Shown here piece by piece: positions 1 to 64,000 of a stretch of DNA of 64,000 bases. The stretch's first letter is position 1, and every line of letters starts with the position of its first letter. The DNA is taken from positions 139,259,172 through 139,323,171 of the forward strand of contig NC_058337.1 in NCBI RefSeq assembly GCF_905475395.1, written 5' to 3'. The notes below the pieces were generated by a model that saw only the letters and a list, made by a program, of their open reading frames with translations, made no database searches and had not been told where the DNA came from. Origin of the DNA: Chrysoperla carnea. Taxonomy: Eukaryota; Arthropoda; Insecta; Neuroptera; Chrysopidae. A program made the position numbers and the translations under genes.

Positions 1-1
1 T

Positions 2-1438
2 AATCTCGATCCTAGTCACTATTACACACTTCCTGGCTATACGTGGAGCGCCATGTTGAAATACACCAATATCAAATTGGAATTGTTCACGGATATTGAT
101 GACTTGTTGTTTATCGAGAAAGGAATCAGAGGCGGTGTAAGTCAATGTTCTAATCGCTATGCTAAGGCAAACAATAAGTACATGGAAGAGGGGTATGATA
201 AAACTCAAGAAGATGTCTACCTTATGTATTATGATGTGGTGAACCTATATGGTGCAGCAATGTGTGGATACCTACCAACAGGAAATTTTAAGTGGGTCGA
301 CACACCAAACATCGAGGATGTTGCAGATGATTCACCAGTCGGGTACATTTTAGAAGTAGACCTTGAAATACCCCAACATCTACATGATAACTTTAGCGAT
401 TTACCGCCATGTCCGGAGACAACGAAACCACCTGGATCAAAACAAAAATATCTTCTGTCAACCCTTTACAATAAGACCAACTATGTCGTGCACTACAGGA
501 ATTTAAAACTGTATACACAACTCGGTGTTAAGGTAACAAAATACCACCGTGTGTTAAAATTCGATCAATCTGCATGGTTGAAACCATATATTGATTTCAA
601 TACCGAGATGCGCAAGAACGCCTCAAATGAGTTTGAAAAAGCATTATTCAAACTCATGATTAATGCTATCTTCGGTAAAACCATGGAGAATGTGAGGAAA
701 CATCGGGTTGTGTACATACGAAAAAATTGGGATGGAAAACATGGTGTGAAGAAATTAATTGCCAATCCCAATTTTCACAGTATGATGGTGCTCGACAATG
801 ACGTCAGTATTGTTGAAATAAAAAAATCACAGATACGTTTTAACAAACCCATCTACATAGGCTTCACAATTTTAGACATATCGAAAACGTTTGTGTATGA
901 CTTCCACTACAACTACATGTACCAACGGTACAACCCCACAAATGTCAGGTTATTATACACAGACACCGATAGTCTAATTTATAGCGTGAAAAATACTGAC
1001 GTCTATGAGGTCATGAAACAGGATATTAATCGTTTTGATACGGCTGACTATGCACCCGACAACATCTATGGTATGCCACTACGTAATAAGAAAGTCAAGG
1101 GTTTAATGTCCGATGAAAATAATGGTGATGTTATGCTAGAATTTGTCGGATTACGTAGCAAAATGTATGCTATTCGGGTGCAAAATAAAAAAGAGACTAA
1201 ACGATCCAAGGGTCTCAAGAAGTCAGCTATCCGAAAACTTACTTTTGAGGACTATAAGCGGTGTTTGCTTGAGAACCGTAACTTTTACCATGTTCAGCAA
1301 AGCATCCAATCCAAGCGACACCGCTTACATACCATCAAACAGCAGAAAGTAGGCTTATCACCATTTGACCAAAAACGATACATTACTCACAATTCATGTG
1401 AAACAAAACCATGGGGCCACTATAGCATTATTTGTTGA
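2..1438 (+). CDS. protein-primed DNA polymerase B, last exon (5'-truncated by window edge)
   Basis: This is the polymerase half of a Polinton-type family B DNA polymerase, open from the window edge to a TGA at 1436. It carries motif A (YYDVVNLYG), motif B ([13 protein letters not shown]) and motif C (YTDTDSL, the metal-binding aspartates), and ends in WGHYSIIC, the kind of GHY ending usual in these enzymes. Such polymerases copy linear DNA from a protein primer. The exon begins upstream of the window; in the other copies it starts at a VSNDEQFQ junction. It shares lysine (VLKFDQ) and isoleucine (VEIKKS) variants with the copy at 6328, whereas the copies at 14100, 23634 and 55524 have Q and M. 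This ties it to the 5.7-8 kb copy. Confidence 0.9.
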   Translation, partial: NLDPSHYYTLPGYTWSAMLKYTNIKLELFTDIDDLLFIEKGIRGGVSQCSNRYAKANNKYMEEGYDKTQEDVYLMYYDVVNLYGAAMCGYLPTGNFKWVDTPNIEDVADDSPVGYILEVDLEIPQHLHDNFSDLPPCPETTKPPGSKQKYLLSTLYNKTNYVVHYRNLKLYTQLGVKVTKYHRVLKFDQSAWLKPYIDFNTEMRKNASNEFEKALFKLMINAIFGKTMENVRKHRVVYIRKNWDGKHGVKKLIANPNFHSMMVLDNDVSIVEIKKSQIRFNKPIYIGFTILDISKTFVYDFHYNYMYQRYNPTNVRLLYTDTDSLIYSVKNTDVYEVMKQDINRFDTADYAPDNIYGMPLRNKKVKGLMSDENNGDVMLEFVGLRSKMYAIRVQNKKETKRSKGLKKSAIRKLTFEDYKRCLLENRNFYHVQQSIQSKRHRLHTIKQQKVGLSPFDQKRYITHNSCETKPWGHYSIIC

Positions 1439-1677
1439 GTGTAAGTATTTTATATTTTTTGTTTTTAATATTTAGCTAATTTTTGCTGTTGTTTCAGAAA
1501 TGTGTCCTGCTGTTGTGATGATCCTCAAAGTGGTTCGGTATTGTGATAGGTGTACAAACAATTGATAGAGTAGTGCGCATGAACAATTGATAGAGTAGTG
1601 GTGGGGGTGTAAAAAAAAACTGATAGTTAGGTAGAATTATTGTAGAAAACAATTTAGTGTTAGTTTAAACATACAAA
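1439..1677 (+). other. polymerase 3' flank with a possible 57-nt intron
   Basis: Just after the polymerase stop there is GTAAGT at 1441 and a pyrimidine-rich tract ending TTTCAG at 1497. The spacing matches the 54-66 nt introns of the same gene, so a 3'-UTR intron is possible. The rest up to the next start codon at 1678 contains a repeated CAATTGATAGAGTAGTG motif and no clear gene. Confidence 0.45.
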
Positions 1678-2116
1678 ATGCAAGACTTTGGTAATCATAA
1701 TAGTGATAACAACTGTATTGTTAATATGATTAAAGATAATTGTAGTTTAAGTACTTTAAACAATGTGTTAACAAAGTATTTTAAAACATTGGTTAATATG
1801 GCAATTAAATGTGGTCGACCGGAAACTTTAAACTACCTTATTGATAAGGTAGAACAAATGGACTTAGAAGTGAAATTTTCCCCATCATCAGACGATGAAG
1901 ACAAACAAATTTGGAACTGGATTTTAAAAAATATCCACTCTGGACAAACATGGAATTGTAGGACTATCCATTTTTGAACAATCTTACTACAGTGTATTTA
2001 CATCAGACGAGTTATCCGACTATGTTCAAGTGAAAGAAATAATTGAAAATTATCTTATGAAGAAAGATAATGATGATGATGATGATGATGATGACAATGG
2101 ACACTTTTCAGAATAA
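1678..2116 (+). pseudogene. acidic-tail small protein gene, frameshifted copy
   Basis: The gene begins with MQDFGNHNSDNN. After the GQ codons near 1948 this copy reads CAAACATGG where the other copies have CAAACAGATGG, a loss of two bases that shifts frame and stops at 1977. The original frame can be followed to the usual stop at 2114-2116, so the lesion is local and may be a consensus error. The family is described at 13418-13858. Confidence 0.75.
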
Positions 2117-2288
2117 TAATTATAATGTATTTTCGATAATTTATAAATATATATTTTTTAAATATTATTATAATACAACTCTGTTTTTATATGTTATAGA
2201 TAAAATTTTACAATAAAAATAATATTTTTACAATGTGATATGTTTTATTTTTTTTATAAAACACAAATATGTTCACAAAAACGGTCCA

Positions 2289-3212
2289 CTATAAAAGAAG
2301 ACTTTTTTTATCAATATATGAATCGTGTAAAGAGTCGAACCCTAACCACCGGACTTTAACTTTGGATCCATGTTTAGCTAAGACCTTTTCCACTAAATAA
2401 ATGTTTGGATCGTGAACTTTTTGTAATTCTTCGGCATAGAAACCACCCTTTATATCTTCGTTGTTGTAGTCCTTCAGTAAATATGTTCTTGGGTTTGTAA
2501 GTTTCACCTCGCGAATGGTGAATATTTCTGGTGTCCATGATGGATGAAAACCACGAGCAAACGTCGTTCTAAATTTACTTATCCTTACATGATCGCCAAC
2601 TGTAAATTTTTGTTTTGGACCCACCATCTTAATATGATTGTATGAATCTTTTAAAATCCGTTTTTCGTTTCGTGTATTGACTTGTGATGGCTTCATCCTG
2701 ATTGTCCGATGGTATGAATTATTGTACTGTTTAATCAATTCCGGTAATACTTTTATCCATTTATAATTACCATACAAACTGAAATGTTTGTACATCATCG
2801 ATTTCAGTGTGCGTATAAATCTTTCCACAATACACGCCTTTTTAGTTGAATATACAGAATAATGGTTTATGTTGTACTCTTTCATCAATCTCTTAAATTT
2901 TTCATTATAAAATTCCGTACCATTATCAGTTTGAAGGTTTTTCGGTGTACGATCTTTTATAATCTGTTCCATGGCATTAGTGACATCCACCGCACTCTTG
3001 GACTTTAGTGGCATAGCCCAGCTATATTTGGAGAAGCAATCGATGACCACCAAAATATACTTAAAGTTGGTATTTTGTCTTGCATACGGGATCATTTCTA
3101 CCAAATCAGCTTGAAATAAATCATTGAGTCCCTTAATGATTACACGCCTTCTTGGATAATTACGTCGAGCTGGTTTATGTAGCTCATTCACAACAATTCG
3201 TCTTTTATCCAT
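2289..3212 (-). CDS. Polinton integrase (DDE, retrovirus-like), intact copy
   Basis: A 307-residue integrase identical in protein sequence to those at 8907 and 12322. It would insert the linear element by DDE strand transfer. It starts (MDKRR) 8 bases inside the end of the fibre-like gene, so the two are probably expressed together. It converges on the acidic-tail gene across an AT-rich spacer holding AATAAA-like signals. Domain details are given at 12322-13245. Three identical integrase copies within 11 kb suggest very recent duplication or repeated assembly of one locus. Confidence 0.9.
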   Translation of the reverse strand: MDKRRIVVNELHKPARRNYPRRRVIIKGLNDLFQADLVEMIPYARQNTNFKYILVVIDCFSKYSWAMPLKSKSAVDVTNAMEQIIKDRTPKNLQTDNGTEFYNEKFKRLMKEYNINHYSVYSTKKACIVERFIRTLKSMMYKHFSLYGNYKWIKVLPELIKQYNNSYHRTIRMKPSQVNTRNEKRILKDSYNHIKMVGPKQKFTVGDHVRISKFRTTFARGFHPSWTPEIFTIREVKLTNPRTYLLKDYNNEDIKGGFYAEELQKVHDPNIYLVEKVLAKHGSKVKVRWLGFDSLHDSYIDKKSLLL

Positions 3213-3900
3213 CTATTAATTTATATTTTATACCAATGTCAACATATAGTAACATGGAATCGGAGTTTGTATTCATGAAACTTTTAGGAATACCAAACGT
3301 TAAATAATCGTTTGATTTTAATGTATTAAGTTTATTTTTATCTATAATACTATCGTTTTTGAAGACCTCACAGTATGTTGGTTTAATATCTAAATGATGT
3401 ATCATCACAGAGATTGGGAATCTAAATACATAAACTCTTGTATTATTTTCCAATATATACCATGCAAAATCAGTAGTTGGATCAGGATAAAATTGTGTTG
3501 GTTGTGTATTACGTATTGATATTCGAAAATAACCATTTAATTTTTTCAGACTCTCGTTAAATATTTCAGTAGTGTTATTGATTTTATCACTAACATGATT
3601 GATAAGGGTGTATAAATCCACAGCATCAGTTGAAAATTCTGGACTTGCTACATTACTTATTTTTTTATTTTTTGCATCAAAGTATGATTCTTTATCATCT
3701 AATGACAAACACTGTCCAAGACTTTCCAAGTTCACAACATCTTGCTTATTTATAGGTTTCCCGACATTCACAATTCGTCTTTGTTTTGCATCGAAGCAAT
3801 TATTTCCACCATTACATCGAAGTATTGATTCATTATGTGATGTATATGAATCTTGATAATTTTTGAGGAGAGAACATCCAAATTTATCTATACCGTTCAT
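3205..3900 (-). CDS. fibre-like protein with two DAK/NV repeats
   Basis: A 231-residue protein starting MNGIDKFGCSLLKNYQ, identical to the copy at 11634-12329, where the repeats are described. Its last codons overlap the integrase start by 8 bases. Upstream (3901-4006) lies a short AT-rich leader with TAAACAGGTC units running into a 21-bp minisatellite. No function has been shown for this family; a virion fibre is an inference. Confidence 0.7.
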   Translation of the reverse strand: MNGIDKFGCSLLKNYQDSYTSHNESILRCNGGNNCFDAKQRRIVNVGKPINKQDVVNLESLGQCLSLDDKESYFDAKNKKISNVASPEFSTDAVDLYTLINHVSDKINNTTEIFNESLKKLNGYFRISIRNTQPTQFYPDPTTDFAWYILENNTRVYVFRFPISVMIHHLDIKPTYCEVFKNDSIIDKNKLNTLKSNDYLTFGIPKSFMNTNSDSMLLYVDIGIKYKLIDG

Positions 3901-4006
3901 ACTGAGTTCTCAATAGGTTATGATGTAATTTTAATAATTACATATAATAAATATAAAATCTAAACAGGTCTAATAAGAAACAGCTCGGTTTAATACTGCT
4001 CTGTAT

Positions 4007-4169
4007 CTAAACAGGTCTGTTTAATACTGGTCTGTATCTGTTTAATACTGGTTTTGAGCTGTTTAATACTGGTTTTGACCTGTTTAATACTGGTTTTGAC
4101 CTGTTTAATACTGATCTGTATCTGTTTAATACTGGTTTTGACCTGTTTAATACTGGTTTTGACCTGTTT
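4007..4169 (-). repeat. 21-bp minisatellite, short array (left arm)
   Basis: About eight units of the form TTTAATACTGGTTTTGACCTG or TTTAATACTGGTCTGTATCTG. It abuts a polymerase fragment at 4170 (CTGTTTAAGGGTTTAATG). The mirrored array lies at 4747-4908. The same unit forms the long arrays at 27286-28290 and 53020-53567. Confidence 0.9.
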
Positions 4170-4425
4170 AAGGGTTTAATGTCCGATGAAAATAATGGTG
4201 ATGTTATGCTAGAATTTGTCGGATTACGTAGCAAAATGTATGCTATTCGGGTGCAAAATAAAAAAGAGACTAAACGATCCAAGGGTCTCAAGAAGTCAGC
4301 TATCCGAAAACTTACTTTTGAGGACTATAAGCGGTGTTTGCTTGAGAACCGTAACTTTTACCATGTTCAGCAAAGCATCCAATCCAAGCGACACCGCTTA
4401 CATACCATCAAACAGCAGAAAGTGG
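4170..4425 (+). pseudogene. polymerase C-terminal fragment, left side of palindrome centre
   Basis: This matches about 255 bases of the polymerase last exon, from [12 protein letters not shown] to the codons for KQQKV, then turns into the reverse strand of the same gene. It has no upstream polymerase sequence and cannot be a gene by itself. The junction with the minisatellite lies within a short shared TTTAA, which suggests template switching. Confidence 0.85.
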
Positions 4426-4489
4426 CCCCATGGTTTTGTTTCACATGAATTGTGAGTAATGTATCGTTTTTGGTCAAATGGTGATAAGC

Positions 4490-4746
4490 CCACTTTCTGC
4501 TGTTTGATGGTATGTAAGCGGTGTCGCTTGGATTGGATGCTTTGCTGAACATGGTAAAAGTTACGGTTCTCAAGCAAACACCGCTTATAGTCCTCAAAAG
4601 TAAGTTTTCGGATAGCTGACTTCTTGAGACCCTTGGATCGTTTAGTCTCTTTTTTATTTTGCACCCGAATAGCATACATTTTGCTACGTAATCCGACAAA
4701 TTCTAGCATAACATCACCATTATTTTCATCGGACATTAAACCCTTA
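4490..4746 (-). pseudogene. polymerase C-terminal fragment, right side of palindrome centre
   Basis: This is the mirror of the fragment at 4170-4425 and includes, with the spacer, the codons for [14 protein letters not shown] and CETKPWGH near the C-terminus. It ends at the mirrored minisatellite at 4747. It is a breakpoint remnant rather than an expressed gene. Confidence 0.85.
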
Positions 4747-5014
4747 AACAGGTCAAAACCAGTATTAAACAGGTCAAAACCAGTATTAAACAGATACAGA
4801 TCAGTATTAAACAGGTCAAAACCAGTATTAAACAGGTCAAAACCAGTATTAAACAGCTCAAAACCAGTATTAAAAAGATACAGACCAGTATTAAACAGAC
4901 CTGTTTAGATACAGAGCAGTATTAAACCGAGCTGTTTCTTATTAGACCTGTTTAGATTTTATATTTATTATATGTAATTATTAAAATTACATCATAACCT
5001 ATTGAGAACTCAGT

Positions 5015-5538
5015 ATGAACGGTATAGATAAATTTGGATGTTCTCTCCTCAAAAATTATCAAGATTCATATACATCACATAATGAATCAATACTTCGATG
5101 TAATGGTGGAAATAATTGCTTCGATGCAAAACAAAGACGAATTGTGAATGTCGGGAAACCTATAAATAAGCAAGATGTTGTGAACTTGGAAAGTCTTGGA
5201 CAGTGTTTGTCATTAGATGATAAAGAATCATACTTTGATGCAAAAAATAAAAAAATAAGTAATGTAGCAAGTCCAGAATTTTCAACTGATGCTGTGGATT
5301 TATACACCCTTATCAATCATGTTAGTGATAAAATCAATAACACTACTGAAATATTTAACGAGAGTCTGAAAAAATTAAATGGTTATTTTCGAATATCAAT
5401 ACGTAATACACAACCAACACAATTTTATCCTGATCCAACTACTGATTTTGCATGGTATATATTGGAAAATAATACAAGAGTTTATGTATTTAGATTCCCA
5501 ATCTCTGTGATGATACATCATTTAGATATTAAACCAAC
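5015..5538 (+). CDS. fibre-like protein, truncated by the gap
   Basis: The first about 174 codons of the fibre-like gene, ending in MIHHLDIKP at the N run. It is the right-arm counterpart of 3205-3900 and corresponds to 11634-12157 of the second copy. Everything after 5538 is unknown; the sequence beyond the gap is not the remainder of this gene. Confidence 0.75.
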
Positions 5539-5738
5539 NNNNNNNNNNNNNNNNNNNNNNNNNNNNNNNNNNNNNNNNNNNNNNNNNNNNNNNNNNNNNN
5601 NNNNNNNNNNNNNNNNNNNNNNNNNNNNNNNNNNNNNNNNNNNNNNNNNNNNNNNNNNNNNNNNNNNNNNNNNNNNNNNNNNNNNNNNNNNNNNNNNNNN
5701 NNNNNNNNNNNNNNNNNNNNNNNNNNNNNNNNNNNNNN
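5539..5738. other. assembly gap (200 N)
   Basis: Exactly 200 N separate a fibre-like gene from the middle of polymerase exon 2. The round number suggests a placeholder rather than a measured distance. Because the left flank duplicates 6618-12157, the join may be wrong. Confidence 0.98.
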
Positions 5739-8091
5739 CAAGTAGCGTACTCATTAGAGCAAAAAATAAAACACGTTAAACCAATGTATCCGCTCACCGT
5801 CGAACAAGAACTGGATTTTATGTCAGCAGAGAAGTGTCACATTTGTGATAAAGATTTCGTATCCAATTCCATACGTGTTCGCGACCATTCACATCGCACA
5901 GGTAAATGTAATTTATTTATTATTTTTTAATTTCATCTAATTTTATATTAATCTATTTTAGGTATCTACCGTGGAGCAGCACACCAATTTTGTAATCTGC
6001 ATTATCAAGATTCAAGGGTGATACCTGTTGTGATGCACAACTTAAGTGGATACGATTCGCATTTTATTATTGAAGCTCTGCTGACGGAAATCGACGGTCA
6101 AGTTGATGTGTTGCCCATCAACAAAGAAAAGTACATCAGTTTCACAAAGCACGTCTCGGACATTCAATTAAGATTCATTGATTCCTTCCGATTTCTCGCA
6201 GACAAGTTGGAAAATCTGGCCTCATATTTAGATAATGATAAAAAATCCATTTTACATAAAGAGGTAAATGATAAAATATAATTAATTTTTAATACAGGGT
6301 TGTAATTTGTTTTTTAATTTTTTATAGGTCAGTAATGATGAACAATTTCAATTGCTAACGAGAAAAGGTGTATTTCCATATGAATACATGAGTAGCTGGG
6401 GACGTCTCCAAGAGACAAAATTACCACCAAAGGAGGCGTTCTACAGTGTGTTAACAGATGAACACATAACGGATGAGGATTATAACCATGCGATACAGGT
6501 ATGGAACACATTCAATTTACATACACTAGGTGATTATTCAGACCTGTATATGAAAACTGATGTGTTACTACTTGCGGATATTTTTGAAAATTTCCGTAAC
6601 ACTTGTATTCATAGCTATAATCTCGATCCTAGTCACTATTACACACTTCCTGGCTATACGTGGAGCGCCATGTTGAAATACACCAATATCAAATTGGAAT
6701 TGTTCACGGATATTGATGACTTGTTGTTTATCGAGAAAGGAATCAGAGGCGGTGTAAGTCAATGTTCTAATCGCTATGCTAAGGCAAACAATAAGTACAT
6801 GGAAGAGGGGTATGATAAAACTCAAGAAGATGTCTACCTTATGTATTATGATGTGGTGAACCTATATGGTGCAGCAATGTGTGGATACCTACCAACAGGA
6901 AATTTTAAGTGGGTCGACACACCAAACATCGAGGATGTTGCAGATGATTCACCAGTCGGGTACATTTTAGAAGTAGACCTTGAAATACCCCAACATCTAC
7001 ATGATAACTTTAGCGATTTACCGCCATGTCCGGAGACAACGAAACCACCTGGATCAAAACAAAAATATCTTCTGTCAACCCTTTACAATAAGACCAACTA
7101 TGTCGTGCACTACAGGAATTTAAAACTGTATACACAACTCGGTGTTAAGGTAACAAAATACCACCGTGTGTTAAAATTCGATCAATCTGCATGGTTGAAA
7201 CCATATATTGATTTCAATACCGAGATGCGCAAGAACGCCTCAAATGAGTTTGAAAAAGCATTATTCAAACTCATGATTAATGCTATCTTCGGTAAAACCA
7301 TGGAGAATGTGAGGAAACATCGGGTTGTGTACATACGAAAAAATTGGGATGGAAAACATGGTGTGAAGAAATTAATTGCCAATCCCAATTTTCACAGTAT
7401 GATGGTGCTCGACAATGACGTCAGTATTGTTGAAATAAAAAAATCACAGATACGTTTCAACAAACCCATCTACATAGGCTTCACAATTTTAGACATATCG
7501 AAAACGTTTGTGTATGACTTCCACTACAACTACATGTACCAACGGTACAACCCCACAAATGTCAGGTTATTATACACAGACACCGATAGTCTAATTTATA
7601 GCGTGAAAAATACTGACGTCTATGAGGTCATGAAACAGGATATTAATCGTTTTGATACGGCTGACTATGCACCCGACAACATCTATGGTATGCCACTACG
7701 TAATAAGAAAGTCAAGGGTTTAATGTCCGATGAAAATAATGGTGATGTTATGCTAGAATTTGTCGGATTACGTAGCAAAATGTATGCTATTCGGGTGCAA
7801 AATAAAAAAGAGACTAAACGATCCAAGGGTCTCAAGAAGTCAGCTATCCGAAAACTTACTTTTGAGGACTATAAGCGGTGTTTGCTTGAGAACCGTAACT
7901 TTTACCATGTTCAGCAAAGCATCCAATCCAAGCGACACCGCTTACATACCATCAAACAGCAGAAAGTGGGCTTATCACCATTTGACCAAAAACGATACAT
8001 TACTCACAATTCATGTGAAACAAAACCATGGGCCACTATAGCATTATTTGTTGAGTGTAAGTATTTTATATTTTTTGTTTTTAATATTTAG
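5739..8091 (+). pseudogene. DNA polymerase B, left palindrome arm, 5'-truncated with a late frameshift
   Basis: Exons can be read as 5739-5901 (end of exon 2, with KCHICDKDF and VRDHSHRTG), 5962-6263 (exon 3, with [11 protein letters not shown]) and 6328 onward (exon 4). The introns are GT...AG and about 60 nt. The 5' part is lost in the N gap. Near 8030 the other copies have CATGGGGCC but this one has CATGGGCC, so the reading frame leaves the normal GHYSIIC end and runs to 8091. The missing G is in a homopolymer and could be an assembly error. Everything upstream of it is open. It mirrors the gene at 14100-16415 with only a few substitutions. Confidence 0.85.
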
Positions 8092-8293
8092 CTAATTTTT
8101 GCTGTTGTTTCAGAAATGTGTCCTGCTGTTGTGATGATCCTCAAAGTGGTTCGGTATTGTGATAGGTGTACAAACAATTGATAGAGTAGTGCGCATGAAC
8201 AATTGATAGAGTAGTGGTGGGGGTGTAAAAAAAAACTGATAGTTAGGTAGAATTATTGTAGAAAACAATTTAGTGTTAGTTTAAACATACAAA

Positions 8294-8734
8294 ATGCAAG
8301 ACTTTGGTAATCATAATAGTGATAACAACTGTATTGTTAATATGATTAAAGATAATTGTAGTTTAAGTACTTTAAACAATGTGTTAACAAAGTATTTTAA
8401 AACATTGGTTAATATGGCAATTAAATGTGGTCGACCGGAAACTTTAAACTACCTTATTGATAAGGTAGAACAAATGGACTTAGAAGTGAAATTTTCCCCA
8501 TCGTCAGACGATGAAGACAAACAAATTTGGAACTGGATTTTAAAAAATATCCACTCTGGACAAACAGATGGAATTGTAGGACTATCCATTTTTGAACAAT
8601 CTTACTACAGTGTATTTACATCAGACGAGTTATCCGACTATGTTCAAGTGAAAGAAATAATTGAAAATTATCTTATGAAGAAAGATAATGATGATGATGA
8701 TGATGATGATGACAATGGACACTTTTCAGAATAA
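8294..8734 (+). CDS. acidic-tail small protein, intact copy (left arm)
   Basis: A 146-codon gene identical in protein to 13418-13858. It starts about 200 bases after the polymerase in the same orientation and may share its transcript. The AT-rich region after it (8735-8906) separates it from the convergent integrase and contains AATAAA-like signals usable by both strands. Confidence 0.75.
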   Translation: MQDFGNHNSDNNCIVNMIKDNCSLSTLNNVLTKYFKTLVNMAIKCGRPETLNYLIDKVEQMDLEVKFSPSSDDEDKQIWNWILKNIHSGQTDGIVGLSIFEQSYYSVFTSDELSDYVQVKEIIENYLMKKDNDDDDDDDDNGHFSE

Positions 8735-8906
8735 TAATTATAATGTATTTTCGATAATTTATAAATATATATTTTTTAAATATTATTATAATACAACTCT
8801 GTTTTTATATGTTATAGATAAAATTTTACAATAAAAATAATATTTTTACAATGTGATATGTTTTATTTTTTTTATAAAACACAAATATGTTCACAAAAAC
8901 GGTCCA

Positions 8907-9830
8907 CTATAAAAGAAGACTTTTTTTATCAATATATGAATCGTGTAAAGAGTCGAACCCTAACCACCGGACTTTAACTTTGGATCCATGTTTAGCTAAG
9001 ACCTTTTCCACTAAATAAATGTTTGGATCGTGAACTTTTTGTAATTCTTCGGCATAGAAACCACCCTTTATATCTTCGTTGTTGTAGTCCTTCAGTAAAT
9101 ATGTTCTTGGGTTTGTAAGTTTCACCTCGCGAATGGTGAATATTTCTGGTGTCCATGATGGATGAAAACCACGAGCAAACGTCGTTCTAAATTTACTTAT
9201 CCTTACATGATCGCCAACTGTAAATTTTTGTTTTGGACCCACCATCTTAATATGATTGTATGAATCTTTTAAAATCCGTTTTTCGTTTCGTGTATTGACT
9301 TGTGATGGCTTCATCCTGATTGTCCGATGGTATGAATTATTGTACTGTTTAATCAATTCCGGTAATACTTTTATCCATTTATAATTACCATACAAACTGA
9401 AATGTTTGTACATCATCGATTTCAGTGTGCGTATAAATCTTTCCACAATACACGCCTTTTTAGTTGAATATACAGAATAATGGTTTATGTTGTACTCTTT
9501 CATCAATCTCTTAAATTTTTCATTATAAAATTCCGTACCATTATCAGTTTGAAGGTTTTTCGGTGTACGATCTTTTATAATCTGTTCCATGGCATTAGTG
9601 ACATCCACCGCACTCTTGGACTTTAGTGGCATAGCCCAGCTATATTTGGAGAAGCAATCGATGACCACCAAAATATACTTAAAGTTGGTATTTTGTCTTG
9701 CATACGGGATCATTTCTACCAAATCAGCTTGAAATAAATCATTGAGTCCCTTAATGATTACACGCCTTCTTGGATAATTACGTCGAGCTGGTTTATGTAG
9801 CTCATTCACAACAATTCGTCTTTTATCCAT
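8907..9830 (-). CDS. Polinton integrase, intact copy (left arm)
   Basis: A 307-residue reading frame with the same DDE residues and chromodomain-like end as the right-arm copy at 12322-13245, to which it is identical in protein sequence. It lies immediately after, and overlaps, a fibre-like gene that is frameshifted in this copy. Confidence 0.9.
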   Translation of the reverse strand: MDKRRIVVNELHKPARRNYPRRRVIIKGLNDLFQADLVEMIPYARQNTNFKYILVVIDCFSKYSWAMPLKSKSAVDVTNAMEQIIKDRTPKNLQTDNGTEFYNEKFKRLMKEYNINHYSVYSTKKACIVERFIRTLKSMMYKHFSLYGNYKWIKVLPELIKQYNNSYHRTIRMKPSQVNTRNEKRILKDSYNHIKMVGPKQKFTVGDHVRISKFRTTFARGFHPSWTPEIFTIREVKLTNPRTYLLKDYNNEDIKGGFYAEELQKVHDPNIYLVEKVLAKHGSKVKVRWLGFDSLHDSYIDKKSLLL

Positions 9831-10519
9831 CTATTAATTTATATTTTATACCAATGTCAACATATAGTAACATGGAATCGGAGTTTGGTATTCATGAAAC
9901 TTTTAGGAATACCAAACGTTAAATAATCGTTTGATTTTAATGTATTAAGTTTATTTTTATCTATAATACTATCGTTTTTGAAGACCTCACAGTATGTTGG
10001 TTTAATATCTAAATGATGTATCATCACAGAGATTGGGAATCTAAATACATAAACTCTTGTATTATTTTCCAATATATACCATGCAAAATCAGTAGTTGGA
10101 TCAGGATAAAATTGTGTTGGTTGTGTATTACGTATTGATATTCGAAAATAACCATTTAATTTTTTCAGACTCTCGTTAAATATTTCAGTAGTGTTATTGA
10201 TTTTATCACTAACATGATTGATAAGGGTGTATAAATCCACAGCATCAGTTGAAAATTCTGGACTTGCTACATTACTTATTTTTTTATTTTTTGCATCAAA
10301 GTATGATTCTTTATCATCTAATGACAAACACTGTCCAAGACTTTCCAAGTTCACAACATCTTGCTTATTTATAGGTTTCCCGACATTCACAATTCGTCTT
10401 TGTTTTGCATCGAAGCAATTATTTCCACCATTACATCGAAGTATTGATTCATTATGTGATGTATATGAATCTTGATAATTTTTGAGGAGAGAACATCCAA
10501 ATTTATCTATACCGTTCAT
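9823..10519 (-). pseudogene. fibre-like protein gene, frameshifted near its end
   Basis: Identical to the copies at 3205 and 11634 until near 9887, where GAGTTTGGTATTC carries one more G than GAGTTTGTATTC in the copy at 3205. The frame then ends early at 9857 with KLRFHVTIC instead of DSMLLYVDIGIKYKLIDG. About 200 of 231 residues are intact. A consensus error is as likely as a real mutation. Confidence 0.75.
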
Positions 10520-10625
10520 ACTGAGTTCTCAATAGGTTATGATGTAATTTTAATAATTACATATAATAAATATAAAATCTAAACAGGTCTAATAAGAAAC
10601 AGCTCGGTTTAATACTGCTCTGTAT

Positions 10626-10788
10626 CTAAACAGGTCTGTTTAATACTGGTCTGTATCTGTTTAATACTGGTTTTGAGCTGTTTAATACTGGTTTTGACCT
10701 GTTTAATACTGGTTTTGACCTGTTTAATACTGATCTGTATCTGTTTAATACTGGTTTTGACCTGTTTAATACTGGTTTTGACCTGTTT
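10626..10788 (-). repeat. 21-bp minisatellite, short array (left arm)
   Basis: The same units as at 4007-4169, running into the polymerase fragment at 10789. Its mirror is at 11366-11527. Confidence 0.9.
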
Positions 10789-11044
10789 AAGGGTTTAATG
10801 TCCGATGAAAATAATGGTGATGTTATGCTAGAATTTGTCGGATTACGTAGCAAAATGTATGCTATTCGGGTGCAAAATAAAAAAGAGACTAAACGATCCA
10901 AGGGTCTCAAGAAGTCAGCTATCCGAAAACTTACTTTTGAGGACTATAAGCGGTGTTTGCTTGAGAACCGTAACTTTTACCATGTTCAGCAAAGCATCCA
11001 ATCCAAGCGACACCGCTTACATACCATCAAACAGCAGAAAGTGG
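10789..11044 (+). pseudogene. polymerase C-terminal fragment at palindrome centre (left)
   Basis: The counterpart of 4170-4425 in the second copy. It joins directly to the reverse-oriented polymerase end through the 64-bp spacer 11045-11108. Confidence 0.85.
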
Positions 11045-11108
11045 CCCCATGGTTTTGTTTCACATGAATTGTGAGTAATGTATCGTTTTTGGTCAAATGG
11101 TGATAAGC

Positions 11109-11365
11109 CCACTTTCTGCTGTTTGATGGTATGTAAGCGGTGTCGCTTGGATTGGATGCTTTGCTGAACATGGTAAAAGTTACGGTTCTCAAGCAAACAC
11201 CGCTTATAGTCCTCAAAAGTAAGTTTTCGGATAGCTGACTTCTTGAGACCCTTGGATCGTTTAGTCTCTTTTTTATTTTGCACCCGAATAGCATACATTT
11301 TGCTACGTAATCCGACAAATTCTAGCATAACATCACCATTATTTTCATCGGACATTAAACCCTTA
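11109..11365 (-). pseudogene. polymerase C-terminal fragment at palindrome centre (right)
   Basis: The mirror of 10789-11044. Together with the spacer it contains the true C-terminal codons of the polymerase, reading toward the left. It ends where the minisatellite begins at 11366. Confidence 0.85.
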
Positions 11366-11527
11366 AACAGGTCAAAACCAGTATTAAACAGGTCAAAACC
11401 AGTATTAAACAGATACAGATCAGTATTAAACAGGTCAAAACCAGTATTAAACAGGTCAAAACCAGTATTAAACAGCTCAAAACCAGTATTAAAAAGATAC
11501 AGACCAGTATTAAACAGACCTGTTTAG
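11366..11527 (+). repeat. 21-bp minisatellite, short array (right arm)
   Basis: The mirror of 10626-10788, with one unit changed (AAAAAGATAC for AAACAGATAC near 11492), as in the copy at 4747-4908. A leader of about 105 bases separates it from the fibre-like start at 11634. Confidence 0.9.
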
Positions 11528-11633
11528 ATACAGAGCAGTATTAAACCGAGCTGTTTCTTATTAGACCTGTTTAGATTTTATATTTATTATATGTAATTAT
11601 TAAAATTACATCATAACCTATTGAGAACTCAGT

Positions 11634-12329
11634 ATGAACGGTATAGATAAATTTGGATGTTCTCTCCTCAAAAATTATCAAGATTCATATACATCACATA
11701 ATGAATCAATACTTCGATGTAATGGTGGAAATAATTGCTTCGATGCAAAACAAAGACGAATTGTGAATGTCGGGAAACCTATAAATAAGCAAGATGTTGT
11801 GAACTTGGAAAGTCTTGGACAGTGTTTGTCATTAGATGATAAAGAATCATACTTTGATGCAAAAAATAAAAAAATAAGTAATGTAGCAAGTCCAGAATTT
11901 TCAACTGATGCTGTGGATTTATACACCCTTATCAATCATGTTAGTGATAAAATCAATAACACTACTGAAATATTTAACGAGAGTCTGAAAAAATTAAATG
12001 GTTATTTTCGAATATCAATACGTAATACACAACCAACACAATTTTATCCTGATCCAACTACTGATTTTGCATGGTATATATTGGAAAATAATACAAGAGT
12101 TTATGTATTTAGATTCCCAATCTCTGTGATGATACATCATTTAGATATTAAACCAACATACTGTGAGGTCTTCAAAAACGATAGTATTATAGATAAAAAT
12201 AAACTTAATACATTAAAATCAAACGATTATTTAACGTTTGGTATTCCTAAAAGTTTCATGAATACAAACTCCGATTCCATGTTACTATATGTTGACATTG
12301 GTATAAAATATAAATTAATAGATGGATAA
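11634..12329 (+). CDS. fibre-like protein with two DAK/NV repeats, intact copy
   Basis: 231 residues starting MNGIDKFGC. It contains two copies of one motif: FDAKQRRIVNVGKPINKQD followed by VVNLESL (about residues 36-62), and FDAKNKKISNVASPEFSTD followed by AVDLYTL (about 74-100). Motifs of the type NKxIxNVxxPxxxxDAVNL occur in trimeric fibre shafts and neck regions of phage tail proteins, so a trimeric virion fibre or penton-associated role is my inference. The C-terminal half has beta-rich character (YFRISIRNTQ, RVYVFRFPISV) and no transmembrane segment. The stop overlaps the integrase start (ATGGATAA), implying coupled expression. There is no copy in elements B or C within the window. Confidence 0.75.
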   Translation: MNGIDKFGCSLLKNYQDSYTSHNESILRCNGGNNCFDAKQRRIVNVGKPINKQDVVNLESLGQCLSLDDKESYFDAKNKKISNVASPEFSTDAVDLYTLINHVSDKINNTTEIFNESLKKLNGYFRISIRNTQPTQFYPDPTTDFAWYILENNTRVYVFRFPISVMIHHLDIKPTYCEVFKNDSIIDKNKLNTLKSNDYLTFGIPKSFMNTNSDSMLLYVDIGIKYKLIDG

Positions 12330-13245
12330 AAGACGAATTGTTGTGAATGAGCTACATAAACCAGCTCGACGTAATTATCCAAGAAGGCGTGTAATCATTA
12401 AGGGACTCAATGATTTATTTCAAGCTGATTTGGTAGAAATGATCCCGTATGCAAGACAAAATACCAACTTTAAGTATATTTTGGTGGTCATCGATTGCTT
12501 CTCCAAATATAGCTGGGCTATGCCACTAAAGTCCAAGAGTGCGGTGGATGTCACTAATGCCATGGAACAGATTATAAAAGATCGTACACCGAAAAACCTT
12601 CAAACTGATAATGGTACGGAATTTTATAATGAAAAATTTAAGAGATTGATGAAAGAGTACAACATAAACCATTATTCTGTATATTCAACTAAAAAGGCGT
12701 GTATTGTGGAAAGATTTATACGCACACTGAAATCGATGATGTACAAACATTTCAGTTTGTATGGTAATTATAAATGGATAAAAGTATTACCGGAATTGAT
12801 TAAACAGTACAATAATTCATACCATCGGACAATCAGGATGAAGCCATCACAAGTCAATACACGAAACGAAAAACGGATTTTAAAAGATTCATACAATCAT
12901 ATTAAGATGGTGGGTCCAAAACAAAAATTTACAGTTGGCGATCATGTAAGGATAAGTAAATTTAGAACGACGTTTGCTCGTGGTTTTCATCCATCATGGA
13001 CACCAGAAATATTCACCATTCGCGAGGTGAAACTTACAAACCCAAGAACATATTTACTGAAGGACTACAACAACGAAGATATAAAGGGTGGTTTCTATGC
13101 CGAAGAATTACAAAAAGTTCACGATCCAAACATTTATTTAGTGGAAAAGGTCTTAGCTAAACATGGATCCAAAGTTAAAGTCCGGTGGTTAGGGTTCGAC
13201 TCTTTACACGATTCATATATTGATAAAAAAAGTCTTCTTTTATAG
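12322..13245 (+). CDS. Polinton integrase (DDE, chromodomain-like C-terminus)
   Basis: 307 residues. The catalytic triad can be read as the aspartate in QADLVEM (or the VVIDCFSKYSWA region), the aspartate in LQTDNGTEFYN and the glutamate in KKACIVERFIRTLKS, with DX35E-like spacing. A basic SH3-like stretch (GDHVRISKFRTTFARGFHPSW) and a chromodomain-like end (YLVEKVLAKHGSKVKVRWLGF) follow, as in Polinton and Ty3-type integrases. The N-terminal zinc finger usual in such enzymes is not present in this frame, so an upstream exon or loss is possible. It catalyses joining of element ends to the target. It begins 8 bases inside the fibre-like gene. Only fragments of this gene remain in elements B and C. 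Confidence 0.92.
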   Translation: MDKRRIVVNELHKPARRNYPRRRVIIKGLNDLFQADLVEMIPYARQNTNFKYILVVIDCFSKYSWAMPLKSKSAVDVTNAMEQIIKDRTPKNLQTDNGTEFYNEKFKRLMKEYNINHYSVYSTKKACIVERFIRTLKSMMYKHFSLYGNYKWIKVLPELIKQYNNSYHRTIRMKPSQVNTRNEKRILKDSYNHIKMVGPKQKFTVGDHVRISKFRTTFARGFHPSWTPEIFTIREVKLTNPRTYLLKDYNNEDIKGGFYAEELQKVHDPNIYLVEKVLAKHGSKVKVRWLGFDSLHDSYIDKKSLLL

Positions 13246-13417
13246 TGGACCGTTTTTGTGAACATATTTGTGTTTTATAAAAAAAATAAAACATATCACA
13301 TTGTAAAAATATTATTTTTATTGTAAAATTTTATCTATAACATATAAAAACAGAGTTGTATTATAATAATATTTAAAAAATATATATTTATAAATTATCG
13401 AAAATACATTATAATTA
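13246..13417. terminator. AT-rich convergent 3' region with polyadenylation-like signals
   Basis: Between the integrase stop and the acidic-tail gene stop. It has AAAATAAAACAT on the plus strand and TACAATAAAAATAATA on the minus strand, suitable as AATAAA-type signals for both transcripts. The mirrored spacer is at 8735-8906. Confidence 0.45.
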
Positions 13418-13858
13418 TTATTCTGAAAAGTGTCCATTGTCATCATCATCATCATCATCATCATTATCTTTCTTCATAAGATAATTTTCAATTATTTCTT
13501 TCACTTGAACATAGTCGGATAACTCGTCTGATGTAAATACACTGTAGTAAGATTGTTCAAAAATGGATAGTCCTACAATTCCATCTGTTTGTCCAGAGTG
13601 GATATTTTTTAAAATCCAGTTCCAAATTTGTTTGTCTTCATCGTCTGACGATGGGGAAAATTTCACTTCTAAGTCCATTTGTTCTACCTTATCAATAAGG
13701 TAGTTTAAAGTTTCCGGTCGACCACATTTAATTGCCATATTAACCAATGTTTTAAAATACTTTGTTAACACATTGTTTAAAGTACTTAAACTACAATTAT
13801 CTTTAATCATATTAACAATACAGTTGTTATCACTATTATGATTACCAAAGTCTTGCAT
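13418..13858 (-). CDS. small protein with acidic Asp-rich tail
   Basis: 146 residues starting MQDFGNHNSDNN. It is predicted mostly helical; residues about 20-55 (CSLSTLNNVLTKYFKTLVNM followed by AIKCGRPETLNYLIDKV) look like one or two ankyrin-like helix pairs, though I would not assign the family. The tail ends KKDN, then a run of aspartates encoded by a GAT repeat, then NGHFSE. Run length varies among copies: eight D in the left- and right-arm copies of A and in C, four in B (25019), the behaviour of a microsatellite inside a gene. It is always directly downstream of the polymerase, in the same orientation, in every element here, so it is probably a replication-associated or late accessory protein. 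Function unknown. Confidence 0.75.
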   Translation of the reverse strand: MQDFGNHNSDNNCIVNMIKDNCSLSTLNNVLTKYFKTLVNMAIKCGRPETLNYLIDKVEQMDLEVKFSPSSDDEDKQIWNWILKNIHSGQTDGIVGLSIFEQSYYSVFTSDELSDYVQVKEIIENYLMKKDNDDDDDDDDNGHFSE

Positions 13859-14099
13859 TTTGTATGTTTAAACTAACACTAAATTGTTTTCTACAATAAT
13901 TCTACCTAACTATCAGTTTTTTTTTTTACACCCCCACCACTACTCTATCAATTGTTCATGCGCACTACTCTATCAATTGTTTGTACACCTATCACAATAC
14001 CGAACCACTTTGAGGATCATCACAACAGCAGGACACATTTCTGAAACAACAGCAAAAATTAGCTAAATATTAAAAACAAAAAATATAAAATACTTACAC

Positions 14100-17000
14100 T
14101 CAACAAATAATGCTATAGTGGCCCCATGGTTTTGTTTCACATGAATTGTGAGTAATGTATCGTTTTTGGTCAAATGGTGATAAGCCCACTTTCTGCTGTT
14201 TGATGGTATGTAAGCGGTGTCGCTTGGATTGGATGCTTTGCTGAACATGGTAAAAGTTACGGTTCTCAAGCAAACACCGCTTATAGTCCTCAAAAGTAAG
14301 TTTTCGGATAGCTGACTTCTTGAGACCCTTGGATCGTTTAGTCTCTTTTTTATTTTGCACCCGAATAGCATACATTTTGCTACGTAATCCGACAAATTCT
14401 AGCATAACATCACCATTATTTTCATCGGACATTAAACCCTTGACTTTCTTATTACGTAGTGGCATACCATAGATGTTGTCGGGTGCATAGTCAGCCGTAT
14501 CAAAACGATTAATATCCTGTTTCATGACCTCATAGACGTCACTATTTTTCACGCTATAAATTAGACTATCGGTGTCTGTGTATAATAACCTGACATTTGT
14601 GGGGTTGTACCGTTGGTACATGTAGTTGTAGTGGAAGTCATACACAAACGTTTTCGATATGTCTAAAATTGTGAAGCCTATGTAGATGGGTTTGTTGAAA
14701 CGTATCTGTGATTTTTTCATTTCAACAATACTGACGTCATTGTCGAGCACCATCATACTGTGAAAATTGGGATTGGCAATTAATTTCTTCACACCATGTT
14801 TTCCATCCCAATTTTTTCGTATGTACACAACCCGATGTTTCCTCACATTCTCCATGGTTTTACCGAAGATGGCATTAATCATGAGTTTGAATAATGCTTT
14901 TTCAAACTCATTTGAGGCGTTCTTGCGCATCTCGGTATTGAAATCAATATATGGTTTCAACCATGCAGATTGATCGAATTGTAACACACGGTGGTATTTT
15001 GTTACCTTAACACCGAGTTGTGTATACAGTTTTAAATTCCTGTAGTGCACGACATAGTTGGTCTTATTGTAAAGGGTTGACAGAAGATATTTTTGTTTTG
15101 ATCCAGGTGGTTTCGTTGTCTCCGGACATGGCGGTAAATCGCTAAAGTTATCATGTAGATGTTGGGGTATTTCAAGGTCTACTTCTAAAATGTACCCGAC
15201 TGGTGAATCATCTGCAACATCCTCGATGTTTGGTGTGTCGACCCACTTAAAATTTCCTGTTGGTAGGTATCCACACATTGCTGCACCATATAGGTTCACC
15301 ACATCATAATACATAAGGTAGACATCTTCTTGAGTTTTATCATACCCCTCTTCCATGTACTTATTGTTTGCCTTAGCATAGCGATTAGAACATTGACTTA
15401 CACCGCCTCTGATTCCTTTCTCGATAAACAACAAGTCATCAATATCCGTGAACAATTCCAATTTGATATTGGTGTATTTCAACATGGCGCTCCACGTATA
15501 GCCAGGAAGTGTGTAATAGTGACTAGGATCGAGATTATAGCTATGAATACAAGTGTTACGGAAATTTTCAAAAATATCCGCAAGTAGTAACACATCAGTT
15601 TTCATATACAGGTCTGAATAATCACCTAGTGTATGTAAATTGAATGTGTTCCATACCTGTATCGCATGGTTATAATCCTCATCCGTTATGTGTTCATCTG
15701 TTAACACACTGTAGAACGCCTCCTTTGGTGGTAATTTTGTCTCTTGGAGACGTCCCCAGCTACTCATGTATTCATATGGAAATACACCTTTTCTCGTTAG
15801 CAATTGAAATTGTTCATCATTACTGACCTATAAAAAATTAAAAAACAAATTACAACCCTGTATTAAAAATTAATTATTTTTTATCATTTACCTCTTTATG
15901 TAAAATGGATTTTTTATCATTATCTAAATATGAGGCCAGATTTTCCAACTTGTCTGCGAGAAATCGGAAGGAATCAATGAATCTTAATTGAATGTCCGAG
16001 ACGTGCTTTGTGAAACTGATGTACTTTTCTTTGTTGATGGGCAACACATCAACTTGACCGTCGATTTCCGTCAGCAGAGCTTCAATAATAAAATGCGAAT
16101 CGTATCCACTTAAGTTGTGCATCACAACAGGTATCACCCTTGAATCTTGATAATGCAGATTACAAAATTGGTGTGCTGCTCCACGGTAGATACCTAAAAT
16201 AGATTAATATAAAATTAGATGAAATTAAAAAATAATAAATAAATTACATTACCTGTGCGATGTGAATGGTCGCGAACACGTATGGAATTGGATACGAAAT
16301 CTTTATCACAAATGTGACACTTCTCTGCTGACATAAAATCCAGTTCTTGTTCGACGGTGAGCGGATACATTGGTTTAACGTGTTTTATTTTTTGCTCTAA
16401 TGAGTACGCTACTTGTTCCAGTTCATGAACAAACCACTTGACACAATCAGCACCACGGTATGCCTTATAAAACGATTGGTTGGGATCATGGGTACAATGA
16501 ACATAGTAACCTACACTGTAGGGTACATGTTTTTGAATATTTTTTGTATAAGACCTATGATCCATTTCCATGTCTTCATGATGTTGTGGTACCAATAGTG
16601 CCTCAAAGTCAGCGTACACCATATACTCAACACGTTCCTTGCTGTTGAAATCTTTGAACTCAACGAACCGCTCGTCATCAGTTTCAGGCATTCGTACCCG
16701 CACCGCTTCTTTTTCACCACAATTTACTGAATGCTGGAGTTGGAGTTGGAGTTTGACTTCTGTAGCAAAATAGTTGAGACATCGATCACATAAATAAATT
16801 TTACCTACGTGTTTTGTTACACCCGATCGACTCAACTTTGCTAAATTTTTTATCCAGCAAAAGTGGTGACTGTTCCCATTCTCCACAGCCAATAGATGAA
16901 TTTTCTGCCCCGCAGTGTTCGAACTAACGCGTACAGGGAAAATTTCCAAACCATGTATAAACGTATCTTTGTAGCCGTACACGTTAATCGATAGCTGCGG

Positions 17001-17990
17001 GTTCATCTTTTCAAATTTATTAATTTGATCTAGAGACATGGGAAACTTTAATCCATCATATTTTAAATGATATTTATAGTGCGGGTACTTAGTTAAACGT
17101 TGAGGATCCTTTTCAACCGGGTAAAGTGCTGACATTATCGACCATAAAAAGCAATGTTGGTCTTTATTCTGGACATTAATCACAGCCAATTTATTTTTGA
17201 TGACTGGTGGTAGTTCACAAAATGTTCCAGCTGTGATCGGAGAGTACTTATTCATGTGGACTCGAATATTTATGATCATGTCAAGAGCCCAACCGCTATC
17301 GCGTTCCTGGAATTCTTCCAATTTTTTCAACAAATAGTTTTTGACATGATCAGTGTACCACTCCTGCATGTCCGTTGTCAGATACATTTCCTTGGCCGAC
17401 GTTATAAAAGTTTTCAAATCCTCCTCTTTGGTGGTGGGCTTAATGAAATTGCCCGTGAACATAATATACACCTGAAATAAAATCTCATTAGACTATTTAA
17501 ATTATAAATCTTAAATTTTACTTACCTTGAGGGGATGATTCACTAGCTCACGCCGAACGTGTCTTCTAAACATTGGAAATGCCCGGTTGAAAAATATATT
17601 TGGATCTTTATAATCCAAATTGGTAATCATACCAGTCTTCACCCTGCCCTGGTGGTGGGTTTCAATTGTCTCCCAGATTAGATGTCGATTTTGTTTTTTG
17701 GTGACACCACCACCTTGCTTAACTAAATCTAATCGCAGTCGGTGAAGTTGCCGCTGGTATGATTTACAAAGTCCAATATTAGCTTCAAGACGCAGAGGAT
17801 TTTCTTTCTTTAACATCAACATCTTTTTGAATAAGCGGATGTTCTGCTTATTAAGTATCATCCATCGCTCAGCTTCCTCCACCGTCTTGATGAGCCTCAA
17901 CGCTCTCTCCACTTTCTTCATCATATCAGTGCTACCACCTTGAGGTACCACGTTTAGCGTCTGCATAACATTTCGTTCGTAGGTGTCCAT
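14100..17990 (-). CDS. protein-primed DNA polymerase B, complete, four exons
   Basis: Exons 17990-17526, 17471-16253, 16193-15892 and 15827-14100; introns of 54, 59 and 64 nt, all GT-AG, phases 0, 1 and 0. Together they give about 1,237 residues without a stop. Exon 2 has an N-terminal region with [17 protein letters not shown] and HHFCWIKNL (Cys and His possibly peptidase-like, unproven), a C2H2-like finger ([10 protein letters not shown]), exonuclease motif I (YADFEALL, about residue 443) and KCHICDKDF. The zinc/HNH-like motif is completed across the intron by [15 protein letters not shown]. Exon 3 has [11 protein letters not shown] (Exo II-like). Exon 4 has motif A DVVNLYG, motif B and YTDTDSL (aspartates about 1080 and 1082). 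It replicates the linear element from a protein primer. Transcription starts near the right terminal repeat. Confidence 0.93.
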
Positions 17991-18213
17991 CTTTCAAAAA
18001 ATTATATTTAAGTTTCACAATAATATTTAAAAAATTTTACACTTACCGTTATATTTTCAAATACTAAGCAAAATATACGTTACCGAACGTTCAACACTAA
18101 AGTTAACTTACAACTGAGTAATATTTGTTTTTTGTATAAAATATATAGACTAAGTTTAGAATAATAAATATACCAAAAACAAAAAATAATAATAATAATA
18201 ATAATAATAATAA
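17991..18213 (-). promoter_or_regulatory. polymerase 5' flank ending in an AAT microsatellite
   Basis: Upstream of the polymerase start: an AT-rich region with TATAAAATATATAG (18136-18149, plus strand) and related TATA-like tracts, then an AAT run from about 18187 that is split by the retrotransposon at 18214. The same region is uninterrupted in element C at 59414-59668. It also contains a possible splice acceptor/donor pair (ACTTACCG at 18044, minus-strand donor), so a 5' non-coding exon is possible. Confidence 0.5.
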
Positions 18214-21200
18214 GGGCAGGCAATCCCTAACCTCACGTCCGAGCCTAACAATAGGACACGTGCCATACCCGGTAACCATCAATCCCGCTCAAAGTGATGG
18301 GCTAACGAGGTGGGTCCGTGCTGACTCAGCGGAGCTAAATGAGTCAAATCCAAAAATGTCAAATTTGAGAAGCAGATTTTTCGGTCCTCAGGCGGGTAGT
18401 AGTCGACCCAGTCCTACAGAACCCCGCCCCCCTGCAGGTGACGCTTCTACCTTACCTATAGGGGGTAGCTCTCACGGATATGAGGGAGAGCAATCAAATT
18501 TGGCTTTGGATCCCAGGCTAGTCCCGGAGACTAGACGTGCCGCTGACGACGAAGAGCCATCTCAAGGCACTTCTCAAGAAAGTCGAGCGAGCACACAAAA
18601 CAGTCGTCTTCAGCGCTTTCAATGGACGAAGGCACTTAAGGCTGACCTGCTCACTTGCTACGAAGCAAGTGAACCATCGAGACGTGGCTATATGGGCAGG
18701 ATGCACACCCTCTGGTGCGAAAAGCATCCCGAACTTTCCTATATGAAATCGCAACATCTACGCGATCAAGTATCCCGTCTCAAAAAAACCGGATTTGACA
18801 AACCCCGAACAGGACAAGAGAAACGATGCAGGACTACGCAAGCGGAAGTGAATCGACGTGATGAGATAGAGCCGGCTGCTATTGGTGTAGTTCATTCTAC
18901 ACGTGAGACATTAGTCGCTGAGACGCAGGATGGAATATCTCAGGATGAGCCAGTATTAGAGAGTGAGAGATCTGATACTGAGACACAGGATCGGGTATGT
19001 CAAAATACCCCACCACCACCTGTGTTAGAGGCTTCACCACCTACGCCTCCGATACCCGGAGATATCCCAACACTACCTGTGTTAACGGCGGAAACAGCCA
19101 CGCCACTCACTTTGACCACGGAAGCGAACGTAGAGGAAACTCCGATCCTTCCTGCTGAGCCACCAAACACTCGTTTGGAAGAGCTTAAAGAACGGTTTCA
19201 AAATATCCTGTTCATAACCGATAATGACCTTTCCAAACGCAAACGTCCAAAGTATCGCAAAACGTTTGCCAAAGCACAAGACCTTGCTTTAATCAACCAG
19301 ATCGTCGACGATCATCTAAATCACACAAGTAGCCTACTCGAAATCGATAGCTCAGTCTATGCTGCAATGTGTGCTCTTTCTCCTGCCCCCAAGTCTACTG
19401 AGACAGCAGAGGAGAAAACATGCAAGCGTATAGAGCAACTTGACTCCAAGTTGACGCCTCTTCGACAGACGGTATCACGTATCGAGTGTGTGTTAGAGTA
19501 CCAGAAAGCTGGTAAACCCTTCACCCCAAAGGTGCGAGCCTTCGCGCGTGAACTCAGGCACCAACACCACACACTAAACAAGGGTATCCTGCTCACTATC
19601 AAGCAGCGAAACATTGAAAAGATACGTGCACTAGCTCTCGCTCGGAAAAAGCTAGTTAAACGCGAGAAGTGTATTCGAGAGAACAAGATCTTTGTATCGA
19701 ATCCTTCCCGTTTATTTGCAAAACCCCCTTCTCTCGTCGAGAATCCACCTTCGATAGAGCAAATCGATGGCTATTGGCGTGATTTATATGAAAAGTCGAC
19801 TAGTGTAGATAAAAATATAAGACCAATCAAACTGTTCGAAAGGTTCTGCAACGCGCGCCTAGCAGAACAAGCGGTCCTAACATCTGTTACCGCTGATGAA
19901 GTATCCCTTGCTTTCAAAGGCAAGAAGAATCATTCGGCGCCTGGCATGGATGCTGTGTCCAACTTCTGGTGGAAACGTTTAACTTCCACACACGCACATC
20001 TTGCTAGGCACTTTACTTCATATATCCTTGGGTACGGGACCTTTCCAACGTGGTTCGCGGAAGGACGAACAGTTTTGATTCCCAAGAAAGGAGACCTTTC
20101 AGTTCCGAGCAATTATCGCCCGATTACATGTCTCAATACCGTGTACAAAGCGTTCACCTCTATTCTTAATGAACGCATACTCACAACCATAGAACCGGTT
20201 TGGCAGATGATATACGAGCAACGCGGCTCCAAACGAGGTATATCAGGTTGCAAAGATAATCTTCTTGTTGACAGATGTATCTGTCAAGACGCCCGTCAGT
20301 ATCAACGCGACCTGAGTATGGCCTGGGTGGATTATAGGAAAGCATTTGACACTACCTCTCACCAACTCATATTGGTGCTGCTCAAATGTTTGAAAATTCA
20401 CCCCGATATCATCAGATGCATCGAAGAGCTGTTACCTTTGTGGAAGACCAAATTTACCATTAGATGTGGTAAACGTACTGTCTCAACAGATCTGGTAACG
20501 TATAAGCGTGGTGTCTATCAAGGCGACAGCCTTAGCCCGCTTTTATTCTGCATCTCCCTTATGCCCCTTTCCTTGCGCTTGCGAGAAGAAACTGGTTACC
20601 GTTGTGGCCCCCCGACAGATAGGAAGCATCAGGTAACTCATCTATTCTATATGGATGACCTGAAACTTTATGCTTCTTCTGAGAGCAGTCTATCTCAAGC
20701 TCTCAAAGCTGTCCATCAGTACACGAAGGCTATTAGCATGGAATTCGGACTCGATAAATGTGCCGTCATTCATTGTAAGAGGGGTCGTGTCCCTGATTAT
20801 GATGCAGACGTGCAGCTCACAGATGGAAGCATCGTGAAACATCTCGATGAAGAAGAGCTCTACACATATTTGGGTGTCGGTGAAAACCACATTCAAAGTG
20901 TGTCTACTGTCAAAGAAGCTCTTCGCGGCAGGTATAGGCACCGTCTTCGACAAATCTGGCAATCAGAATTGTCCGGGATCCATAAGATCCGTGCTACTAA
21001 TATGCTTGCAATACCCATCCTTCTCTATTCTTTTGGTTCCATCAAATGGACAATAGAGGAGCTTAAGGAACTTGATAGAGGCACTCGCAAACTCATGAAC
21101 GTCAATCGTAGTTTGCACCCACGTGCCTCTGTACCGCGTAATTACCTCCCACGCCAGCAAGGAGGTAGAGGTCTCCTATCCGTTGAATGTCTACATGATA

Positions 21201-22576
21201 GGGTAGTTTTAGGAATAGCTTGTCAGGTCATAAATAGTTCTGACCCACTTATGGAACTCGTGCGCGATCACGAGTTACAGGGTAAAGGAGCATTCTTGTT
21301 CTCTGCAGCACAACATGCAGCGTCTAAATTGGGCCTTGCTTTTGATCCGTCTAATCGTGATCTTGATGATAACGTGGTCCTTCTCTCCAAATCTCGACTT
21401 CGTTCAGCTGTGAAACGAGCTGAAATACGCTCCCTCTTCGAAGATCATCGGAATCGTGACCATCAGGGAATGTTCTACCGTCATCTAGACACCTGTAGTC
21501 TTTCCGTTGATCTTACGTTCTCTTTTCTGCGATCAGCTGGACTCAAGTCCGAAACAGAAGGCTTTATCATCGCTGCCCAAGATGGTGTGATAGCGACGCT
21601 AACTCACCAAAAGTATGTATATAAGAAAGCAGTCTCGACCACTATGTGCAGAGCGTGCAAATCTCAGCCGGAGACGCTGATGCATCTCATCTCGGCATGT
21701 CCTTCTTATGCCACGAACACCTACATACATCGCCATAACGCTGCCCTCCGCGTGCTGTACTACTTCTTGAGACACAAGTATGAAGTGGACCCTACGCCAG
21801 TCCTACCATATGCTCCAGGCGAGATCGAGTCCGTCGTCAAGAACGAGAAATGCATTATCTTCTGGAATTTCTCGTTCCCAACTACCAGGCAGCTCTCTGC
21901 TACTAAGCCTGATATAGTGCTCCAGGATATCTCATCTAAGACTATGTACGTCATCGAGTTCTCTGCGCCTGCAGAAACGAACATAGTCACGAAGGAGGAG
22001 CAAAAACGGACTAAATATCTTGATCTCTTACAAGAACTACGACAACTACACCCTGGCTACTCAGTCAAAATGGTTGTCCTCATTATCGGTTGCCTAGGCG
22101 GAATTCGTCCCACTCTCGAGACGAATCTATCTCAAATTCCGGTCTGCAGGTCTCATCTTCGTCACCTTATCTCTTCTATGCAGAAGGCTGTCATTATAGG
22201 CACCCTTCGTACATTGAGATCGCATCAGACTGTCTTCAAGTAACAGCCCTTGAAGTTTCTTTTTTCTTTTTCTTTTCTTTTCTTTTCTTTCTTTTAGTAG
22301 GTTCCACATCGCTGCGGTGCAGGGACGGAGCCTGCTTGACCAGGACACTAGACAGACTTACGTACCACCGACTCGGAAGACAGACGGACCAACGGACGTC
22401 GCGTGGACTGACGGACGTACAGACTACACGGCCACAAGTCAGTGAACTTTCTTCAAAAGACGTAGCTGCCTTGTGAAGATTTATGTCTCTCAAGGAGATG
22501 GGAGGCTCTGGGGTGTAAATCCTGTATCCTCTCTCCCTCCTTGGCAGGCATGAATACGTTAATATCAAATTTAAAT
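18214..22576 (+). mobile_element. R4/Dong-like non-LTR retrotransposon (REL-endonuclease type)
   Basis: About 4.36 kb with much higher GC than its flanks. It is bounded on both sides by AAT repeats; the 5' end is abrupt (GGGCAGGCAATCCC) and the 3' end runs into CATAATAATAAT without poly(A). It encodes one large protein. The 3' UTR (22244-22576) has a TTTTC-rich tract and a GACGGAC-rich stretch. Dong of silkworm is known to insert into TAA repeats, which fits this site. Element C has the same Polinton sequence with an unbroken AAT run, an empty site. Confidence 0.85.
18260..22243 (+). CDS. non-LTR retrotransposon polyprotein: Myb-like, reverse transcriptase, zinc knuckle, REL endonuclease
   Basis: The open frame is 1,327 codons from a GTG; the first in-frame ATG is at 18356 (MSNLRSRFFG), a more likely start. 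The N-terminal third is Pro/Thr-rich with a Myb-like helix region (FQWTKALKADLLTCY to SQHLRDQVSRL). The reverse transcriptase has NYRPITCLNTVYK, AWVDYRKAFDTTSH, GVYQGDSLSPLLF and the active-site YMDDLKLYA. After the thumb there is a zinc knuckle (CRACKSQPETLMHLISACP, CCHC) and a PD-(D/E)xK-like nuclease (KPDIVLQD ... MYVIEFSAP). That order is typical of site-specific REL-type elements (R2, R4/Dong, NeSL) and excludes APE-type LINEs. It is entirely open, so the copy is young. It nicks the target and primes cDNA synthesis there. Confidence 0.92.
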   Translation: MPYPVTINPAQSDGLTRWVRADSAELNESNPKMSNLRSRFFGPQAGSSRPSPTEPRPPAGDASTLPIGGSSHGYEGEQSNLALDPRLVPETRRAADDEEPSQGTSQESRASTQNSRLQRFQWTKALKADLLTCYEASEPSRRGYMGRMHTLWCEKHPELSYMKSQHLRDQVSRLKKTGFDKPRTGQEKRCRTTQAEVNRRDEIEPAAIGVVHSTRETLVAETQDGISQDEPVLESERSDTETQDRVCQNTPPPPVLEASPPTPPIPGDIPTLPVLTAETATPLTLTTEANVEETPILPAEPPNTRLEELKERFQNILFITDNDLSKRKRPKYRKTFAKAQDLALINQIVDDHLNHTSSLLEIDSSVYAAMCALSPAPKSTETAEEKTCKRIEQLDSKLTPLRQTVSRIECVLEYQKAGKPFTPKVRAFARELRHQHHTLNKGILLTIKQRNIEKIRALALARKKLVKREKCIRENKIFVSNPSRLFAKPPSLVENPPSIEQIDGYWRDLYEKSTSVDKNIRPIKLFERFCNARLAEQAVLTSVTADEVSLAFKGKKNHSAPGMDAVSNFWWKRLTSTHAHLARHFTSYILGYGTFPTWFAEGRTVLIPKKGDLSVPSNYRPITCLNTVYKAFTSILNERILTTIEPVWQMIYEQRGSKRGISGCKDNLLVDRCICQDARQYQRDLSMAWVDYRKAFDTTSHQLILVLLKCLKIHPDIIRCIEELLPLWKTKFTIRCGKRTVSTDLVTYKRGVYQGDSLSPLLFCISLMPLSLRLREETGYRCGPPTDRKHQVTHLFYMDDLKLYASSESSLSQALKAVHQYTKAISMEFGLDKCAVIHCKRGRVPDYDADVQLTDGSIVKHLDEEELYTYLGVGENHIQSVSTVKEALRGRYRHRLRQIWQSELSGIHKIRATNMLAIPILLYSFGSIKWTIEELKELDRGTRKLMNVNRSLHPRASVPRNYLPRQQGGRGLLSVECLHDRVVLGIACQVINSSDPLMELVRDHELQGKGAFLFSAAQHAASKLGLAFDPSNRDLDDNVVLLSKSRLRSAVKRAEIRSLFEDHRNRDHQGMFYRHLDTCSLSVDLTFSFLRSAGLKSETEGFIIAAQDGVIATLTHQKYVYKKAVSTTMCRACKSQPETLMHLISACPSYATNTYIHRHNAALRVLYYFLRHKYEVDPTPVLPYAPGEIESVVKNEKCIIFWNFSFPTTRQLSATKPDIVLQDISSKTMYVIEFSAPAETNIVTKEEQKRTKYLDLLQELRQLHPGYSVKMVVLIIGCLGGIRPTLETNLSQIPVCRSHLRHLISSMQKAVIIGTLRTLRSHQTVFK

Positions 22577-22577
22577 C

Positions 22578-22616
<39 letters not shown>
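22577..22616. repeat. AAT microsatellite (retrotransposon target, right flank)
   Basis: Continuous AAT units followed by AACGTAAAAAATATATGCGG, which resumes the Polinton sequence seen after the AAT run of element C near 59669. Confidence 0.9.
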
Positions 22617-22620
<4 letters not shown>

Positions 22621-23129
22621 TAACGTAAAAAATATATGCGGAAAAAACTAACTGAAGCAAAGGTGAATTTCAAAAGAGATACTTCAACAGCTACGTACAT
22701 CACTTTTTATAGCATTATCCCCACCACTAAAAAAGTTGTAATTTGATATTTTTATAATCGTAATTCAAACTAATTATTTTTTCTTGGAATTCAGACAAGT
22801 TTAAACATGTTCAAACAAGTTTGAACATGTTCAAACAAGTTTGAACTTGTAGCAGGATGATGATATCATATTTTTCAAGGTCAAATTAACATATTCTTGA
22901 GAATAGCTGACACGTGTAAAATTATTTTAAGATCAAAGTCCATTCAAACAAGTTTGAACATGTATTTTTATTATGTAAATTTCAAGTGTCATATTACATT
23001 GCTTAATCATAAAAAAAAAAAATATTAACATCCGGTCACGTGTCTTGAATTTTATCATGTATATTTAAAGTGTCAAATTACAATATTTTTCAAGGTCAAA
23101 TTAACATATTCTTGAAAATTGCTGACTAA
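22617..23129. repeat. subterminal satellite of Polinton A
   Basis: Contains TTCAAACAAGTTTGAA-type imperfect palindromes, TCAAGGTCAAATTAACATA, CACGTGTAAAATTATTTTAAG and CATCCGGTCACGTG: two incomplete units of the satellite described at 47130-48800. No gene seen. Confidence 0.8.
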
Positions 23130-23633
23130 TGTCAACGTCCCGCCCCCCGTTCACTCTCCGCCACTATTGGTCAAAGCCAATGACGTCATCAATGCTTAGG
23201 CAGCCATTCCTTCCCCCACCACACCTCCCGACGCCATCTTGATTTTTACAGCGCTACTATTGGTCAAAGCCAATGACGTCCCCCCTCCAACTTCGCATTC
23301 AACCGAGGTTTGCCCTTTTTGGAAAAGTGTACCATACTTTGGGGTTGAAAGTGGGCTCGATTATCTAACGTCCAATTCCCGCCCCCTTTTAACCCCCACT
23401 TCCAAAACCGCGCCCACCACTTTAAGCCCCACTTCCGCCAAGAAACACACTAACGCTCTGTCAGCCACGCCCCACCACACCTCCCAACGCCATCTTGATT
23501 TACTATTGGTCAATGACGTCATCTATCCCCTCCAACTTCGCATTCAACCGAGGTTTCCAACATTCACCTAGGTTTGCCCTTTTTTGAAAAGTGTACCATC
23601 CAACTGCGCTGAAACATACATGACTCTTCTACT
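23130..23633. repeat. terminal inverted repeat of Polinton A with CRE/CCAAT/YY1-like motif arrays
   Basis: From TAATGTCAACGTCCCGCCCC to the terminus GACTCTTCTACT. It repeats a block of ATTGGTCAAAGCCAATGACGTCA (split here: ATTGG, CCAAT, TGACGTCA, e.g. at 23181-23188) and GACGCCATCTTGATT (YY1-like CCATCTT). Block composition is GC-rich against an AT-rich genome. The same sequence lies at the ends of B and C. Confidence 0.85.
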
Positions 23634-24775
23634 TCGACACACCAAACATCGAGGATGTTGCAGATGATTCACCAGTCGGGTACATTTTAGAAGTAGACCT
23701 TGAAATACCCCAACATCTACATGATAACTTTAGCGATTTACCGCCATGTCCGGAGACAACGAAACCACCTGGATCAAAACAAAAATATCTTCTGTCAACC
23801 CTTTACAATAAGACCAACTATGTCGTGCACTACAGGAATTTAAAACTGTATACACAACTCGGTGTTAAGGTAACAAAATACCACCGTGTGTTACAATTCG
23901 ATCAATCTGCATGGTTGAAACCATATATTGATTTCAATACCGAGATGCGCAAGAACGCCTCAAATGAGTTTGAAAAAGCATTATTCAAACTCATGATTAA
24001 TGCCATCTTCGGTAAAACCATGGAGAATGTGAGGAAACATCGGGTTGTGTACATACGAAAAAATTGGGATGGAAAACATGGTGTGAAGAAATTAATTGCC
24101 AATCCCAATTTTCACAGTATGATGGTGCTCGACAATGACGTCAGTATTGTTGAAATGAAAAAATCACAGATACGTTTCAACAAACCCATCTACATAGGCT
24201 TCACAATTTTAGACATATCGAAAACGTTTGTGTATGACTTCCACTACAACTACATGTACCAACGGTACAACCCCACAAATGTCAGGTTATTATACACAGA
24301 CACCGATAGTCTAATTTAGAGCGTGAGAAATACTGACGTCTATGAGGTCATGAAACAGGATATTAATCGTTTTGATACGGCTGACTATGCACCCGACAAC
24401 GTCTATGGTATACCACTACGTAATAAGAAAGTCAAGGGTTTAATGTCCGATGAAAATAATGGTGATGTTATGCTAGAATTTGTCGGATTACGTAGCAAAA
24501 TGTATGCTATTCGGGTGCAAAATAAAAAAGAGACTAAACGATCCAAGGGTCTCAAGAAGTCAGCTATCCGAAAACTTACTTTTGAGGACTATAAGCGGTG
24601 TTTGCTTGAGAACCGTAACTTTTACCGTGTTCAGCAAAGCATCCAATCCAAGCGACACCGCTTACATACCATCAAACAGCAGAAAGTGGGCTTATCACCA
24701 TTTGACCAAAAACGATACATTACTCACAATTCATGTGAAACAAAACCATGGGGCCACTATAGCATTATTTGTTGA
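23634..24775 (+). pseudogene. DNA polymerase B last exon, interrupted by element A, with a stop
   Basis: The frame runs from [11 protein letters not shown] (contiguous from the TCGACA junction) to the normal GHYSIIC end. At 24317-24319 the codon after SLI is TAG where the other copies have TAT (tyrosine, just after the YTDTDSL active site). It lacks the N-terminal two thirds, which would be left of element A. Other changes include AACGTCTATGG for AACATCTATGG. Its Q and M variants agree with the copies at 14100 and 55524. Not functional. Confidence 0.9.
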
Positions 24776-25018
24776 GTGTAAGTATTTTATATTTTATGTT
24801 TTTAATATTTAGCTAATTTTTGCTGTTGTTTCAGAAATGTGTCCTGCTGTTGTTGTTGTGATGATCCTCAAAGTGGTTCGGTATTGTGATAGGTGTACAA
24901 ACAATTGATATAGTAGTGCGCATGAACAATTGATAGAGTAGTGGTGGGGGTGTCAAAAAACTGATAGTTAGGTAGAATTATTGTAGAAAACAATTTAGTG
25001 TTAGTTTAAACATACAAA

Positions 25019-25444
25019 ATGCAAGACTTTGGTAATCATAATAGTGATAACAACTGCATTGTTAATATGATTAAAGATAATTGTAGTTTAAGTACTTTAA
25101 ACAATGTGTTAACAAAGTATTTTAAAACATTAGTTAATATGGCAATTAAATGTGGTCGACCGGAAACTTTAAACTACCTTATTGATAAGGTAGAACAAAT
25201 GGACTTAGAAGTGAAATTTTCCCCATCATCAGACAATGAAGACGAACAAATTTGGAACTGGATTTTAAAAAATATCCGCTCTGGACAAACAGATGGAATT
25301 GTAGGACTATCCATTTTTGAACAATCTTACTACAGTGTATTTACATCAGACGAGTTATCCGACTATGTTCAAGTGAAAGAAATAATTGAAAATTATCTTA
25401 TGAAGAAAGATGATGATGATGACAATGGACACTTTTCAGAATAA
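25019..25444 (+). CDS. acidic-tail small protein, shorter copy
   Basis: 141 codons, same family as 13418-13858, with substitutions (SSDNEDEQIWN, NIRSGQ) and only four aspartates in the tail. Still open although the neighbouring polymerase is broken. Confidence 0.7.
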   Translation: MQDFGNHNSDNNCIVNMIKDNCSLSTLNNVLTKYFKTLVNMAIKCGRPETLNYLIDKVEQMDLEVKFSPSSDNEDEQIWNWILKNIRSGQTDGIVGLSIFEQSYYSVFTSDELSDYVQVKEIIENYLMKKDDDDDNGHFSE

Positions 25445-25791
25445 TAATTATAATGTATTTTCGATAATTTATAAATATATATTTTTTAAATATTATTATA
25501 ATACAACTCTGTTTTTATACTTTTCAGAAAAATAATTATAATGTATTTTCGATAATTTATAAATATATATATTTTTTTAATGTATTTTCGATAATTTATA
25601 AATATATATTTTTTTAATATTATTATAATACAACACTGTTTTTTTAAATAAGAAACTTACAATAAAAATAATATTTTTACAATGTGATATTTTTTATTTT
25701 TATTTTTTTTATAAAACACAAATATGTTCACAAAAGCGGTCCACTATAACAAATTTTTGTTTGTTACAAGTATGTTCGCAAAAACGTTCCA
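25445..25791. other. AT-rich 3' region with a local duplication
   Basis: A tract of about 60-70 bases (CTTTTCAGAAAAATAATTATAATG to ATATATTTTTTTAAT, here shortened) is repeated two to three times from 25430 to 25620. A second near-copy of the integrase end signal (AGTGGACCGCTTTTGTG region, reverse) occurs at 25725-25790. No gene seen. Confidence 0.6.
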
Positions 25792-25987
25792 CTATAAAAG
25801 GAGACTTTTTTTATCAATATATGAATTGTGTAAAGAGTCGAACACTAACCACCGGACTTTAACTTTGGATCCACGTTTAGCTAAGACCTTTTCCACTAAA
25901 TAAATGTTTGGATCGTGAACTTTTTGTAATTCTTCGGCTTAGAAACCACCCTTTATATCTTCGTTGCTGTTATCCTTCAATAAATAT
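25792..25987 (-). pseudogene. integrase 3' relic (left of minisatellites)
   Basis: The last about 65 codons of the integrase, from near LLKD to the stop. A nonsense TAA replaces the tyrosine codon in GFYAEE (CGGCTTAG for CGGCATAG), and the upstream gene is replaced by the 16-bp minisatellite exactly at the ATATTTATTGAAGG site. Confidence 0.85.
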
Positions 25988-26710
25988 ACAGGTCTCTTTC
26001 TAAACAGGTCTGTTTCTAAACAGGTCTGTTTCTAAACAGGTCTCTTTCTAAACAGGTCTCTTTCTAAACAGGTCTGTTTCTAAACAGGTCTCTTTCTAAA
26101 CAGGTCTGTTTCTAAACAGGTCTCTTTCTAAACAGGTCTGTATCTAAACAGGTCTCTTTCTAAACAGGTCTCTTTCTAAACAGGTCTGTTTCTAAACAGG
26201 TCTCTTTCTAAACAGGTCTGTATCTAAACAGGTCTCTTTCAAAACAGGTCTCTTTCTAAACAGGTCTCTTTCTAAACAGGTCTGTTTCTAAACAGGTCTC
26301 TTTCTAAACAGGTCTGTATCTAAACAGGTCTCTTTCTAAACAGGTCTCTTTCTAAACAGGTCTCTTTCTAAACAGGTCTGTTTCTAAACAGGTCTCTCTC
26401 TAAACAGGTCTGTTTCTAACCAGGTCTCTTTCTAAACAGGTCTGTATCTAAACAGGTCTCTTTCTAAACAGGTCTCTTTCTAAACAGGTCTCTTTCTAAA
26501 CAGGTCTGTTTCTAAACAGGTCTCTTTCTAAACAGGTCTGTATCTAAACAGGTCTCTTTCTAAACAGGTCTCTTTCTAAACAGGTCTCTTTCTAAACAGG
26601 TCTGTTTCTAAACAGGTCTCTTTCTAAACAGGTCTGTTTCTAAACAGGTCTCTTTCTAAGCAGGTCTGTATCTAAACAGGTCTCTTTCTAAACAGGTCTG
26701 TTTCTAAACA
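25988..26710 (+). repeat. 16-bp minisatellite array
   Basis: About 45 units of TCTCTTTCTAAACAGG with variants TCTGTTTC and TCTGTATC. A mirrored shorter array is in element C at 54094-54456. Confidence 0.95.
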
Positions 26711-26961
26711 GGTCAAAACCAGTATTAAACAGGTCAAAACCAGTATTAAACAGTTTTTTTCAACCTAGTATTGAAAACTTATGAAAAAAAAAAAAAAAAA
26801 AAAAAATTGATTCCAATAGTGATCGTAATATAATAATTGATAAATTAAGAAGACTACATTCTACAAACATCAGAAGAGAAATACTATCTATAATCCATTA
26901 CTTGAGGAAAACAAATATAATTAAATAACAAGTTTATAATAACTTTATCAAAAATTAAAAA
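26711..26961. other. junction segment with poly(A) tract and a 40-codon open stretch
   Basis: Two 21-bp minisatellite units, AACCTAGTATTG, then a run of more than 20 A at about 26783. After it, 26805-26930 reads openly as IDSNSDRNIIIDKLRRL and STNIRREILSIIHYLRK before a TAA. The same segment occurs inverted in C at 53893-54090. It may be a remnant of a lost Polinton gene; no family recognised. Confidence 0.4.
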
Positions 26962-27285
26962 GCCGGAGTAAAATCGGTGAAAGCCGGAGTAAAACCGGAG
27001 TAAAATCGGCGAAAGTCGGAGCAAAATCGGTGAAAACTGGAGTAAAACCAGAGTAAAATCGGCGAAAGTCGGAGTAAAATCGGTGAAAGCCGGAGTAAAA
27101 TCGGTGAAAGTCGGAGCAAAATCGGTGAAAACCGGAGTAAAACCGGAGTAAAATCGGCGAAAGTCGGAGTAAAATCGGTGAAAGTCGGAGTAAAACCGGA
27201 GTAAAATCGGCGAAAGTCGGAGCAAAATCGGTGAAAACCGGAGTAAAACCGGAGTAAAATCGGCGAAAGTCGGAGTAAAATCGGT
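26962..27285 (+). repeat. CGG-containing 21/11-bp minisatellite
   Basis: Units AAAATCGGTGAAAGTCGGAGT (21 bp) with interspersed 11-bp AAAACCGGAGT. About 18 units in total. The inverted counterpart is 53568-53892. Confidence 0.92.
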
Positions 27286-28290
27286 GGAAACCTGTTTAAT
27301 ACTGGTCTGTATCTGTTTAATACTGGTCTGTAGCTGTTTAATACTGGTTTTGACCTGTTTAATACTGGTCTGTATCTGTTTAATACTGGTCTGTATCTGT
27401 TTAATACTGGTTTTGACCTGTTTAATACTGGTCTGTATCTGTTTAATACTGGTTTTAACCTGTTTAATACTGGTTTTGACCTGTTTAATACTGGTTTTAA
27501 CCTGTTTAATACTGGTTTTGACCTGTTTAATACTGGTCTGTATCTGTTTAATACTGGTTTTAACCTGTTTAATACTGGTTTTGACCTGTTTAATACTGGT
27601 TTTAACCTGTTTAATACTGGTTTTGACCTGTTTAATACTGGTCTGTATCTGTTTAATACTGGTTTTGACCTGTTTAATACTGGTTTTGACCTGTTTAATA
27701 CTGGTTTTAACCTGTTTAATACTGGTTTTGACCTGTTTAATACTGGTCTGTATCTGTTTAATACTGGTTTTAACCTGTTTAATACTGGTTTTGGCCTGTT
27801 TAATACTGGTTTTAACCTGTTTAATACTGGTCTGTATCTGTTTAATACTGGTTTTGACCTGTTTAATACTGGTTTTAACCTGTTTAATACTGGTCTACTG
27901 GTCTGTATCTGTTTAATACTGGTTTTAACCTGTTTAATACTGGTTTTGACCTGTTTAATACTGGTTTTAACCTGTTTAATACTGGTTTTGACCTGTTTAA
28001 TACTGGTTTTGACCTGTTTAATACTGGTTTTGACCTGTTTAATACTGGTTTTGACCTGTTTAATACTGGTTTTGACCTGTTTAATACTGGTCTGTATCTG
28101 TTTAATACTGGTTTTAACCTGATTAATACTGGTTTTGACCTGTTTAATACTGGTCTGTATCTGTTTAATACTGGTTTTGACCTGTTTAATACTGGTTTTG
28201 ACCTGTTATATACTGGTTTTGACCTGTTTAATACTGGTCTGTATCTGTTTAATACTGGTTTTAACCTGTTTAATATTGGTCTGTATCTGC
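27286..28290 (+). repeat. 21-bp minisatellite, long array
   Basis: About 47 units of TTTAATACTGGTTTTGACCTG with variants TTTTAACCTG and TCTGTATCTG. Because the unit is 21 bases with no stop in several frames, long open frames exist on both strands (for example 27284-27916), reading as a heptad such as CLILVLT. One register slip occurs near 27890. I see no sign that it is translated. Confidence 0.95.
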
Positions 28291-28501
28291 TTACAAACCC
28301 AAGAACATATCTACTAAAGGACCACAACAACGATGATATAAAGGGTGGTTTCTATGCCGAAGAATTACAAAAAGTTCACGATCCAAACATTTATTTAGTG
28401 GAAAAGGTCTTAGCTAAACGTGGATCCAAAGTTAAAGTCCGGTGGTTAGGGTACGACTCTTTACACAATTCATATATTGACAAAAAAGTCTCCTTTTATA
28501 G
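28290..28501 (+). pseudogene. integrase 3' relic (right of minisatellites)
   Basis: Starts at CTTACAAACCCAAGAACAT, the same integrase position at which the left relic stops, and runs to the end of the gene. It has one fewer A in the run before KSLLL, shifting the frame at the end. The two relics face each other across the arrays. Confidence 0.85.
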
Positions 28502-28791
28502 TGGAACGTTTTTGCGAACATACTTGTAACAAACAAAAATTTGTCATAGTGGACCGCTTTTGTGAACATACTTGTGATTTATAAAAAAAATAAAAATAAA
28601 AAATATCACATTGTAAAAATATTATTTTTATTGTAAGTTTCTTATTTAAAAAAACAGTGTTGTATTATAAATATTTAAAAATAAAAATACATAGATTTTA
28701 TAAAATGATTTTTTATTCAGAAATTTCTGATGTATAACAATAAAATATATATATATATCTTGCAGTAACAAAATTCAATATAGGAATGATT
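28502..28791. other. AT-rich spacer, no gene seen
   Basis: Resembles the sequence downstream of the integrase in other copies (GTGGACCGCTTTTGTGAAC, then AATAAAAATA tracts). It ends in a TATATATA tract just before the next gene. Confidence 0.5.
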
Positions 28792-29103
28792 TTAAAATAA
28801 TGCTTGACTTTCTTCTTCGATGTCAACACAATCTTCGTTAACGTCGTCTTCGAATAGGCGCAGCGTTAATTGGTGACTTCTTCCAATTTTCCCCTCCACC
28901 CTCAAGTACCCCGCTTTATTCTTAAATAATTGAAGCGTGTTATCGATCATTGAAGCGAAATGACGTGGTAGAAACACTGCCTTCTCTCTAACCTCACCAC
29001 CCCGGCTCACCTCCAGTGTCACCTTTATGGATGCTCCAAGTTTCGTCATTAATCGCTCCAATTTTAAAATTGTTAGTTTTTCTTTAATTGGCAAATTCTT
29101 CAT
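28792..29103 (-). CDS. small basic/acidic protein, divergent paralogue of 48908-49270
   Basis: 103 residues starting MKNLPIKEKLTILKLERLM. It aligns with the C protein at 48908: ILKLERLMTKLGASIKVTLE with ILKMERILTIHGPSIKVLLD, VFLPRHFASMIDNTLQLFKN with VFLPSRFAVLTDNMIKLFNT, and GRSHQLTLRLFEDD with GRSHQLRLRLFEDD. The acidic tail (DVNEDCVDIEEE) is a shared feature. Upstream codons of the longer form (LDSCLVRPC) can be traced to about 29145 with differences. It is a second, diverged member of this family inside one element. Role unknown; nucleic-acid binding is only a guess. Confidence 0.65.
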   Translation of the reverse strand: MKNLPIKEKLTILKLERLMTKLGASIKVTLEVSRGGEVREKAVFLPRHFASMIDNTLQLFKNKAGYLRVEGKIGRSHQLTLRLFEDDVNEDCVDIEEESQALF

Positions 29104-30136
29104 TTTTACACACGGTCGTAGTAAACAACTGTCTAAAATTCATTTTTCTTGTTTGTTCATTTTCAACTTTTATTTTTTACTATAGTTATAATATTAACTA
29201 ATAAGTATTTGTTATAAAACTGATGTTTCCTGCAATGTAAAGCACCTTTTTATATCCGATTACCACCACTCCAAAAATCCCCCACCAGCAGAAATTATTA
29301 TCTAATCTCATGTAAACGTGTAAAATTATTTTAAGAAACAGGATGATGATATCATATTTTTCAAGGTTAGATCTATTTCAACATATTCTTGAGAATTGCT
29401 GACTCCCATAATAATATTCAAACGAATTATTTTTTCTTGGAATTCAGACTTGTTCATACTTGCAAATTATTATCTAACACGTATAAAATTATTTTAAGAT
29501 CAAATGCGATTCAAACAAGTTTTAACATGTATTTTTATCATGTAAATTTCAAGTGTCAAATTACAATATTTTTCAAGGTTAGATGTTATCTATTTCAACA
29601 TATTCTTGAGAATTGCTGACTCATAATATTCTTTTCTTGGAATTCAGACTTGCAAATTATTATCTAACACGTTCAAGTGTCATATTACATTGCTTAATCA
29701 TAAAAAAATATTAACATCCGGTCACGTGTAAAATTATTTTAAGTCGATTAAAACAAGTTTGAACTTGTAACAGGATGATGATGTCATATTTTTCAAGGTT
29801 AGATGTTATCTATTTCAACATAAAAAAAAATAAACATCCGGTCACGTGTCTTGAATTTTATCATGAATATTTAAAGTGTCAAATTACAATATTTTTCAAG
29901 GTTAGATGTTATCTATTTCAACATATTCTTGAGAATTCTCTTTCTCCTGTCCCGTTAGATTTGGATATGAACCAGATATGAACTGAGAAATCAGAGTATT
30001 AAAGCAGATATAAAAACAATTTTATTAAAAAAATTGAAAAAATCAGAGTATTAAAGCAGTTATCAAATCAATTTTGTTAAAAAACTTATAAAATCGGAGT
30101 AGTTTTTAACAAAAACTTATAAAATCGGAGTAGTTA
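29104..30136. repeat. internal block of subterminal-type satellite
   Basis: Broken units of the satellite seen near the ends (ACGTGTAAAATTATTTTAAG, TTTTTCAAGGTTAGATGTTA, CATCCGGTCACGTG), then a duplicated AGAAATCAGAGTATTAAAGCA region at 29985-30060. No gene supported. The mirrored block in C is 50734-51660. Confidence 0.7.
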
Positions 30137-30379
30137 CCAGAAATATTCACCATTCACGAGGTGAAACTTACAAACCCAAGAACATATTTATTGAAGGATT
30201 ACAACAACGAAGATATAAAGGGTGGTTTCTATGCTGAAGAATTACAAAAAGTTCACGATCCAAACATTTATTTAGTGGAAAAGGTCTTAGCTAAACATGG
30301 ATCTAACGTTAAAGTCAGGTGGTTAGGGTTCGACTCTTTACATGATTCATATATTGATAAAGAAAGTCTTCTTTTATAG
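30137..30379 (+). pseudogene. integrase C-terminal relic
   Basis: About 80 codons from PEIFTIHEVKLTNPRTYLLKD to the normal stop, open, with the chromodomain-like end (YLVEKVLAKHGSNVKVRWLGF). The catalytic part is absent, so it cannot integrate DNA. It is the inverse counterpart of 50481-50733 in C. Confidence 0.85.
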
Positions 30380-30788
30380 TGGAAAGTTTTTGTGAACATA
30401 CTGGTAACAAAAAAATTTTGTCATAGTGGACCGCTTTTGTGAACATATTTGTGTTTTAAAAAAAGGAAATGTATTTTTTAATATGAATATATATTAAACT
30501 AGGTTCATGAAATTTTATTGAAGCAATTTTTAACTAACACAAAACAATATAAAAATATTGTTGTAATACAAATGTTTTTTGAATCATGTTTATTACTCAA
30601 TATTACTTGATGGTGCGAATATAATTATCACAAACAAGGTGTATTTATAACCTGAAAATAAGGTGGTGAGGTCATTTCATAGATAAAACAAAACAATGAT
30701 TAATTAAATTATAGGTGTTTTTTATTGTAAATACAAACACATTTTAAAAAAAAACTTATCATAGACAATTATATTCATGTTTTTATTT
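30380..30788. other. non-coding spacer shared with element C
   Basis: Matches 50081-50480 of C in inverse orientation. It contains AAAATATTGTTGTAATAC, a TATTTATAACCTG region and the 3' end signal of the neighbouring minus-strand gene. No gene seen. Confidence 0.6.
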
Positions 30789-31449
30789 CTATATACAATC
30801 ATGATCATCACTATTTCTTCCACAATCACATCTGTCTATTTCATTACAATTTGTAGCACATATCCATGGCTCGAACCATTTCGGTATATTTCAACCATCC
30901 ATTTGTTGGTATAGCATTCTACAGAGAATTTTAGGATCTATTTGTTCATACCATAAAAACATTCTCTCATCATGTCTAGCACTATCACCAATCCATTGTT
31001 TTCGGCGAATATCGTATGTACCCCAATTTTTTCTCAAGTTACTTCCATGGGTAAGATCATCACAACATTCATTTAGTAATATTTCAAACTGATTGAAATC
31101 TCTTTTAAAGTAGTTGAACTTTTTCGCATAATTTACAAATAAGATTGCATCCAAACAATTTCTTACTATAAATGCAGCAATATGAAAGCAATCATCAACT
31201 TCTAAATAAGAATACCGTAATGTGTCGATTAACTTTGTAGGTATACTCCAACGACATGCCTCCATAAGTTGATAAAATTCCATCTATAAAAATATTTGGC
31301 TACAATTTTCTAAACAGATCTTATCAAACAATACTCACATTAAAATATTCTGGGCAAATCATCTCCAAATTTTGAAACGGATCAATATGATTTTGTAACG
31401 ACATTGTACCCCATAATTGTAATGAACCATTTTTTACAAAAATATCCAT
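30789..31449 (-). pseudogene. two-exon unknown gene, copy with a nonsense codon
   Basis: Exon 1 is 31449-31339 (MDIFVKNGSLQLWG...), shorter by four codons than the C copy; exon 2 begins at 31283 with MEFYQLMEACRW. At the GGA codon after QQMDG the B copy has TGA, ending the frame at 30891 after 130 residues of exon 2; the frame beyond the stop matches the C copy to 30789. See 49408-50080 for the full gene. Confidence 0.75.
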
Positions 31450-31585
31450 AATTTATTTAGTATTATTTTTTTTTTTTTTTTTTTTTTTAAATATCAAAAA
31501 CATAAACTTTACAATTTTTTTATAACAATAACAATAAAATATATATATATCTTGCAGTAATAAAATTCAATATAGGAATGATTTG

Positions 31586-31947
31586 TTAAAAATTATGATG
31601 TTCTTGAACATAGTCATCATCACTATCACCATCGTCTTCGAATAGGCGCAGTCTCAGTTGGTGACTTCTTCCAATTTTCTCCTCCACCATCAAATACCCC
31701 GGTTTTGTGTTAAATAATTTAATCATGTTGTCCGTCAACACTGCAAACCTAGATGGTAGAAAAACCCCTCGTTTTCTGTACCATCTAGGCTTATATCCAG
31801 TGAAACTTTTATTGATGGGCCCATGTATCGTTAGAATCCGCTCCATTTTTAGTATTTTTAATTTTTTTTTTTCAGTGGCAAGTCGTCTATTTTTATGCAT
31901 GGTCGCACTAAACAACTATCTAATAATTTTAATTCTGCTCTATTCAT
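31586..31947 (-). pseudogene. small protein (family of 48908-49270), frameshifted copy
   Basis: The ATG at 31947 begins MNRAELKLLDSCLVRPC as in C. A run of 11 A (9 in C) after the DDLPL codons shifts the frame; the downstream part, read from a different start, keeps ILKMERILTIHGP, GVFLPSRFAVLTDN and GRSHQLRLRLFEDDGDSDDD. Homopolymer length may be an assembly error. Confidence 0.7.
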
Positions 31948-31989
31948 TTTGATTAATATTATGAAAATTTAATGAAAACTGATATTACC

Positions 31990-33509
31990 GTAATGTCGAG
32001 CGCCTTTTTTATATGATTACCACCACTCCAAAAATCCCCCCACCAGCAGAAATTATTATTTAACACGTGTAAAATTATTTTAAGATCTAATGGGATTCAA
32101 ACAAGTTTAAACATGTTCAAACAAGTTTGAACATGTATTTTTATTCAAACAAGTTTGAACTTGTAACAGGATGATGATATCATATTTTTCAAGGTCAAAT
32201 CTATTTCAACATATTCTTGAAAATTGCTGACACGTGTAAAATTATTTTAAGATCATAGTCCATTCAAACAAGTTTGAACATGTATTTTTATTATGTAAAT
32301 TTCAAGTGTCATATTACATCGCTTAATCATACAAAAATATTAACATCCGGTCACGTGTTTTGACACATGTAAAATTATTTCAAACAACCCCACCACTAAA
32401 AAAGTTGTAATTTGATATTTTTATAATCGTAATTCAAAATAATTATTTTTTCTTGGAATTCAGACAAGTTTAAACATGTATTTTTATTATGTAAATTTCA
32501 AGTGTCATATTATATTGCTGATTCAATAAAAAAATATTAACATCCGGTCACGTATCTTGAATTTTATCATGTATACTTAAAGTGTCAAATTACAATATTT
32601 TTCAAGGTTAGATGATATCTATTTCAACATATTCTTGAAAATTGCAGACTCATAATATTCTTTTCTTGGAATTCAGATTTGCAAATTATTATCTAACACG
32701 TTCAAGTGTCATATTACATTGCTTAATCATAAAAAAATATTAGCATCCGGTCACGTGTTTTGACACATGTAAAATTATTTCAAACAAGTTTGAACTTGTT
32801 ACAAGATGATGATATCATATTTTTCAAGGTCAAATTAACATATTCTTGAAAATTGCTGACACGTGTGAAATTATTTTAAGATCAAAGTCCATTCAAACAA
32901 GTTTGAACATGTATTTTTATTATGTAAATTTCAAGTGTCATATTACATCGCTTAATCATAAAAAAAAATATTAACATCCGGTCACGTGTTTTGACACATG
33001 TAAAATTATTTCAAACAACCCCACCACTAAAAAAGTTGTAATTTGATATTTTTATAATCGTAATTCAAACTAATTATTTTTTCTTGGAATTCAGACAAGT
33101 TTAAACAAGTTCAAACAAGTTTAAACATGTATTTTTATTATGTAAATTTCAAGTGTCATATTACATTGCTTAATCATAAAAAAATATTAACATCCGGTCA
33201 CGTGTTTTGACACATGTAAAATTATTTCAAACAAGTTTGAACTTGTAACAAGATGATGATATCATATTTTTCAAGGTCAAATTAACATATTATTGAAAAT
33301 TGCTGACACGTGTGAAATTATTTTAAGATCAAAGTCCATTCAAACAAGTTTGAACATGTATTTTTATTATGTAAATTTCAAGTGTCATATTACATTGCTT
33401 AATCATAAAAAAATATTAACATCCGGTCACGTATCTTGAATTTTATCATGTATATTTAAAGTGTCAAATTACAATATTTTTCAAGGTCAAATTAACATAT
33501 TCTTGAAAA
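31990..33509. repeat. subterminal satellite of Polinton B
   Basis: Six to seven units, complete or partial, of the satellite described at 47130-48800, in inverse orientation, each with TTCAAACAAGTTTGAACATG, GATGATGATATCATATTTTT and CATCCGGTCACGTG. No gene seen. Confidence 0.88.
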
Positions 33510-34064
33510 TTGCTGACTAATGTCAACGTCCCGCCCCCCGTTCACTCTCCGCCACTATTGGTCAAAGCCAATGACGTCATCCCCCCGTTTATGCTTAGGC
33601 AGCCATTCCTCCCCACCAATTCAACCACACCTCCCGATGCCATCTTGATTTTTACAGCGCTACTATTGGTCAAAGCCAATGACGTCATCAATGCTTAGGC
33701 AGCCATTATCCCCCAACACCACACCTCCCGACGCCATCTTGATTTACTATTGAAAGTGGGCTCGATTATCTCATCTAACGTCCAATTCCCGCCCCCTTTA
33801 AGCCCCACTTCCAAGAAACACACTCCTGTCAACCACGCCCATCACTATTGGTCAAGCCCCGTTTATGTCATTCCTCACCCCCACCACACCTCCCAACGCC
33901 ATCTTGATTTTTACAGCGCTACTATTGGTCAATGACGTCATCTATCCCCTCCAACTTCCGAGGTTTCCAACATTCACCTAGGTTTGCCCTTTTTTGAAAA
34001 GTGTACCATCAAAACGGGGTTACTTGAGGTCAAACTGGCCCAGAACATACATGACTCTTCTACT
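33510..34064. repeat. terminal inverted repeat of Polinton B
   Basis: Starts TAATGTCAACGTCCCGCC, carries ATTGG/CCAAT/TGACGTCA/CCATCTTG blocks (e.g. TGACGTCA at 33680-33687) and ends ACTTGAGGTCAAACTGG ... TGACTCTTCTACT at 34064. The next six bases, TACCTC (34065-34070), should be the target duplication; its partner must lie at B's left end, outside the window. Confidence 0.88.
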
Positions 34065-34745
34065 TACCTCCAAAGGGACTATCAATATCTTGCTGGGCTT
34101 TTCTTTCAGCTTCTTTTCTTTCTTCTTCATTAAGATATTCGCCACGTGCTAATCTCTTTTGTTCTTCTGTTAAAGAATTAGGATCATTAATCATTTGATC
34201 CAAAAGCTTATTATCTTCTTTTAAACGATCCAATGATTCTTTTTTAATTTTCTCATACTCGGTCCAATTCTTCTCTATCCTAGCTTCCCTTTCTATATGC
34301 TCTTGATGTTCTCGGATGACTTCAGGACTTTGACCCTCCATATTCAAGCCTTTTTCAGAAGCTTCTGAATATATGATCTGCTCGGCGTTTTCTTCTTTTT
34401 TAGAAATGGAAGATTGGAGGTTTTTGATTTGGTCTAATAATTCTGGATTATTAGTGCTGGACGCAAGACCCGCAGCGGCACTAGCTAAACGTGCGAGTTC
34501 GGCAGGATTGTTAGTGGCTGTAACTTGGGCTCTAATGGCATTGAGATCATTTTTTACTTGAGCATCGTCTTTTTTATTTTGAGCCTGGTTATCATCTGGT
34601 TTACTCAAGTCATTATCTTTGACCTGTGTATCGTCTTTTTTATTTTGAATTTGATTATAGTCTGACTTACTCAAATTATCATTTTTTGCCTGAATATCAT
34701 CTTTTCATCTGGTACATCTTTCTTATTATCCTCATCATCTGCCAT
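34065..34745 (-). pseudogene. rickettsial hypothetical protein, frameshifted and cut by Polinton B
   Basis: Starts MADDEDNKKDVPDE at 34745. A short A in the next run (GATGAAAAGATG) shifts frame; the rest is open from near 34674 to the Polinton junction. It contains two or three copies of a degenerate repeat (LSKSDYNQIQNKKDDTQVKD, LSKPDDNQAQNKKDDAQVKN) and a charged coiled-coil C-terminal half rich in E, K and R. The end of the gene is lost at 34064, after DSPFGG. No function recognised. Confidence 0.7.
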
Positions 34746-34893
34746 TGTCTTGCCTTAAAATAATGCTATGTCTAAAATATTTAACTGATATTAGCAATTA
34801 AAACTTAACAAGTTAACAAAGTTAACAATTAAAAAGCTTTTTCAACTATTTTACTAGAGTAATTTTAAATATCATTGTAAAAATACAACGTTT

Positions 34894-35376
34894 TTACTCT
34901 TTTCCTGAAAGATCAACCCACTCATTATCTATTTCTTGGTTATAATCTTGTAATTCTACTTGACAAAATGGATTAGGATTTTCATCAATACCAAATATTT
35001 TATCTTCATAAAACTTCTTTTTCAGATGATTAGCTAATTTAGGGAAAAAATTATCATCACTCCACTCTTCTCATTATTTTTTAGGAAGCTGCTTATAATA
35101 TTTCTCGATTTCCGTAACATCACCCAGCTTACCTATAGAAAGAGCATTTAATAATTATTTTTTATATGCCTCTTTAGCTTTCCCTATAACCAAAACAGAA
35201 CCAACCATTAATAATACTACCATTCCAGGTCCAAGAACCAAAAATAATCCTATAGTTCCAGCATTCATTCCAAATGTGCAAACCTCTATTAACGCATCTT
35301 TGGTTATAATATAGTTCTTATAAGCTTTTTTAAGTTCTTCAATAACAGGGCTATAATCGGTATTTTGATTTTGCAT
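34894..35376 (-). pseudogene. rickettsial hypothetical membrane protein with three in-frame stops
   Basis: Starts MQNQNTDYSPVIEELKKAYK and has a hydrophobic segment (TIGLFLVLGPGMVVLLMVGSV). The frame is stopped by TAA at 35155, then TAA and TGA at 35071-35076, yet it keeps clearly coding text between and after (IGKLGDVTEIEKYYKQLP; NFFPKLANHLKKKFYEDKIF) to a final TAA at 34894. This pattern is typical of a decaying gene, not of an intergenic region. Family unknown. Confidence 0.75.
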
Positions 35377-35623
35377 AAATATGAACCTCTAAAAAAATGT
35401 TTATTAGACTCGGCTTCAGTTTCCCGGTCATTGCGAGAGGGCATTGCCCGCGTGGATTGTTTCCCCCTGTCACCCCATGATTTATTCACGGGGTCCAGTT
35501 AAAAATACTAATAAAATTAGTATTTTTATTATTTTTTCTGGATTACCACGCTCATTTCATTCGCTCGCAATGACGATTCCCGATCCACGCCGCAACAATG
35601 CCGCCACGGGGCAACATATTACT
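35377..35623. repeat. rickettsial palindromic intergenic repeat
   Basis: Contains GTCATTGCGAGAGGGCATTG-like text, CACGGGGTCCAG, a short stem (AAAAATACTAATAAAATTAG with TATTTTTATTA) and TCATTCGCTCGCAATGACG. The same kind of sequence is at 37319-37441, 41640-41929 and 63019-63190 and resembles the palindromic elements scattered through Rickettsia genomes. Confidence 0.7.
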
Positions 35624-37309
35624 CTACTCCACCACCTCCCCTATTTGCTCTATTGGCTCTAAGCCGTACAATGATATCATACGTTCAAGTACTCTTCCGG
35701 CAGTAGGGGCAGCAGTCCAACCAGCTGTTGCAAAGCCAAACGTTTCTTTAGTAGGTTTTGGCTCATCAATCATAATATAGATGACATATTCAGGCTTTGA
35801 GGCTGGCAGTAATCCCAAAAATGAAGTAGTACGGCTATTTTTAAGATATTTCTTTTTACCAGCATTACTTGATAATTTTTCAGCAGTACCGGTTTTTCCA
35901 CCAATCAAATATCCTTTCACTTCTGCCCTTTTACCTGTTCCATCTTTTACCACAGTTCTAAATAGCTGTCTCATTTGCTTTGAAGTATTTTCGCTAAATA
36001 CTCTTGTCCCATCAACTTTTTCATCATCTCTTTTTAAAAAAGTAAGATCGTATAAAATACCACCATTTACAACAGGTAGCATTGCCCTAACAAAATGTAA
36101 AGGACTAATTGAAATACCATAACCATAAGACATAGTAGCACTAGTTAATTCATTCAATCTTTTTTCTGAAGGGAAAAGAGGAGTACCTCGCTCCGGCAAT
36201 TCTATTTGCACTTGATCTAGCAAACCTAATTTCTTAAAATATTTTCTGAAATTATTTTTACCTACTTCAAGCATAATCTGACTTACGCCGATGTTTGAAG
36301 AATGTAGAAAAATATCCGGTACACTATGCCACCCTTGTCTTGGGGTATAATCCTTAATCTGAAAACCACCGACTTACATATAGCTTATATCATAAGCATC
36401 ATTCATATTTATTGCACCAGTATCGAAACCGACCGCCATAGTCAAAGACTTAAACACCGAACCTATTTCATAAATTCCAAGGCTTGCCATATTAAAAAGC
36501 TGTTGAGGCTTTGCAGCACTTGGATAATGAGGATTAAAATCCGGTTTACTAACTAAAGCTAGAATCTCACCATTATTAGGATTCGCAATAATACCCACCG
36601 CTCCTATAGCACTAAATTGCTTTAAAGTCTTGTCGATTTCTTCGCTCAAAATACTTTGCAACCTAATATCAATTGATAATTTAAGCGGCTCTATCTGCTT
36701 TCCTGGCTTATTTAAATCAAGATCGGAATTAGTTAAATATTTATCATAAGCAAGTTCGAGTCCGCTAAGCCCCGCCATATCCCTACCAACATAACCCAAG
36801 ATATGAGATGATAAGTTAGAAAATGTGTAAATACGCTTTTGTTCTTCTTCAAAATCAAAACCAAGCAACCCAAGACTCATTATTCTTTCTTGCTGACTAG
36901 GCAATAAATCCCTTTTAACCCATATAAAACTTTTATTGGATTTAAGATCAGCAAGTAGCTTAGCCTTGTTGATATCGGGCAGAATCTCAGCTATTTTTTT
37001 TACGGAATTTTGGGGATCAATTACTATTTGCGGATTGGCAAATAATGACGCAGATGGCAAATTTACAGCAAGCAAATTATCGTTACGGTCGACTATTTCT
37101 TTTCTAAACTGGCTATTCTTTTTTAGAGCGTGGAGGTTTTTATCATAAACATTAGTAGCAACTATTATAAGCCTGTAAGATAAGGTACAAAAAAGAATAG
37201 AAAAAGCACCAATAACTATCAATAATCGGATTTTTGTATTTTTACTACAAACATTCCAAAATATTAAACTCTTAATATCAGGTTTCCACTTTTCTAAAAT
37301 CTGTTTCAT
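35624..37309 (-). pseudogene. ftsI: penicillin-binding protein / FtsI, one internal stop
   Basis: A septal peptidoglycan transpeptidase. The likely start is MKQILEKWKPDIKSL at 37309 rather than the in-frame codons from 37435, because those lie in a palindromic repeat. An N-terminal membrane anchor (LIVIGAFSILFCTLSYRLII) is followed by the dimerisation domain, then the transpeptidase: the serine motif lies in YEIGSVFKSLTMAV (SVFK), the second motif in SSNIGVS (SSN) and the third in IGGKTGTAEK (KTGT). Between them TAA at 36374-36376 replaces a codon after DAYDISYM; the frame continues as VGGFQIKDYTPRQGW. So one substitution has disabled an otherwise complete gene. It lies downstream of ftsL in the usual division-cluster order. 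Confidence 0.9.
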
Positions 37310-37318
37310 ATTAATTTG

Positions 37319-37441
37319 TTTTGTTTCAAGCACCTCGTCATCCCGTGGTTTATCCACGGGATCCAGAAAAGTAATTGACGAAGCAATCTTATGAAAATGT
37401 CCTAAGATTGCCACGCTCACTTCGTTCACTCGCAATGACGC
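37319..37441. repeat. rickettsial palindromic repeat between ftsL and ftsI
   Basis: Contains CACCTCGTCATCCCGTGG, TTTATCCACGGGATCCAG and TTCGTTCACTCGCAATGACG, forming an inverted pair around CCGTGG/CCACGG. It is in frame with ftsI, so it can be mistaken for an N-terminal extension. Confidence 0.75.
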
Positions 37442-37837
37442 TTAAGGCTTCTCTCGACTTGAAACTGTCTGTATATATTTATTATTTGTAATTCTTTTAT
37501 GTCTCCGATTATTATTACTTTTAAAAATATTAATATCTTGATCAAATCTAATATTTGAGGCAGTAATCGGTGATAATGGATCTCTTACCATTTGACAAGG
37601 TTTCACCGTTTGTAATTCTAAATAAGCAGTTGCAAGATTTTTTAACCTTGCTGGCGAGATGAGATAAGCTTTTTCTGCTTTCAAAATATGAATATTATTA
37701 TTTTGGCTATTTATTTGTTTTAAAACACTACTCAATTGGTAATCAAGGGTTGAAACTCGTTCCTTAATGGTAAATAAGCTGCAAACCGCTACAATTATCA
37801 CTGGCAATACTAAATAATGAAATTTCTTAATACTCAT
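37442..37837 (-). CDS. ftsL: cell division protein FtsL-like
   Basis: 131 residues with one N-terminal transmembrane segment (FHYLVLPVIIVAVCSLFTI) followed by a short coiled coil (RVSTLDYQLSSVLKQINSQN), the architecture of FtsL, which bridges FtsB/FtsQ with FtsW/FtsI at the septum. Position between rsmH (2 bases away) and ftsI supports the name; sequence conservation in this family is weak. The reading frame is intact. In a nuclear copy it would have no function. Confidence 0.8.
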   Translation of the reverse strand: MSIKKFHYLVLPVIIVAVCSLFTIKERVSTLDYQLSSVLKQINSQNNNIHILKAEKAYLISPARLKNLATAYLELQTVKPCQMVRDPLSPITASNIRFDQDINIFKSNNNRRHKRITNNKYIQTVSSREKP

Positions 37838-37839
37838 AA

Positions 37840-38757
37840 TTATATTTTTTTTGCTGCTCTTAGCTTTGCTGATCTTACCCTTACATTTAAAGATATCTCT
37901 TTATCTGATGGTATTTCCGCTTTATTAGTAATAATCTTAAGCCATTTATCTGGGTTCAATATAATATCTTCTTTAGCGTATTTTGACCTTGCTACTGGCT
38001 TTTCTGAATTTTCTTTGAAAAAATTCTTAACTATTCTGTCTTCTAATGAATGAAACGAAACAACAACTAAACGACCATCTTTTTTTAGTATATTTTTTAC
38101 ATTCGCTAAGAACTGCTCAAGCTCTCCAAGTTCGTTATTTATATAAATCCTGATGGCTTGAAAAGTCTTAGTTGCAGGGTCAATTTTACCATTTCTAAAA
38201 CCTATGCAGCTACGCACTATATCAGCTAACTTTCCAGTACTGTCAATCCTTGCGGCTTTTTTTACTTCTACAATTTTCTTAGCAATCCTTCGGGAAAAAG
38301 TCTCATCACCATATTTATAAATTTCATCCGCAAGCTCTTTTTCTTCTGCGGTATGTATAAACTCTTCAGCACTAAGCCCCTGCCCGCTCATACGCATATC
38401 TAAAGGTCCGTCATGTAAAAACGAAAATCCACGATCTGGTATATCAAGTTGCATAGAAGAAACGCCTAAATCAAGCACTATGCCGTCAATTTTTTTTGAT
38501 TCGAGCTTTGCAAAACAATTACCAAAATTTGTTTCTACAAAATCAAATCTATCTTTATAATTATGTTTTATCTCTTCGGCTTTCTTAATGACATTTGGAT
38601 CACGATCCATAGCTGTGACATAACAATCACAGTTTTCTAATAACGCTTTACTATAACCACCTGCCCCAAACGTACAATCTAAGTAGGATTCACCGGCTTT
38701 TGGTGCTAAAAACTTCAGCATCTTGTTTAACATTACGGGTATATGAGGCTGTTGCAT
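37840..38757 (-). CDS. rsmH: 16S rRNA m4C1402 methyltransferase RsmH (MraW)
   Basis: 305 residues from the ATG at 38757 ([14 protein letters not shown]); the TTG one codon earlier is not needed. It has the SAM-binding [40 protein letters not shown] and [17 protein letters not shown] signatures, at the usual length. It methylates C1402 of 16S rRNA in bacteria. Fully open, and the best-preserved rickettsial gene of this block. It follows mraZ and precedes ftsL, the standard order. Confidence 0.95.
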
Positions 38758-39208
38758 CAATTCGTATCCCTAAAGTTAAACGTTTCTCGTGGGCAAGCTT
38801 TTGAGCAGAAGCTAAATAATCCTTGAAATTTTGCGGTTGCCAAATTTCAAAAATTACTCCTTTACCTACAAAACATACTTGATCCTCAATCCCCGCATGC
38901 TGCATTAAAGATGCGGGCAATATCACTCTGCCCTCCCCATCAAATGAAAGCTGTACAGCTTCACCAAATATTATAGTCTCAAAAGCATCACGCTCTTCAG
39001 AATGCGGATCAAGCGACTCAATCATCTCTCTTAGTTTCTCAATATGGGATATACCGCAAGCTTTTATACAATTATTTCTAATCGATGGATAAGCAATTAT
39101 CCCATTAAATGCTTCTTTCCCTAATACCGCTCGGTAATTTGCCGGTACTGATACCCTACCCTTTTTATCAATATTATTATTGATAAATTTCGATAAAAAT
39201 ATATTCAT
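38690..39208 (-). pseudogene. mraZ: transcriptional regulator MraZ, C-terminal frameshift
   Basis: Two SpoVT/AbrB-like halves can be seen: [19 protein letters not shown] and [20 protein letters not shown]. After KRLTL (near 38772) the frame continues through [14 protein letters not shown] into rsmH, overlapping it by 68 bases, which is unusual. In the next frame a TGA overlaps the rsmH ATG (TGATG), the normal tight coupling. I infer a one-base loss. MraZ controls the division cluster in bacteria. Confidence 0.85.
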
Positions 39209-39583
39209 TGGTATTATTTGGGTTATTTTGGGATTTAATGGTAAATTACAGGATATTATAGGAATTAAACGTAGTCAAGGGATTTTTAGTGTATAGAATT
39301 TAAATTAATTGACTTGAAATATAAAATGAAGTAGATTAAATTAGTTTAAAAATTAAGGATTTTTAAACTAAAAGTTGATGATATTATTAATGAAAAAACA
39401 GGTTCTTTGGAACTATCTAAAACAGATAAAGAGAATAAAAAACGCAAACCTGGATATTGTGAAAGAAAGGTTGTTATAAAAGAAGATTTTATGGATTTTT
39501 TGAATAAATGCTGTTGGTAAATAAATTCTGTGATAAAGGTAAAAATTGCCTCTTACCTTTATCACTTATTTTTAATACTAAAC
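39209..39583. other. rickettsial intergenic region with a 50-codon gene remnant on the plus strand
   Basis: From 39368 to 39520 (plus) an open stretch reads LKVDDIINEKTGSLELSKTD, then a KKRKPGY segment and KEDFMDFLNKCCW, without a start codon. It looks like the end of a lost gene. The rest, including the mraZ upstream region, is AT-rich without an obvious feature. Confidence 0.4.
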
Positions 39584-40895
39584 TTAAGCGATATTAAAAT
39601 TATTAACCTGTTTTTCTAATTTTTCAAAATGGCGTAATCCTAGATAATAGAATATTGTTACAGGTACCATAATCATTAATATTCCTATATATCCAAAAAT
39701 TTCTGTTAAATAAGCAAGTCCAAATGACGTAAAGATATACATAAGTGCACGTGATATAGCAAATATAAAGCTAGTATGCGTGAAGCGTTTAAATACCGGA
39801 AAATGTTTATAAAAAATAGCCGTAGCTGGAAAATAACCAGGAGCAAATATAAGAAAATATACTTGTATTAACATTATATAAGAGGGTGTCAAATTCTGCA
39901 TTATCACAGGTGAAAAGCAAAAAAATACTATAAGAATGTAAAATGTTGCTCTTAATATTTTCAAAGGATAAATTTTATAACTTAAATATACTAATAATAT
40001 AGTACCGGTAAGTTCTATCATGGAAATAAAAAAATTATGATGAATAACTTCAGCAGGACTATATCCAAAATTTTCTGTTAGGATATTTCCACAATAAAAA
40101 TATCCAAAATAAGACCATACGGGCCATGTACATTGTATTGCAAAATAAGAAATGAAAGTTTTAAAGTTTGTTTTTTGTTTTAAAATATCATTATTATCGA
40201 TTTGTTTTGGGTCTAAACCGGGATTTTCTAGACTAGATTTTATTCTTCGCTTTGCATCAATAAAGTCAGGAGTTTCTTTAAGCGTTGTACGTGCCATAGT
40301 ACCGGTAATAGCTACCAACGCACCAAATACAAAAGCATAACGCCAATTTAAATTTCCGGAAGTTACGATAGTAGATACTCCAAGTGCTGCTAAAGTTCCA
40401 AGTGTAGAAAAAATTGTGACTGACGCTACAGCAGGATATTGCATAGGAGGTTTTACCATTTCCGTAATATAAAGTTGAGCACCAACTACCTCAGTAGAGG
40501 AGGAAATACCTTGAATAGCTCTAAAAAGTGTAACCATTATTGTAGCAGCAAAACCTATTTCATCATAAGAAGGAAGAATAGCCATACCAATACAGGTGCA
40601 AGCCATCATTATAGCCGTAATTATAATTACCGGTTTACGCCCTATATCCCCTATCCAGCCAAATAGTAATGCCCCAAAAAGTCTAAATACAAATGTTGAA
40701 CAATACGCAAAAGCAGAAAGTACTTTTTATTGAATAAGGATTATCAGGAGAGAAAAATATTTTATTAAGTAATAAAGCCATATGAACATATAACATCAAA
40801 TCAAAATATTCTAAAAAATTTCCTATGGATAATAAACTTATAGCCTGTTTTTGTTTTCTACTTAAACTTGTCTGCTCTTTTTGATATCCTAACAT
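39584..40895 (-). pseudogene. ProP-like major facilitator transporter, frameshifted
   Basis: Starts MLGYQKEQTSLSRKQKQAIS with a first membrane helix (SIGNFLEYFDLMLYVHMALL). Near 40728 the run of A in CAATAAAAAGTAC has lost one or gained two bases; frame one then stops, while the shifted frame continues with FRLFGALLFGWIGDIGRKP, the MFS loop 2-3 signature, and about 10 more helices to NNFNIA at 39584. Rickettsia carry several ProP-type osmolyte/proton symporters. Without the lesion it would be about 435 residues, normal for the family. Confidence 0.88.
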
Positions 40896-40970
40896 AATTC
40901 CTTTATAAAAAAATAAACTGCAAAAAAGAGTTATATTTTTTTATATGTAAGTCAACAAAAAAGTAAAGAA

Positions 40971-41633
40971 TTAGTAAGAAATATTTACAAAATTTAAAGC
41001 TTCTTTAACTAATGGAATAGTTATTTTTCTCTTAGAAGTTAACGCAAAGTTATTGATATACTCTAATATTTCTAAAATTTTATTATATTCTCTAGGCAAA
41101 TTTACTAATAGAAAATTTATTACTATTTGTGATATTGTTACAGAAGACGTAGCAAAATGTTTAAATATTAAAATTTTAATTAATTCATCATCAGGAGGAT
41201 AAAGCAGAACGTTTAATACAGAATTAATACGTGATGATAGATCAGGTAAGGTAAAATTTTTACCTTTATTATTAGATGTAAGTAAAAGATATTTTTGCTT
41301 TTCATTAATAAGATTAAATAGATGCAGCAACGCTGTTTCCTGCCAATTTTCTATATCCTCAATAATGAAAGCATTATGATTTGCTAAAATCTTATCATCA
41401 AAAAAAATATCTTTAATTACATAAGCATTGCTTAAATTTTGCCATATTTTGGTTAGATAAGTTTTGCCTGAAGACACAGGACCTTTTATTAGTAAAGTGA
41501 ATTTATAAGGATTAACGCCAAAGCTATTCTGCCAATTTTGCAAAGCATTATAAGCGTAAGCGTTAGAATCAGAAACAATAAATTCCTCAGGATGATATTT
41601 TGAAGACTTATTAAAAGGAAATATATATTGCAT
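40971..41633 (-). CDS. hda: DnaA-homologue Hda-like AAA+ protein
   Basis: 220 residues. It has a Walker A motif (GPVSSGKTYLTK, about residue 51), Walker B (FIIEDIENW) and a sensor-like LLLTSNN followed by DLSSRINS, but no DnaA DNA-binding domain IV, which is the Hda/HdaA architecture. Hda with the sliding clamp stimulates ATP hydrolysis by DnaA in bacteria. Open and of usual length. It lies between thrS and the transporter gene in the same orientation. Confidence 0.85.
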   Translation of the reverse strand: MQYIFPFNKSSKYHPEEFIVSDSNAYAYNALQNWQNSFGVNPYKFTLLIKGPVSSGKTYLTKIWQNLSNAYVIKDIFFDDKILANHNAFIIEDIENWQETALLHLFNLINEKQKYLLLTSNNKGKNFTLPDLSSRINSVLNVLLYPPDDELIKILIFKHFATSSVTISQIVINFLLVNLPREYNKILEILEYINNFALTSKRKITIPLVKEALNFVNISY

Positions 41634-41639
41634 TTATAA

Positions 41640-41929
41640 AATTTTTTAACGTCATTGCGAACGAGCAAAGGCATTGTTGCGTGGATCGATTCCTCTCTGT
41701 CATCCCGTGATTTATGAACTAGAGCCAGTTAAAAATATCAATATTATTGATATTTTTAGTTTGTTTTCTGGATCTAGTTCCCAAGCCACGGTATGACACC
41801 TCGGGTGTTTGTCAATCCACGCGTGCAATACCACGAGCAAAGCGAGTGCGGCAATCTCATTTTATTATCCTGAGATTACTTCGTCAAAACTTACAGTTTT
41901 TCCTCGCAATGACGATATATCCAACATTT
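41640..41929. repeat. rickettsial palindromic repeats between hda and thrS
   Basis: Begins AACGTCATTGCGAACGAGC, contains CATCCCGTGATTTATGAAC, a hairpin around AATATTATTGATATTTTTAG, and ends CTCGCAATGACGATAT. Two repeat units appear to be joined. Confidence 0.7.
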
Positions 41930-43724
41930 CTAAATATACTTACTATTCTCTTCCTTAACGAGTGCTATCAACTGCTCAATCGATAATACTTCCTGCTCGG
42001 TAGTTCCGAGTCTTCGAATCGTTACTTGTTTATTTTCTTTCTCTTGTTTTCCGATTATTGCAATCATCGGTACTTTTTGGTTAGAAAACTCACGAATTTT
42101 ATAGTTAACTTTATCCGGTGATATATTAATATCGACTCGCACGCCACTCTCAATTAAAGCTTTCCGCACTTCTAAAGCATAATCGTTTAAATCACTTGTA
42201 ATAGTAGCTATTGCAACCTGTACAGGAGCAAGCCACAAAGGAAAACGCCCTGCATATTCTTCAATTAATATCCCAATAAAACGTTCAAGCGAGCCAAGTA
42301 TTGCTCTATGTAACATCACAGGTCTTTTTTTCTCACCGCTTGCTGCAACATAGCTAGCATCTAAACGCTCAGGCAGAACAAAATCCATTTGCAGAGTTCC
42401 ACATTGCCATTGACGCCCTATTGCATCGGTTAACACAAATTCAAGCTTAGGACCATAAAAAGCATTCTCGGCCGGGTTTAGTGTATAGCTATAACCGGCT
42501 TTCTCTACTGCCTCTTTTAGAGCATTCTCAGCCTTATCCCAAGTCTTATCGCTACCAGTTCTAACCTCCGGTCGATCAGAGAATTTTACTTTTATATCAG
42601 TAAAACCGAAATCCTTATAAACCTCGGTTAGTAACTTACAAAAGCTCACTGTTTCATCGGTAATTTGATCTTCGTTACAAAATATATGTGCATCATCTTG
42701 CACTAAACTTCGCACTCTCATTAACCCGTGTAAAGCACCTGACGCCTCATTACGATGGCACAAGCCAAACTCAGACATACGTAGCGGCAAATCTCGATAG
42801 CTCTTAATACCCTGCTTTAAAATCTGTACGTGACAAGGACAGTTCATCGGCTTTAAAGCAAGCGTCTTGTCGTCTGTTTCTAAAGCAAACATATCATCAC
42901 GGAACCTTTCCCAATGCCCCGAAAGCTCCCAAAGACTCTTATCAACTAAAACAGGGGTCTTAACCTCAATATAACCATTTTTGCGAATCTTTCTTCTAAT
43001 ATATTGCTCAATAGTATTATATACACTCCAACCCTTATCATGCCAAAATACCATTCCTTGAGATTCTTCCTGAAAATGGAATAAATCAAGCTCTTTTCCT
43101 AATTTTCTATGGTCACGCTTTTCAGCTTCTTCAAGCATGAATAAATAACTATCTAGCTGCTCTTTAGTAGCCCAAGCTGTACCATATATACGCTGTAATA
43201 CCTCATTTCGGCTACCACCACGCCAATAAGCTCCCGCAACTTTCATCAGTTTGAAATGTTTAACAAAGCCGGTAGATGGAGCGTGTGGACCTCGGCATAA
43301 ATCAATAATGTTACCTTGCCTGTATAAACTAATAGACTCATTTGACGGGATGCATCTTAGCTTCTATAACCGCAAAATCATCAGTAGTAAAAGGTTTATC
43401 CCTAGCGAAATCATAGTAATAACCATTTTCGATAGCAGGACCGATTGTTACTTGCGTTTCAGGAAATAATTCTTTTACCGCTTCCGCTGTTAAATGTGCA
43501 GCATCATGCCTTATAACTTCAAGACATTCAGGTTCTTTAACAGTCAAAATACGCAATTTACAATCACTATCAATTTGAGTACTTAAATCTTTAAGATCAC
43601 CATTAATCTCAGCAATCATTGCTGCTTTAGCAAGCGATGTTGAAATAGACTCAGCTATCTCAAATGCGGTAATATTCTTTTCAAACTGTTTTACACTCCC
43701 ATCAGGGAAAGAAATATTTATCAT
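41930..43724 (-). pseudogene. thrS: threonyl-tRNA synthetase with an internal deletion
   Basis: The N-terminal TGS and editing-domain part ([19 protein letters not shown] ... [18 protein letters not shown], with HDAAHLTA from the zinc/editing site) is followed at AKMH by a jump and frame change to [20 protein letters not shown]. From conserved ThrRS structure roughly 35-40 codons are missing. The catalytic part contains FHEKGW-like FWHDKGW, MNCPCHV (zinc cysteine), [15 protein letters not shown] (motif 2) and the anticodon-binding C-terminus. Cannot make a working enzyme. It lies next to purC as in a rickettsial order. Confidence 0.92.
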
Positions 43725-43737
43725 TTTTTATTCTAAC

Positions 43738-44110
43738 TTATTTTTCTTTTAAACGATCAGCTATTAATTTATATGATTCATAAGCTTTAGCTGGGTCTTT
43801 TTCTAGCAATTCAAATCCTGGTCTTTCATTACTATTAATATGCCATAATTTACAAGTATCAGGGCTAATTTCATCAGTTAACATTACCAAAGATTCCTCA
43901 CCGGTAAATACCCGTCCAAATTCAAGGCTGCATTCAACAAGCCTAATACCGATGTCGATAAATAAACCGCTTAGGAAATCATATATACGCAAAGCTTGCT
44001 TCTTAACTGTATTGATTTCATCTTTAGTTAACCAACCAAAATTTAATATTTGATACTCATTAACTATCGGATATTTAAACTCTCGACTTTTTACTTTAAA
44101 GTCAATTATT
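43738..44110 (-). pseudogene. purC: purC, 3' part (interrupted by a LINE)
   Basis: The C-terminal half of SAICAR synthase. It reads from AATAATTGAC (44110-44101) through DFKVKSREFKYPIVNEYQ and FLSGLFIDIGIRLVECSLEF to ADE-like TDEISPDTCKLW and the stop at 43738. The missing front half is 18.5 kb away at 62643-63001 on the same strand. The AATAATT at the junction (44104-44110) is also at the end of the front half (62643-62649), the expected target duplication. SAICAR synthase joins aspartate to CAIR in purine synthesis. Confidence 0.93.
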
Positions 44111-44289
44111 ATTATTATTATTTATTTATTAATTGATGTACCCTTCGGGCTATTCAATCTTTACATGTTCACAATAAATTTTACAATTACGTATTAGTAT
44201 GTAACATGTCAAACACAAAATAAATCAATAATTCTTACAATAAAAACAAAAGCTAACCAAAAATAAAAATTATTTAATTGTGCGAAACG

Positions 44290-46464
44290 AACAGATTATA
44301 ATAAAATAAAACATAACACTTGCATTTTACACCCTTTCATTCCACAATAGTCTAATTTTTGCTAGATATTTAGCTAATTTGATTTGACTGTTCTTGTCAT
44401 TCGGCATATCACTTTCACATTCACATACACATAATTTCGCCCTTATTTCATTTAGTCCCATACACTCATACAATAAATGCTCTTCACTCTCCACACAGAC
44501 CTCACATATAACACAAATTCTGTTCCCGCCTTTATCCAGCCTATGTTTGTACTTCCAACTTCCTAATTTGCTAATTTGGTGGCGGACTGCACCAAATTAG
44601 CAAAGAGTAACATTCACTAGCTAATTGTTACTGATGATGACTACTTGGTAGTCGAAAATACGTATTTTAAAAATACAAAAAACTGATCTAGGAATTGGGG
44701 CAAAAATCGAAATTTATTTCGACATATCCTAGAATTCTCATTTCTTATCTTCGATAATATTTATACTTCAGGTTCTGCTTTCCCTCAGCTTCTTTAAATA
44801 ATTTCATGAATCCCCATTCTAATAAAATTTCCCCAATATTTGATCTTTTATTGAAATGTTCCTGAAATATGCCCAACTCGTTACCCAACATGCGCACTTT
44901 CGTACCCCAACTCTTGAATTTACCAACTTCTTTTTCTATAACACACTGATATTGAAGCGGTTTGCATTCATTACCTATTAGCCTAAAATAGTGATTTACT
45001 AAATTTTTTGTAACAAGTACATCTATTGGTGGTTGATCTACTTCCAAAAGTGTACCACTGCTCGCTGTGGATTTACTTACACCTAATACTTGTTTAAAAA
45101 ATAATGTTCTCACCTCTCAAGTTTTTCAAAATTTCTGTTCGTTCCCCATACCTGACTACCATACAAAAGAATAGGTTCAATCAAGACTTGGAACATTCTA
45201 ATTAGTACATTCGCTGTTATCCATGGGTTGCAATACATATACTTCTTTATTAAACTTGCTCCACGATTGGCTTTTGTTGCCACCTCTTCAAAATGTCTTT
45301 CCCATTTCCCATTCCAATTAAATGACACTCCAAGATAATTGAATTTATTAACATTTTCAATGACTACATCGTTATAAAACCATTTTTCTTTCTTGCTTAT
45401 TTTGATTCCTTGTCTAAATATTAATATTCTTGATTTTAATTCGTTCACAGTTAGCTTATTTTCATCACAATAATCCTTAAGCTGTATTAGTGCTCGCTGA
45501 AGACCCACAATTGACTGTGATACCAAAACCATATCATCAGCGTATAAAAGTACCCTAACGTCCTTTCCATTGACAGCTTGTGAATGGGTTTCGGTTTCTT
45601 TAATTTTTGTAGGAAAATCGTTAATATATAAAGAAAATAAGATTGCTTACAGTTTTCAACCTTGCCTTCATCCCCTACTTGTAGTTCGAGATTCGGTCAC
45701 TGTATTATTGTCCATCTTCACACAAACACTGTAATCTTTATAAATTTCTTTAATTACGTCTAAGACATTCTTTGGCAATCTCATTTTCTCCAACTTTGAC
45801 CATAATAATTCCCTATCAATAGAGTCAAATGCTTTTTCTAAGTCAACAAAGCAAGAATACAGCTTTTGTCTTTTCTTTGATATTGTGATATCAACCAGCT
45901 CTTTTAAAACCAAAATATTATCCAATGTACCATATCCTTGTCTAAATCCAGCTTGGCACTCATTTAAAATATTATTACTTTCAGCCCATTGCTGAATTCT
46001 ATTGGCTAGAATTTTTAAAAATATCTTGCTCACTACTGGTAGCAACGTTATTCCTCTATAATTAGCTGGTATATTCTTTTCGCCTTTGTTCTTATAAATG
46101 TTGCATATTATCCCTTTTTTCCATGTCTCAGGTATTTGATGTGTTTCTAGAATTTCATTAAATAATTTGTTCAAAATTTCGATGATACTTTCATTAATAC
46201 AGCTCGAGTTCTTTATAAATTCTGCCGGTATTCCATCTAATCCTGGGGCCTTTTTGATTTTCAATATATTAATGAAGTATTTCACCTCATTTATATCCAT
46301 TTTATTTTCAAACATAGAGACATCATACAATGGAGTATCATTTAGATCTTTTCCTAAATTTTCAAGACTTTGATTTGAAGAATTAATAGTATCATTTTTC
46401 TTGCTATAAATTTCTTCATAATAATTTAACCAAGTTTCACCCATAATATTATTTACTTTATAAC
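44290..46464 (-). pseudogene. LINE reverse transcriptase and C-terminal zinc knuckle, decayed
   Basis: RT text begins with MGETWLNYYEEIYSKK and includes IKKAPGLDGIPAEFIKN, NYRGITLLPVVSKIFLKIL, FRQGYGTLDNILVLKEL and FVDLEKAFDSIDRELLW. The frame breaks near 45668 in the RQGC-like region, resumes with YADDMVLVSQ (45530-45550, catalytic aspartates) and YLGVSFNWNGKWERHF, and shifts again near 45112. The C-terminal part has a knuckle (CEVCVESEEHLLYEC at about 44490) typical of APE LINEs. Clade not assigned (Jockey/I/CR1-like). At least two frameshifts and one stop. Confidence 0.88.
46459..46464. repeat. target site duplication TATAAC (left of Polinton C)
   Basis: TATAAC directly before AGTAGAAGAGTC at 46465; its partner TATAAC is at 61235-61240 directly after the other terminus. 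Six bases is the length used by Polinton integrases. Confidence 0.95.
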
Positions 46465-47129
46465 AGTAGAAGAGTCACAGCGTTCCTGGCGCAGTTTGAC
46501 CTCAAGTAACCCCGCTTGGATGGTACACTTTTCAAAAAAGGGCAAACCTAGGTGAATGTTGGAAACCTCGGAAGTTGGATGACGTCATTGACCAATAGTA
46601 AATCAAGATGGCGTTGGGAGGTGTGGTGGGGCGTGGCTGACAGAGCGTTTGGATAGTACACTTTTCCAAAAAGGGCAAACCTAGGTGAATGTTGGAAACC
46701 TCGGAAGTTGGAGGGGATAGATGACGTCATTGACCAATAGTAAATCAAGATGGCGTTGGGAGGTGTGGTGGGGGTGAGGAATGACATAAACGGGGCTTGA
46801 CCAATAGTGATGGGCGTGGTTGACAGGAGTGTGTTTCTTGGAAGTGGGGCTTAAAGGGGGCGGGAATTGGACGTTAGATGAGATAATCGAGCCCACTTTC
46901 AATAGTAAATCAAGATGGCGTCGGGAGGTGTGGTGTTGGGGAATAATGGCTGCCTAAGCATTGATGACGTCATTGGCTTTGACCAATAGTAGCGCTGTAA
47001 AAATCAAGATGGCGTCGGGAGGTGTGGTGGGGGAAGGAATGGCTGCCTAAGCATAAACGGGGGGGATGACGTCATTGGCTTTGACCAATAGTGGCGGAGA
47101 GTGAACGGGGGGCGGGACGTTGACATTAG
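46465..47129. repeat. left terminal inverted repeat of Polinton C with CRE/CCAAT/YY1-like blocks
   Basis: After the terminus come TTTGACCTCAAGTAACCCCG and GGTGAATGTTGGAAACCTCGG, then blocks of TGACGTCA (46580-46587 and repeats near 46720, 46962 and 47067), CCAATAGT, and CAAGATGGCG with GGGAGGTGTGG. At least four blocks. It shares about 550-600 bases with the right terminal repeat, with block rearrangements. Confidence 0.9.
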
Positions 47130-48800
47130 TCAGCAATTTTCAAGAATATGTTAATTTGACCTTGAAAAATATGATATCATCATCTTGTAACAAGTTCAAA
47201 CTTGTTTGAAATAATTTTACATGTGTCAAAACACGTGACCGGATATTAATATTTTTTTATGATTAAGCAATGTAATATGACACTTGAAATTTACATAATA
47301 AAAATACATGTTCAAACTTGTTTGAATGGACTTTGATCTTAAAATAATTTTACACGTGTCAGCAATTTTCAAGAATATGTTAATTTGACCTTGAAAAATA
47401 TGATATCATCATCTTGTAACAAGTTCAAACTTGTTTGAAATAATTTTACATGTGTCAAAACACGTGACCGGATATTAATATTTTTTTATGATTAAGCAAT
47501 GTAATATGACACTTGAAATTTACATAATAAAAATACATGTTCAAACTTGTTTGAATGGACTTTGATCTTAAAATAATTTTACACGTGTCAGCAATTTTCA
47601 AGAATATGTTAATTTGACCTTGAAAAATATGATATCATCATCTTGTAACAAGTTCAAACTTGTTTGAAATAATTTTACATGTGTCAAAACACGTGACCGG
47701 ATGTTAATATTTTTTTTTATGATTAAGCAATGTAATATGACACTTGAAATTTACATAATAAAAATACATGTTCAAACTTGTTTGAATGGACTTTGATCTT
47801 AAAATAATTTTACACGTGTCAGCTATTCTCAAGAATATGTTGAAATTGATTTGACCTTGAAAAATATGATATCATCATCCTGCTACAAGTTCAAACTTGT
47901 TTGAACATGTTCAAACTTGTTTGAACATGTTTAAACTTGTCTGAATTCCAAGAAAAAATCTGACTTACGAAGTTATTGAACATACAATACAGAGAGTTGG
48001 ATCAAAATATGGAGCAATTAAATATTTCGCCCTGAATGAACTTTTTTATTCTTATTATGAGATTTTTCAATTATAATAATAATGTATTTATGTAATATGA
48101 CACTTGAAATTTACATAATAAAAATACATGTTCAAACTTGTTTGAATGGACTTTGATCTTAAAATAATTTTACACGTGTCAGCAATTTTCAAGAATATGT
48201 TAATTTGACCTTGAAAAATATGATATCATCATCTTGTAACAAGTTCAAACTTGTTTGAAATAATTTTACACGTGACCGGATGTTAATATTTTTTTATGAT
48301 TAAGCAATGTAATATGACACTTGAAATTTACATAATAAAAATACATGTTCAAACTTGTTTGAATGGACTTTGATCTTAAAATAATTTTACACGTGTCAGC
48401 AATTTTCAAGAATATGTTAATTTGACCTTGAAAAATATGATATCATCATCTTGTTACAAGTTCAAACTTGTTTGAAATAATTTTACATGTGTCAAAACAC
48501 GTGACCGGATATTAATATTTTTTATGATTAAGCAATGTAATATGACACTTGAAATTTACATAATAAAAATACATGTTCAAACTTGTTTGAATGGACTTTG
48601 ATCTTAAAATAATTTTACACGTGTCAGCTATTCTCAAAAATATGTTGAAATAGATTTGACCTTGAAAAATATGATATCATCATCCTGTTACAAGTTCAAA
48701 CTTGTTTGAATAAAAATACATGTTCAAACTTGTTTGAACATGTTTAAACTTGTTTGAATCGCATTAGATCTTAAAATAATTTTACGCATGTTAGATAATA
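47130..48800. repeat. subterminal satellite, about 229-bp units
   Basis: CAGCAATTTTCAAGAATATG recurs at 47131, 47360 and 47589 (229-bp steps) and again at about 48180 and 48396. Each unit contains TGATATCATCATCTTG, CAAGTTCAAACTTGTTTGAA, CACGTGACCGGAT, TATGATTAAGCAATG and ACATGTTCAAACTTGTTTGA. Around 47960-48060 a unit is replaced by unrelated sequence (GAAGTTATTGAACATACAAT). No gene seen. Confidence 0.92.
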
Positions 48801-48907
48801 ATTTCTGCTGGTGGGGGGGATTTTTGGAGTGGTGGTAATCATATAAAAAAGGCGCTCGACATTACGGTAACATCAGTTTTCATTAAATATTCATAATATT
48901 AATCAAA

Positions 48908-49270
48908 ATGAATAGAGCAGAATTAAAATTATTAGATAGTTGTTTAGTGCGACCATGCATAAAAATGGACGACTTGCCACTGAAAAAAAAATTAAAAATA
49001 CTAAAAATGGAGCGGATTCTAACGATACATGGGCCATCAATAAAAGTTTTACTGGATATAAGCCTAGATGGTACAGAAAACGAGGGGGTTTTTCTACCAT
49101 CTAGGTTTGCAGTGTTGACGGACAACATGATTAAATTATTTAACACAAAACCGGGGTATTTGAGGGTGGAGGAGAAAATTGGAAGAAGTCACCAACTGAG
49201 ACTGCGCCTATTCGAAGACGATGGTGATAGTGATGATGACTATGTTCAAGAACATCAAAATTTTTTTTAA
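48908..49270 (+). CDS. small unknown protein with acidic tail (intact copy)
   Basis: 120 residues starting MNRAELKLLDSCLVRPCIKM. A basic N-terminal part (PLKKKLKILKMERILTIHG), a central conserved block (EGVFLPSRFAVLTDNMIKLF) and GRSHQLRLRLFEDDGDSDDD at the end. It is the first gene inside the satellite and reads away from the left end, so the terminal repeat is its likely promoter. Homologues lie at 31586 (frameshifted) and 28792 (divergent). I do not recognise the family; the compact beta-rich centre and acidic tail would suit a ssDNA-binding or chaperone protein, which is a guess. Confidence 0.72.
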   Translation: MNRAELKLLDSCLVRPCIKMDDLPLKKKLKILKMERILTIHGPSIKVLLDISLDGTENEGVFLPSRFAVLTDNMIKLFNTKPGYLRVEEKIGRSHQLRLRLFEDDGDSDDDYVQEHQNFF

Positions 49271-49407
49271 CAAATCATTCCTATATTGAATTTTATTACT
49301 GCAAGATATATATATATATATTATTGTTATTGTTATAAAAAAATTGTAAAGTTTATGTTTTTGATATTTAAAAAAAAAAAAAAAAAAAAAATAATACTAA
49401 ATAAATT

Positions 49408-50080
49408 ATGGATATTTTTGTAAAAAATGGTGTTTATTTTAATTCATTACAATTATGGGGTACAATGTCGCTACAAAATCATATTGATCTGTTTCAAAAT
49501 TCGGAGATGATTTACCCAGAATATTTTAATGTGAGTATTGTTTGATAAGATCTGTTTAGAAAATTGTAGCCAAATATTTTTATAGATGGAATTTTATCAA
49601 CTTATGGAGGCATGTCGTTGGAGTATACCTACAAAGTTAATCGACACATTACGGTATTCTTATTTAGAAGTTGATGATTGCTTTCATATTGCTGCATTTA
49701 TAGTAAGAAATTGTTTGGATGCAATCTTATTTGTAAATTATGCGAAAAAGTTCAACTACTTTAAAAGAGATTTCAATCAGTTTGAAATATTACTAAATGA
49801 ATGTTGTGATGATCTTATCCATGGAAGTAACTTGAGAAAAAATTGGGGTACATACGATATCCGTCGAAAACAATGGATTGGTGATAGTGCTAGACATGAT
49901 GAGAGAATGTTTTTATGGTATCAACAAATAGATCCTGAAATTCTCTGTAGAATGCTATACCAACAAATGGATGGTGGAAATATACCGAAATGGTTCGAGC
50001 CATGGATATGTGTTACAAATTGTAATGAAATAGACAGATGTGATTGTGGAAGAAATAGTGATGATCATGATTGTATATAG
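49408..50080 (+). CDS. two-exon unknown gene (intact copy)
   Basis: Exon 1 49408-49530 (41 codons, MDIFVKNGVYFNSLQLWG ... YPEYFN), GTGAGT intron of 55 nt, exon 2 from 49586 (MEFYQLMEACRWSIPTK). Total about 205 residues. Helix-rich; a central part with DDCFHIAAFIVRNCLDAIL and NQFEILLNECCDDL, and a Cys-rich end (WICVTNCNEIDRCDCGRNSD). Preceded by a poly(A)-like tract at 49371. The B copy carries a stop. Family not recognised. It probably belongs to the virion or early region common to this Polinton lineage. Confidence 0.7.
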
Positions 50081-50480
50081 AAATAAAAACATGAATATAA
50101 TTGTCTATGATAAGTTTTTTTTAAAATGTGTTTGTATTTACAATAAAAAACACCTATAATTTAATTAATCATTGTTTTGTTTTACCTATGAAATGACCTC
50201 ACCACCTTATTTTCAGGTTATAAATACACCTTGTTTGTGATAATTATATTCGCACCATCAAGTAATTTTGAGTAATAAACATGAATCAAAAAACATTTGT
50301 ATTACAACAATATTTTTATATTGTTTTGTGTTAGTTAAAAATTGCTTCAATAAAATTTCATGAACCTAGTCTAATATATATTCATATTAAAAAATACATT
50401 TCCTTTTTTAAAACACAAATATGTTCACAAAAGCGGTCCACTATGACAAAATTTTTTTGTTACAAGTATGTTCACAAAAA
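50081..50480. other. non-coding spacer, no gene seen
   Basis: Includes AAATGACCTCACCACC, TGTTTGTGATAATTATATTC and an AT-rich tail matching sequence downstream of integrase copies. It mirrors 30380-30788. Confidence 0.6.
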
Positions 50481-50733
50481 CTTTCCACTATAAAAGGAGA
50501 CTTTTTTTATCAATATATTAATCATGTAAAGAGTCGAACCCTAACCACCTGACTTTAACGTTAGATCCATGTTTAGCTAAGACTTTTTCCACTAAATAAA
50601 TGTTTGGATCGTGAACTTTTTGTAATTCTTCAACATAGAAACCACCCTTTATATCTTCGTTGTTGTAATCCTTCAATAAATATGTTCTTGGGTTTGTAAG
50701 TTTCACCTCGTGAATGGTGAATATTTCTGGTAA
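50481..50733 (-). pseudogene. integrase C-terminal relic in Polinton C
   Basis: PEIFTIHEVKLTNPRTY through the chromodomain-like end, stopped by TAA at 50518 where the other copies have the serine codon of HDSYID. Corresponds to 30137-30379. Confidence 0.85.
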
Positions 50734-51660
50734 CTACTCCGATTTTATAAGTTTTTGTTAAAAACTACTCCGATTTTATAAGTTTTTTAACAAAATTGAT
50801 TTGATAACTGCTTTAATACTCTGATTTTTTCAATTTTTTTAATAAAATTGTTTTTATATCTGCTTTAATACTCTGATTTCTCAGTTCATATCTGGTTCAT
50901 ATCCAAATCTAACGGGACAGGAGAAAGAGAATTCTCAAGAATATGTTGAAATAGATAACATCTAACCTTGAAAAATATTGTAATTTGACACTTTAAATAT
51001 ACATGATAAAATTCAAGACACGTGACCGGATGTTTATTTTTTTTTATGTTGAAATAGATAACATCTAACCTTGAAAAATATGATATCATCATCCTGTTAC
51101 AAGTTCAAACTTGTTTTAATCGACTTAAAATAATTTTACACGTGACCGGATGCTAATATTTTTTTATGATTAAGCAATGTAATATGACACTTGAACGTGT
51201 TAGATAATAATTTGCAAATCTGAATTCCAAGAAAAGAATATTATGAGTCAGCAATTTTCAAGAATATGTTGAAATAGATTTGACCTTGAAAAATATGATA
51301 TCATCATCTTGTAACAAGTTCAAACTTGTTTGAAATAATTTTACATGTGTCAAAACACGTGACCGGATATTAATATTTTTTTATGATTAAGCAATGTAAT
51401 ATGACACTTGAAATTTACATAATAAAAATACATGTTCAAACTTGTTTGAATGGACTTTGATCTTAAAATAATTTTACACGTGTCAGCTATTTTCAAAAAT
51501 ATGTTGAAATAGATTTGACCTTGAAAAATATGATATCATCATCCTGTTACAAGTTCAAACTTGTTTGAATAAAAATACATGTTCAAACTTGTTTGAACAT
51601 GTTTAAACTTGTTTGAATCGCATTAGATCTTAAAATAATTTTACACGTGTGAGATTAGAA
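50734..51660. repeat. internal satellite block of Polinton C
   Basis: The duplicated ACTACTCCGATTTTATAAG segment, then irregular subterminal units with TTTTTCAAGGTTAGATG-like text (reverse), CACGTGACCGGAT and TTCAAACTTGTTTGAA. No gene seen. Confidence 0.8.
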
Positions 51661-51796
51661 TAAAGGTTTTATTTAATAAAAATCTTATAAATATTTTTTT
51701 TTTATTTATTAATGATTAAAATTTACATTTTAAAAAAAATTTACAGAAAAAAATTATTATTATGAATCTGAAAAAACACACAAAGTATTGGTGACA
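51661..51796. other. AT-rich 3' flank of the ATPase fragment
   Basis: Downstream of the minus-strand ATPase remnant; contains TTTTATTTAATAAA, a candidate polyadenylation signal for it. Nothing else seen. Confidence 0.4.
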
Positions 51797-52460
51797 CTAC
51801 AGTTCAATAAATTCATCAAATCCATTCCTATAACGACCTGCATTCATAGAGAAATTTTTCATTATTACAACAAATCCATTTGGTGAACTCCAACAATGTC
51901 GATATAAATCATGAAATTTTTGAAAATTCATATCAGAGCCGACATGATTGTAGAATATGTGTTTTAGATTCATTTCATCCGTTTTGAATAGCACCAAGCA
52001 ATTAACATTGCCCCTTATGTTATGCTTTAGAACACGTGCGTAGCTCTGACATAGGTAGAAACAATCAATTTTTCGATGACGATCCATACTAAAGTATTCT
52101 CTACTTCTCTGTTGTGAATGACAGCTCACATCATCAAAAATGAAAAGACTTTTTTCTCGAGCTTCATTCAGACTAGGAATTTCACTAGTATCACTAAGTG
52201 GAAAAATAGCCAACCCCTTCCACTAATTTTAAAGTCTCTTCTAGTAATTGATATCTCGGTTGGTAAACAGATTTACTGTACACATAAATGTTTTCAAAGC
52301 GTAAACCGTTTTCATCATAAATTAAATTCAACATAACAATGGTTTTACCACAACCACTAGGGCCACATATTATTGTTCATAGTGAATCTGAAAATAGCCG
52401 ACCATGATATGTTTGTGTGTCTGTATTTTCTGGTAATAAACACTCAGAGCAGGTTGTTGT
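51797..52460 (-). pseudogene. DNA-packaging ATPase (FtsK/HerA-type), broken
   Basis: On the minus strand the upstream part reads CSECLLPENTDTQTYHGRLF, a TGA (52377-52379), then IICGPSGCGKTIVMLNLIYD, a classic Walker A, and ENIYVYSKSVYQPRYQLLEE. A frame change near 52210 leads to MAIFPLSDTSEIPSL and a second block with EKSLFIFDDVSCH (Walker B) and DCFYLCQSYARVLKHNIR (sensor-like region), ending GRYRNGFDEFIEL. This is the genome-packaging ATPase of Polintons. At least one stop and one frameshift, so inactive. Confidence 0.88.
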
Positions 52461-52502
52461 TTATGAAAATGCAATGTAACTAAGACTAAAATTTCAATAC
52501 AA

Positions 52503-52706
52503 CCCAGAGCACTTTACGATATAGATCTACATGCGTATGCTAAACAATTTAAAATTCCGTATTTTTGTGGTGTTTTTATGTGTGACACCCTACCTAAAAG
52601 ATCATATAAATATGAAACAGGAATTATCAACCATGATGTATCCAAAAATAGTGTTACACACTGTACGGTATATAAAAAGTATAAACTGCAAGCTTTGGTA
52701 ACTTAA
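52503..52706 (+). pseudogene. adenovirus-type cysteine protease, N-terminal fragment
   Basis: An open stretch of 67 codons without a start: ALYDIDLHAYAKQFKIPYF, CGVFMCDTLPKRSYKYETG, IINHDVSKNSVTHCTVYKK, then a stop after YKLQALVT. The pattern FxGVFMxDxLP ... ECGIINxD ... THWV is that of Polinton maturation proteases; here a T replaces the usual cysteine position next to G and C replaces W after the catalytic-type His. The Asp/Cys C-terminal half is missing. It lies back to back with the ATPase, as is usual. Confidence 0.78.
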
Positions 52707-53019
52707 AGCCATCATAGGAAATAATTAAATATTTTAACTGATGTGACATTCAATATTATTTTGCAATCACAGTTTTAATATTACGATTGTGGACATCTAT
52801 GTATTCTAACCTTGAAAAATATTGTAATTTGACACTTTAAGTATAAATAATATTAAAAAATTAGATGATTATGTATTTTGTTTTAATATAAAATTATAAT
52901 TTTTTTAATAAAATTTTTTTATCTAATCTATAGTACAAGTTGATTTATTATATTCCATATAAAGAGCATATTATATGGGTTGATTGATGATGCTTGTTAG
53001 ATTTGAAAACCTCTTTCTA
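52707..53019. other. AT-rich region, no gene seen
   Basis: Contains one small satellite-like piece (CTTGAAAAATATTGTAATTTG near 52811). The rest is unassigned. Confidence 0.5.
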
Positions 53020-53567
53020 AACAGACCAGTATTAAACAGGTCAAAACCAGTATTAAACAGATACAGACCAGTATTAAACAGGTCAAAACCAGTATTAAAC
53101 AGATACAGACCAGTATTAAACAGGTTAAAACCAGTATTAAACAGATACAGACCAGTATTAAACAGGTTAAAACCAGTATTAAACAGGTTAAAACCAGTAT
53201 TAAACAGGTTAAAAACCAGTATTAAACAGATACAGACCAGTATTAAACAGGTTAAAACCAGTATTAAACAGATACAGACCAGTATTAAACAGGTCAAAGC
53301 CAGTATTAAACAGGTCAAAACCAGTATTAAACAGGTTAAAACCAGTATTAAACAGGTCAAAACCAGTATTAAACAGGTTAAAACCAGTATTAAACAGATA
53401 CAGACCAGTATTAAACAGGTCAAAACCAGTATTAAACAGATACAGACCAGTATTAAACAGGTCAAAACCAGTATTAAACAGATACAGACCAGTATTAAAC
53501 AGGTCAAAACCAGTATTAAACAGCAACAGCCCAGTATTAAACAGATACAGACCAGTATTAAACAGGT
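53020..53567 (-). repeat. 21-bp minisatellite in Polinton C
   Basis: About 26 units of ACCAGTATTAAACAGGTCAAA and variants, reverse complement of the array at 27286-28290. A one-base slip near 53215 changes the open frame. It forms part of a 302-codon open frame (52984-53892) that I regard as repeat-derived. Confidence 0.94.
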
Positions 53568-53892
53568 TTTCACCGATTTTACTCCGATTTTCGCCGATTT
53601 TACTCCGGTTTTCATCGATTTTGCTCCGACTTTCGCCGATTTTACTCCGGTTTTACTCCAGCTTTCACCGATTTTACTCCGACTTTCGCCGATTTTACTC
53701 TGGTTTTACTCCGACTTTCGCCGATTTTACTCCGGTTTTACTCCGACTTTCACCGATTTTACTCCGGTTTTACTCCGACTTTCACCGATTTTACTCCGAC
53801 TTTCGCCGATTTTACTCCGGTTTTACTCCGACTTTCGCCGATTTTACTCCGGTTTTACTCCGGCTTTCACCGATTTTACTCCGGCTTTTTAA
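53568..53892 (-). repeat. CGG-containing minisatellite in Polinton C
   Basis: Units such as ACTCCGACTTTCGCCGATTTT with 11-bp ACTCCGGTTTT inserts, the inverse counterpart of 26962-27285. Confidence 0.92.
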
Positions 53893-54093
53893 TTTTTGAT
53901 AAAGTTATTATAAACTTGTTATTTAATTATATTTGTTTTCTTCAAGTAATGGATTATAGATAGTATTTCTCTTCTCATGTTTGTAGAATGTAGTCTTCTT
54001 AATTTATCAATTATTATATTACGATCACTATTGGAATTAATATTTTTTTTCATAAGTTTTCAATACTAGGTTGAAAAAAACTGTTTAATACTG
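53893..54093. other. junction segment shared with B (inverted)
   Basis: The reverse of 26711-26961: the 40-codon open stretch on the minus strand and a shorter A/T run (ATATTTTTTTTCATAAG) where B has a long poly(A). Confidence 0.5.
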
Positions 54094-54456
54094 GTTTTGA
54101 CCTGTTTAGAAACAGACCTGTTTAGAAAGAGACCTGTTTAGATACAGACCTGTTTAGAAAGAGACCTGTTTAGAAACAGACCTGTTTAGAAAGAGACCTG
54201 TCCAGAAACAGACCTGTTTAGAAAGAGACCTGTTTAGAAAGAGACCTGTTTAGATACAGACCTGTTTAGAAAGAGACCTGTTTAGAAACAGACCTGTTTA
54301 GAAAGAGACCTGTTTAGAAAGAGACCTGTTTAGAAACAGACCTGTTTAGAAAGAGACCTGTTTAGAAAGAGACCTGTTTAGAAACAGACCTGTTTAGAAA
54401 GAGACCTGTTTAGATACAGACCTGTTTAGATACAGACCTGTTTAGAAAGAGACCTG
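54094..54456 (-). repeat. 16-bp minisatellite in Polinton C
   Basis: About 22 units of CCTGTTTAGAAAGAGA with variants AAACAGA and ATACAGA; the shorter, inverted counterpart of 25988-26710. Confidence 0.94.
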
Positions 54457-54535
54457 TATATTTATTGAAGGATAGCACCAACGAAGATATAAAGGGTTCA
54501 TATATTGACAAAAAAGTCTTATTTTATAGTGGACC
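54457..54535 (+). pseudogene. short integrase relic
   Basis: ATATTTATTGAAGGATAGCACCAACG and ATATAAAGGG are joined directly to TTCATATATTGAC and the end of the gene. About 150 internal bases present in the other copies are deleted. Its left border is the same integrase site as in B. Confidence 0.8.
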
Positions 54536-54843
54536 GTTTTTATGAACATACTTGTAACAATAAAAAATTTGTCATAGTGGACCGTTTTTGCGAACATATT
54601 TGTGTTTTATAAAAAAAAAAAAAATAAAAATTATCACATTGTAAAAATATTATTTTTATTGTAAAATTTTATCTATAACATATAAAAACAGAGTTGTATT
54701 ACAATAATATTTAAAAAATATATATTTATAAATTATCGAAAATACATTATAATTATTATTCTGAAAAGTATAAAAACAGAGTTGTATTATAATAATATTT
54801 AAAAAATATATATTTATAAATTATCGAAAATACATTATAATTA
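54536..54843. other. AT-rich spacer with a duplicated 3' tract
   Basis: A tract of about 90 bases starting GTATAAAAACAGAGTTGTAT is present twice (about 54678-54768 and 54768-54858), overlapping the end of the next gene. The A-run and AATAAAAATT could serve as polyadenylation signals. No gene. Confidence 0.55.
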
Positions 54844-55284
54844 TTATTCTGAAAAGTGTCCATTGTCATCATCATCATCATCATCATCATTATCTTTCTT
54901 CATAAGATAATTTTCAATTATTTCTTTCACTTGAACATAGTCGGATAACTCGTCTGATGTAAATACACTGTAGTAAGATTGTTCAAAAATGGATAGTCCT
55001 ACAATTCCATCTTTTTGTCCAGAGTGGATATTTTTTAAAATCCAGTTCCAAATTTGTTTGTCTTCATCGTCTGATGATGGGGAAAATTTCACTTCTAAGT
55101 CCATTTGTTCTACCTTATCAATAAGGTAGTTTAAAGTTTCCGGTCGACCACATTTAATTGCCATATTAACCAATGTTTTAAAATACTTTGTTAACACATT
55201 GTTTAAAGTACTTAAACTACAATTATCTTTAATCATATTAACAATACAGTTGTTATCACTATTATGATTACTAAAGTCTTGCAT
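54844..55284 (-). CDS. acidic-tail small protein of Polinton C
   Basis: 146 codons, nearly identical to 13418-13858, with S for G at residue 5 (MQDFSNHNSD) and K for T in SGQKDG. Eight aspartates in the tail. Same orientation and spacing to the polymerase as in A and B. Confidence 0.75.
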   Translation of the reverse strand: MQDFSNHNSDNNCIVNMIKDNCSLSTLNNVLTKYFKTLVNMAIKCGRPETLNYLIDKVEQMDLEVKFSPSSDDEDKQIWNWILKNIHSGQKDGIVGLSIFEQSYYSVFTSDELSDYVQVKEIIENYLMKKDNDDDDDDDDNGHFSE

Positions 55285-55523
55285 TTTGTATGTTTAAACT
55301 AACACTAAATTGTTTTCTACAATAATTCTACCTAACTATCAGTTTTTTTTTACACCCCCACCACTACTCTATCAATTGTTCATGCGCACTACTCTATCAA
55401 TTGTTTGTACACCTATCACAATACCGAACCACTTTGAGGATCATCACAACAGCAGGATACATTTCTGAAACAACAGCAAAAATTAGCTAAATATTAAAAA
55501 CAAAAAATATAAAATACTTACAC

Positions 55524-58500
55524 TCAACAAATAATGCTATAGTGGCCCCATGGTTTTGTTTCACATGAATTGTGAGTAATGTATCGTTTTTGGTCAAATG
55601 GTGATAAGCCCACTTTCTGCTGTTTGATGGTATGTAAGCGGTGTCGCTTGGATTGGATGCTTTGCTGAACATGGTAAAAGTTACGGTTCTCAAGCAAACA
55701 CCGCTTATAGTCCTCAAAAGTAAGTTTTCGGATAGCTGACTTCTTGAGACCCTTGGATCGTTTAGTCTCTTTTTTATTTTGCACCCGAATAGCATACATT
55801 TTGCTACGTAATCCGACAAATTCTAGCATAACATCACCATTATTTTCATCGGACATTAAACCCTTGACTTTCTTATTACGTAGTGGCATACCATAGATGT
55901 TGTCGGGTGCATAGTCAGCCGTATCAAAACGATTAATATCCTGTTTCATGACCTCATAGACGTCAGTATTTTTCACGCTATAAATTAGACTATCGGTGTC
56001 TGTGTATAATAACCTGACATTTGTGGGGTTGTACCGTTGGTACATGTAGTTGTAGTGGAAGTCATACACAAACGTTTTCGATATGTCTAAAATTGTGAAG
56101 CCTATGTAGATGGGTTTGTTGAAACGTATCTGTGATTTTTTCATTTCAACAATACTGACGTCATTGTCGAGCACCATCATACTGTGAAAATTGGGATTGG
56201 CAATTAATTTCTTCACACCATGTTTTCCATCCCAATTTTTTCGTATGTACACAACCCGATGTTTCCTCACATTCTCCATGGTTTTACCGAAGATGGCATT
56301 AATCATGAGTTTGAATAATGCTTTTTCAAACTCATTTGAGGCGTTCTTGCGCATCTCGGTATTGAAATCAATATATGGTTTCAACCATGCAGATTGATCG
56401 AATTGTAACACACGGTGGTATTTTGTTACCTTAACACCGAGTTGTGTATACAGTTTTAAATTCCTGTAGTGCACGACATAGTTGGTCTTATTGTAAAGGG
56501 TTGACAGAAGATATTTTTGTTTTGATCCAGGTGGTTTCGTTGTCTCCGGACATGGCGGTAAATCGCTAAAGTTATCATGTAGATGTTGGGGTATTTCAAG
56601 GTCTACTTCTAAAATGTACCCGACTGGTGAATCATCTGCAACATCATCGATGTTTGGTGTGTCGACCCACTTAAAATTTCCTGTTGGTAGGTATCCACAC
56701 ATTGCTGCACCATATAGGTTCACCACATCATAATACATAAGGTAGACATCTTCTTGAGTTTTATCATACCCCTCTTCCATGTACTTATTGTTTGCCTTAG
56801 CATAGCGATTAGAACATTGACTTACACCGCCTCTGATTCCTTTCTCGATAAACAACAAGTCATCAATATCCGTGAACAATTCCAATTTGATATTGGTGTA
56901 TTTCAACATGGCGCTCCACGTATAGCCAGGAAGTGTGTAATAGTGACTAGGATCGAGACTATAGCTATGAATACAAGTGTTACGGAAATTTTCAAAAATA
57001 TCCGCAAGTAGTAACACATCAGTTTTCATATACAGGTCTGAATAATCACCTAGTGTATGTAAATTGAATGTGTTCCATACCTGTATCGCATGGTTATAAT
57101 CCTCATCCGTTATGTGTTCATCTGTTAACACACTGTAGAACGCCTCCTTTGGTGGTAATTTTGTCTCTTGGAGACGTCCCCAGCTACTCATGTATTCATA
57201 TGGAAATACACCTTTTCTCGTTAGCAATTGAAATTGTTCATCATTACTGACCTATAAAAAATTAAAAAACAAATTACAACCCTGTATTAAAAATTAATTA
57301 TATTTTATCATTTACCTCTTTATGTAAAATGGATTTTTTATCATTATCTAAATATGAGGCCAGATTTTCCAACTTGTCTGCGAGAAATCGGAAGGAATCA
57401 ATGAATCTTAATTGAATGTCCGAGACGTGCTTTGTGAAACTGATGTACTTTTCTTTGTTGATGGGCAACACATCAACTTGACCGTCGATTTCCGTCAGCA
57501 GAGCTTCAATAATAAAATGCGAATCGTATCCACTTAAGTTGTGCATCACAACAGGTACCACCCTTGAATCTTGATAATGCAGATTACAAAATTGGTGTGC
57601 TGCTCCACGGTAGATACCTAAAATAGATTAATATAAAATTAGATGAAATTAAAAAATAATAAATAACCTGCATTACCTGTGCGATGTGAATGGTCGCGAA
57701 CACGTATGGAATTGGATACGAAATCTTTACCACAAATGTGACACTTCTCTGCTGACATAAAATCCAGTTCTTGTTCGACGGTGAGCGGATACATTGGTTT
57801 AACGTGTTTTATTTTTTGCTCTAATGAGTACGCTACTTGTTCCAGTTCATGAACAAACCACTTGACACAATCAGCACCACGGTATGCCTTATAAAACGAT
57901 TGGTTGGGATCATGGGTACAATGAACATAGTAACCTACACTGTAGGGTACATGTTTTTGAATATTTTGCGTATAAGACCCATGATCCATTTCCATGTCTT
58001 CATGATGTTGTGGTACCAATAGTGCCTCAAAGTCAGCGTACACCATATACTCAACACGTTCCTTGCTGTTGAAATCTTTGAACTCAACGAACCGCTCGTC
58101 ATCAGTTTCAGGCATTCGTACCCGCACCGCTTCTTTTTCACCACAATTTACTGGATGCTGTTGGAGTTTGACTTCTGTAGCAAAATAGTTGAGACATCGA
58201 TCACATAAATAAATTTTATGCCTATCACTCTTTACACTCGATCGACTCAACTTTGCTAAATTTTTTATCCAGCAAAAGTGGTGACTGTTCCCATTCTCCA
58301 CAGCCAATAGATGAATTTTCTTCCCCGCAGTGTTCGAACTAACGCGTACAGGGAAAATTTCTAAATCACGTAGAAACGTATCTTTGTAGCCGTACACATT
58401 AATCGATAGCTGCGGGTTCATCTTTTCAAATTTATTAATTTGATCCAGAGACATGGGGAACTTTAATCCATCACATTTTAAATGATGTTTATAGTGCGGG

Positions 58501-59413
58501 TACTTAGTTAAACGTTGAGGATTCCTTTCAACCGGGTAAAGTGCTGACATTATCGACCATAGAAAACAATGTTGGTCTTTATTCTGGACATTAACCACAG
58601 CCAATTTATTTTTGATGAGTGGTGGTAGTTCACAAAAAGTCCCAGCTGTGATCGGAGAGTACTTATTCATGTGGACTCGAATATTTATGATCATGTCAAG
58701 AGCCCAACCGCTATCGCGTTCCTGGAATTCTTCCAATTTTTTCAGCAAATAGTTTTTGACATGATCATTGTACCACTCCTGCATGTCCGTTGTCAGATAC
58801 ATTTCCTTGGCCGACGTTATAAAAGTTTTCAAATCCTCCTCTTTGGTGATGGGCTTAATAAAATTGCCCGTGAACATAATATACACCTGAAAAAAAAATT
58901 CAAGATCTCATTAGACTATTTAAATTATAAATCTTAAATTTTACTTACCTTGAGGGGATGCTTCACTAGCTCACGCCGAACGTGTCTTCTAAACATTGGA
59001 AATGCCCGGTTGAAAAATATATTTGGATCTTTATAATCCAAATTTGTAATCATACCAGTCTTCACCCTGCCCTGATGGTGGGTTTCAATTGTCTCCCAGA
59101 TTAGATGTCGATTTTGTTTTTTGGTGACTCCACCACCTTGCTTAACTAAATCTAATCGCAGTCGGTGAAGTTGCCGCTGGTATGATTTACAAAGTCCAAT
59201 ATTAGCTTCAAGACGCAGAGGATTTTCTTTCTTTAACATCAACATCTTTTTGAATAAGCGGATGTTCTGCTTATTAAGTATCATCCATCGCTCAGCTTCC
59301 TCCACCGTCTTGATGAGCCTCAACGCTCTCTCCACTTTCTTCATCATATCAGTGCTACCACCTTGAGGTACCACGTTTAGCGTCTGCATAACATTTCGTT
59401 CGTAGGTGTCCAT
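55524..59413 (-). CDS. protein-primed DNA polymerase B of Polinton C, complete
   Basis: Exons 59413-58949, 58886-57677, 57617-57316 and 57251-55524 with the same splice sites and phases as the A gene; about 1,234 residues, no stop. Motifs match those given at 14100-17990. It differs from A in a cluster in exon 2 just before the C2H2-like finger ([15 protein letters not shown] against [15 protein letters not shown]) and lacks three codons of an LQ repeat (KLQQHPVNC). The first intron is 62 nt. An intact replicative gene in a disabled element suggests recent insertion. Confidence 0.93.
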
Positions 59414-59617
59414 CTTTCAAAAAATTATATTTAAGTTTCACAATAATATTTAAAAAATTTTACACTTACCGTTATATTTTCAAATACTAAGCAAAATATA
59501 CGTTACCGAACGTTCAACACTAAAGTTAACTTACAACTGAGTAATATTTGTTTTTTGTATAAAATATATAGACTAAGTTTAGAATAATAAATATATCAAA
59601 AACAAAATAATAATAAT

Positions 59618-59668
<51 letters not shown>
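59414..59668 (-). promoter_or_regulatory. polymerase 5' flank with an uninterrupted AAT microsatellite (empty retrotransposon site)
   Basis: Matches 17991-18213 joined to 22577-22616. The AAT run from about 59610 to 59667 is unbroken. TATA-like tracts at about 59558-59570. Confidence 0.7.
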
Positions 59669-59669
<1 letters not shown>

Positions 59670-60290
59670 TAACGTAAAAAATATATGCGAAAAAACTAAC
59701 TGAAGCAAAGGTGAATTTCAAAAGAGATACTTCAACAGCTACGTACATCACTTTTTATAGCATTACCCCCACCACTAAAAAAGTTGTAATTTGATATTTT
59801 TATAATCGTAATTCAAACTAATTATTTTTTCTTGGAATTCAGACAAGTTTAAACATGTTCAAACAAGTTTGAACATGTTCAAACAAGTTTGAACTTGTAG
59901 CAGGATGATGATATCATATTTTTCAAGGTCAAATTAACATATTCTTGAGAATAGCTGACACGTGTAAAATTATTTTAAGATCAAAGTCCATTCAAACAAG
60001 TTTGAACATGTATTTTTATTATGTAAATTTCAAGTGTCATATTACATTGCTAATTCAATAAAAAAAAAATATTAACATCCGGTCACGTGTTTTGACACAT
60101 GTAAAATTATTTCAAACAAGTTTGAACTTGTTACAAGATGATGATATCATATTTTTCAAGGTCAAATTAACATATTCTTGAAAATTGCTGACACGTGTGA
60201 AATTATTTTAAGATCAAAGTCCATTCAAACAAGTTTGAACATGTATTTTTATTATGTAAATTTCAAGTGTCATATTACATTGCTAATTCA

Positions 60291-60324
<34 letters not shown>

Positions 60325-60541
60325 AACATCCGGTCACGTGTTTTGACACATGTAAAATTATTTCAAACAAGTTTGAACTTGTTACAAGATGATGATATCA
60401 TATTTTTCAAGGTCAAATTAACATATTCTTGAAAATTGCTGACACGTGTGAAATTATTTTAAGATCAAAGTCCATTCAAACAAGTTTGAACATGTATTTT
60501 TATTATGTAAATTTCAAGTGTCATATTACATTGCTGACTCA

Positions 60542-60596
<55 letters not shown>

Positions 60597-60690
60597 AACA
60601 TCCGGTCACGTATCTTGAATTTTATCATGTATAAAGTGTCAAATTACAATATTTTTCAAGGTCAAATTAACATATTCTTGAAAATTGCTA
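59669..60690. repeat. right subterminal satellite of Polinton C with long A runs
   Basis: Four to five units in inverse orientation to the left side. Two of them carry A runs of about 28 and about 50 bases (from about 60293 and about 60545) at the same unit position, after GCTRAYTCAATA. No gene. Confidence 0.9.
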
Positions 60691-61234
60691 ACTAATGTCA
60701 ACGTCCCGCCCCCCGTTCACTCTCCACCACTATTGGTCAAAGCCAATGACGTCATCAATGCTTAGGCAGCCATTCCTCACCCCACCACACCTCCCAACGC
60801 CATCTTGATTTTTACAGCGCTACTATTGGTCAAAGCCAATGACGTCATCAATGCTTAGGCAGCCATTATTCCCCAACACCACACCTCCCAACGCCATCTT
60901 GATTTACTATTGGTCAATGCCGAGGTTTCCAACATTCACCTAGGTTTGCCCTTTTTGGAAAAGTGTACTATCCAACTGGGCCAAAACGTACATGATGTCA
61001 ACGTCCCGCCCCCCGTTCACTCCCCACCACTATTGGTCAAGCCCCGTTTATGTCATTCCTCACCCCCACCACACCTCCCAACGCCACCTTGATTACTATT
61101 GGTCAATGACGTCATCTATCCCCTCCAACTTCCGAGGTTTCCAACATTCACCTAGGTTTGCCCTTTTTTGAAAAGTGTACCATCCGGGGTTACTTGAGGT
61201 CAAACTGTGCTGAAAGTGGGCTGACTCTTCTACT
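60691..61234. repeat. right terminal inverted repeat of Polinton C
   Basis: Blocks with ATTGG, CCAAT and TGACGTCA (60747-60754 and repeats near 60840 and 61107) and CCATCTTG, an internal repetition of the start (GATGTCAACGTCCCGCC at about 60995), then ACTTGAGGTCAAACTG and the terminus at 61234. Confidence 0.9.
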
Positions 61235-61240
61235 TATAAC
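61235..61240. repeat. target site duplication TATAAC (right of Polinton C)
   Basis: Identical to 46459-46464; it belongs to the LINE codons for SY in KTSYK. Confidence 0.95.
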
Positions 61241-62530
61241 TCGTTTTATTTTTTACTTTTTTGATTATTGACCATAAACTATTCAAATCTTTTTCATCTA
61301 TAATTTTTTTTAGATCGTTGACTTCATGATCTCTTTCTTCTTTTTTCTTTTTCTCACACATACTTATATACTGTTTTTTAAGATCACAATAGTTGATTCG
61401 GTGAATATCAGATTGAGTTCTTCTAAATGTACTCAATGCTTTTCTAGCTAGCTGTTTTGATTGACTGCATTCTATATCAAACCACTTGTTCTTTATTACA
61501 CGTCTACCCACATGATTCTCTTTTACCTGCATTGATTCTCCAGCCCATTTAAAAATTCGATCGATTAATTTACCAGCAATATCAATTTCCCCTTTCTTTA
61601 GACTGTTTCCAACGCCAATTAGCCACAGACTCATTTCCTTGCTATTAATTCTATTTTTAAATTCTTCACTTTTAAACTCGTTCCACTTATATATTTCAAG
61701 GAGTTTGTAGTTTTCATAGGGCTGGTTGACTGTATCATCTATGGCTATCTGAATTGCAACTGCAAAATGTTTTGTATTTTCAACATTATCGGTCACTATC
61801 ATATCAAGTATTCCCTGTTCGTAAAGCTGGGTTTTGATTATTACCAAATCTATTACACTTTTTCCATTGTGCGAAATGTAAGTGTATTCACCCTCGTTAT
61901 TCCCCATGCACCGCCCATTTAAAATAACCATATCAAGTTCTGTACACAGTTCTATAATACGCCTTCTGAATTCGTTAGTTTCTTTGTCTTTATTTCTTCT
62001 ATTATTGATTCTTATATTTAAATTATTCGATATATTATTGTATTTAGTATCCGTTTCAATATCAAATTCTTGAACTTCTCCTACTCTTCCATTTAAGTCT
62101 CCAACAATTATAAGTTCTGCATCCACGTATTTATATTCCATATCCACAATTTCTTTTTTTAAACAATTAAAAAATTCTGAATTCGAGTACTTTGAATACT
62201 TTGGGGGGTTATATATCGCGCATATAAGAAATTTTTTACTTTTAATTTATCGTATAAACCAAACGCACTCTTTTAAATTATTTTTTAAACATTTTATACT
62301 TCCTTTCAATTTCTCTCTATTATACACTACAATCCCTCCAGATTTTCTTCCAATTTCTCCAACTTTATTCGGGTCTCTCACAAAAAAGTCATATCCATTA
62401 ATATTAACTACAGCATCAGCTTCACACCATGTTTCAAGAAGTATAATTATCTTATACTTTGAGATAAATTCTACTATTTGTTTATTATGTTTTATTCTGT
62501 TCATCCCTTCTATATTCGTAAGTATTAATT
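61235..62530 (-). pseudogene. LINE apurinic endonuclease domain, one stop
   Basis: Starts around LTNIEGMNRIKHNKQIVEF. APE motifs: IILLETWCEAD (catalytic Glu), LIIVGDLNGRVGE (GDxN), GKSVIDLVIIKTQL and VENTKHFAV (His). A stop at 62247 after CVWFIR interrupts it; text resumes as KFLICAIYNPPKYSKYSN. It ends in the linker VKNKTSYK, which continues at 46458 in frame. The domain nicks DNA for target-primed reverse transcription. Confidence 0.88.
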
Positions 62531-62642
62531 CGTTATCATTTTTCCGGGTTAAAGCTAAGTCCGTCTTCGTATTTATAATTGCTCCATTAGATAAAGCATT
62601 AAATGGAGTTTTTTCTACAGAATCCTTGCTTAAGAAATGTCA

Positions 62643-63001
62643 AATTATTGGCTTATCAAATACAAAGCCTTCATCCATACCAAATTCTTTTACAAACCTA
62701 CCACACGCAACAGAAGATACAACTACTTGCAGAGGAAACATCTCAACATATTGAATTAACTGCTCTCTCATATTTAGCTTTTCAATAAAATGATTTTCAA
62801 TGCCAATCATTTCAAGCTTATTCATTACAAAAGAAAGAAACAAAAGAAAGAGATATTATTATTAAGCACTCCTTTGCCTGATACATCAATAATTTCACCA
62901 TTTTCTAAAGTAGCTCTATCAGAAAAAGCCATTACAAGCAAAAACTCTTCTTCAGAAGTATATAGGGTTTTACTTGAACCTTCATATAGTTTTTTTTTCA
63001 T
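62643..63001 (-). pseudogene. purC: purC, 5' part with a 14-bp insertion
   Basis: Starts MKKKLYEGSSKTLYTSEEEF at 63001, with DVSGKGVLNNNIS, then a frame change: TTCTTTTGTTTCTT precedes TCTTTTGTAATGAAT, an extra 14 bases resembling a local duplication. The frame then gives MNKLEMIGIENHFIEKLNMR, VVVSSVACGRFVKEFG and DEGFVFDKPII at the LINE junction. The C-terminal half is at 43738-44110. Together the two halves cover the normal length of the rickettsial enzyme. Confidence 0.93.
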
Positions 63002-63018
63002 ATATTATTTTTTTAAAT

Positions 63019-63190
63019 TTATTTAGCGTCATTCCGAGGAAAAACTACAAGTTTTGTACGTGTGCAATATAGTTAAAAAATGCTATAAATTAGCATTTTT
63101 TATTATTTTTCTGGCTCTAGTTCCGAAACCACGTTATGACATTTAAAGACTTCTGAATCCCCGCATATGCTAAGAATGACATTGTGGATA
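63019..63190. repeat. rickettsial palindromic repeat between purC and hisS
   Basis: GCGTCATTCCGAGGAAAAAC, a hairpin of AAAAAATGCTA with TTAGCATTTTTTATT, CTGGCTCTAGTTCCGAAACC and CATATGCTAAGAATGACATTG. Related to the repeats at 35377 and 41640. Confidence 0.65.
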
Positions 63191-63241
63191 TTTTTCGACC
63201 ATGCAACAAAGCCCCTGTGTACAATAATATATAAAAGAAGT

Positions 63242-64000
63242 CTAAGGCTTTTTTAGCGACTCAATTGTTTTCGAAAAGTCCAAAATATATTCTTCTTGCT
63301 TTTCTAAATCTTTGATTTTGAGGTTGTTATTTGCTTGTTCTTCATCACCAATAAAAACAATAAATTTGGCATTTTCATTTAAAGCTCTTTGCATTCTTTT
63401 TGCAATTTTACCGCTTACTTCTATCAACGCAGATATGTTATGTAAGCGTAATTGATCGGCTATTTTTAAAGAATACGAAATATTATTTTCGCCTATTGGC
63501 AATACAAATATTGGAGTTACCGAATCTATATTATATTCCCGCATTAAAGCTATTCGCTCAATTCCTGCTGCAAAACCTATTGCTGGCACTTCATCGTTAT
63601 TGCCCATAATGCGACTAAGCCCATCATAACGCCCGCCGGCAAGAATAGTGGATTGGCTTCCTAGCTTTGTAGTCGTGAATTCAAAAGCAGTATGGCAGTA
63701 ATAATCAAGTCCTCTAACCAGACGTGTATTTATGGTATATTTCACGCCTAAAATATCAAGATATTTTAATAACTCTTCGAAATATTTTTTTGATTCCTCA
63801 GTATAATACTCCGATAAAACAGGGGCATTTGCTACTATCTTTTGATCAACTTCACTTTTAGAATCAAGAATCCGCATCGGGTTTTTAGTTAGCCTTATTT
63901 TGCTATCTTCTGATAATTCATCCTTAAAGTCATTTAGATATTCTACTAATTTTTGCTGATAAGTAGCACGTGACTGACTGCAACCAAGAAAGTTTAGCTC
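63242..64000 (-). CDS. hisS: histidyl-tRNA synthetase, C-terminal part (continues past window edge)
   Basis: Open from the window edge ([20 protein letters not shown]) to the stop at 63242. It has the HisRS signatures [13 protein letters not shown] and [26 protein letters not shown] (motif 3) and the anticodon-binding domain ([10 protein letters not shown] ... [14 protein letters not shown]). No lesion visible in about 252 codons. It charges tRNA-His in bacteria. It is the only visible evidence that rickettsial DNA continues to the right of the window. Confidence 0.93.

Follow-up and report, generated by a model that had tools for sequence, protein, structure and literature searches.

Bellii-group Rickettsia DNA was very probably integrated into chromosome 1 (C1) in the lineage leading to Chrysoperla carnea, and judging from its sequence the rickettsial tract is best explained as nuclear DNA undergoing decay rather than contamination. 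The window, i.e. the whole stretch of 64,000 nucleotides analysed here (C1:139,259,172-139,323,171; the assembly has 337 contigs and C1 is 139,979,878 bp long), holds a rickettsial block that is interrupted by a LINE, which itself carries a Polinton. The order of events, with Rickettsia DNA first, then the LINE and then the Polinton, is fixed by the sequence.

The rickettsial block and its donor

The initial annotation placed the genes from mraZ to hisS in one orientation, and this holds: by Pfam and NCBIfam matches and by their counterparts in Rickettsia strain MEAM1 of the whitefly Bemisia tabaci (NZ_CP016305.1), the minus strand carries mraZ, rsmH, ftsL, ftsI, a proP-like transporter gene, hda, thrS and hisS. 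purC was identified via its MEAM1 counterpart, and the names proP-like, purC and partial hisS correspond to matches under the curated NCBIfam cut-off. The donor is a bellii-group Rickettsia with ∼96% DNA identity to MEAM1 over mraZ-ftsI; MEAM1 was the closest relative in one contig scan that may omit the records nearest to the window's genome. Window and MEAM1 share the same gene order over one collinear 64-kb run of donor sequence, and the resumption of the block at 62,639 falls on the same donor base as its break at 44,110. Past the window end, the donor order is kept for a further 77 kb. Among the 32 segments that passed the filter (≥200 bp, best non-overlapping), 28 follow the MEAM1 order in a single orientation, spanning 107 kb of C1. 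The MEAM1 record differs from the window in the other genes and the IS that adjoin its proP-like gene. A near-mode search of a plasmid collection with 34,066-44,110 gave no match, Rfam and tRNA scans of the whole window returned nothing, and no relatives of rsmH were found in viral contigs.

Table 1. Features of the window and of the adjoining part of C1
Feature	Position	Strand	Details
Rickettsial block, first visible part	34081..44110	-	collinear with MEAM1 37.7-47.5 kb; blastn 88-97%; ftsI, ftsL, rsmH, mraZ, proP-like, hda, thrS, purC 3' part (Pfam/NCBIfam)
Rickettsial block, resumed part	62639..64000	-	purC 5' part, hisS 3' part; runs past window end
ftsI	35624..37308	-	in-frame stop inside, codon 315 of the compared frame
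rsmH	37840..38760	-	frame intact
mraZ	38756..39207	-	1-bp deletion vs MEAM1
thrS	41930..43724	-	113-bp deletion and two 1-bp indels vs MEAM1
purC	43737..63000	-	split by the LINE
Insect LINE carrying nested Polinton	44111..62638	-	RT 45668-46444; ATT-repeat tail; weak endonuclease match 61230-62147
LINE target-site duplication, 3' side	44101..44110		GTCAATTATT
LINE target-site duplication, 5' side	62639..62649		GTCAAATTATT, longer by one base
Replaced stretch in LINE	44568..44762		195 bp; ∼86 bp of other sequence in 4 close host copies
Polinton/Maverick B, inside LINE	46465..61234		inverted terminal repeats
Polinton B 6-bp duplication	46459-46464 and 61235-61240		TATAAC, both flanks
Other Polinton, visible part	23634..34064		terminus 16 bp from rickettsial block
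Polinton C, outside window	90,173-102,043		ATGAGA at each end; placed between rickettsial segments
BEL/Pao LTR retrotransposon, outside window	129,755-138,663		Pao peptidase, LTRs, 5-bp duplication CTTGC

With four whole-genome probes, strong rickettsial matches were observed only in C1 138.27-139.41 Mb (∼1.13 Mb). Three of these probes were 20-kb pieces of MEAM1, which represent 3 out of 69 MEAM1 stretches; 44 of 44, 68 of 69 and 86 of 86 of their matches were on C1. The IS200 probe placed all 40 scored matches (67 candidates) at C1 138.28-139.39 Mb. C1 138.27-139.19 Mb was covered by the probe search only, and most matches there are short repeats. A tblastx map was made without a low-complexity filter; its left side is noise and only the high-identity stretches on its right side were used. 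The probe matches derive from parts of the donor chromosome that lie far apart, and the window thus seems to be one end of a tract of megabase scale with pieces from around that chromosome. Such a tract could also have arisen from several independent smaller transfers to the same region, as opposed to one or a few large transfers: within 5 kb of C1 the MEAM1 position changes from 102 to 841 kb, and the strong matches of the MEAM1 probes differ in orientation. However, a donor strain rearranged relative to MEAM1 would explain the jumps equally well, and the collinear 64-kb run and the confinement of the strong matches of all four probes to a single tract speak for few events. We therefore regard repeated transfer as unlikely, yet as the most serious of the competing explanations.

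Insect transposons within the rickettsial DNA

The proposal that a LINE lies in the block and itself carries a Polinton was borne out by the duplications, by an empty site in MEAM1 and by an open frame restored on joining. The LINE has a reverse transcriptase domain (RVT_1, 3.8e-16), an endonuclease match that is weak and under the cut-off, a 3' tail and a target-site duplication of variable length (10/11 bp), and MEAM1 is empty at the same position. Host copies of its 3' part occur on C1, C3 and C6 and are 98.6-99.6% alike. The stretch at 44,568-44,762, of which 44,568-44,700 is repeated in the genome, was ruled out as a clean insertion because the host LINE copies show a replacement. When Polinton B is removed and its flanks are joined, a single open LINE frame results. 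Polinton B has a 6-bp target-site duplication and terminal inverted repeats beginning with AG, both traits of the Polinton/Maverick family; the terminal 13-mer AGTAGAAGAGTCA occurs in 4 copies in the window versus 0.03 expected. Its scanned open reading frames matched neither a protein-primed DNA polymerase B nor a retroviral-like integrase, and related Polinton copies in the window contain an rve integrase (2289-3212) and DNA_pol_B_2 (23825-24319). An rve integrase is also present in Polinton C, and no relatives of the Polinton polymerase ORF were found in viral contigs.

Beyond the window, a BEL/Pao element with its peptidase, LTRs and 5-bp duplication has a base-exact empty site in MEAM1, which is uninterrupted there; its 959-bp LTRs differ by 0 mismatches and 4 gap positions. 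The public bacterial record of MEAM1 thus lacks both the LINE and the Pao element at these two sites, and eukaryotic transposons with target-site duplications sit in bacterial DNA. The LINE, the Polintons and the Pao element fit their classes in termini, duplication lengths and domains and are, as far as tested, ordinary members. The earlier view that the transfer came first and the eukaryotic elements followed is supported by the nested target-site duplications and the MEAM1 empty sites. As the elements do sit in rickettsial sequence, a living Rickettsia might in principle have received them in its chromosome. Against this, all three kinds of element (LINE, Pao and Polinton) are known from eukaryotes and depend on the machinery of eukaryotic genomes; moreover, the sequence is part of a 140-Mb insect scaffold, and genes that should be indispensable to a dividing Rickettsia are damaged, so that this explanation has a negligible probability.

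Only one of the claims about the transposons did not stand. The Polinton ending at 34,064 had been said to cut the block, and this is unsupported because only one of its ends lies in the window, its second end was not seen and, at 23,634, the end of another Polinton seems to interrupt its interior. Rickettsial homology begins at 34,081, after 16 bp that follow the Polinton end without a MEAM1 match, and the only piece listed to the left of this Polinton (MEAM1 1.167 Mb) is not the adjoining donor DNA. Searching the window with flank plus terminus gave no plausible partner of a duplication at 34,064; of two matches with 3 mismatches, one (40,487) is a chance match and the other is an end of Polinton B. 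For a 204-aa protein at 34,060-34,674 nine relatives were found, and none of the seven aligned shared its last residues. No empty site for Polinton C was detected in MEAM1, and ∼600 bp of unassigned sequence separate this Polinton from an IS200 element on its right side.

Polintons are dense here, and in Curculio weevils 93-97% of the Rickettsia-derived horizontal gene transfers are embedded in Mavericks according to the preprint PMC13419823, where such elements are suggested to have captured them. That Polintons captured Rickettsia DNA and brought it into the lacewing chromosome is nevertheless very unlikely: Polinton B lies within a LINE within rickettsial DNA, a nesting opposite to capture, Polinton C is placed between rickettsial segments with a duplication of its own, and the 28 donor-ordered segments over 107 kb greatly exceed the ∼12-15 kb of one Polinton.

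Gene decay, contamination and the fate of the tract

ftsI, thrS, purC, hisS and the rickettsial 16S gene of the tract, which carries a deletion, are damaged. From 39 MEAM1 ORFs of at least 150 aa, 10 were intact, 25 were not intact and 4 had no match under the filter; at least one of the four 'absent' ORFs (MEAM1 43,419-44,123) is present after all at lower identity. This loss of bacterial gene function may in part predate the transfer, and some of the decay may thus have occurred in the donor bacterium. In mraZ-ftsI, the window branch has 22 nonsynonymous or stop changes versus 33 synonymous ones, compared to 6 versus 38 on the MEAM1 branch (Fisher p = 0.006); against three other branches pooled p was 0.02, whereas the branch of the Diachasma strain (17 to 35) did not differ from the window branch (p = 0.55).

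The argument against contamination or misjoined contigs was upheld by the target-site duplications with empty sites, the gapless block, the broken genes and the chromosome-scale long-read scaffold, in which bacterial DNA is contiguous with host DNA through gapless junctions. The 254 kb examined contain one run of Ns, outside the rickettsial block; the single gap of the window is at 5,539-5,738 and 34-64 kb has none. On its outer sides the rickettsial DNA borders on Polintons to the left and on unassigned sequence to the right. Contigs of a resident Rickettsia could have been fused to host repeats, given that the specimen was extracted whole, that C. carnea is reported to carry Rickettsia, that the repeats of Polintons might confuse an assembler and that near-perfect palindromes and a scaffold gap lie to the left of the block. 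A misjoin, however, does not yield an empty site that is exact to the base and comes with a target-site duplication; this was seen twice (LINE and Pao), and 6-bp duplications were found at two Polintons as well. Furthermore, the 1,860-bp mraZ-ftsL stretch (37449-39308) is single-copy in the whole assembly, and the top small-subunit rRNA match of 1191 bits is followed by none above 357 bits among the 5 of 2048 candidates scored. Together with the gapless block and the damage to its genes and 16S, this leaves an artefact highly improbable.

Nuclear integration would then have happened as follows. Symbiont DNA would have entered a germline nucleus by end-joining in one or few events, at a site ∼0.57 Mb from the present end of the C1 scaffold, and its IS200-like copies (98-100% alike) would have been amplified in the bacterium before the transfer. 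The host LINE and the Pao element entered afterwards, with duplications typical of their classes, and the LINE in turn took up a Polinton; the tract would since have been neutral, growing via transposon insertion and eroding via deletion.

Lacewing Rickettsia and known transfers

A PCR survey of lacewings with four loci, 16S among them, reported Rickettsia in C. carnea and detected 'nearly identical Rickettsia strains' in C. carnea, C. lucasina and C. pallida; the C. carnea genome note contains no word beginning with Rickettsia, bacteri or endosymbiont. As the tract includes a rickettsial 16S, a survey locus, a nuclear copy could be scored as infection. More speculatively, the tract may be what is left of an almost complete Rickettsia chromosome, which arrived in a single integration and now serves as a sink for host transposons, and the strains detected by PCR in the three species may at least partly be this copy, inherited in the nucleus, rather than live infections; we consider this combined scenario rather doubtful. 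Either way, the findings point to a megabase-scale tract with Rickettsia DNA in the reference genome of a biocontrol insect, and the base-level chronology settles, short of reads, the question of contamination that long-read assemblies raise. It also makes a case against taking an association of Polintons and Rickettsia as capture mediated by Polintons.

Host retrotransposons have invaded large Wolbachia inserts in nuclear genomes. Large Wolbachia inserts occur in insect nuclear genomes, e.g. on chromosome 4 of Drosophila ananassae (PMC4299567), and the lacewing case is alike in that a large part of the genome of an intracellular member of the Rickettsiales is in a host chromosome. The two differ in that the donor here is a Rickettsia in the narrow sense, the host is a lacewing and the chronology comes from nested target-site duplications. 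The Curculio transfers of PMC13419823 likewise combine Rickettsia DNA, Mavericks/Polintons and pseudogenisation; there, the genes are reported to lie within Mavericks on every chromosome and are taken as ancient, while in the lacewing the Polintons are within or next to a single rickettsial tract that is largely collinear.

A rickettsial tract on chromosome 1

We compared 254 kb of chromosome 1 (C1), including the window, with the chromosome of Rickettsia sp. MEAM1, from the whitefly Bemisia tabaci, and kept the best non-overlapping segments of 200 bp or more. Thirty-two rickettsial segments (49.6 kb in total) passed this filter, and 28 of them, in C1 139,293,252-139,400,158, follow MEAM1 37.7-102.1 kb in a single order and orientation. 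Two more, from MEAM1 841-844 kb, come right after the collinear run, one is a reversed piece of MEAM1 12 kb inside it, and the last, from MEAM1 1.167 Mb, is found to the left of the window. No rickettsial matches were listed in the next 35 kb rightward. The genes that the initial annotation had placed in one orientation are all present on the same strand; purC was identified via its MEAM1 counterpart, and several gene names are matches under curated cut-offs. Over the mraZ-ftsI block the closest relative found was MEAM1 (96.0%), followed by the symbiont of Diachasma alloeum (94.5%) and by five other Rickettsia (79-80%). The assembly has a single copy of the stretch 37,449-39,308. Within the rickettsial part, pieces of C1 right of the window contain group II intron fragments (Rfam; L039:4544-5119) and a match to WsnRNA46, Wolbachia sRNA 46 (L045:5500-5651; score 67.7, gathering score 65.3), which may be a rickettsial palindromic repeat.

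A genome-wide search with an IS200-like donor element as tracer yielded 67 candidates; all 40 that were scored lie on C1 (138,279,468-139,385,315) and are 98-100% identical. Three of the 69 MEAM1 stretches, each of 20 kb, were also used as probes (for two of them, scoring covered 40 of 47 and 40 of 63 candidates). Their matches, mostly short repeats, fell on C1 in 44/44, 68/69 and 86/86 rows, within 138.27-139.40 Mb, and the only one elsewhere was 124 bp long, 75% identical and on C5. As nearly all tracer and probe matches are on C1, pieces from around the donor chromosome sit in one tract of ∼1.13 Mb, which may stem from one event. Strong matches (94% or more, >700 bp) span ∼4.4, 9.7 and 1.0 kb of the probes, which left much of the donor sequence, at least in its MEAM1 form, without a match. 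Because the IS200-like copies (at least 40) are so alike and all those scored are in the tract (138.28-139.39 Mb), they probably multiplied in the bacterium without moving in the nucleus; the transfer apparently froze an IS burst that had recently taken place in the donor.

The analysed assembly consists of 337 contigs with a C1 of 139,979,878 bases, on which the window occupies 139,259,172-139,323,171, and the published one, built from PacBio HiFi reads with Hifiasm and Hi-C, has 337 scaffolds, the longest of 139,979,878 bp (PMC10116181). The analysed total is ∼0.76 Mb lower (559,487,470 versus 560,248,701). The terms Rickettsia, bacteri and endosymbiont are absent from that genome note, in which a reviewer raised the question of cobionts and the sequenced animal is male in a single sentence and otherwise female (PMC10116181). 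Only one run of N interrupts the 254 kb, at 5,539-5,738 of the window.

Host elements in the rickettsial DNA

Homology to MEAM1 ends at 44,110 and restarts at 62,639 on the same donor base. The left flank of the intervening LINE ends in GTCAATTATT, and an ATT-repeat tail comes next; the right flank starts with GTCAAATTATTGGC, and uninterrupted MEAM1 reads GTCAATTATTGGC; the junction pair is a filled LINE site with a target-site duplication that differs in one base. Inside this LINE lies Polinton B (46,465-61,234), with TATAAC on either side and AGTAGAAGAGTCA at both ends in inverted order. When the LINE flanks are joined without it, one open reading frame runs across the junction. The Polinton terminal 13-mer occurs four times in the window (0.03 expected). 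Four other copies of the LINE 3' part, on C1, C3 and C6, are 98.6-99.6% identical; the window copy carries 195 bp (44,568-44,762) in place of ∼86 bp of other sequence in these four, and its 44567-44700 matches many further genome places. Since the LINE fills a site in donor DNA and the Polinton is flanked by TATAAC inside the LINE, the order was Rickettsia DNA, then LINE, then Polinton. The duplications, the same-base resumption and the joined LINE frame thus bear out the proposal of a Polinton-carrying LINE in the rickettsial block, and the proposed arrival of rickettsial DNA before the eukaryotic elements holds as well.

Interruptions of the block also include bacterial-type transposases (IS21, IS200 and mutator) and two further eukaryotic elements. 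The LTRs of the Pao element are 959 bp long, with 0 mismatches and 4 gap positions, and its site is uninterrupted in MEAM1. Polinton C has a rickettsial-like left flank and, on the right, an IS200 element ∼600 bp away; no empty site turned up in MEAM1, which makes an insertion of Polinton C into rickettsial DNA likely rather than directly seen.

Coordinates of features in and beyond the rickettsial tract (L043 and L044, pieces of C1 right of the window; G000, the lacewing assembly searched)
Feature	Position	Details
Rickettsial 16S rRNA gene	L043:9326-10000 + L044:1-650 = C1 139,382,497-139,383,821	∼165 bp deleted
Pao LTR element	129,755-138,663 (window coordinates continued)	Pao peptidase domain; duplication CTTGC
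Polinton C	90,173-102,043 (window coordinates continued)	duplication ATGAGA; inverted repeats 617 bp, 97.4%
Further small-subunit rRNA match, G000	C3:14422716-14423833	
Further small-subunit rRNA match, G000	C3:79961838-79962955	
Further small-subunit rRNA match, G000	C3:79979594-79980711	
Further small-subunit rRNA match, G000	C6:1930508-1931612	

At the left edge, the Polinton terminus at 34,064 is confirmed, and 16 bp without a MEAM1 match separate it from the first rickettsial match (34,081); the suggestion that this Polinton splits the block is not supported, its other end lying outside the window. Its interior is apparently broken at 23,634 by the terminus of a further Polinton. Window 1-16415 contains long near-perfect palindromes of Polinton pieces (5739-11044 versus 16415-11109, 99.8%), to be explained by nested inverted Polintons or else by a fold-back in the assembly, and one palindrome meets the sole 200-N gap. 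A second, different LINE (18214-22573, with an open 1327-aa ORF) lies within an AAT microsatellite of a Polinton; along 51% of its length, the protein it encodes (18,260-22,243) matches one named as C. carnea with 95% identity. Large minisatellite arrays (16, 21 and 53 bp) occur inside Polintons (window 25988-28280 and 53021-54457), and similar ones lie between rickettsial segments (C1 139,330,388-139,331,336).

Decay and age of the tract

Among the 39 MEAM1 ORFs that reach 150 aa (MEAM1 37.7-102.1 kb), 10 remain intact on C1 and 25 do not (19 with a stop or frame-breaking indel, 6 incomplete). The filter left 4 without a match, and at least one of them is present at lower identity. A stop interrupts ftsI, thrS has lost 113 bp and purC is split; hisS, unbroken within the window, has a frame-breaking indel and two stops beyond it. 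The 16S gene scored 1191 bits against the bacterial small-subunit rRNA model, and no other scored match exceeded 357 (5 scored of 2048 candidates). Four of these, at 316-357 bits, exceed the cut-off and are perhaps nuclear 18S or mitochondria-like pieces.

Polarised changes in mraZ-ftsI numbered 22 nonsynonymous or stop versus 33 synonymous on the window branch, 6 versus 38 on the MEAM1 branch (p = 0.006 against the window branch), 17 versus 35 on the Diachasma strain branch (p = 0.55) and 9 versus 36 among changes common to window and MEAM1; against the three others pooled, p = 0.02. The contrast with MEAM1 fits relaxed selection after transfer, and the one with Diachasma fails to discriminate. 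Splitting the counts roughly, by hand, suggests neutral change at ∼0.6% of sites since the transfer. With an insect rate near 3e-9 per site and generation, the age would be about two million generations, as an order of magnitude only.

Rickettsia DNA very probably integrated into lacewing chromosome 1 and host elements then entered it; our confidence is slightly trimmed by Polinton C, which lacks an empty site, and by the few 16S candidates scored. The most likely mechanism would be the joining of symbiont DNA to a broken chromosome in the nucleus of a germline cell, and the tract would afterwards have evolved neutrally, gaining host transposons and deletions.

PCR surveys and precedents

A lacewing survey describes 'nearly identical' Rickettsia from three species (C. 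carnea, C. lucasina and C. pallida) by PCR of 16S, atpA, coxA and gltA, and makes the case for vertically transmitted symbionts (PMC5557424). Because a 16S copy sits in the nucleus, part of this signal could be nuclear in origin, and such a copy could yield false positives in PCR surveys. Prevalence below 100% within some species would count against a fixed insert as the PCR source. For this reason we consider it slightly less likely, and on the whole unlikely, that a near-whole Rickettsia chromosome, now a transposon sink, integrated in one event and that the survey strains are at least partly its inherited nuclear copy.

Titles and abstract openings of the open-licence literature searched reported no Rickettsia insert in a lacewing. 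The closest precedents among the texts available are nuclear Wolbachia and a 2026 preprint on Curculio weevils, in which transferred bacterial sequences are argued to be encapsulated by Mavericks.
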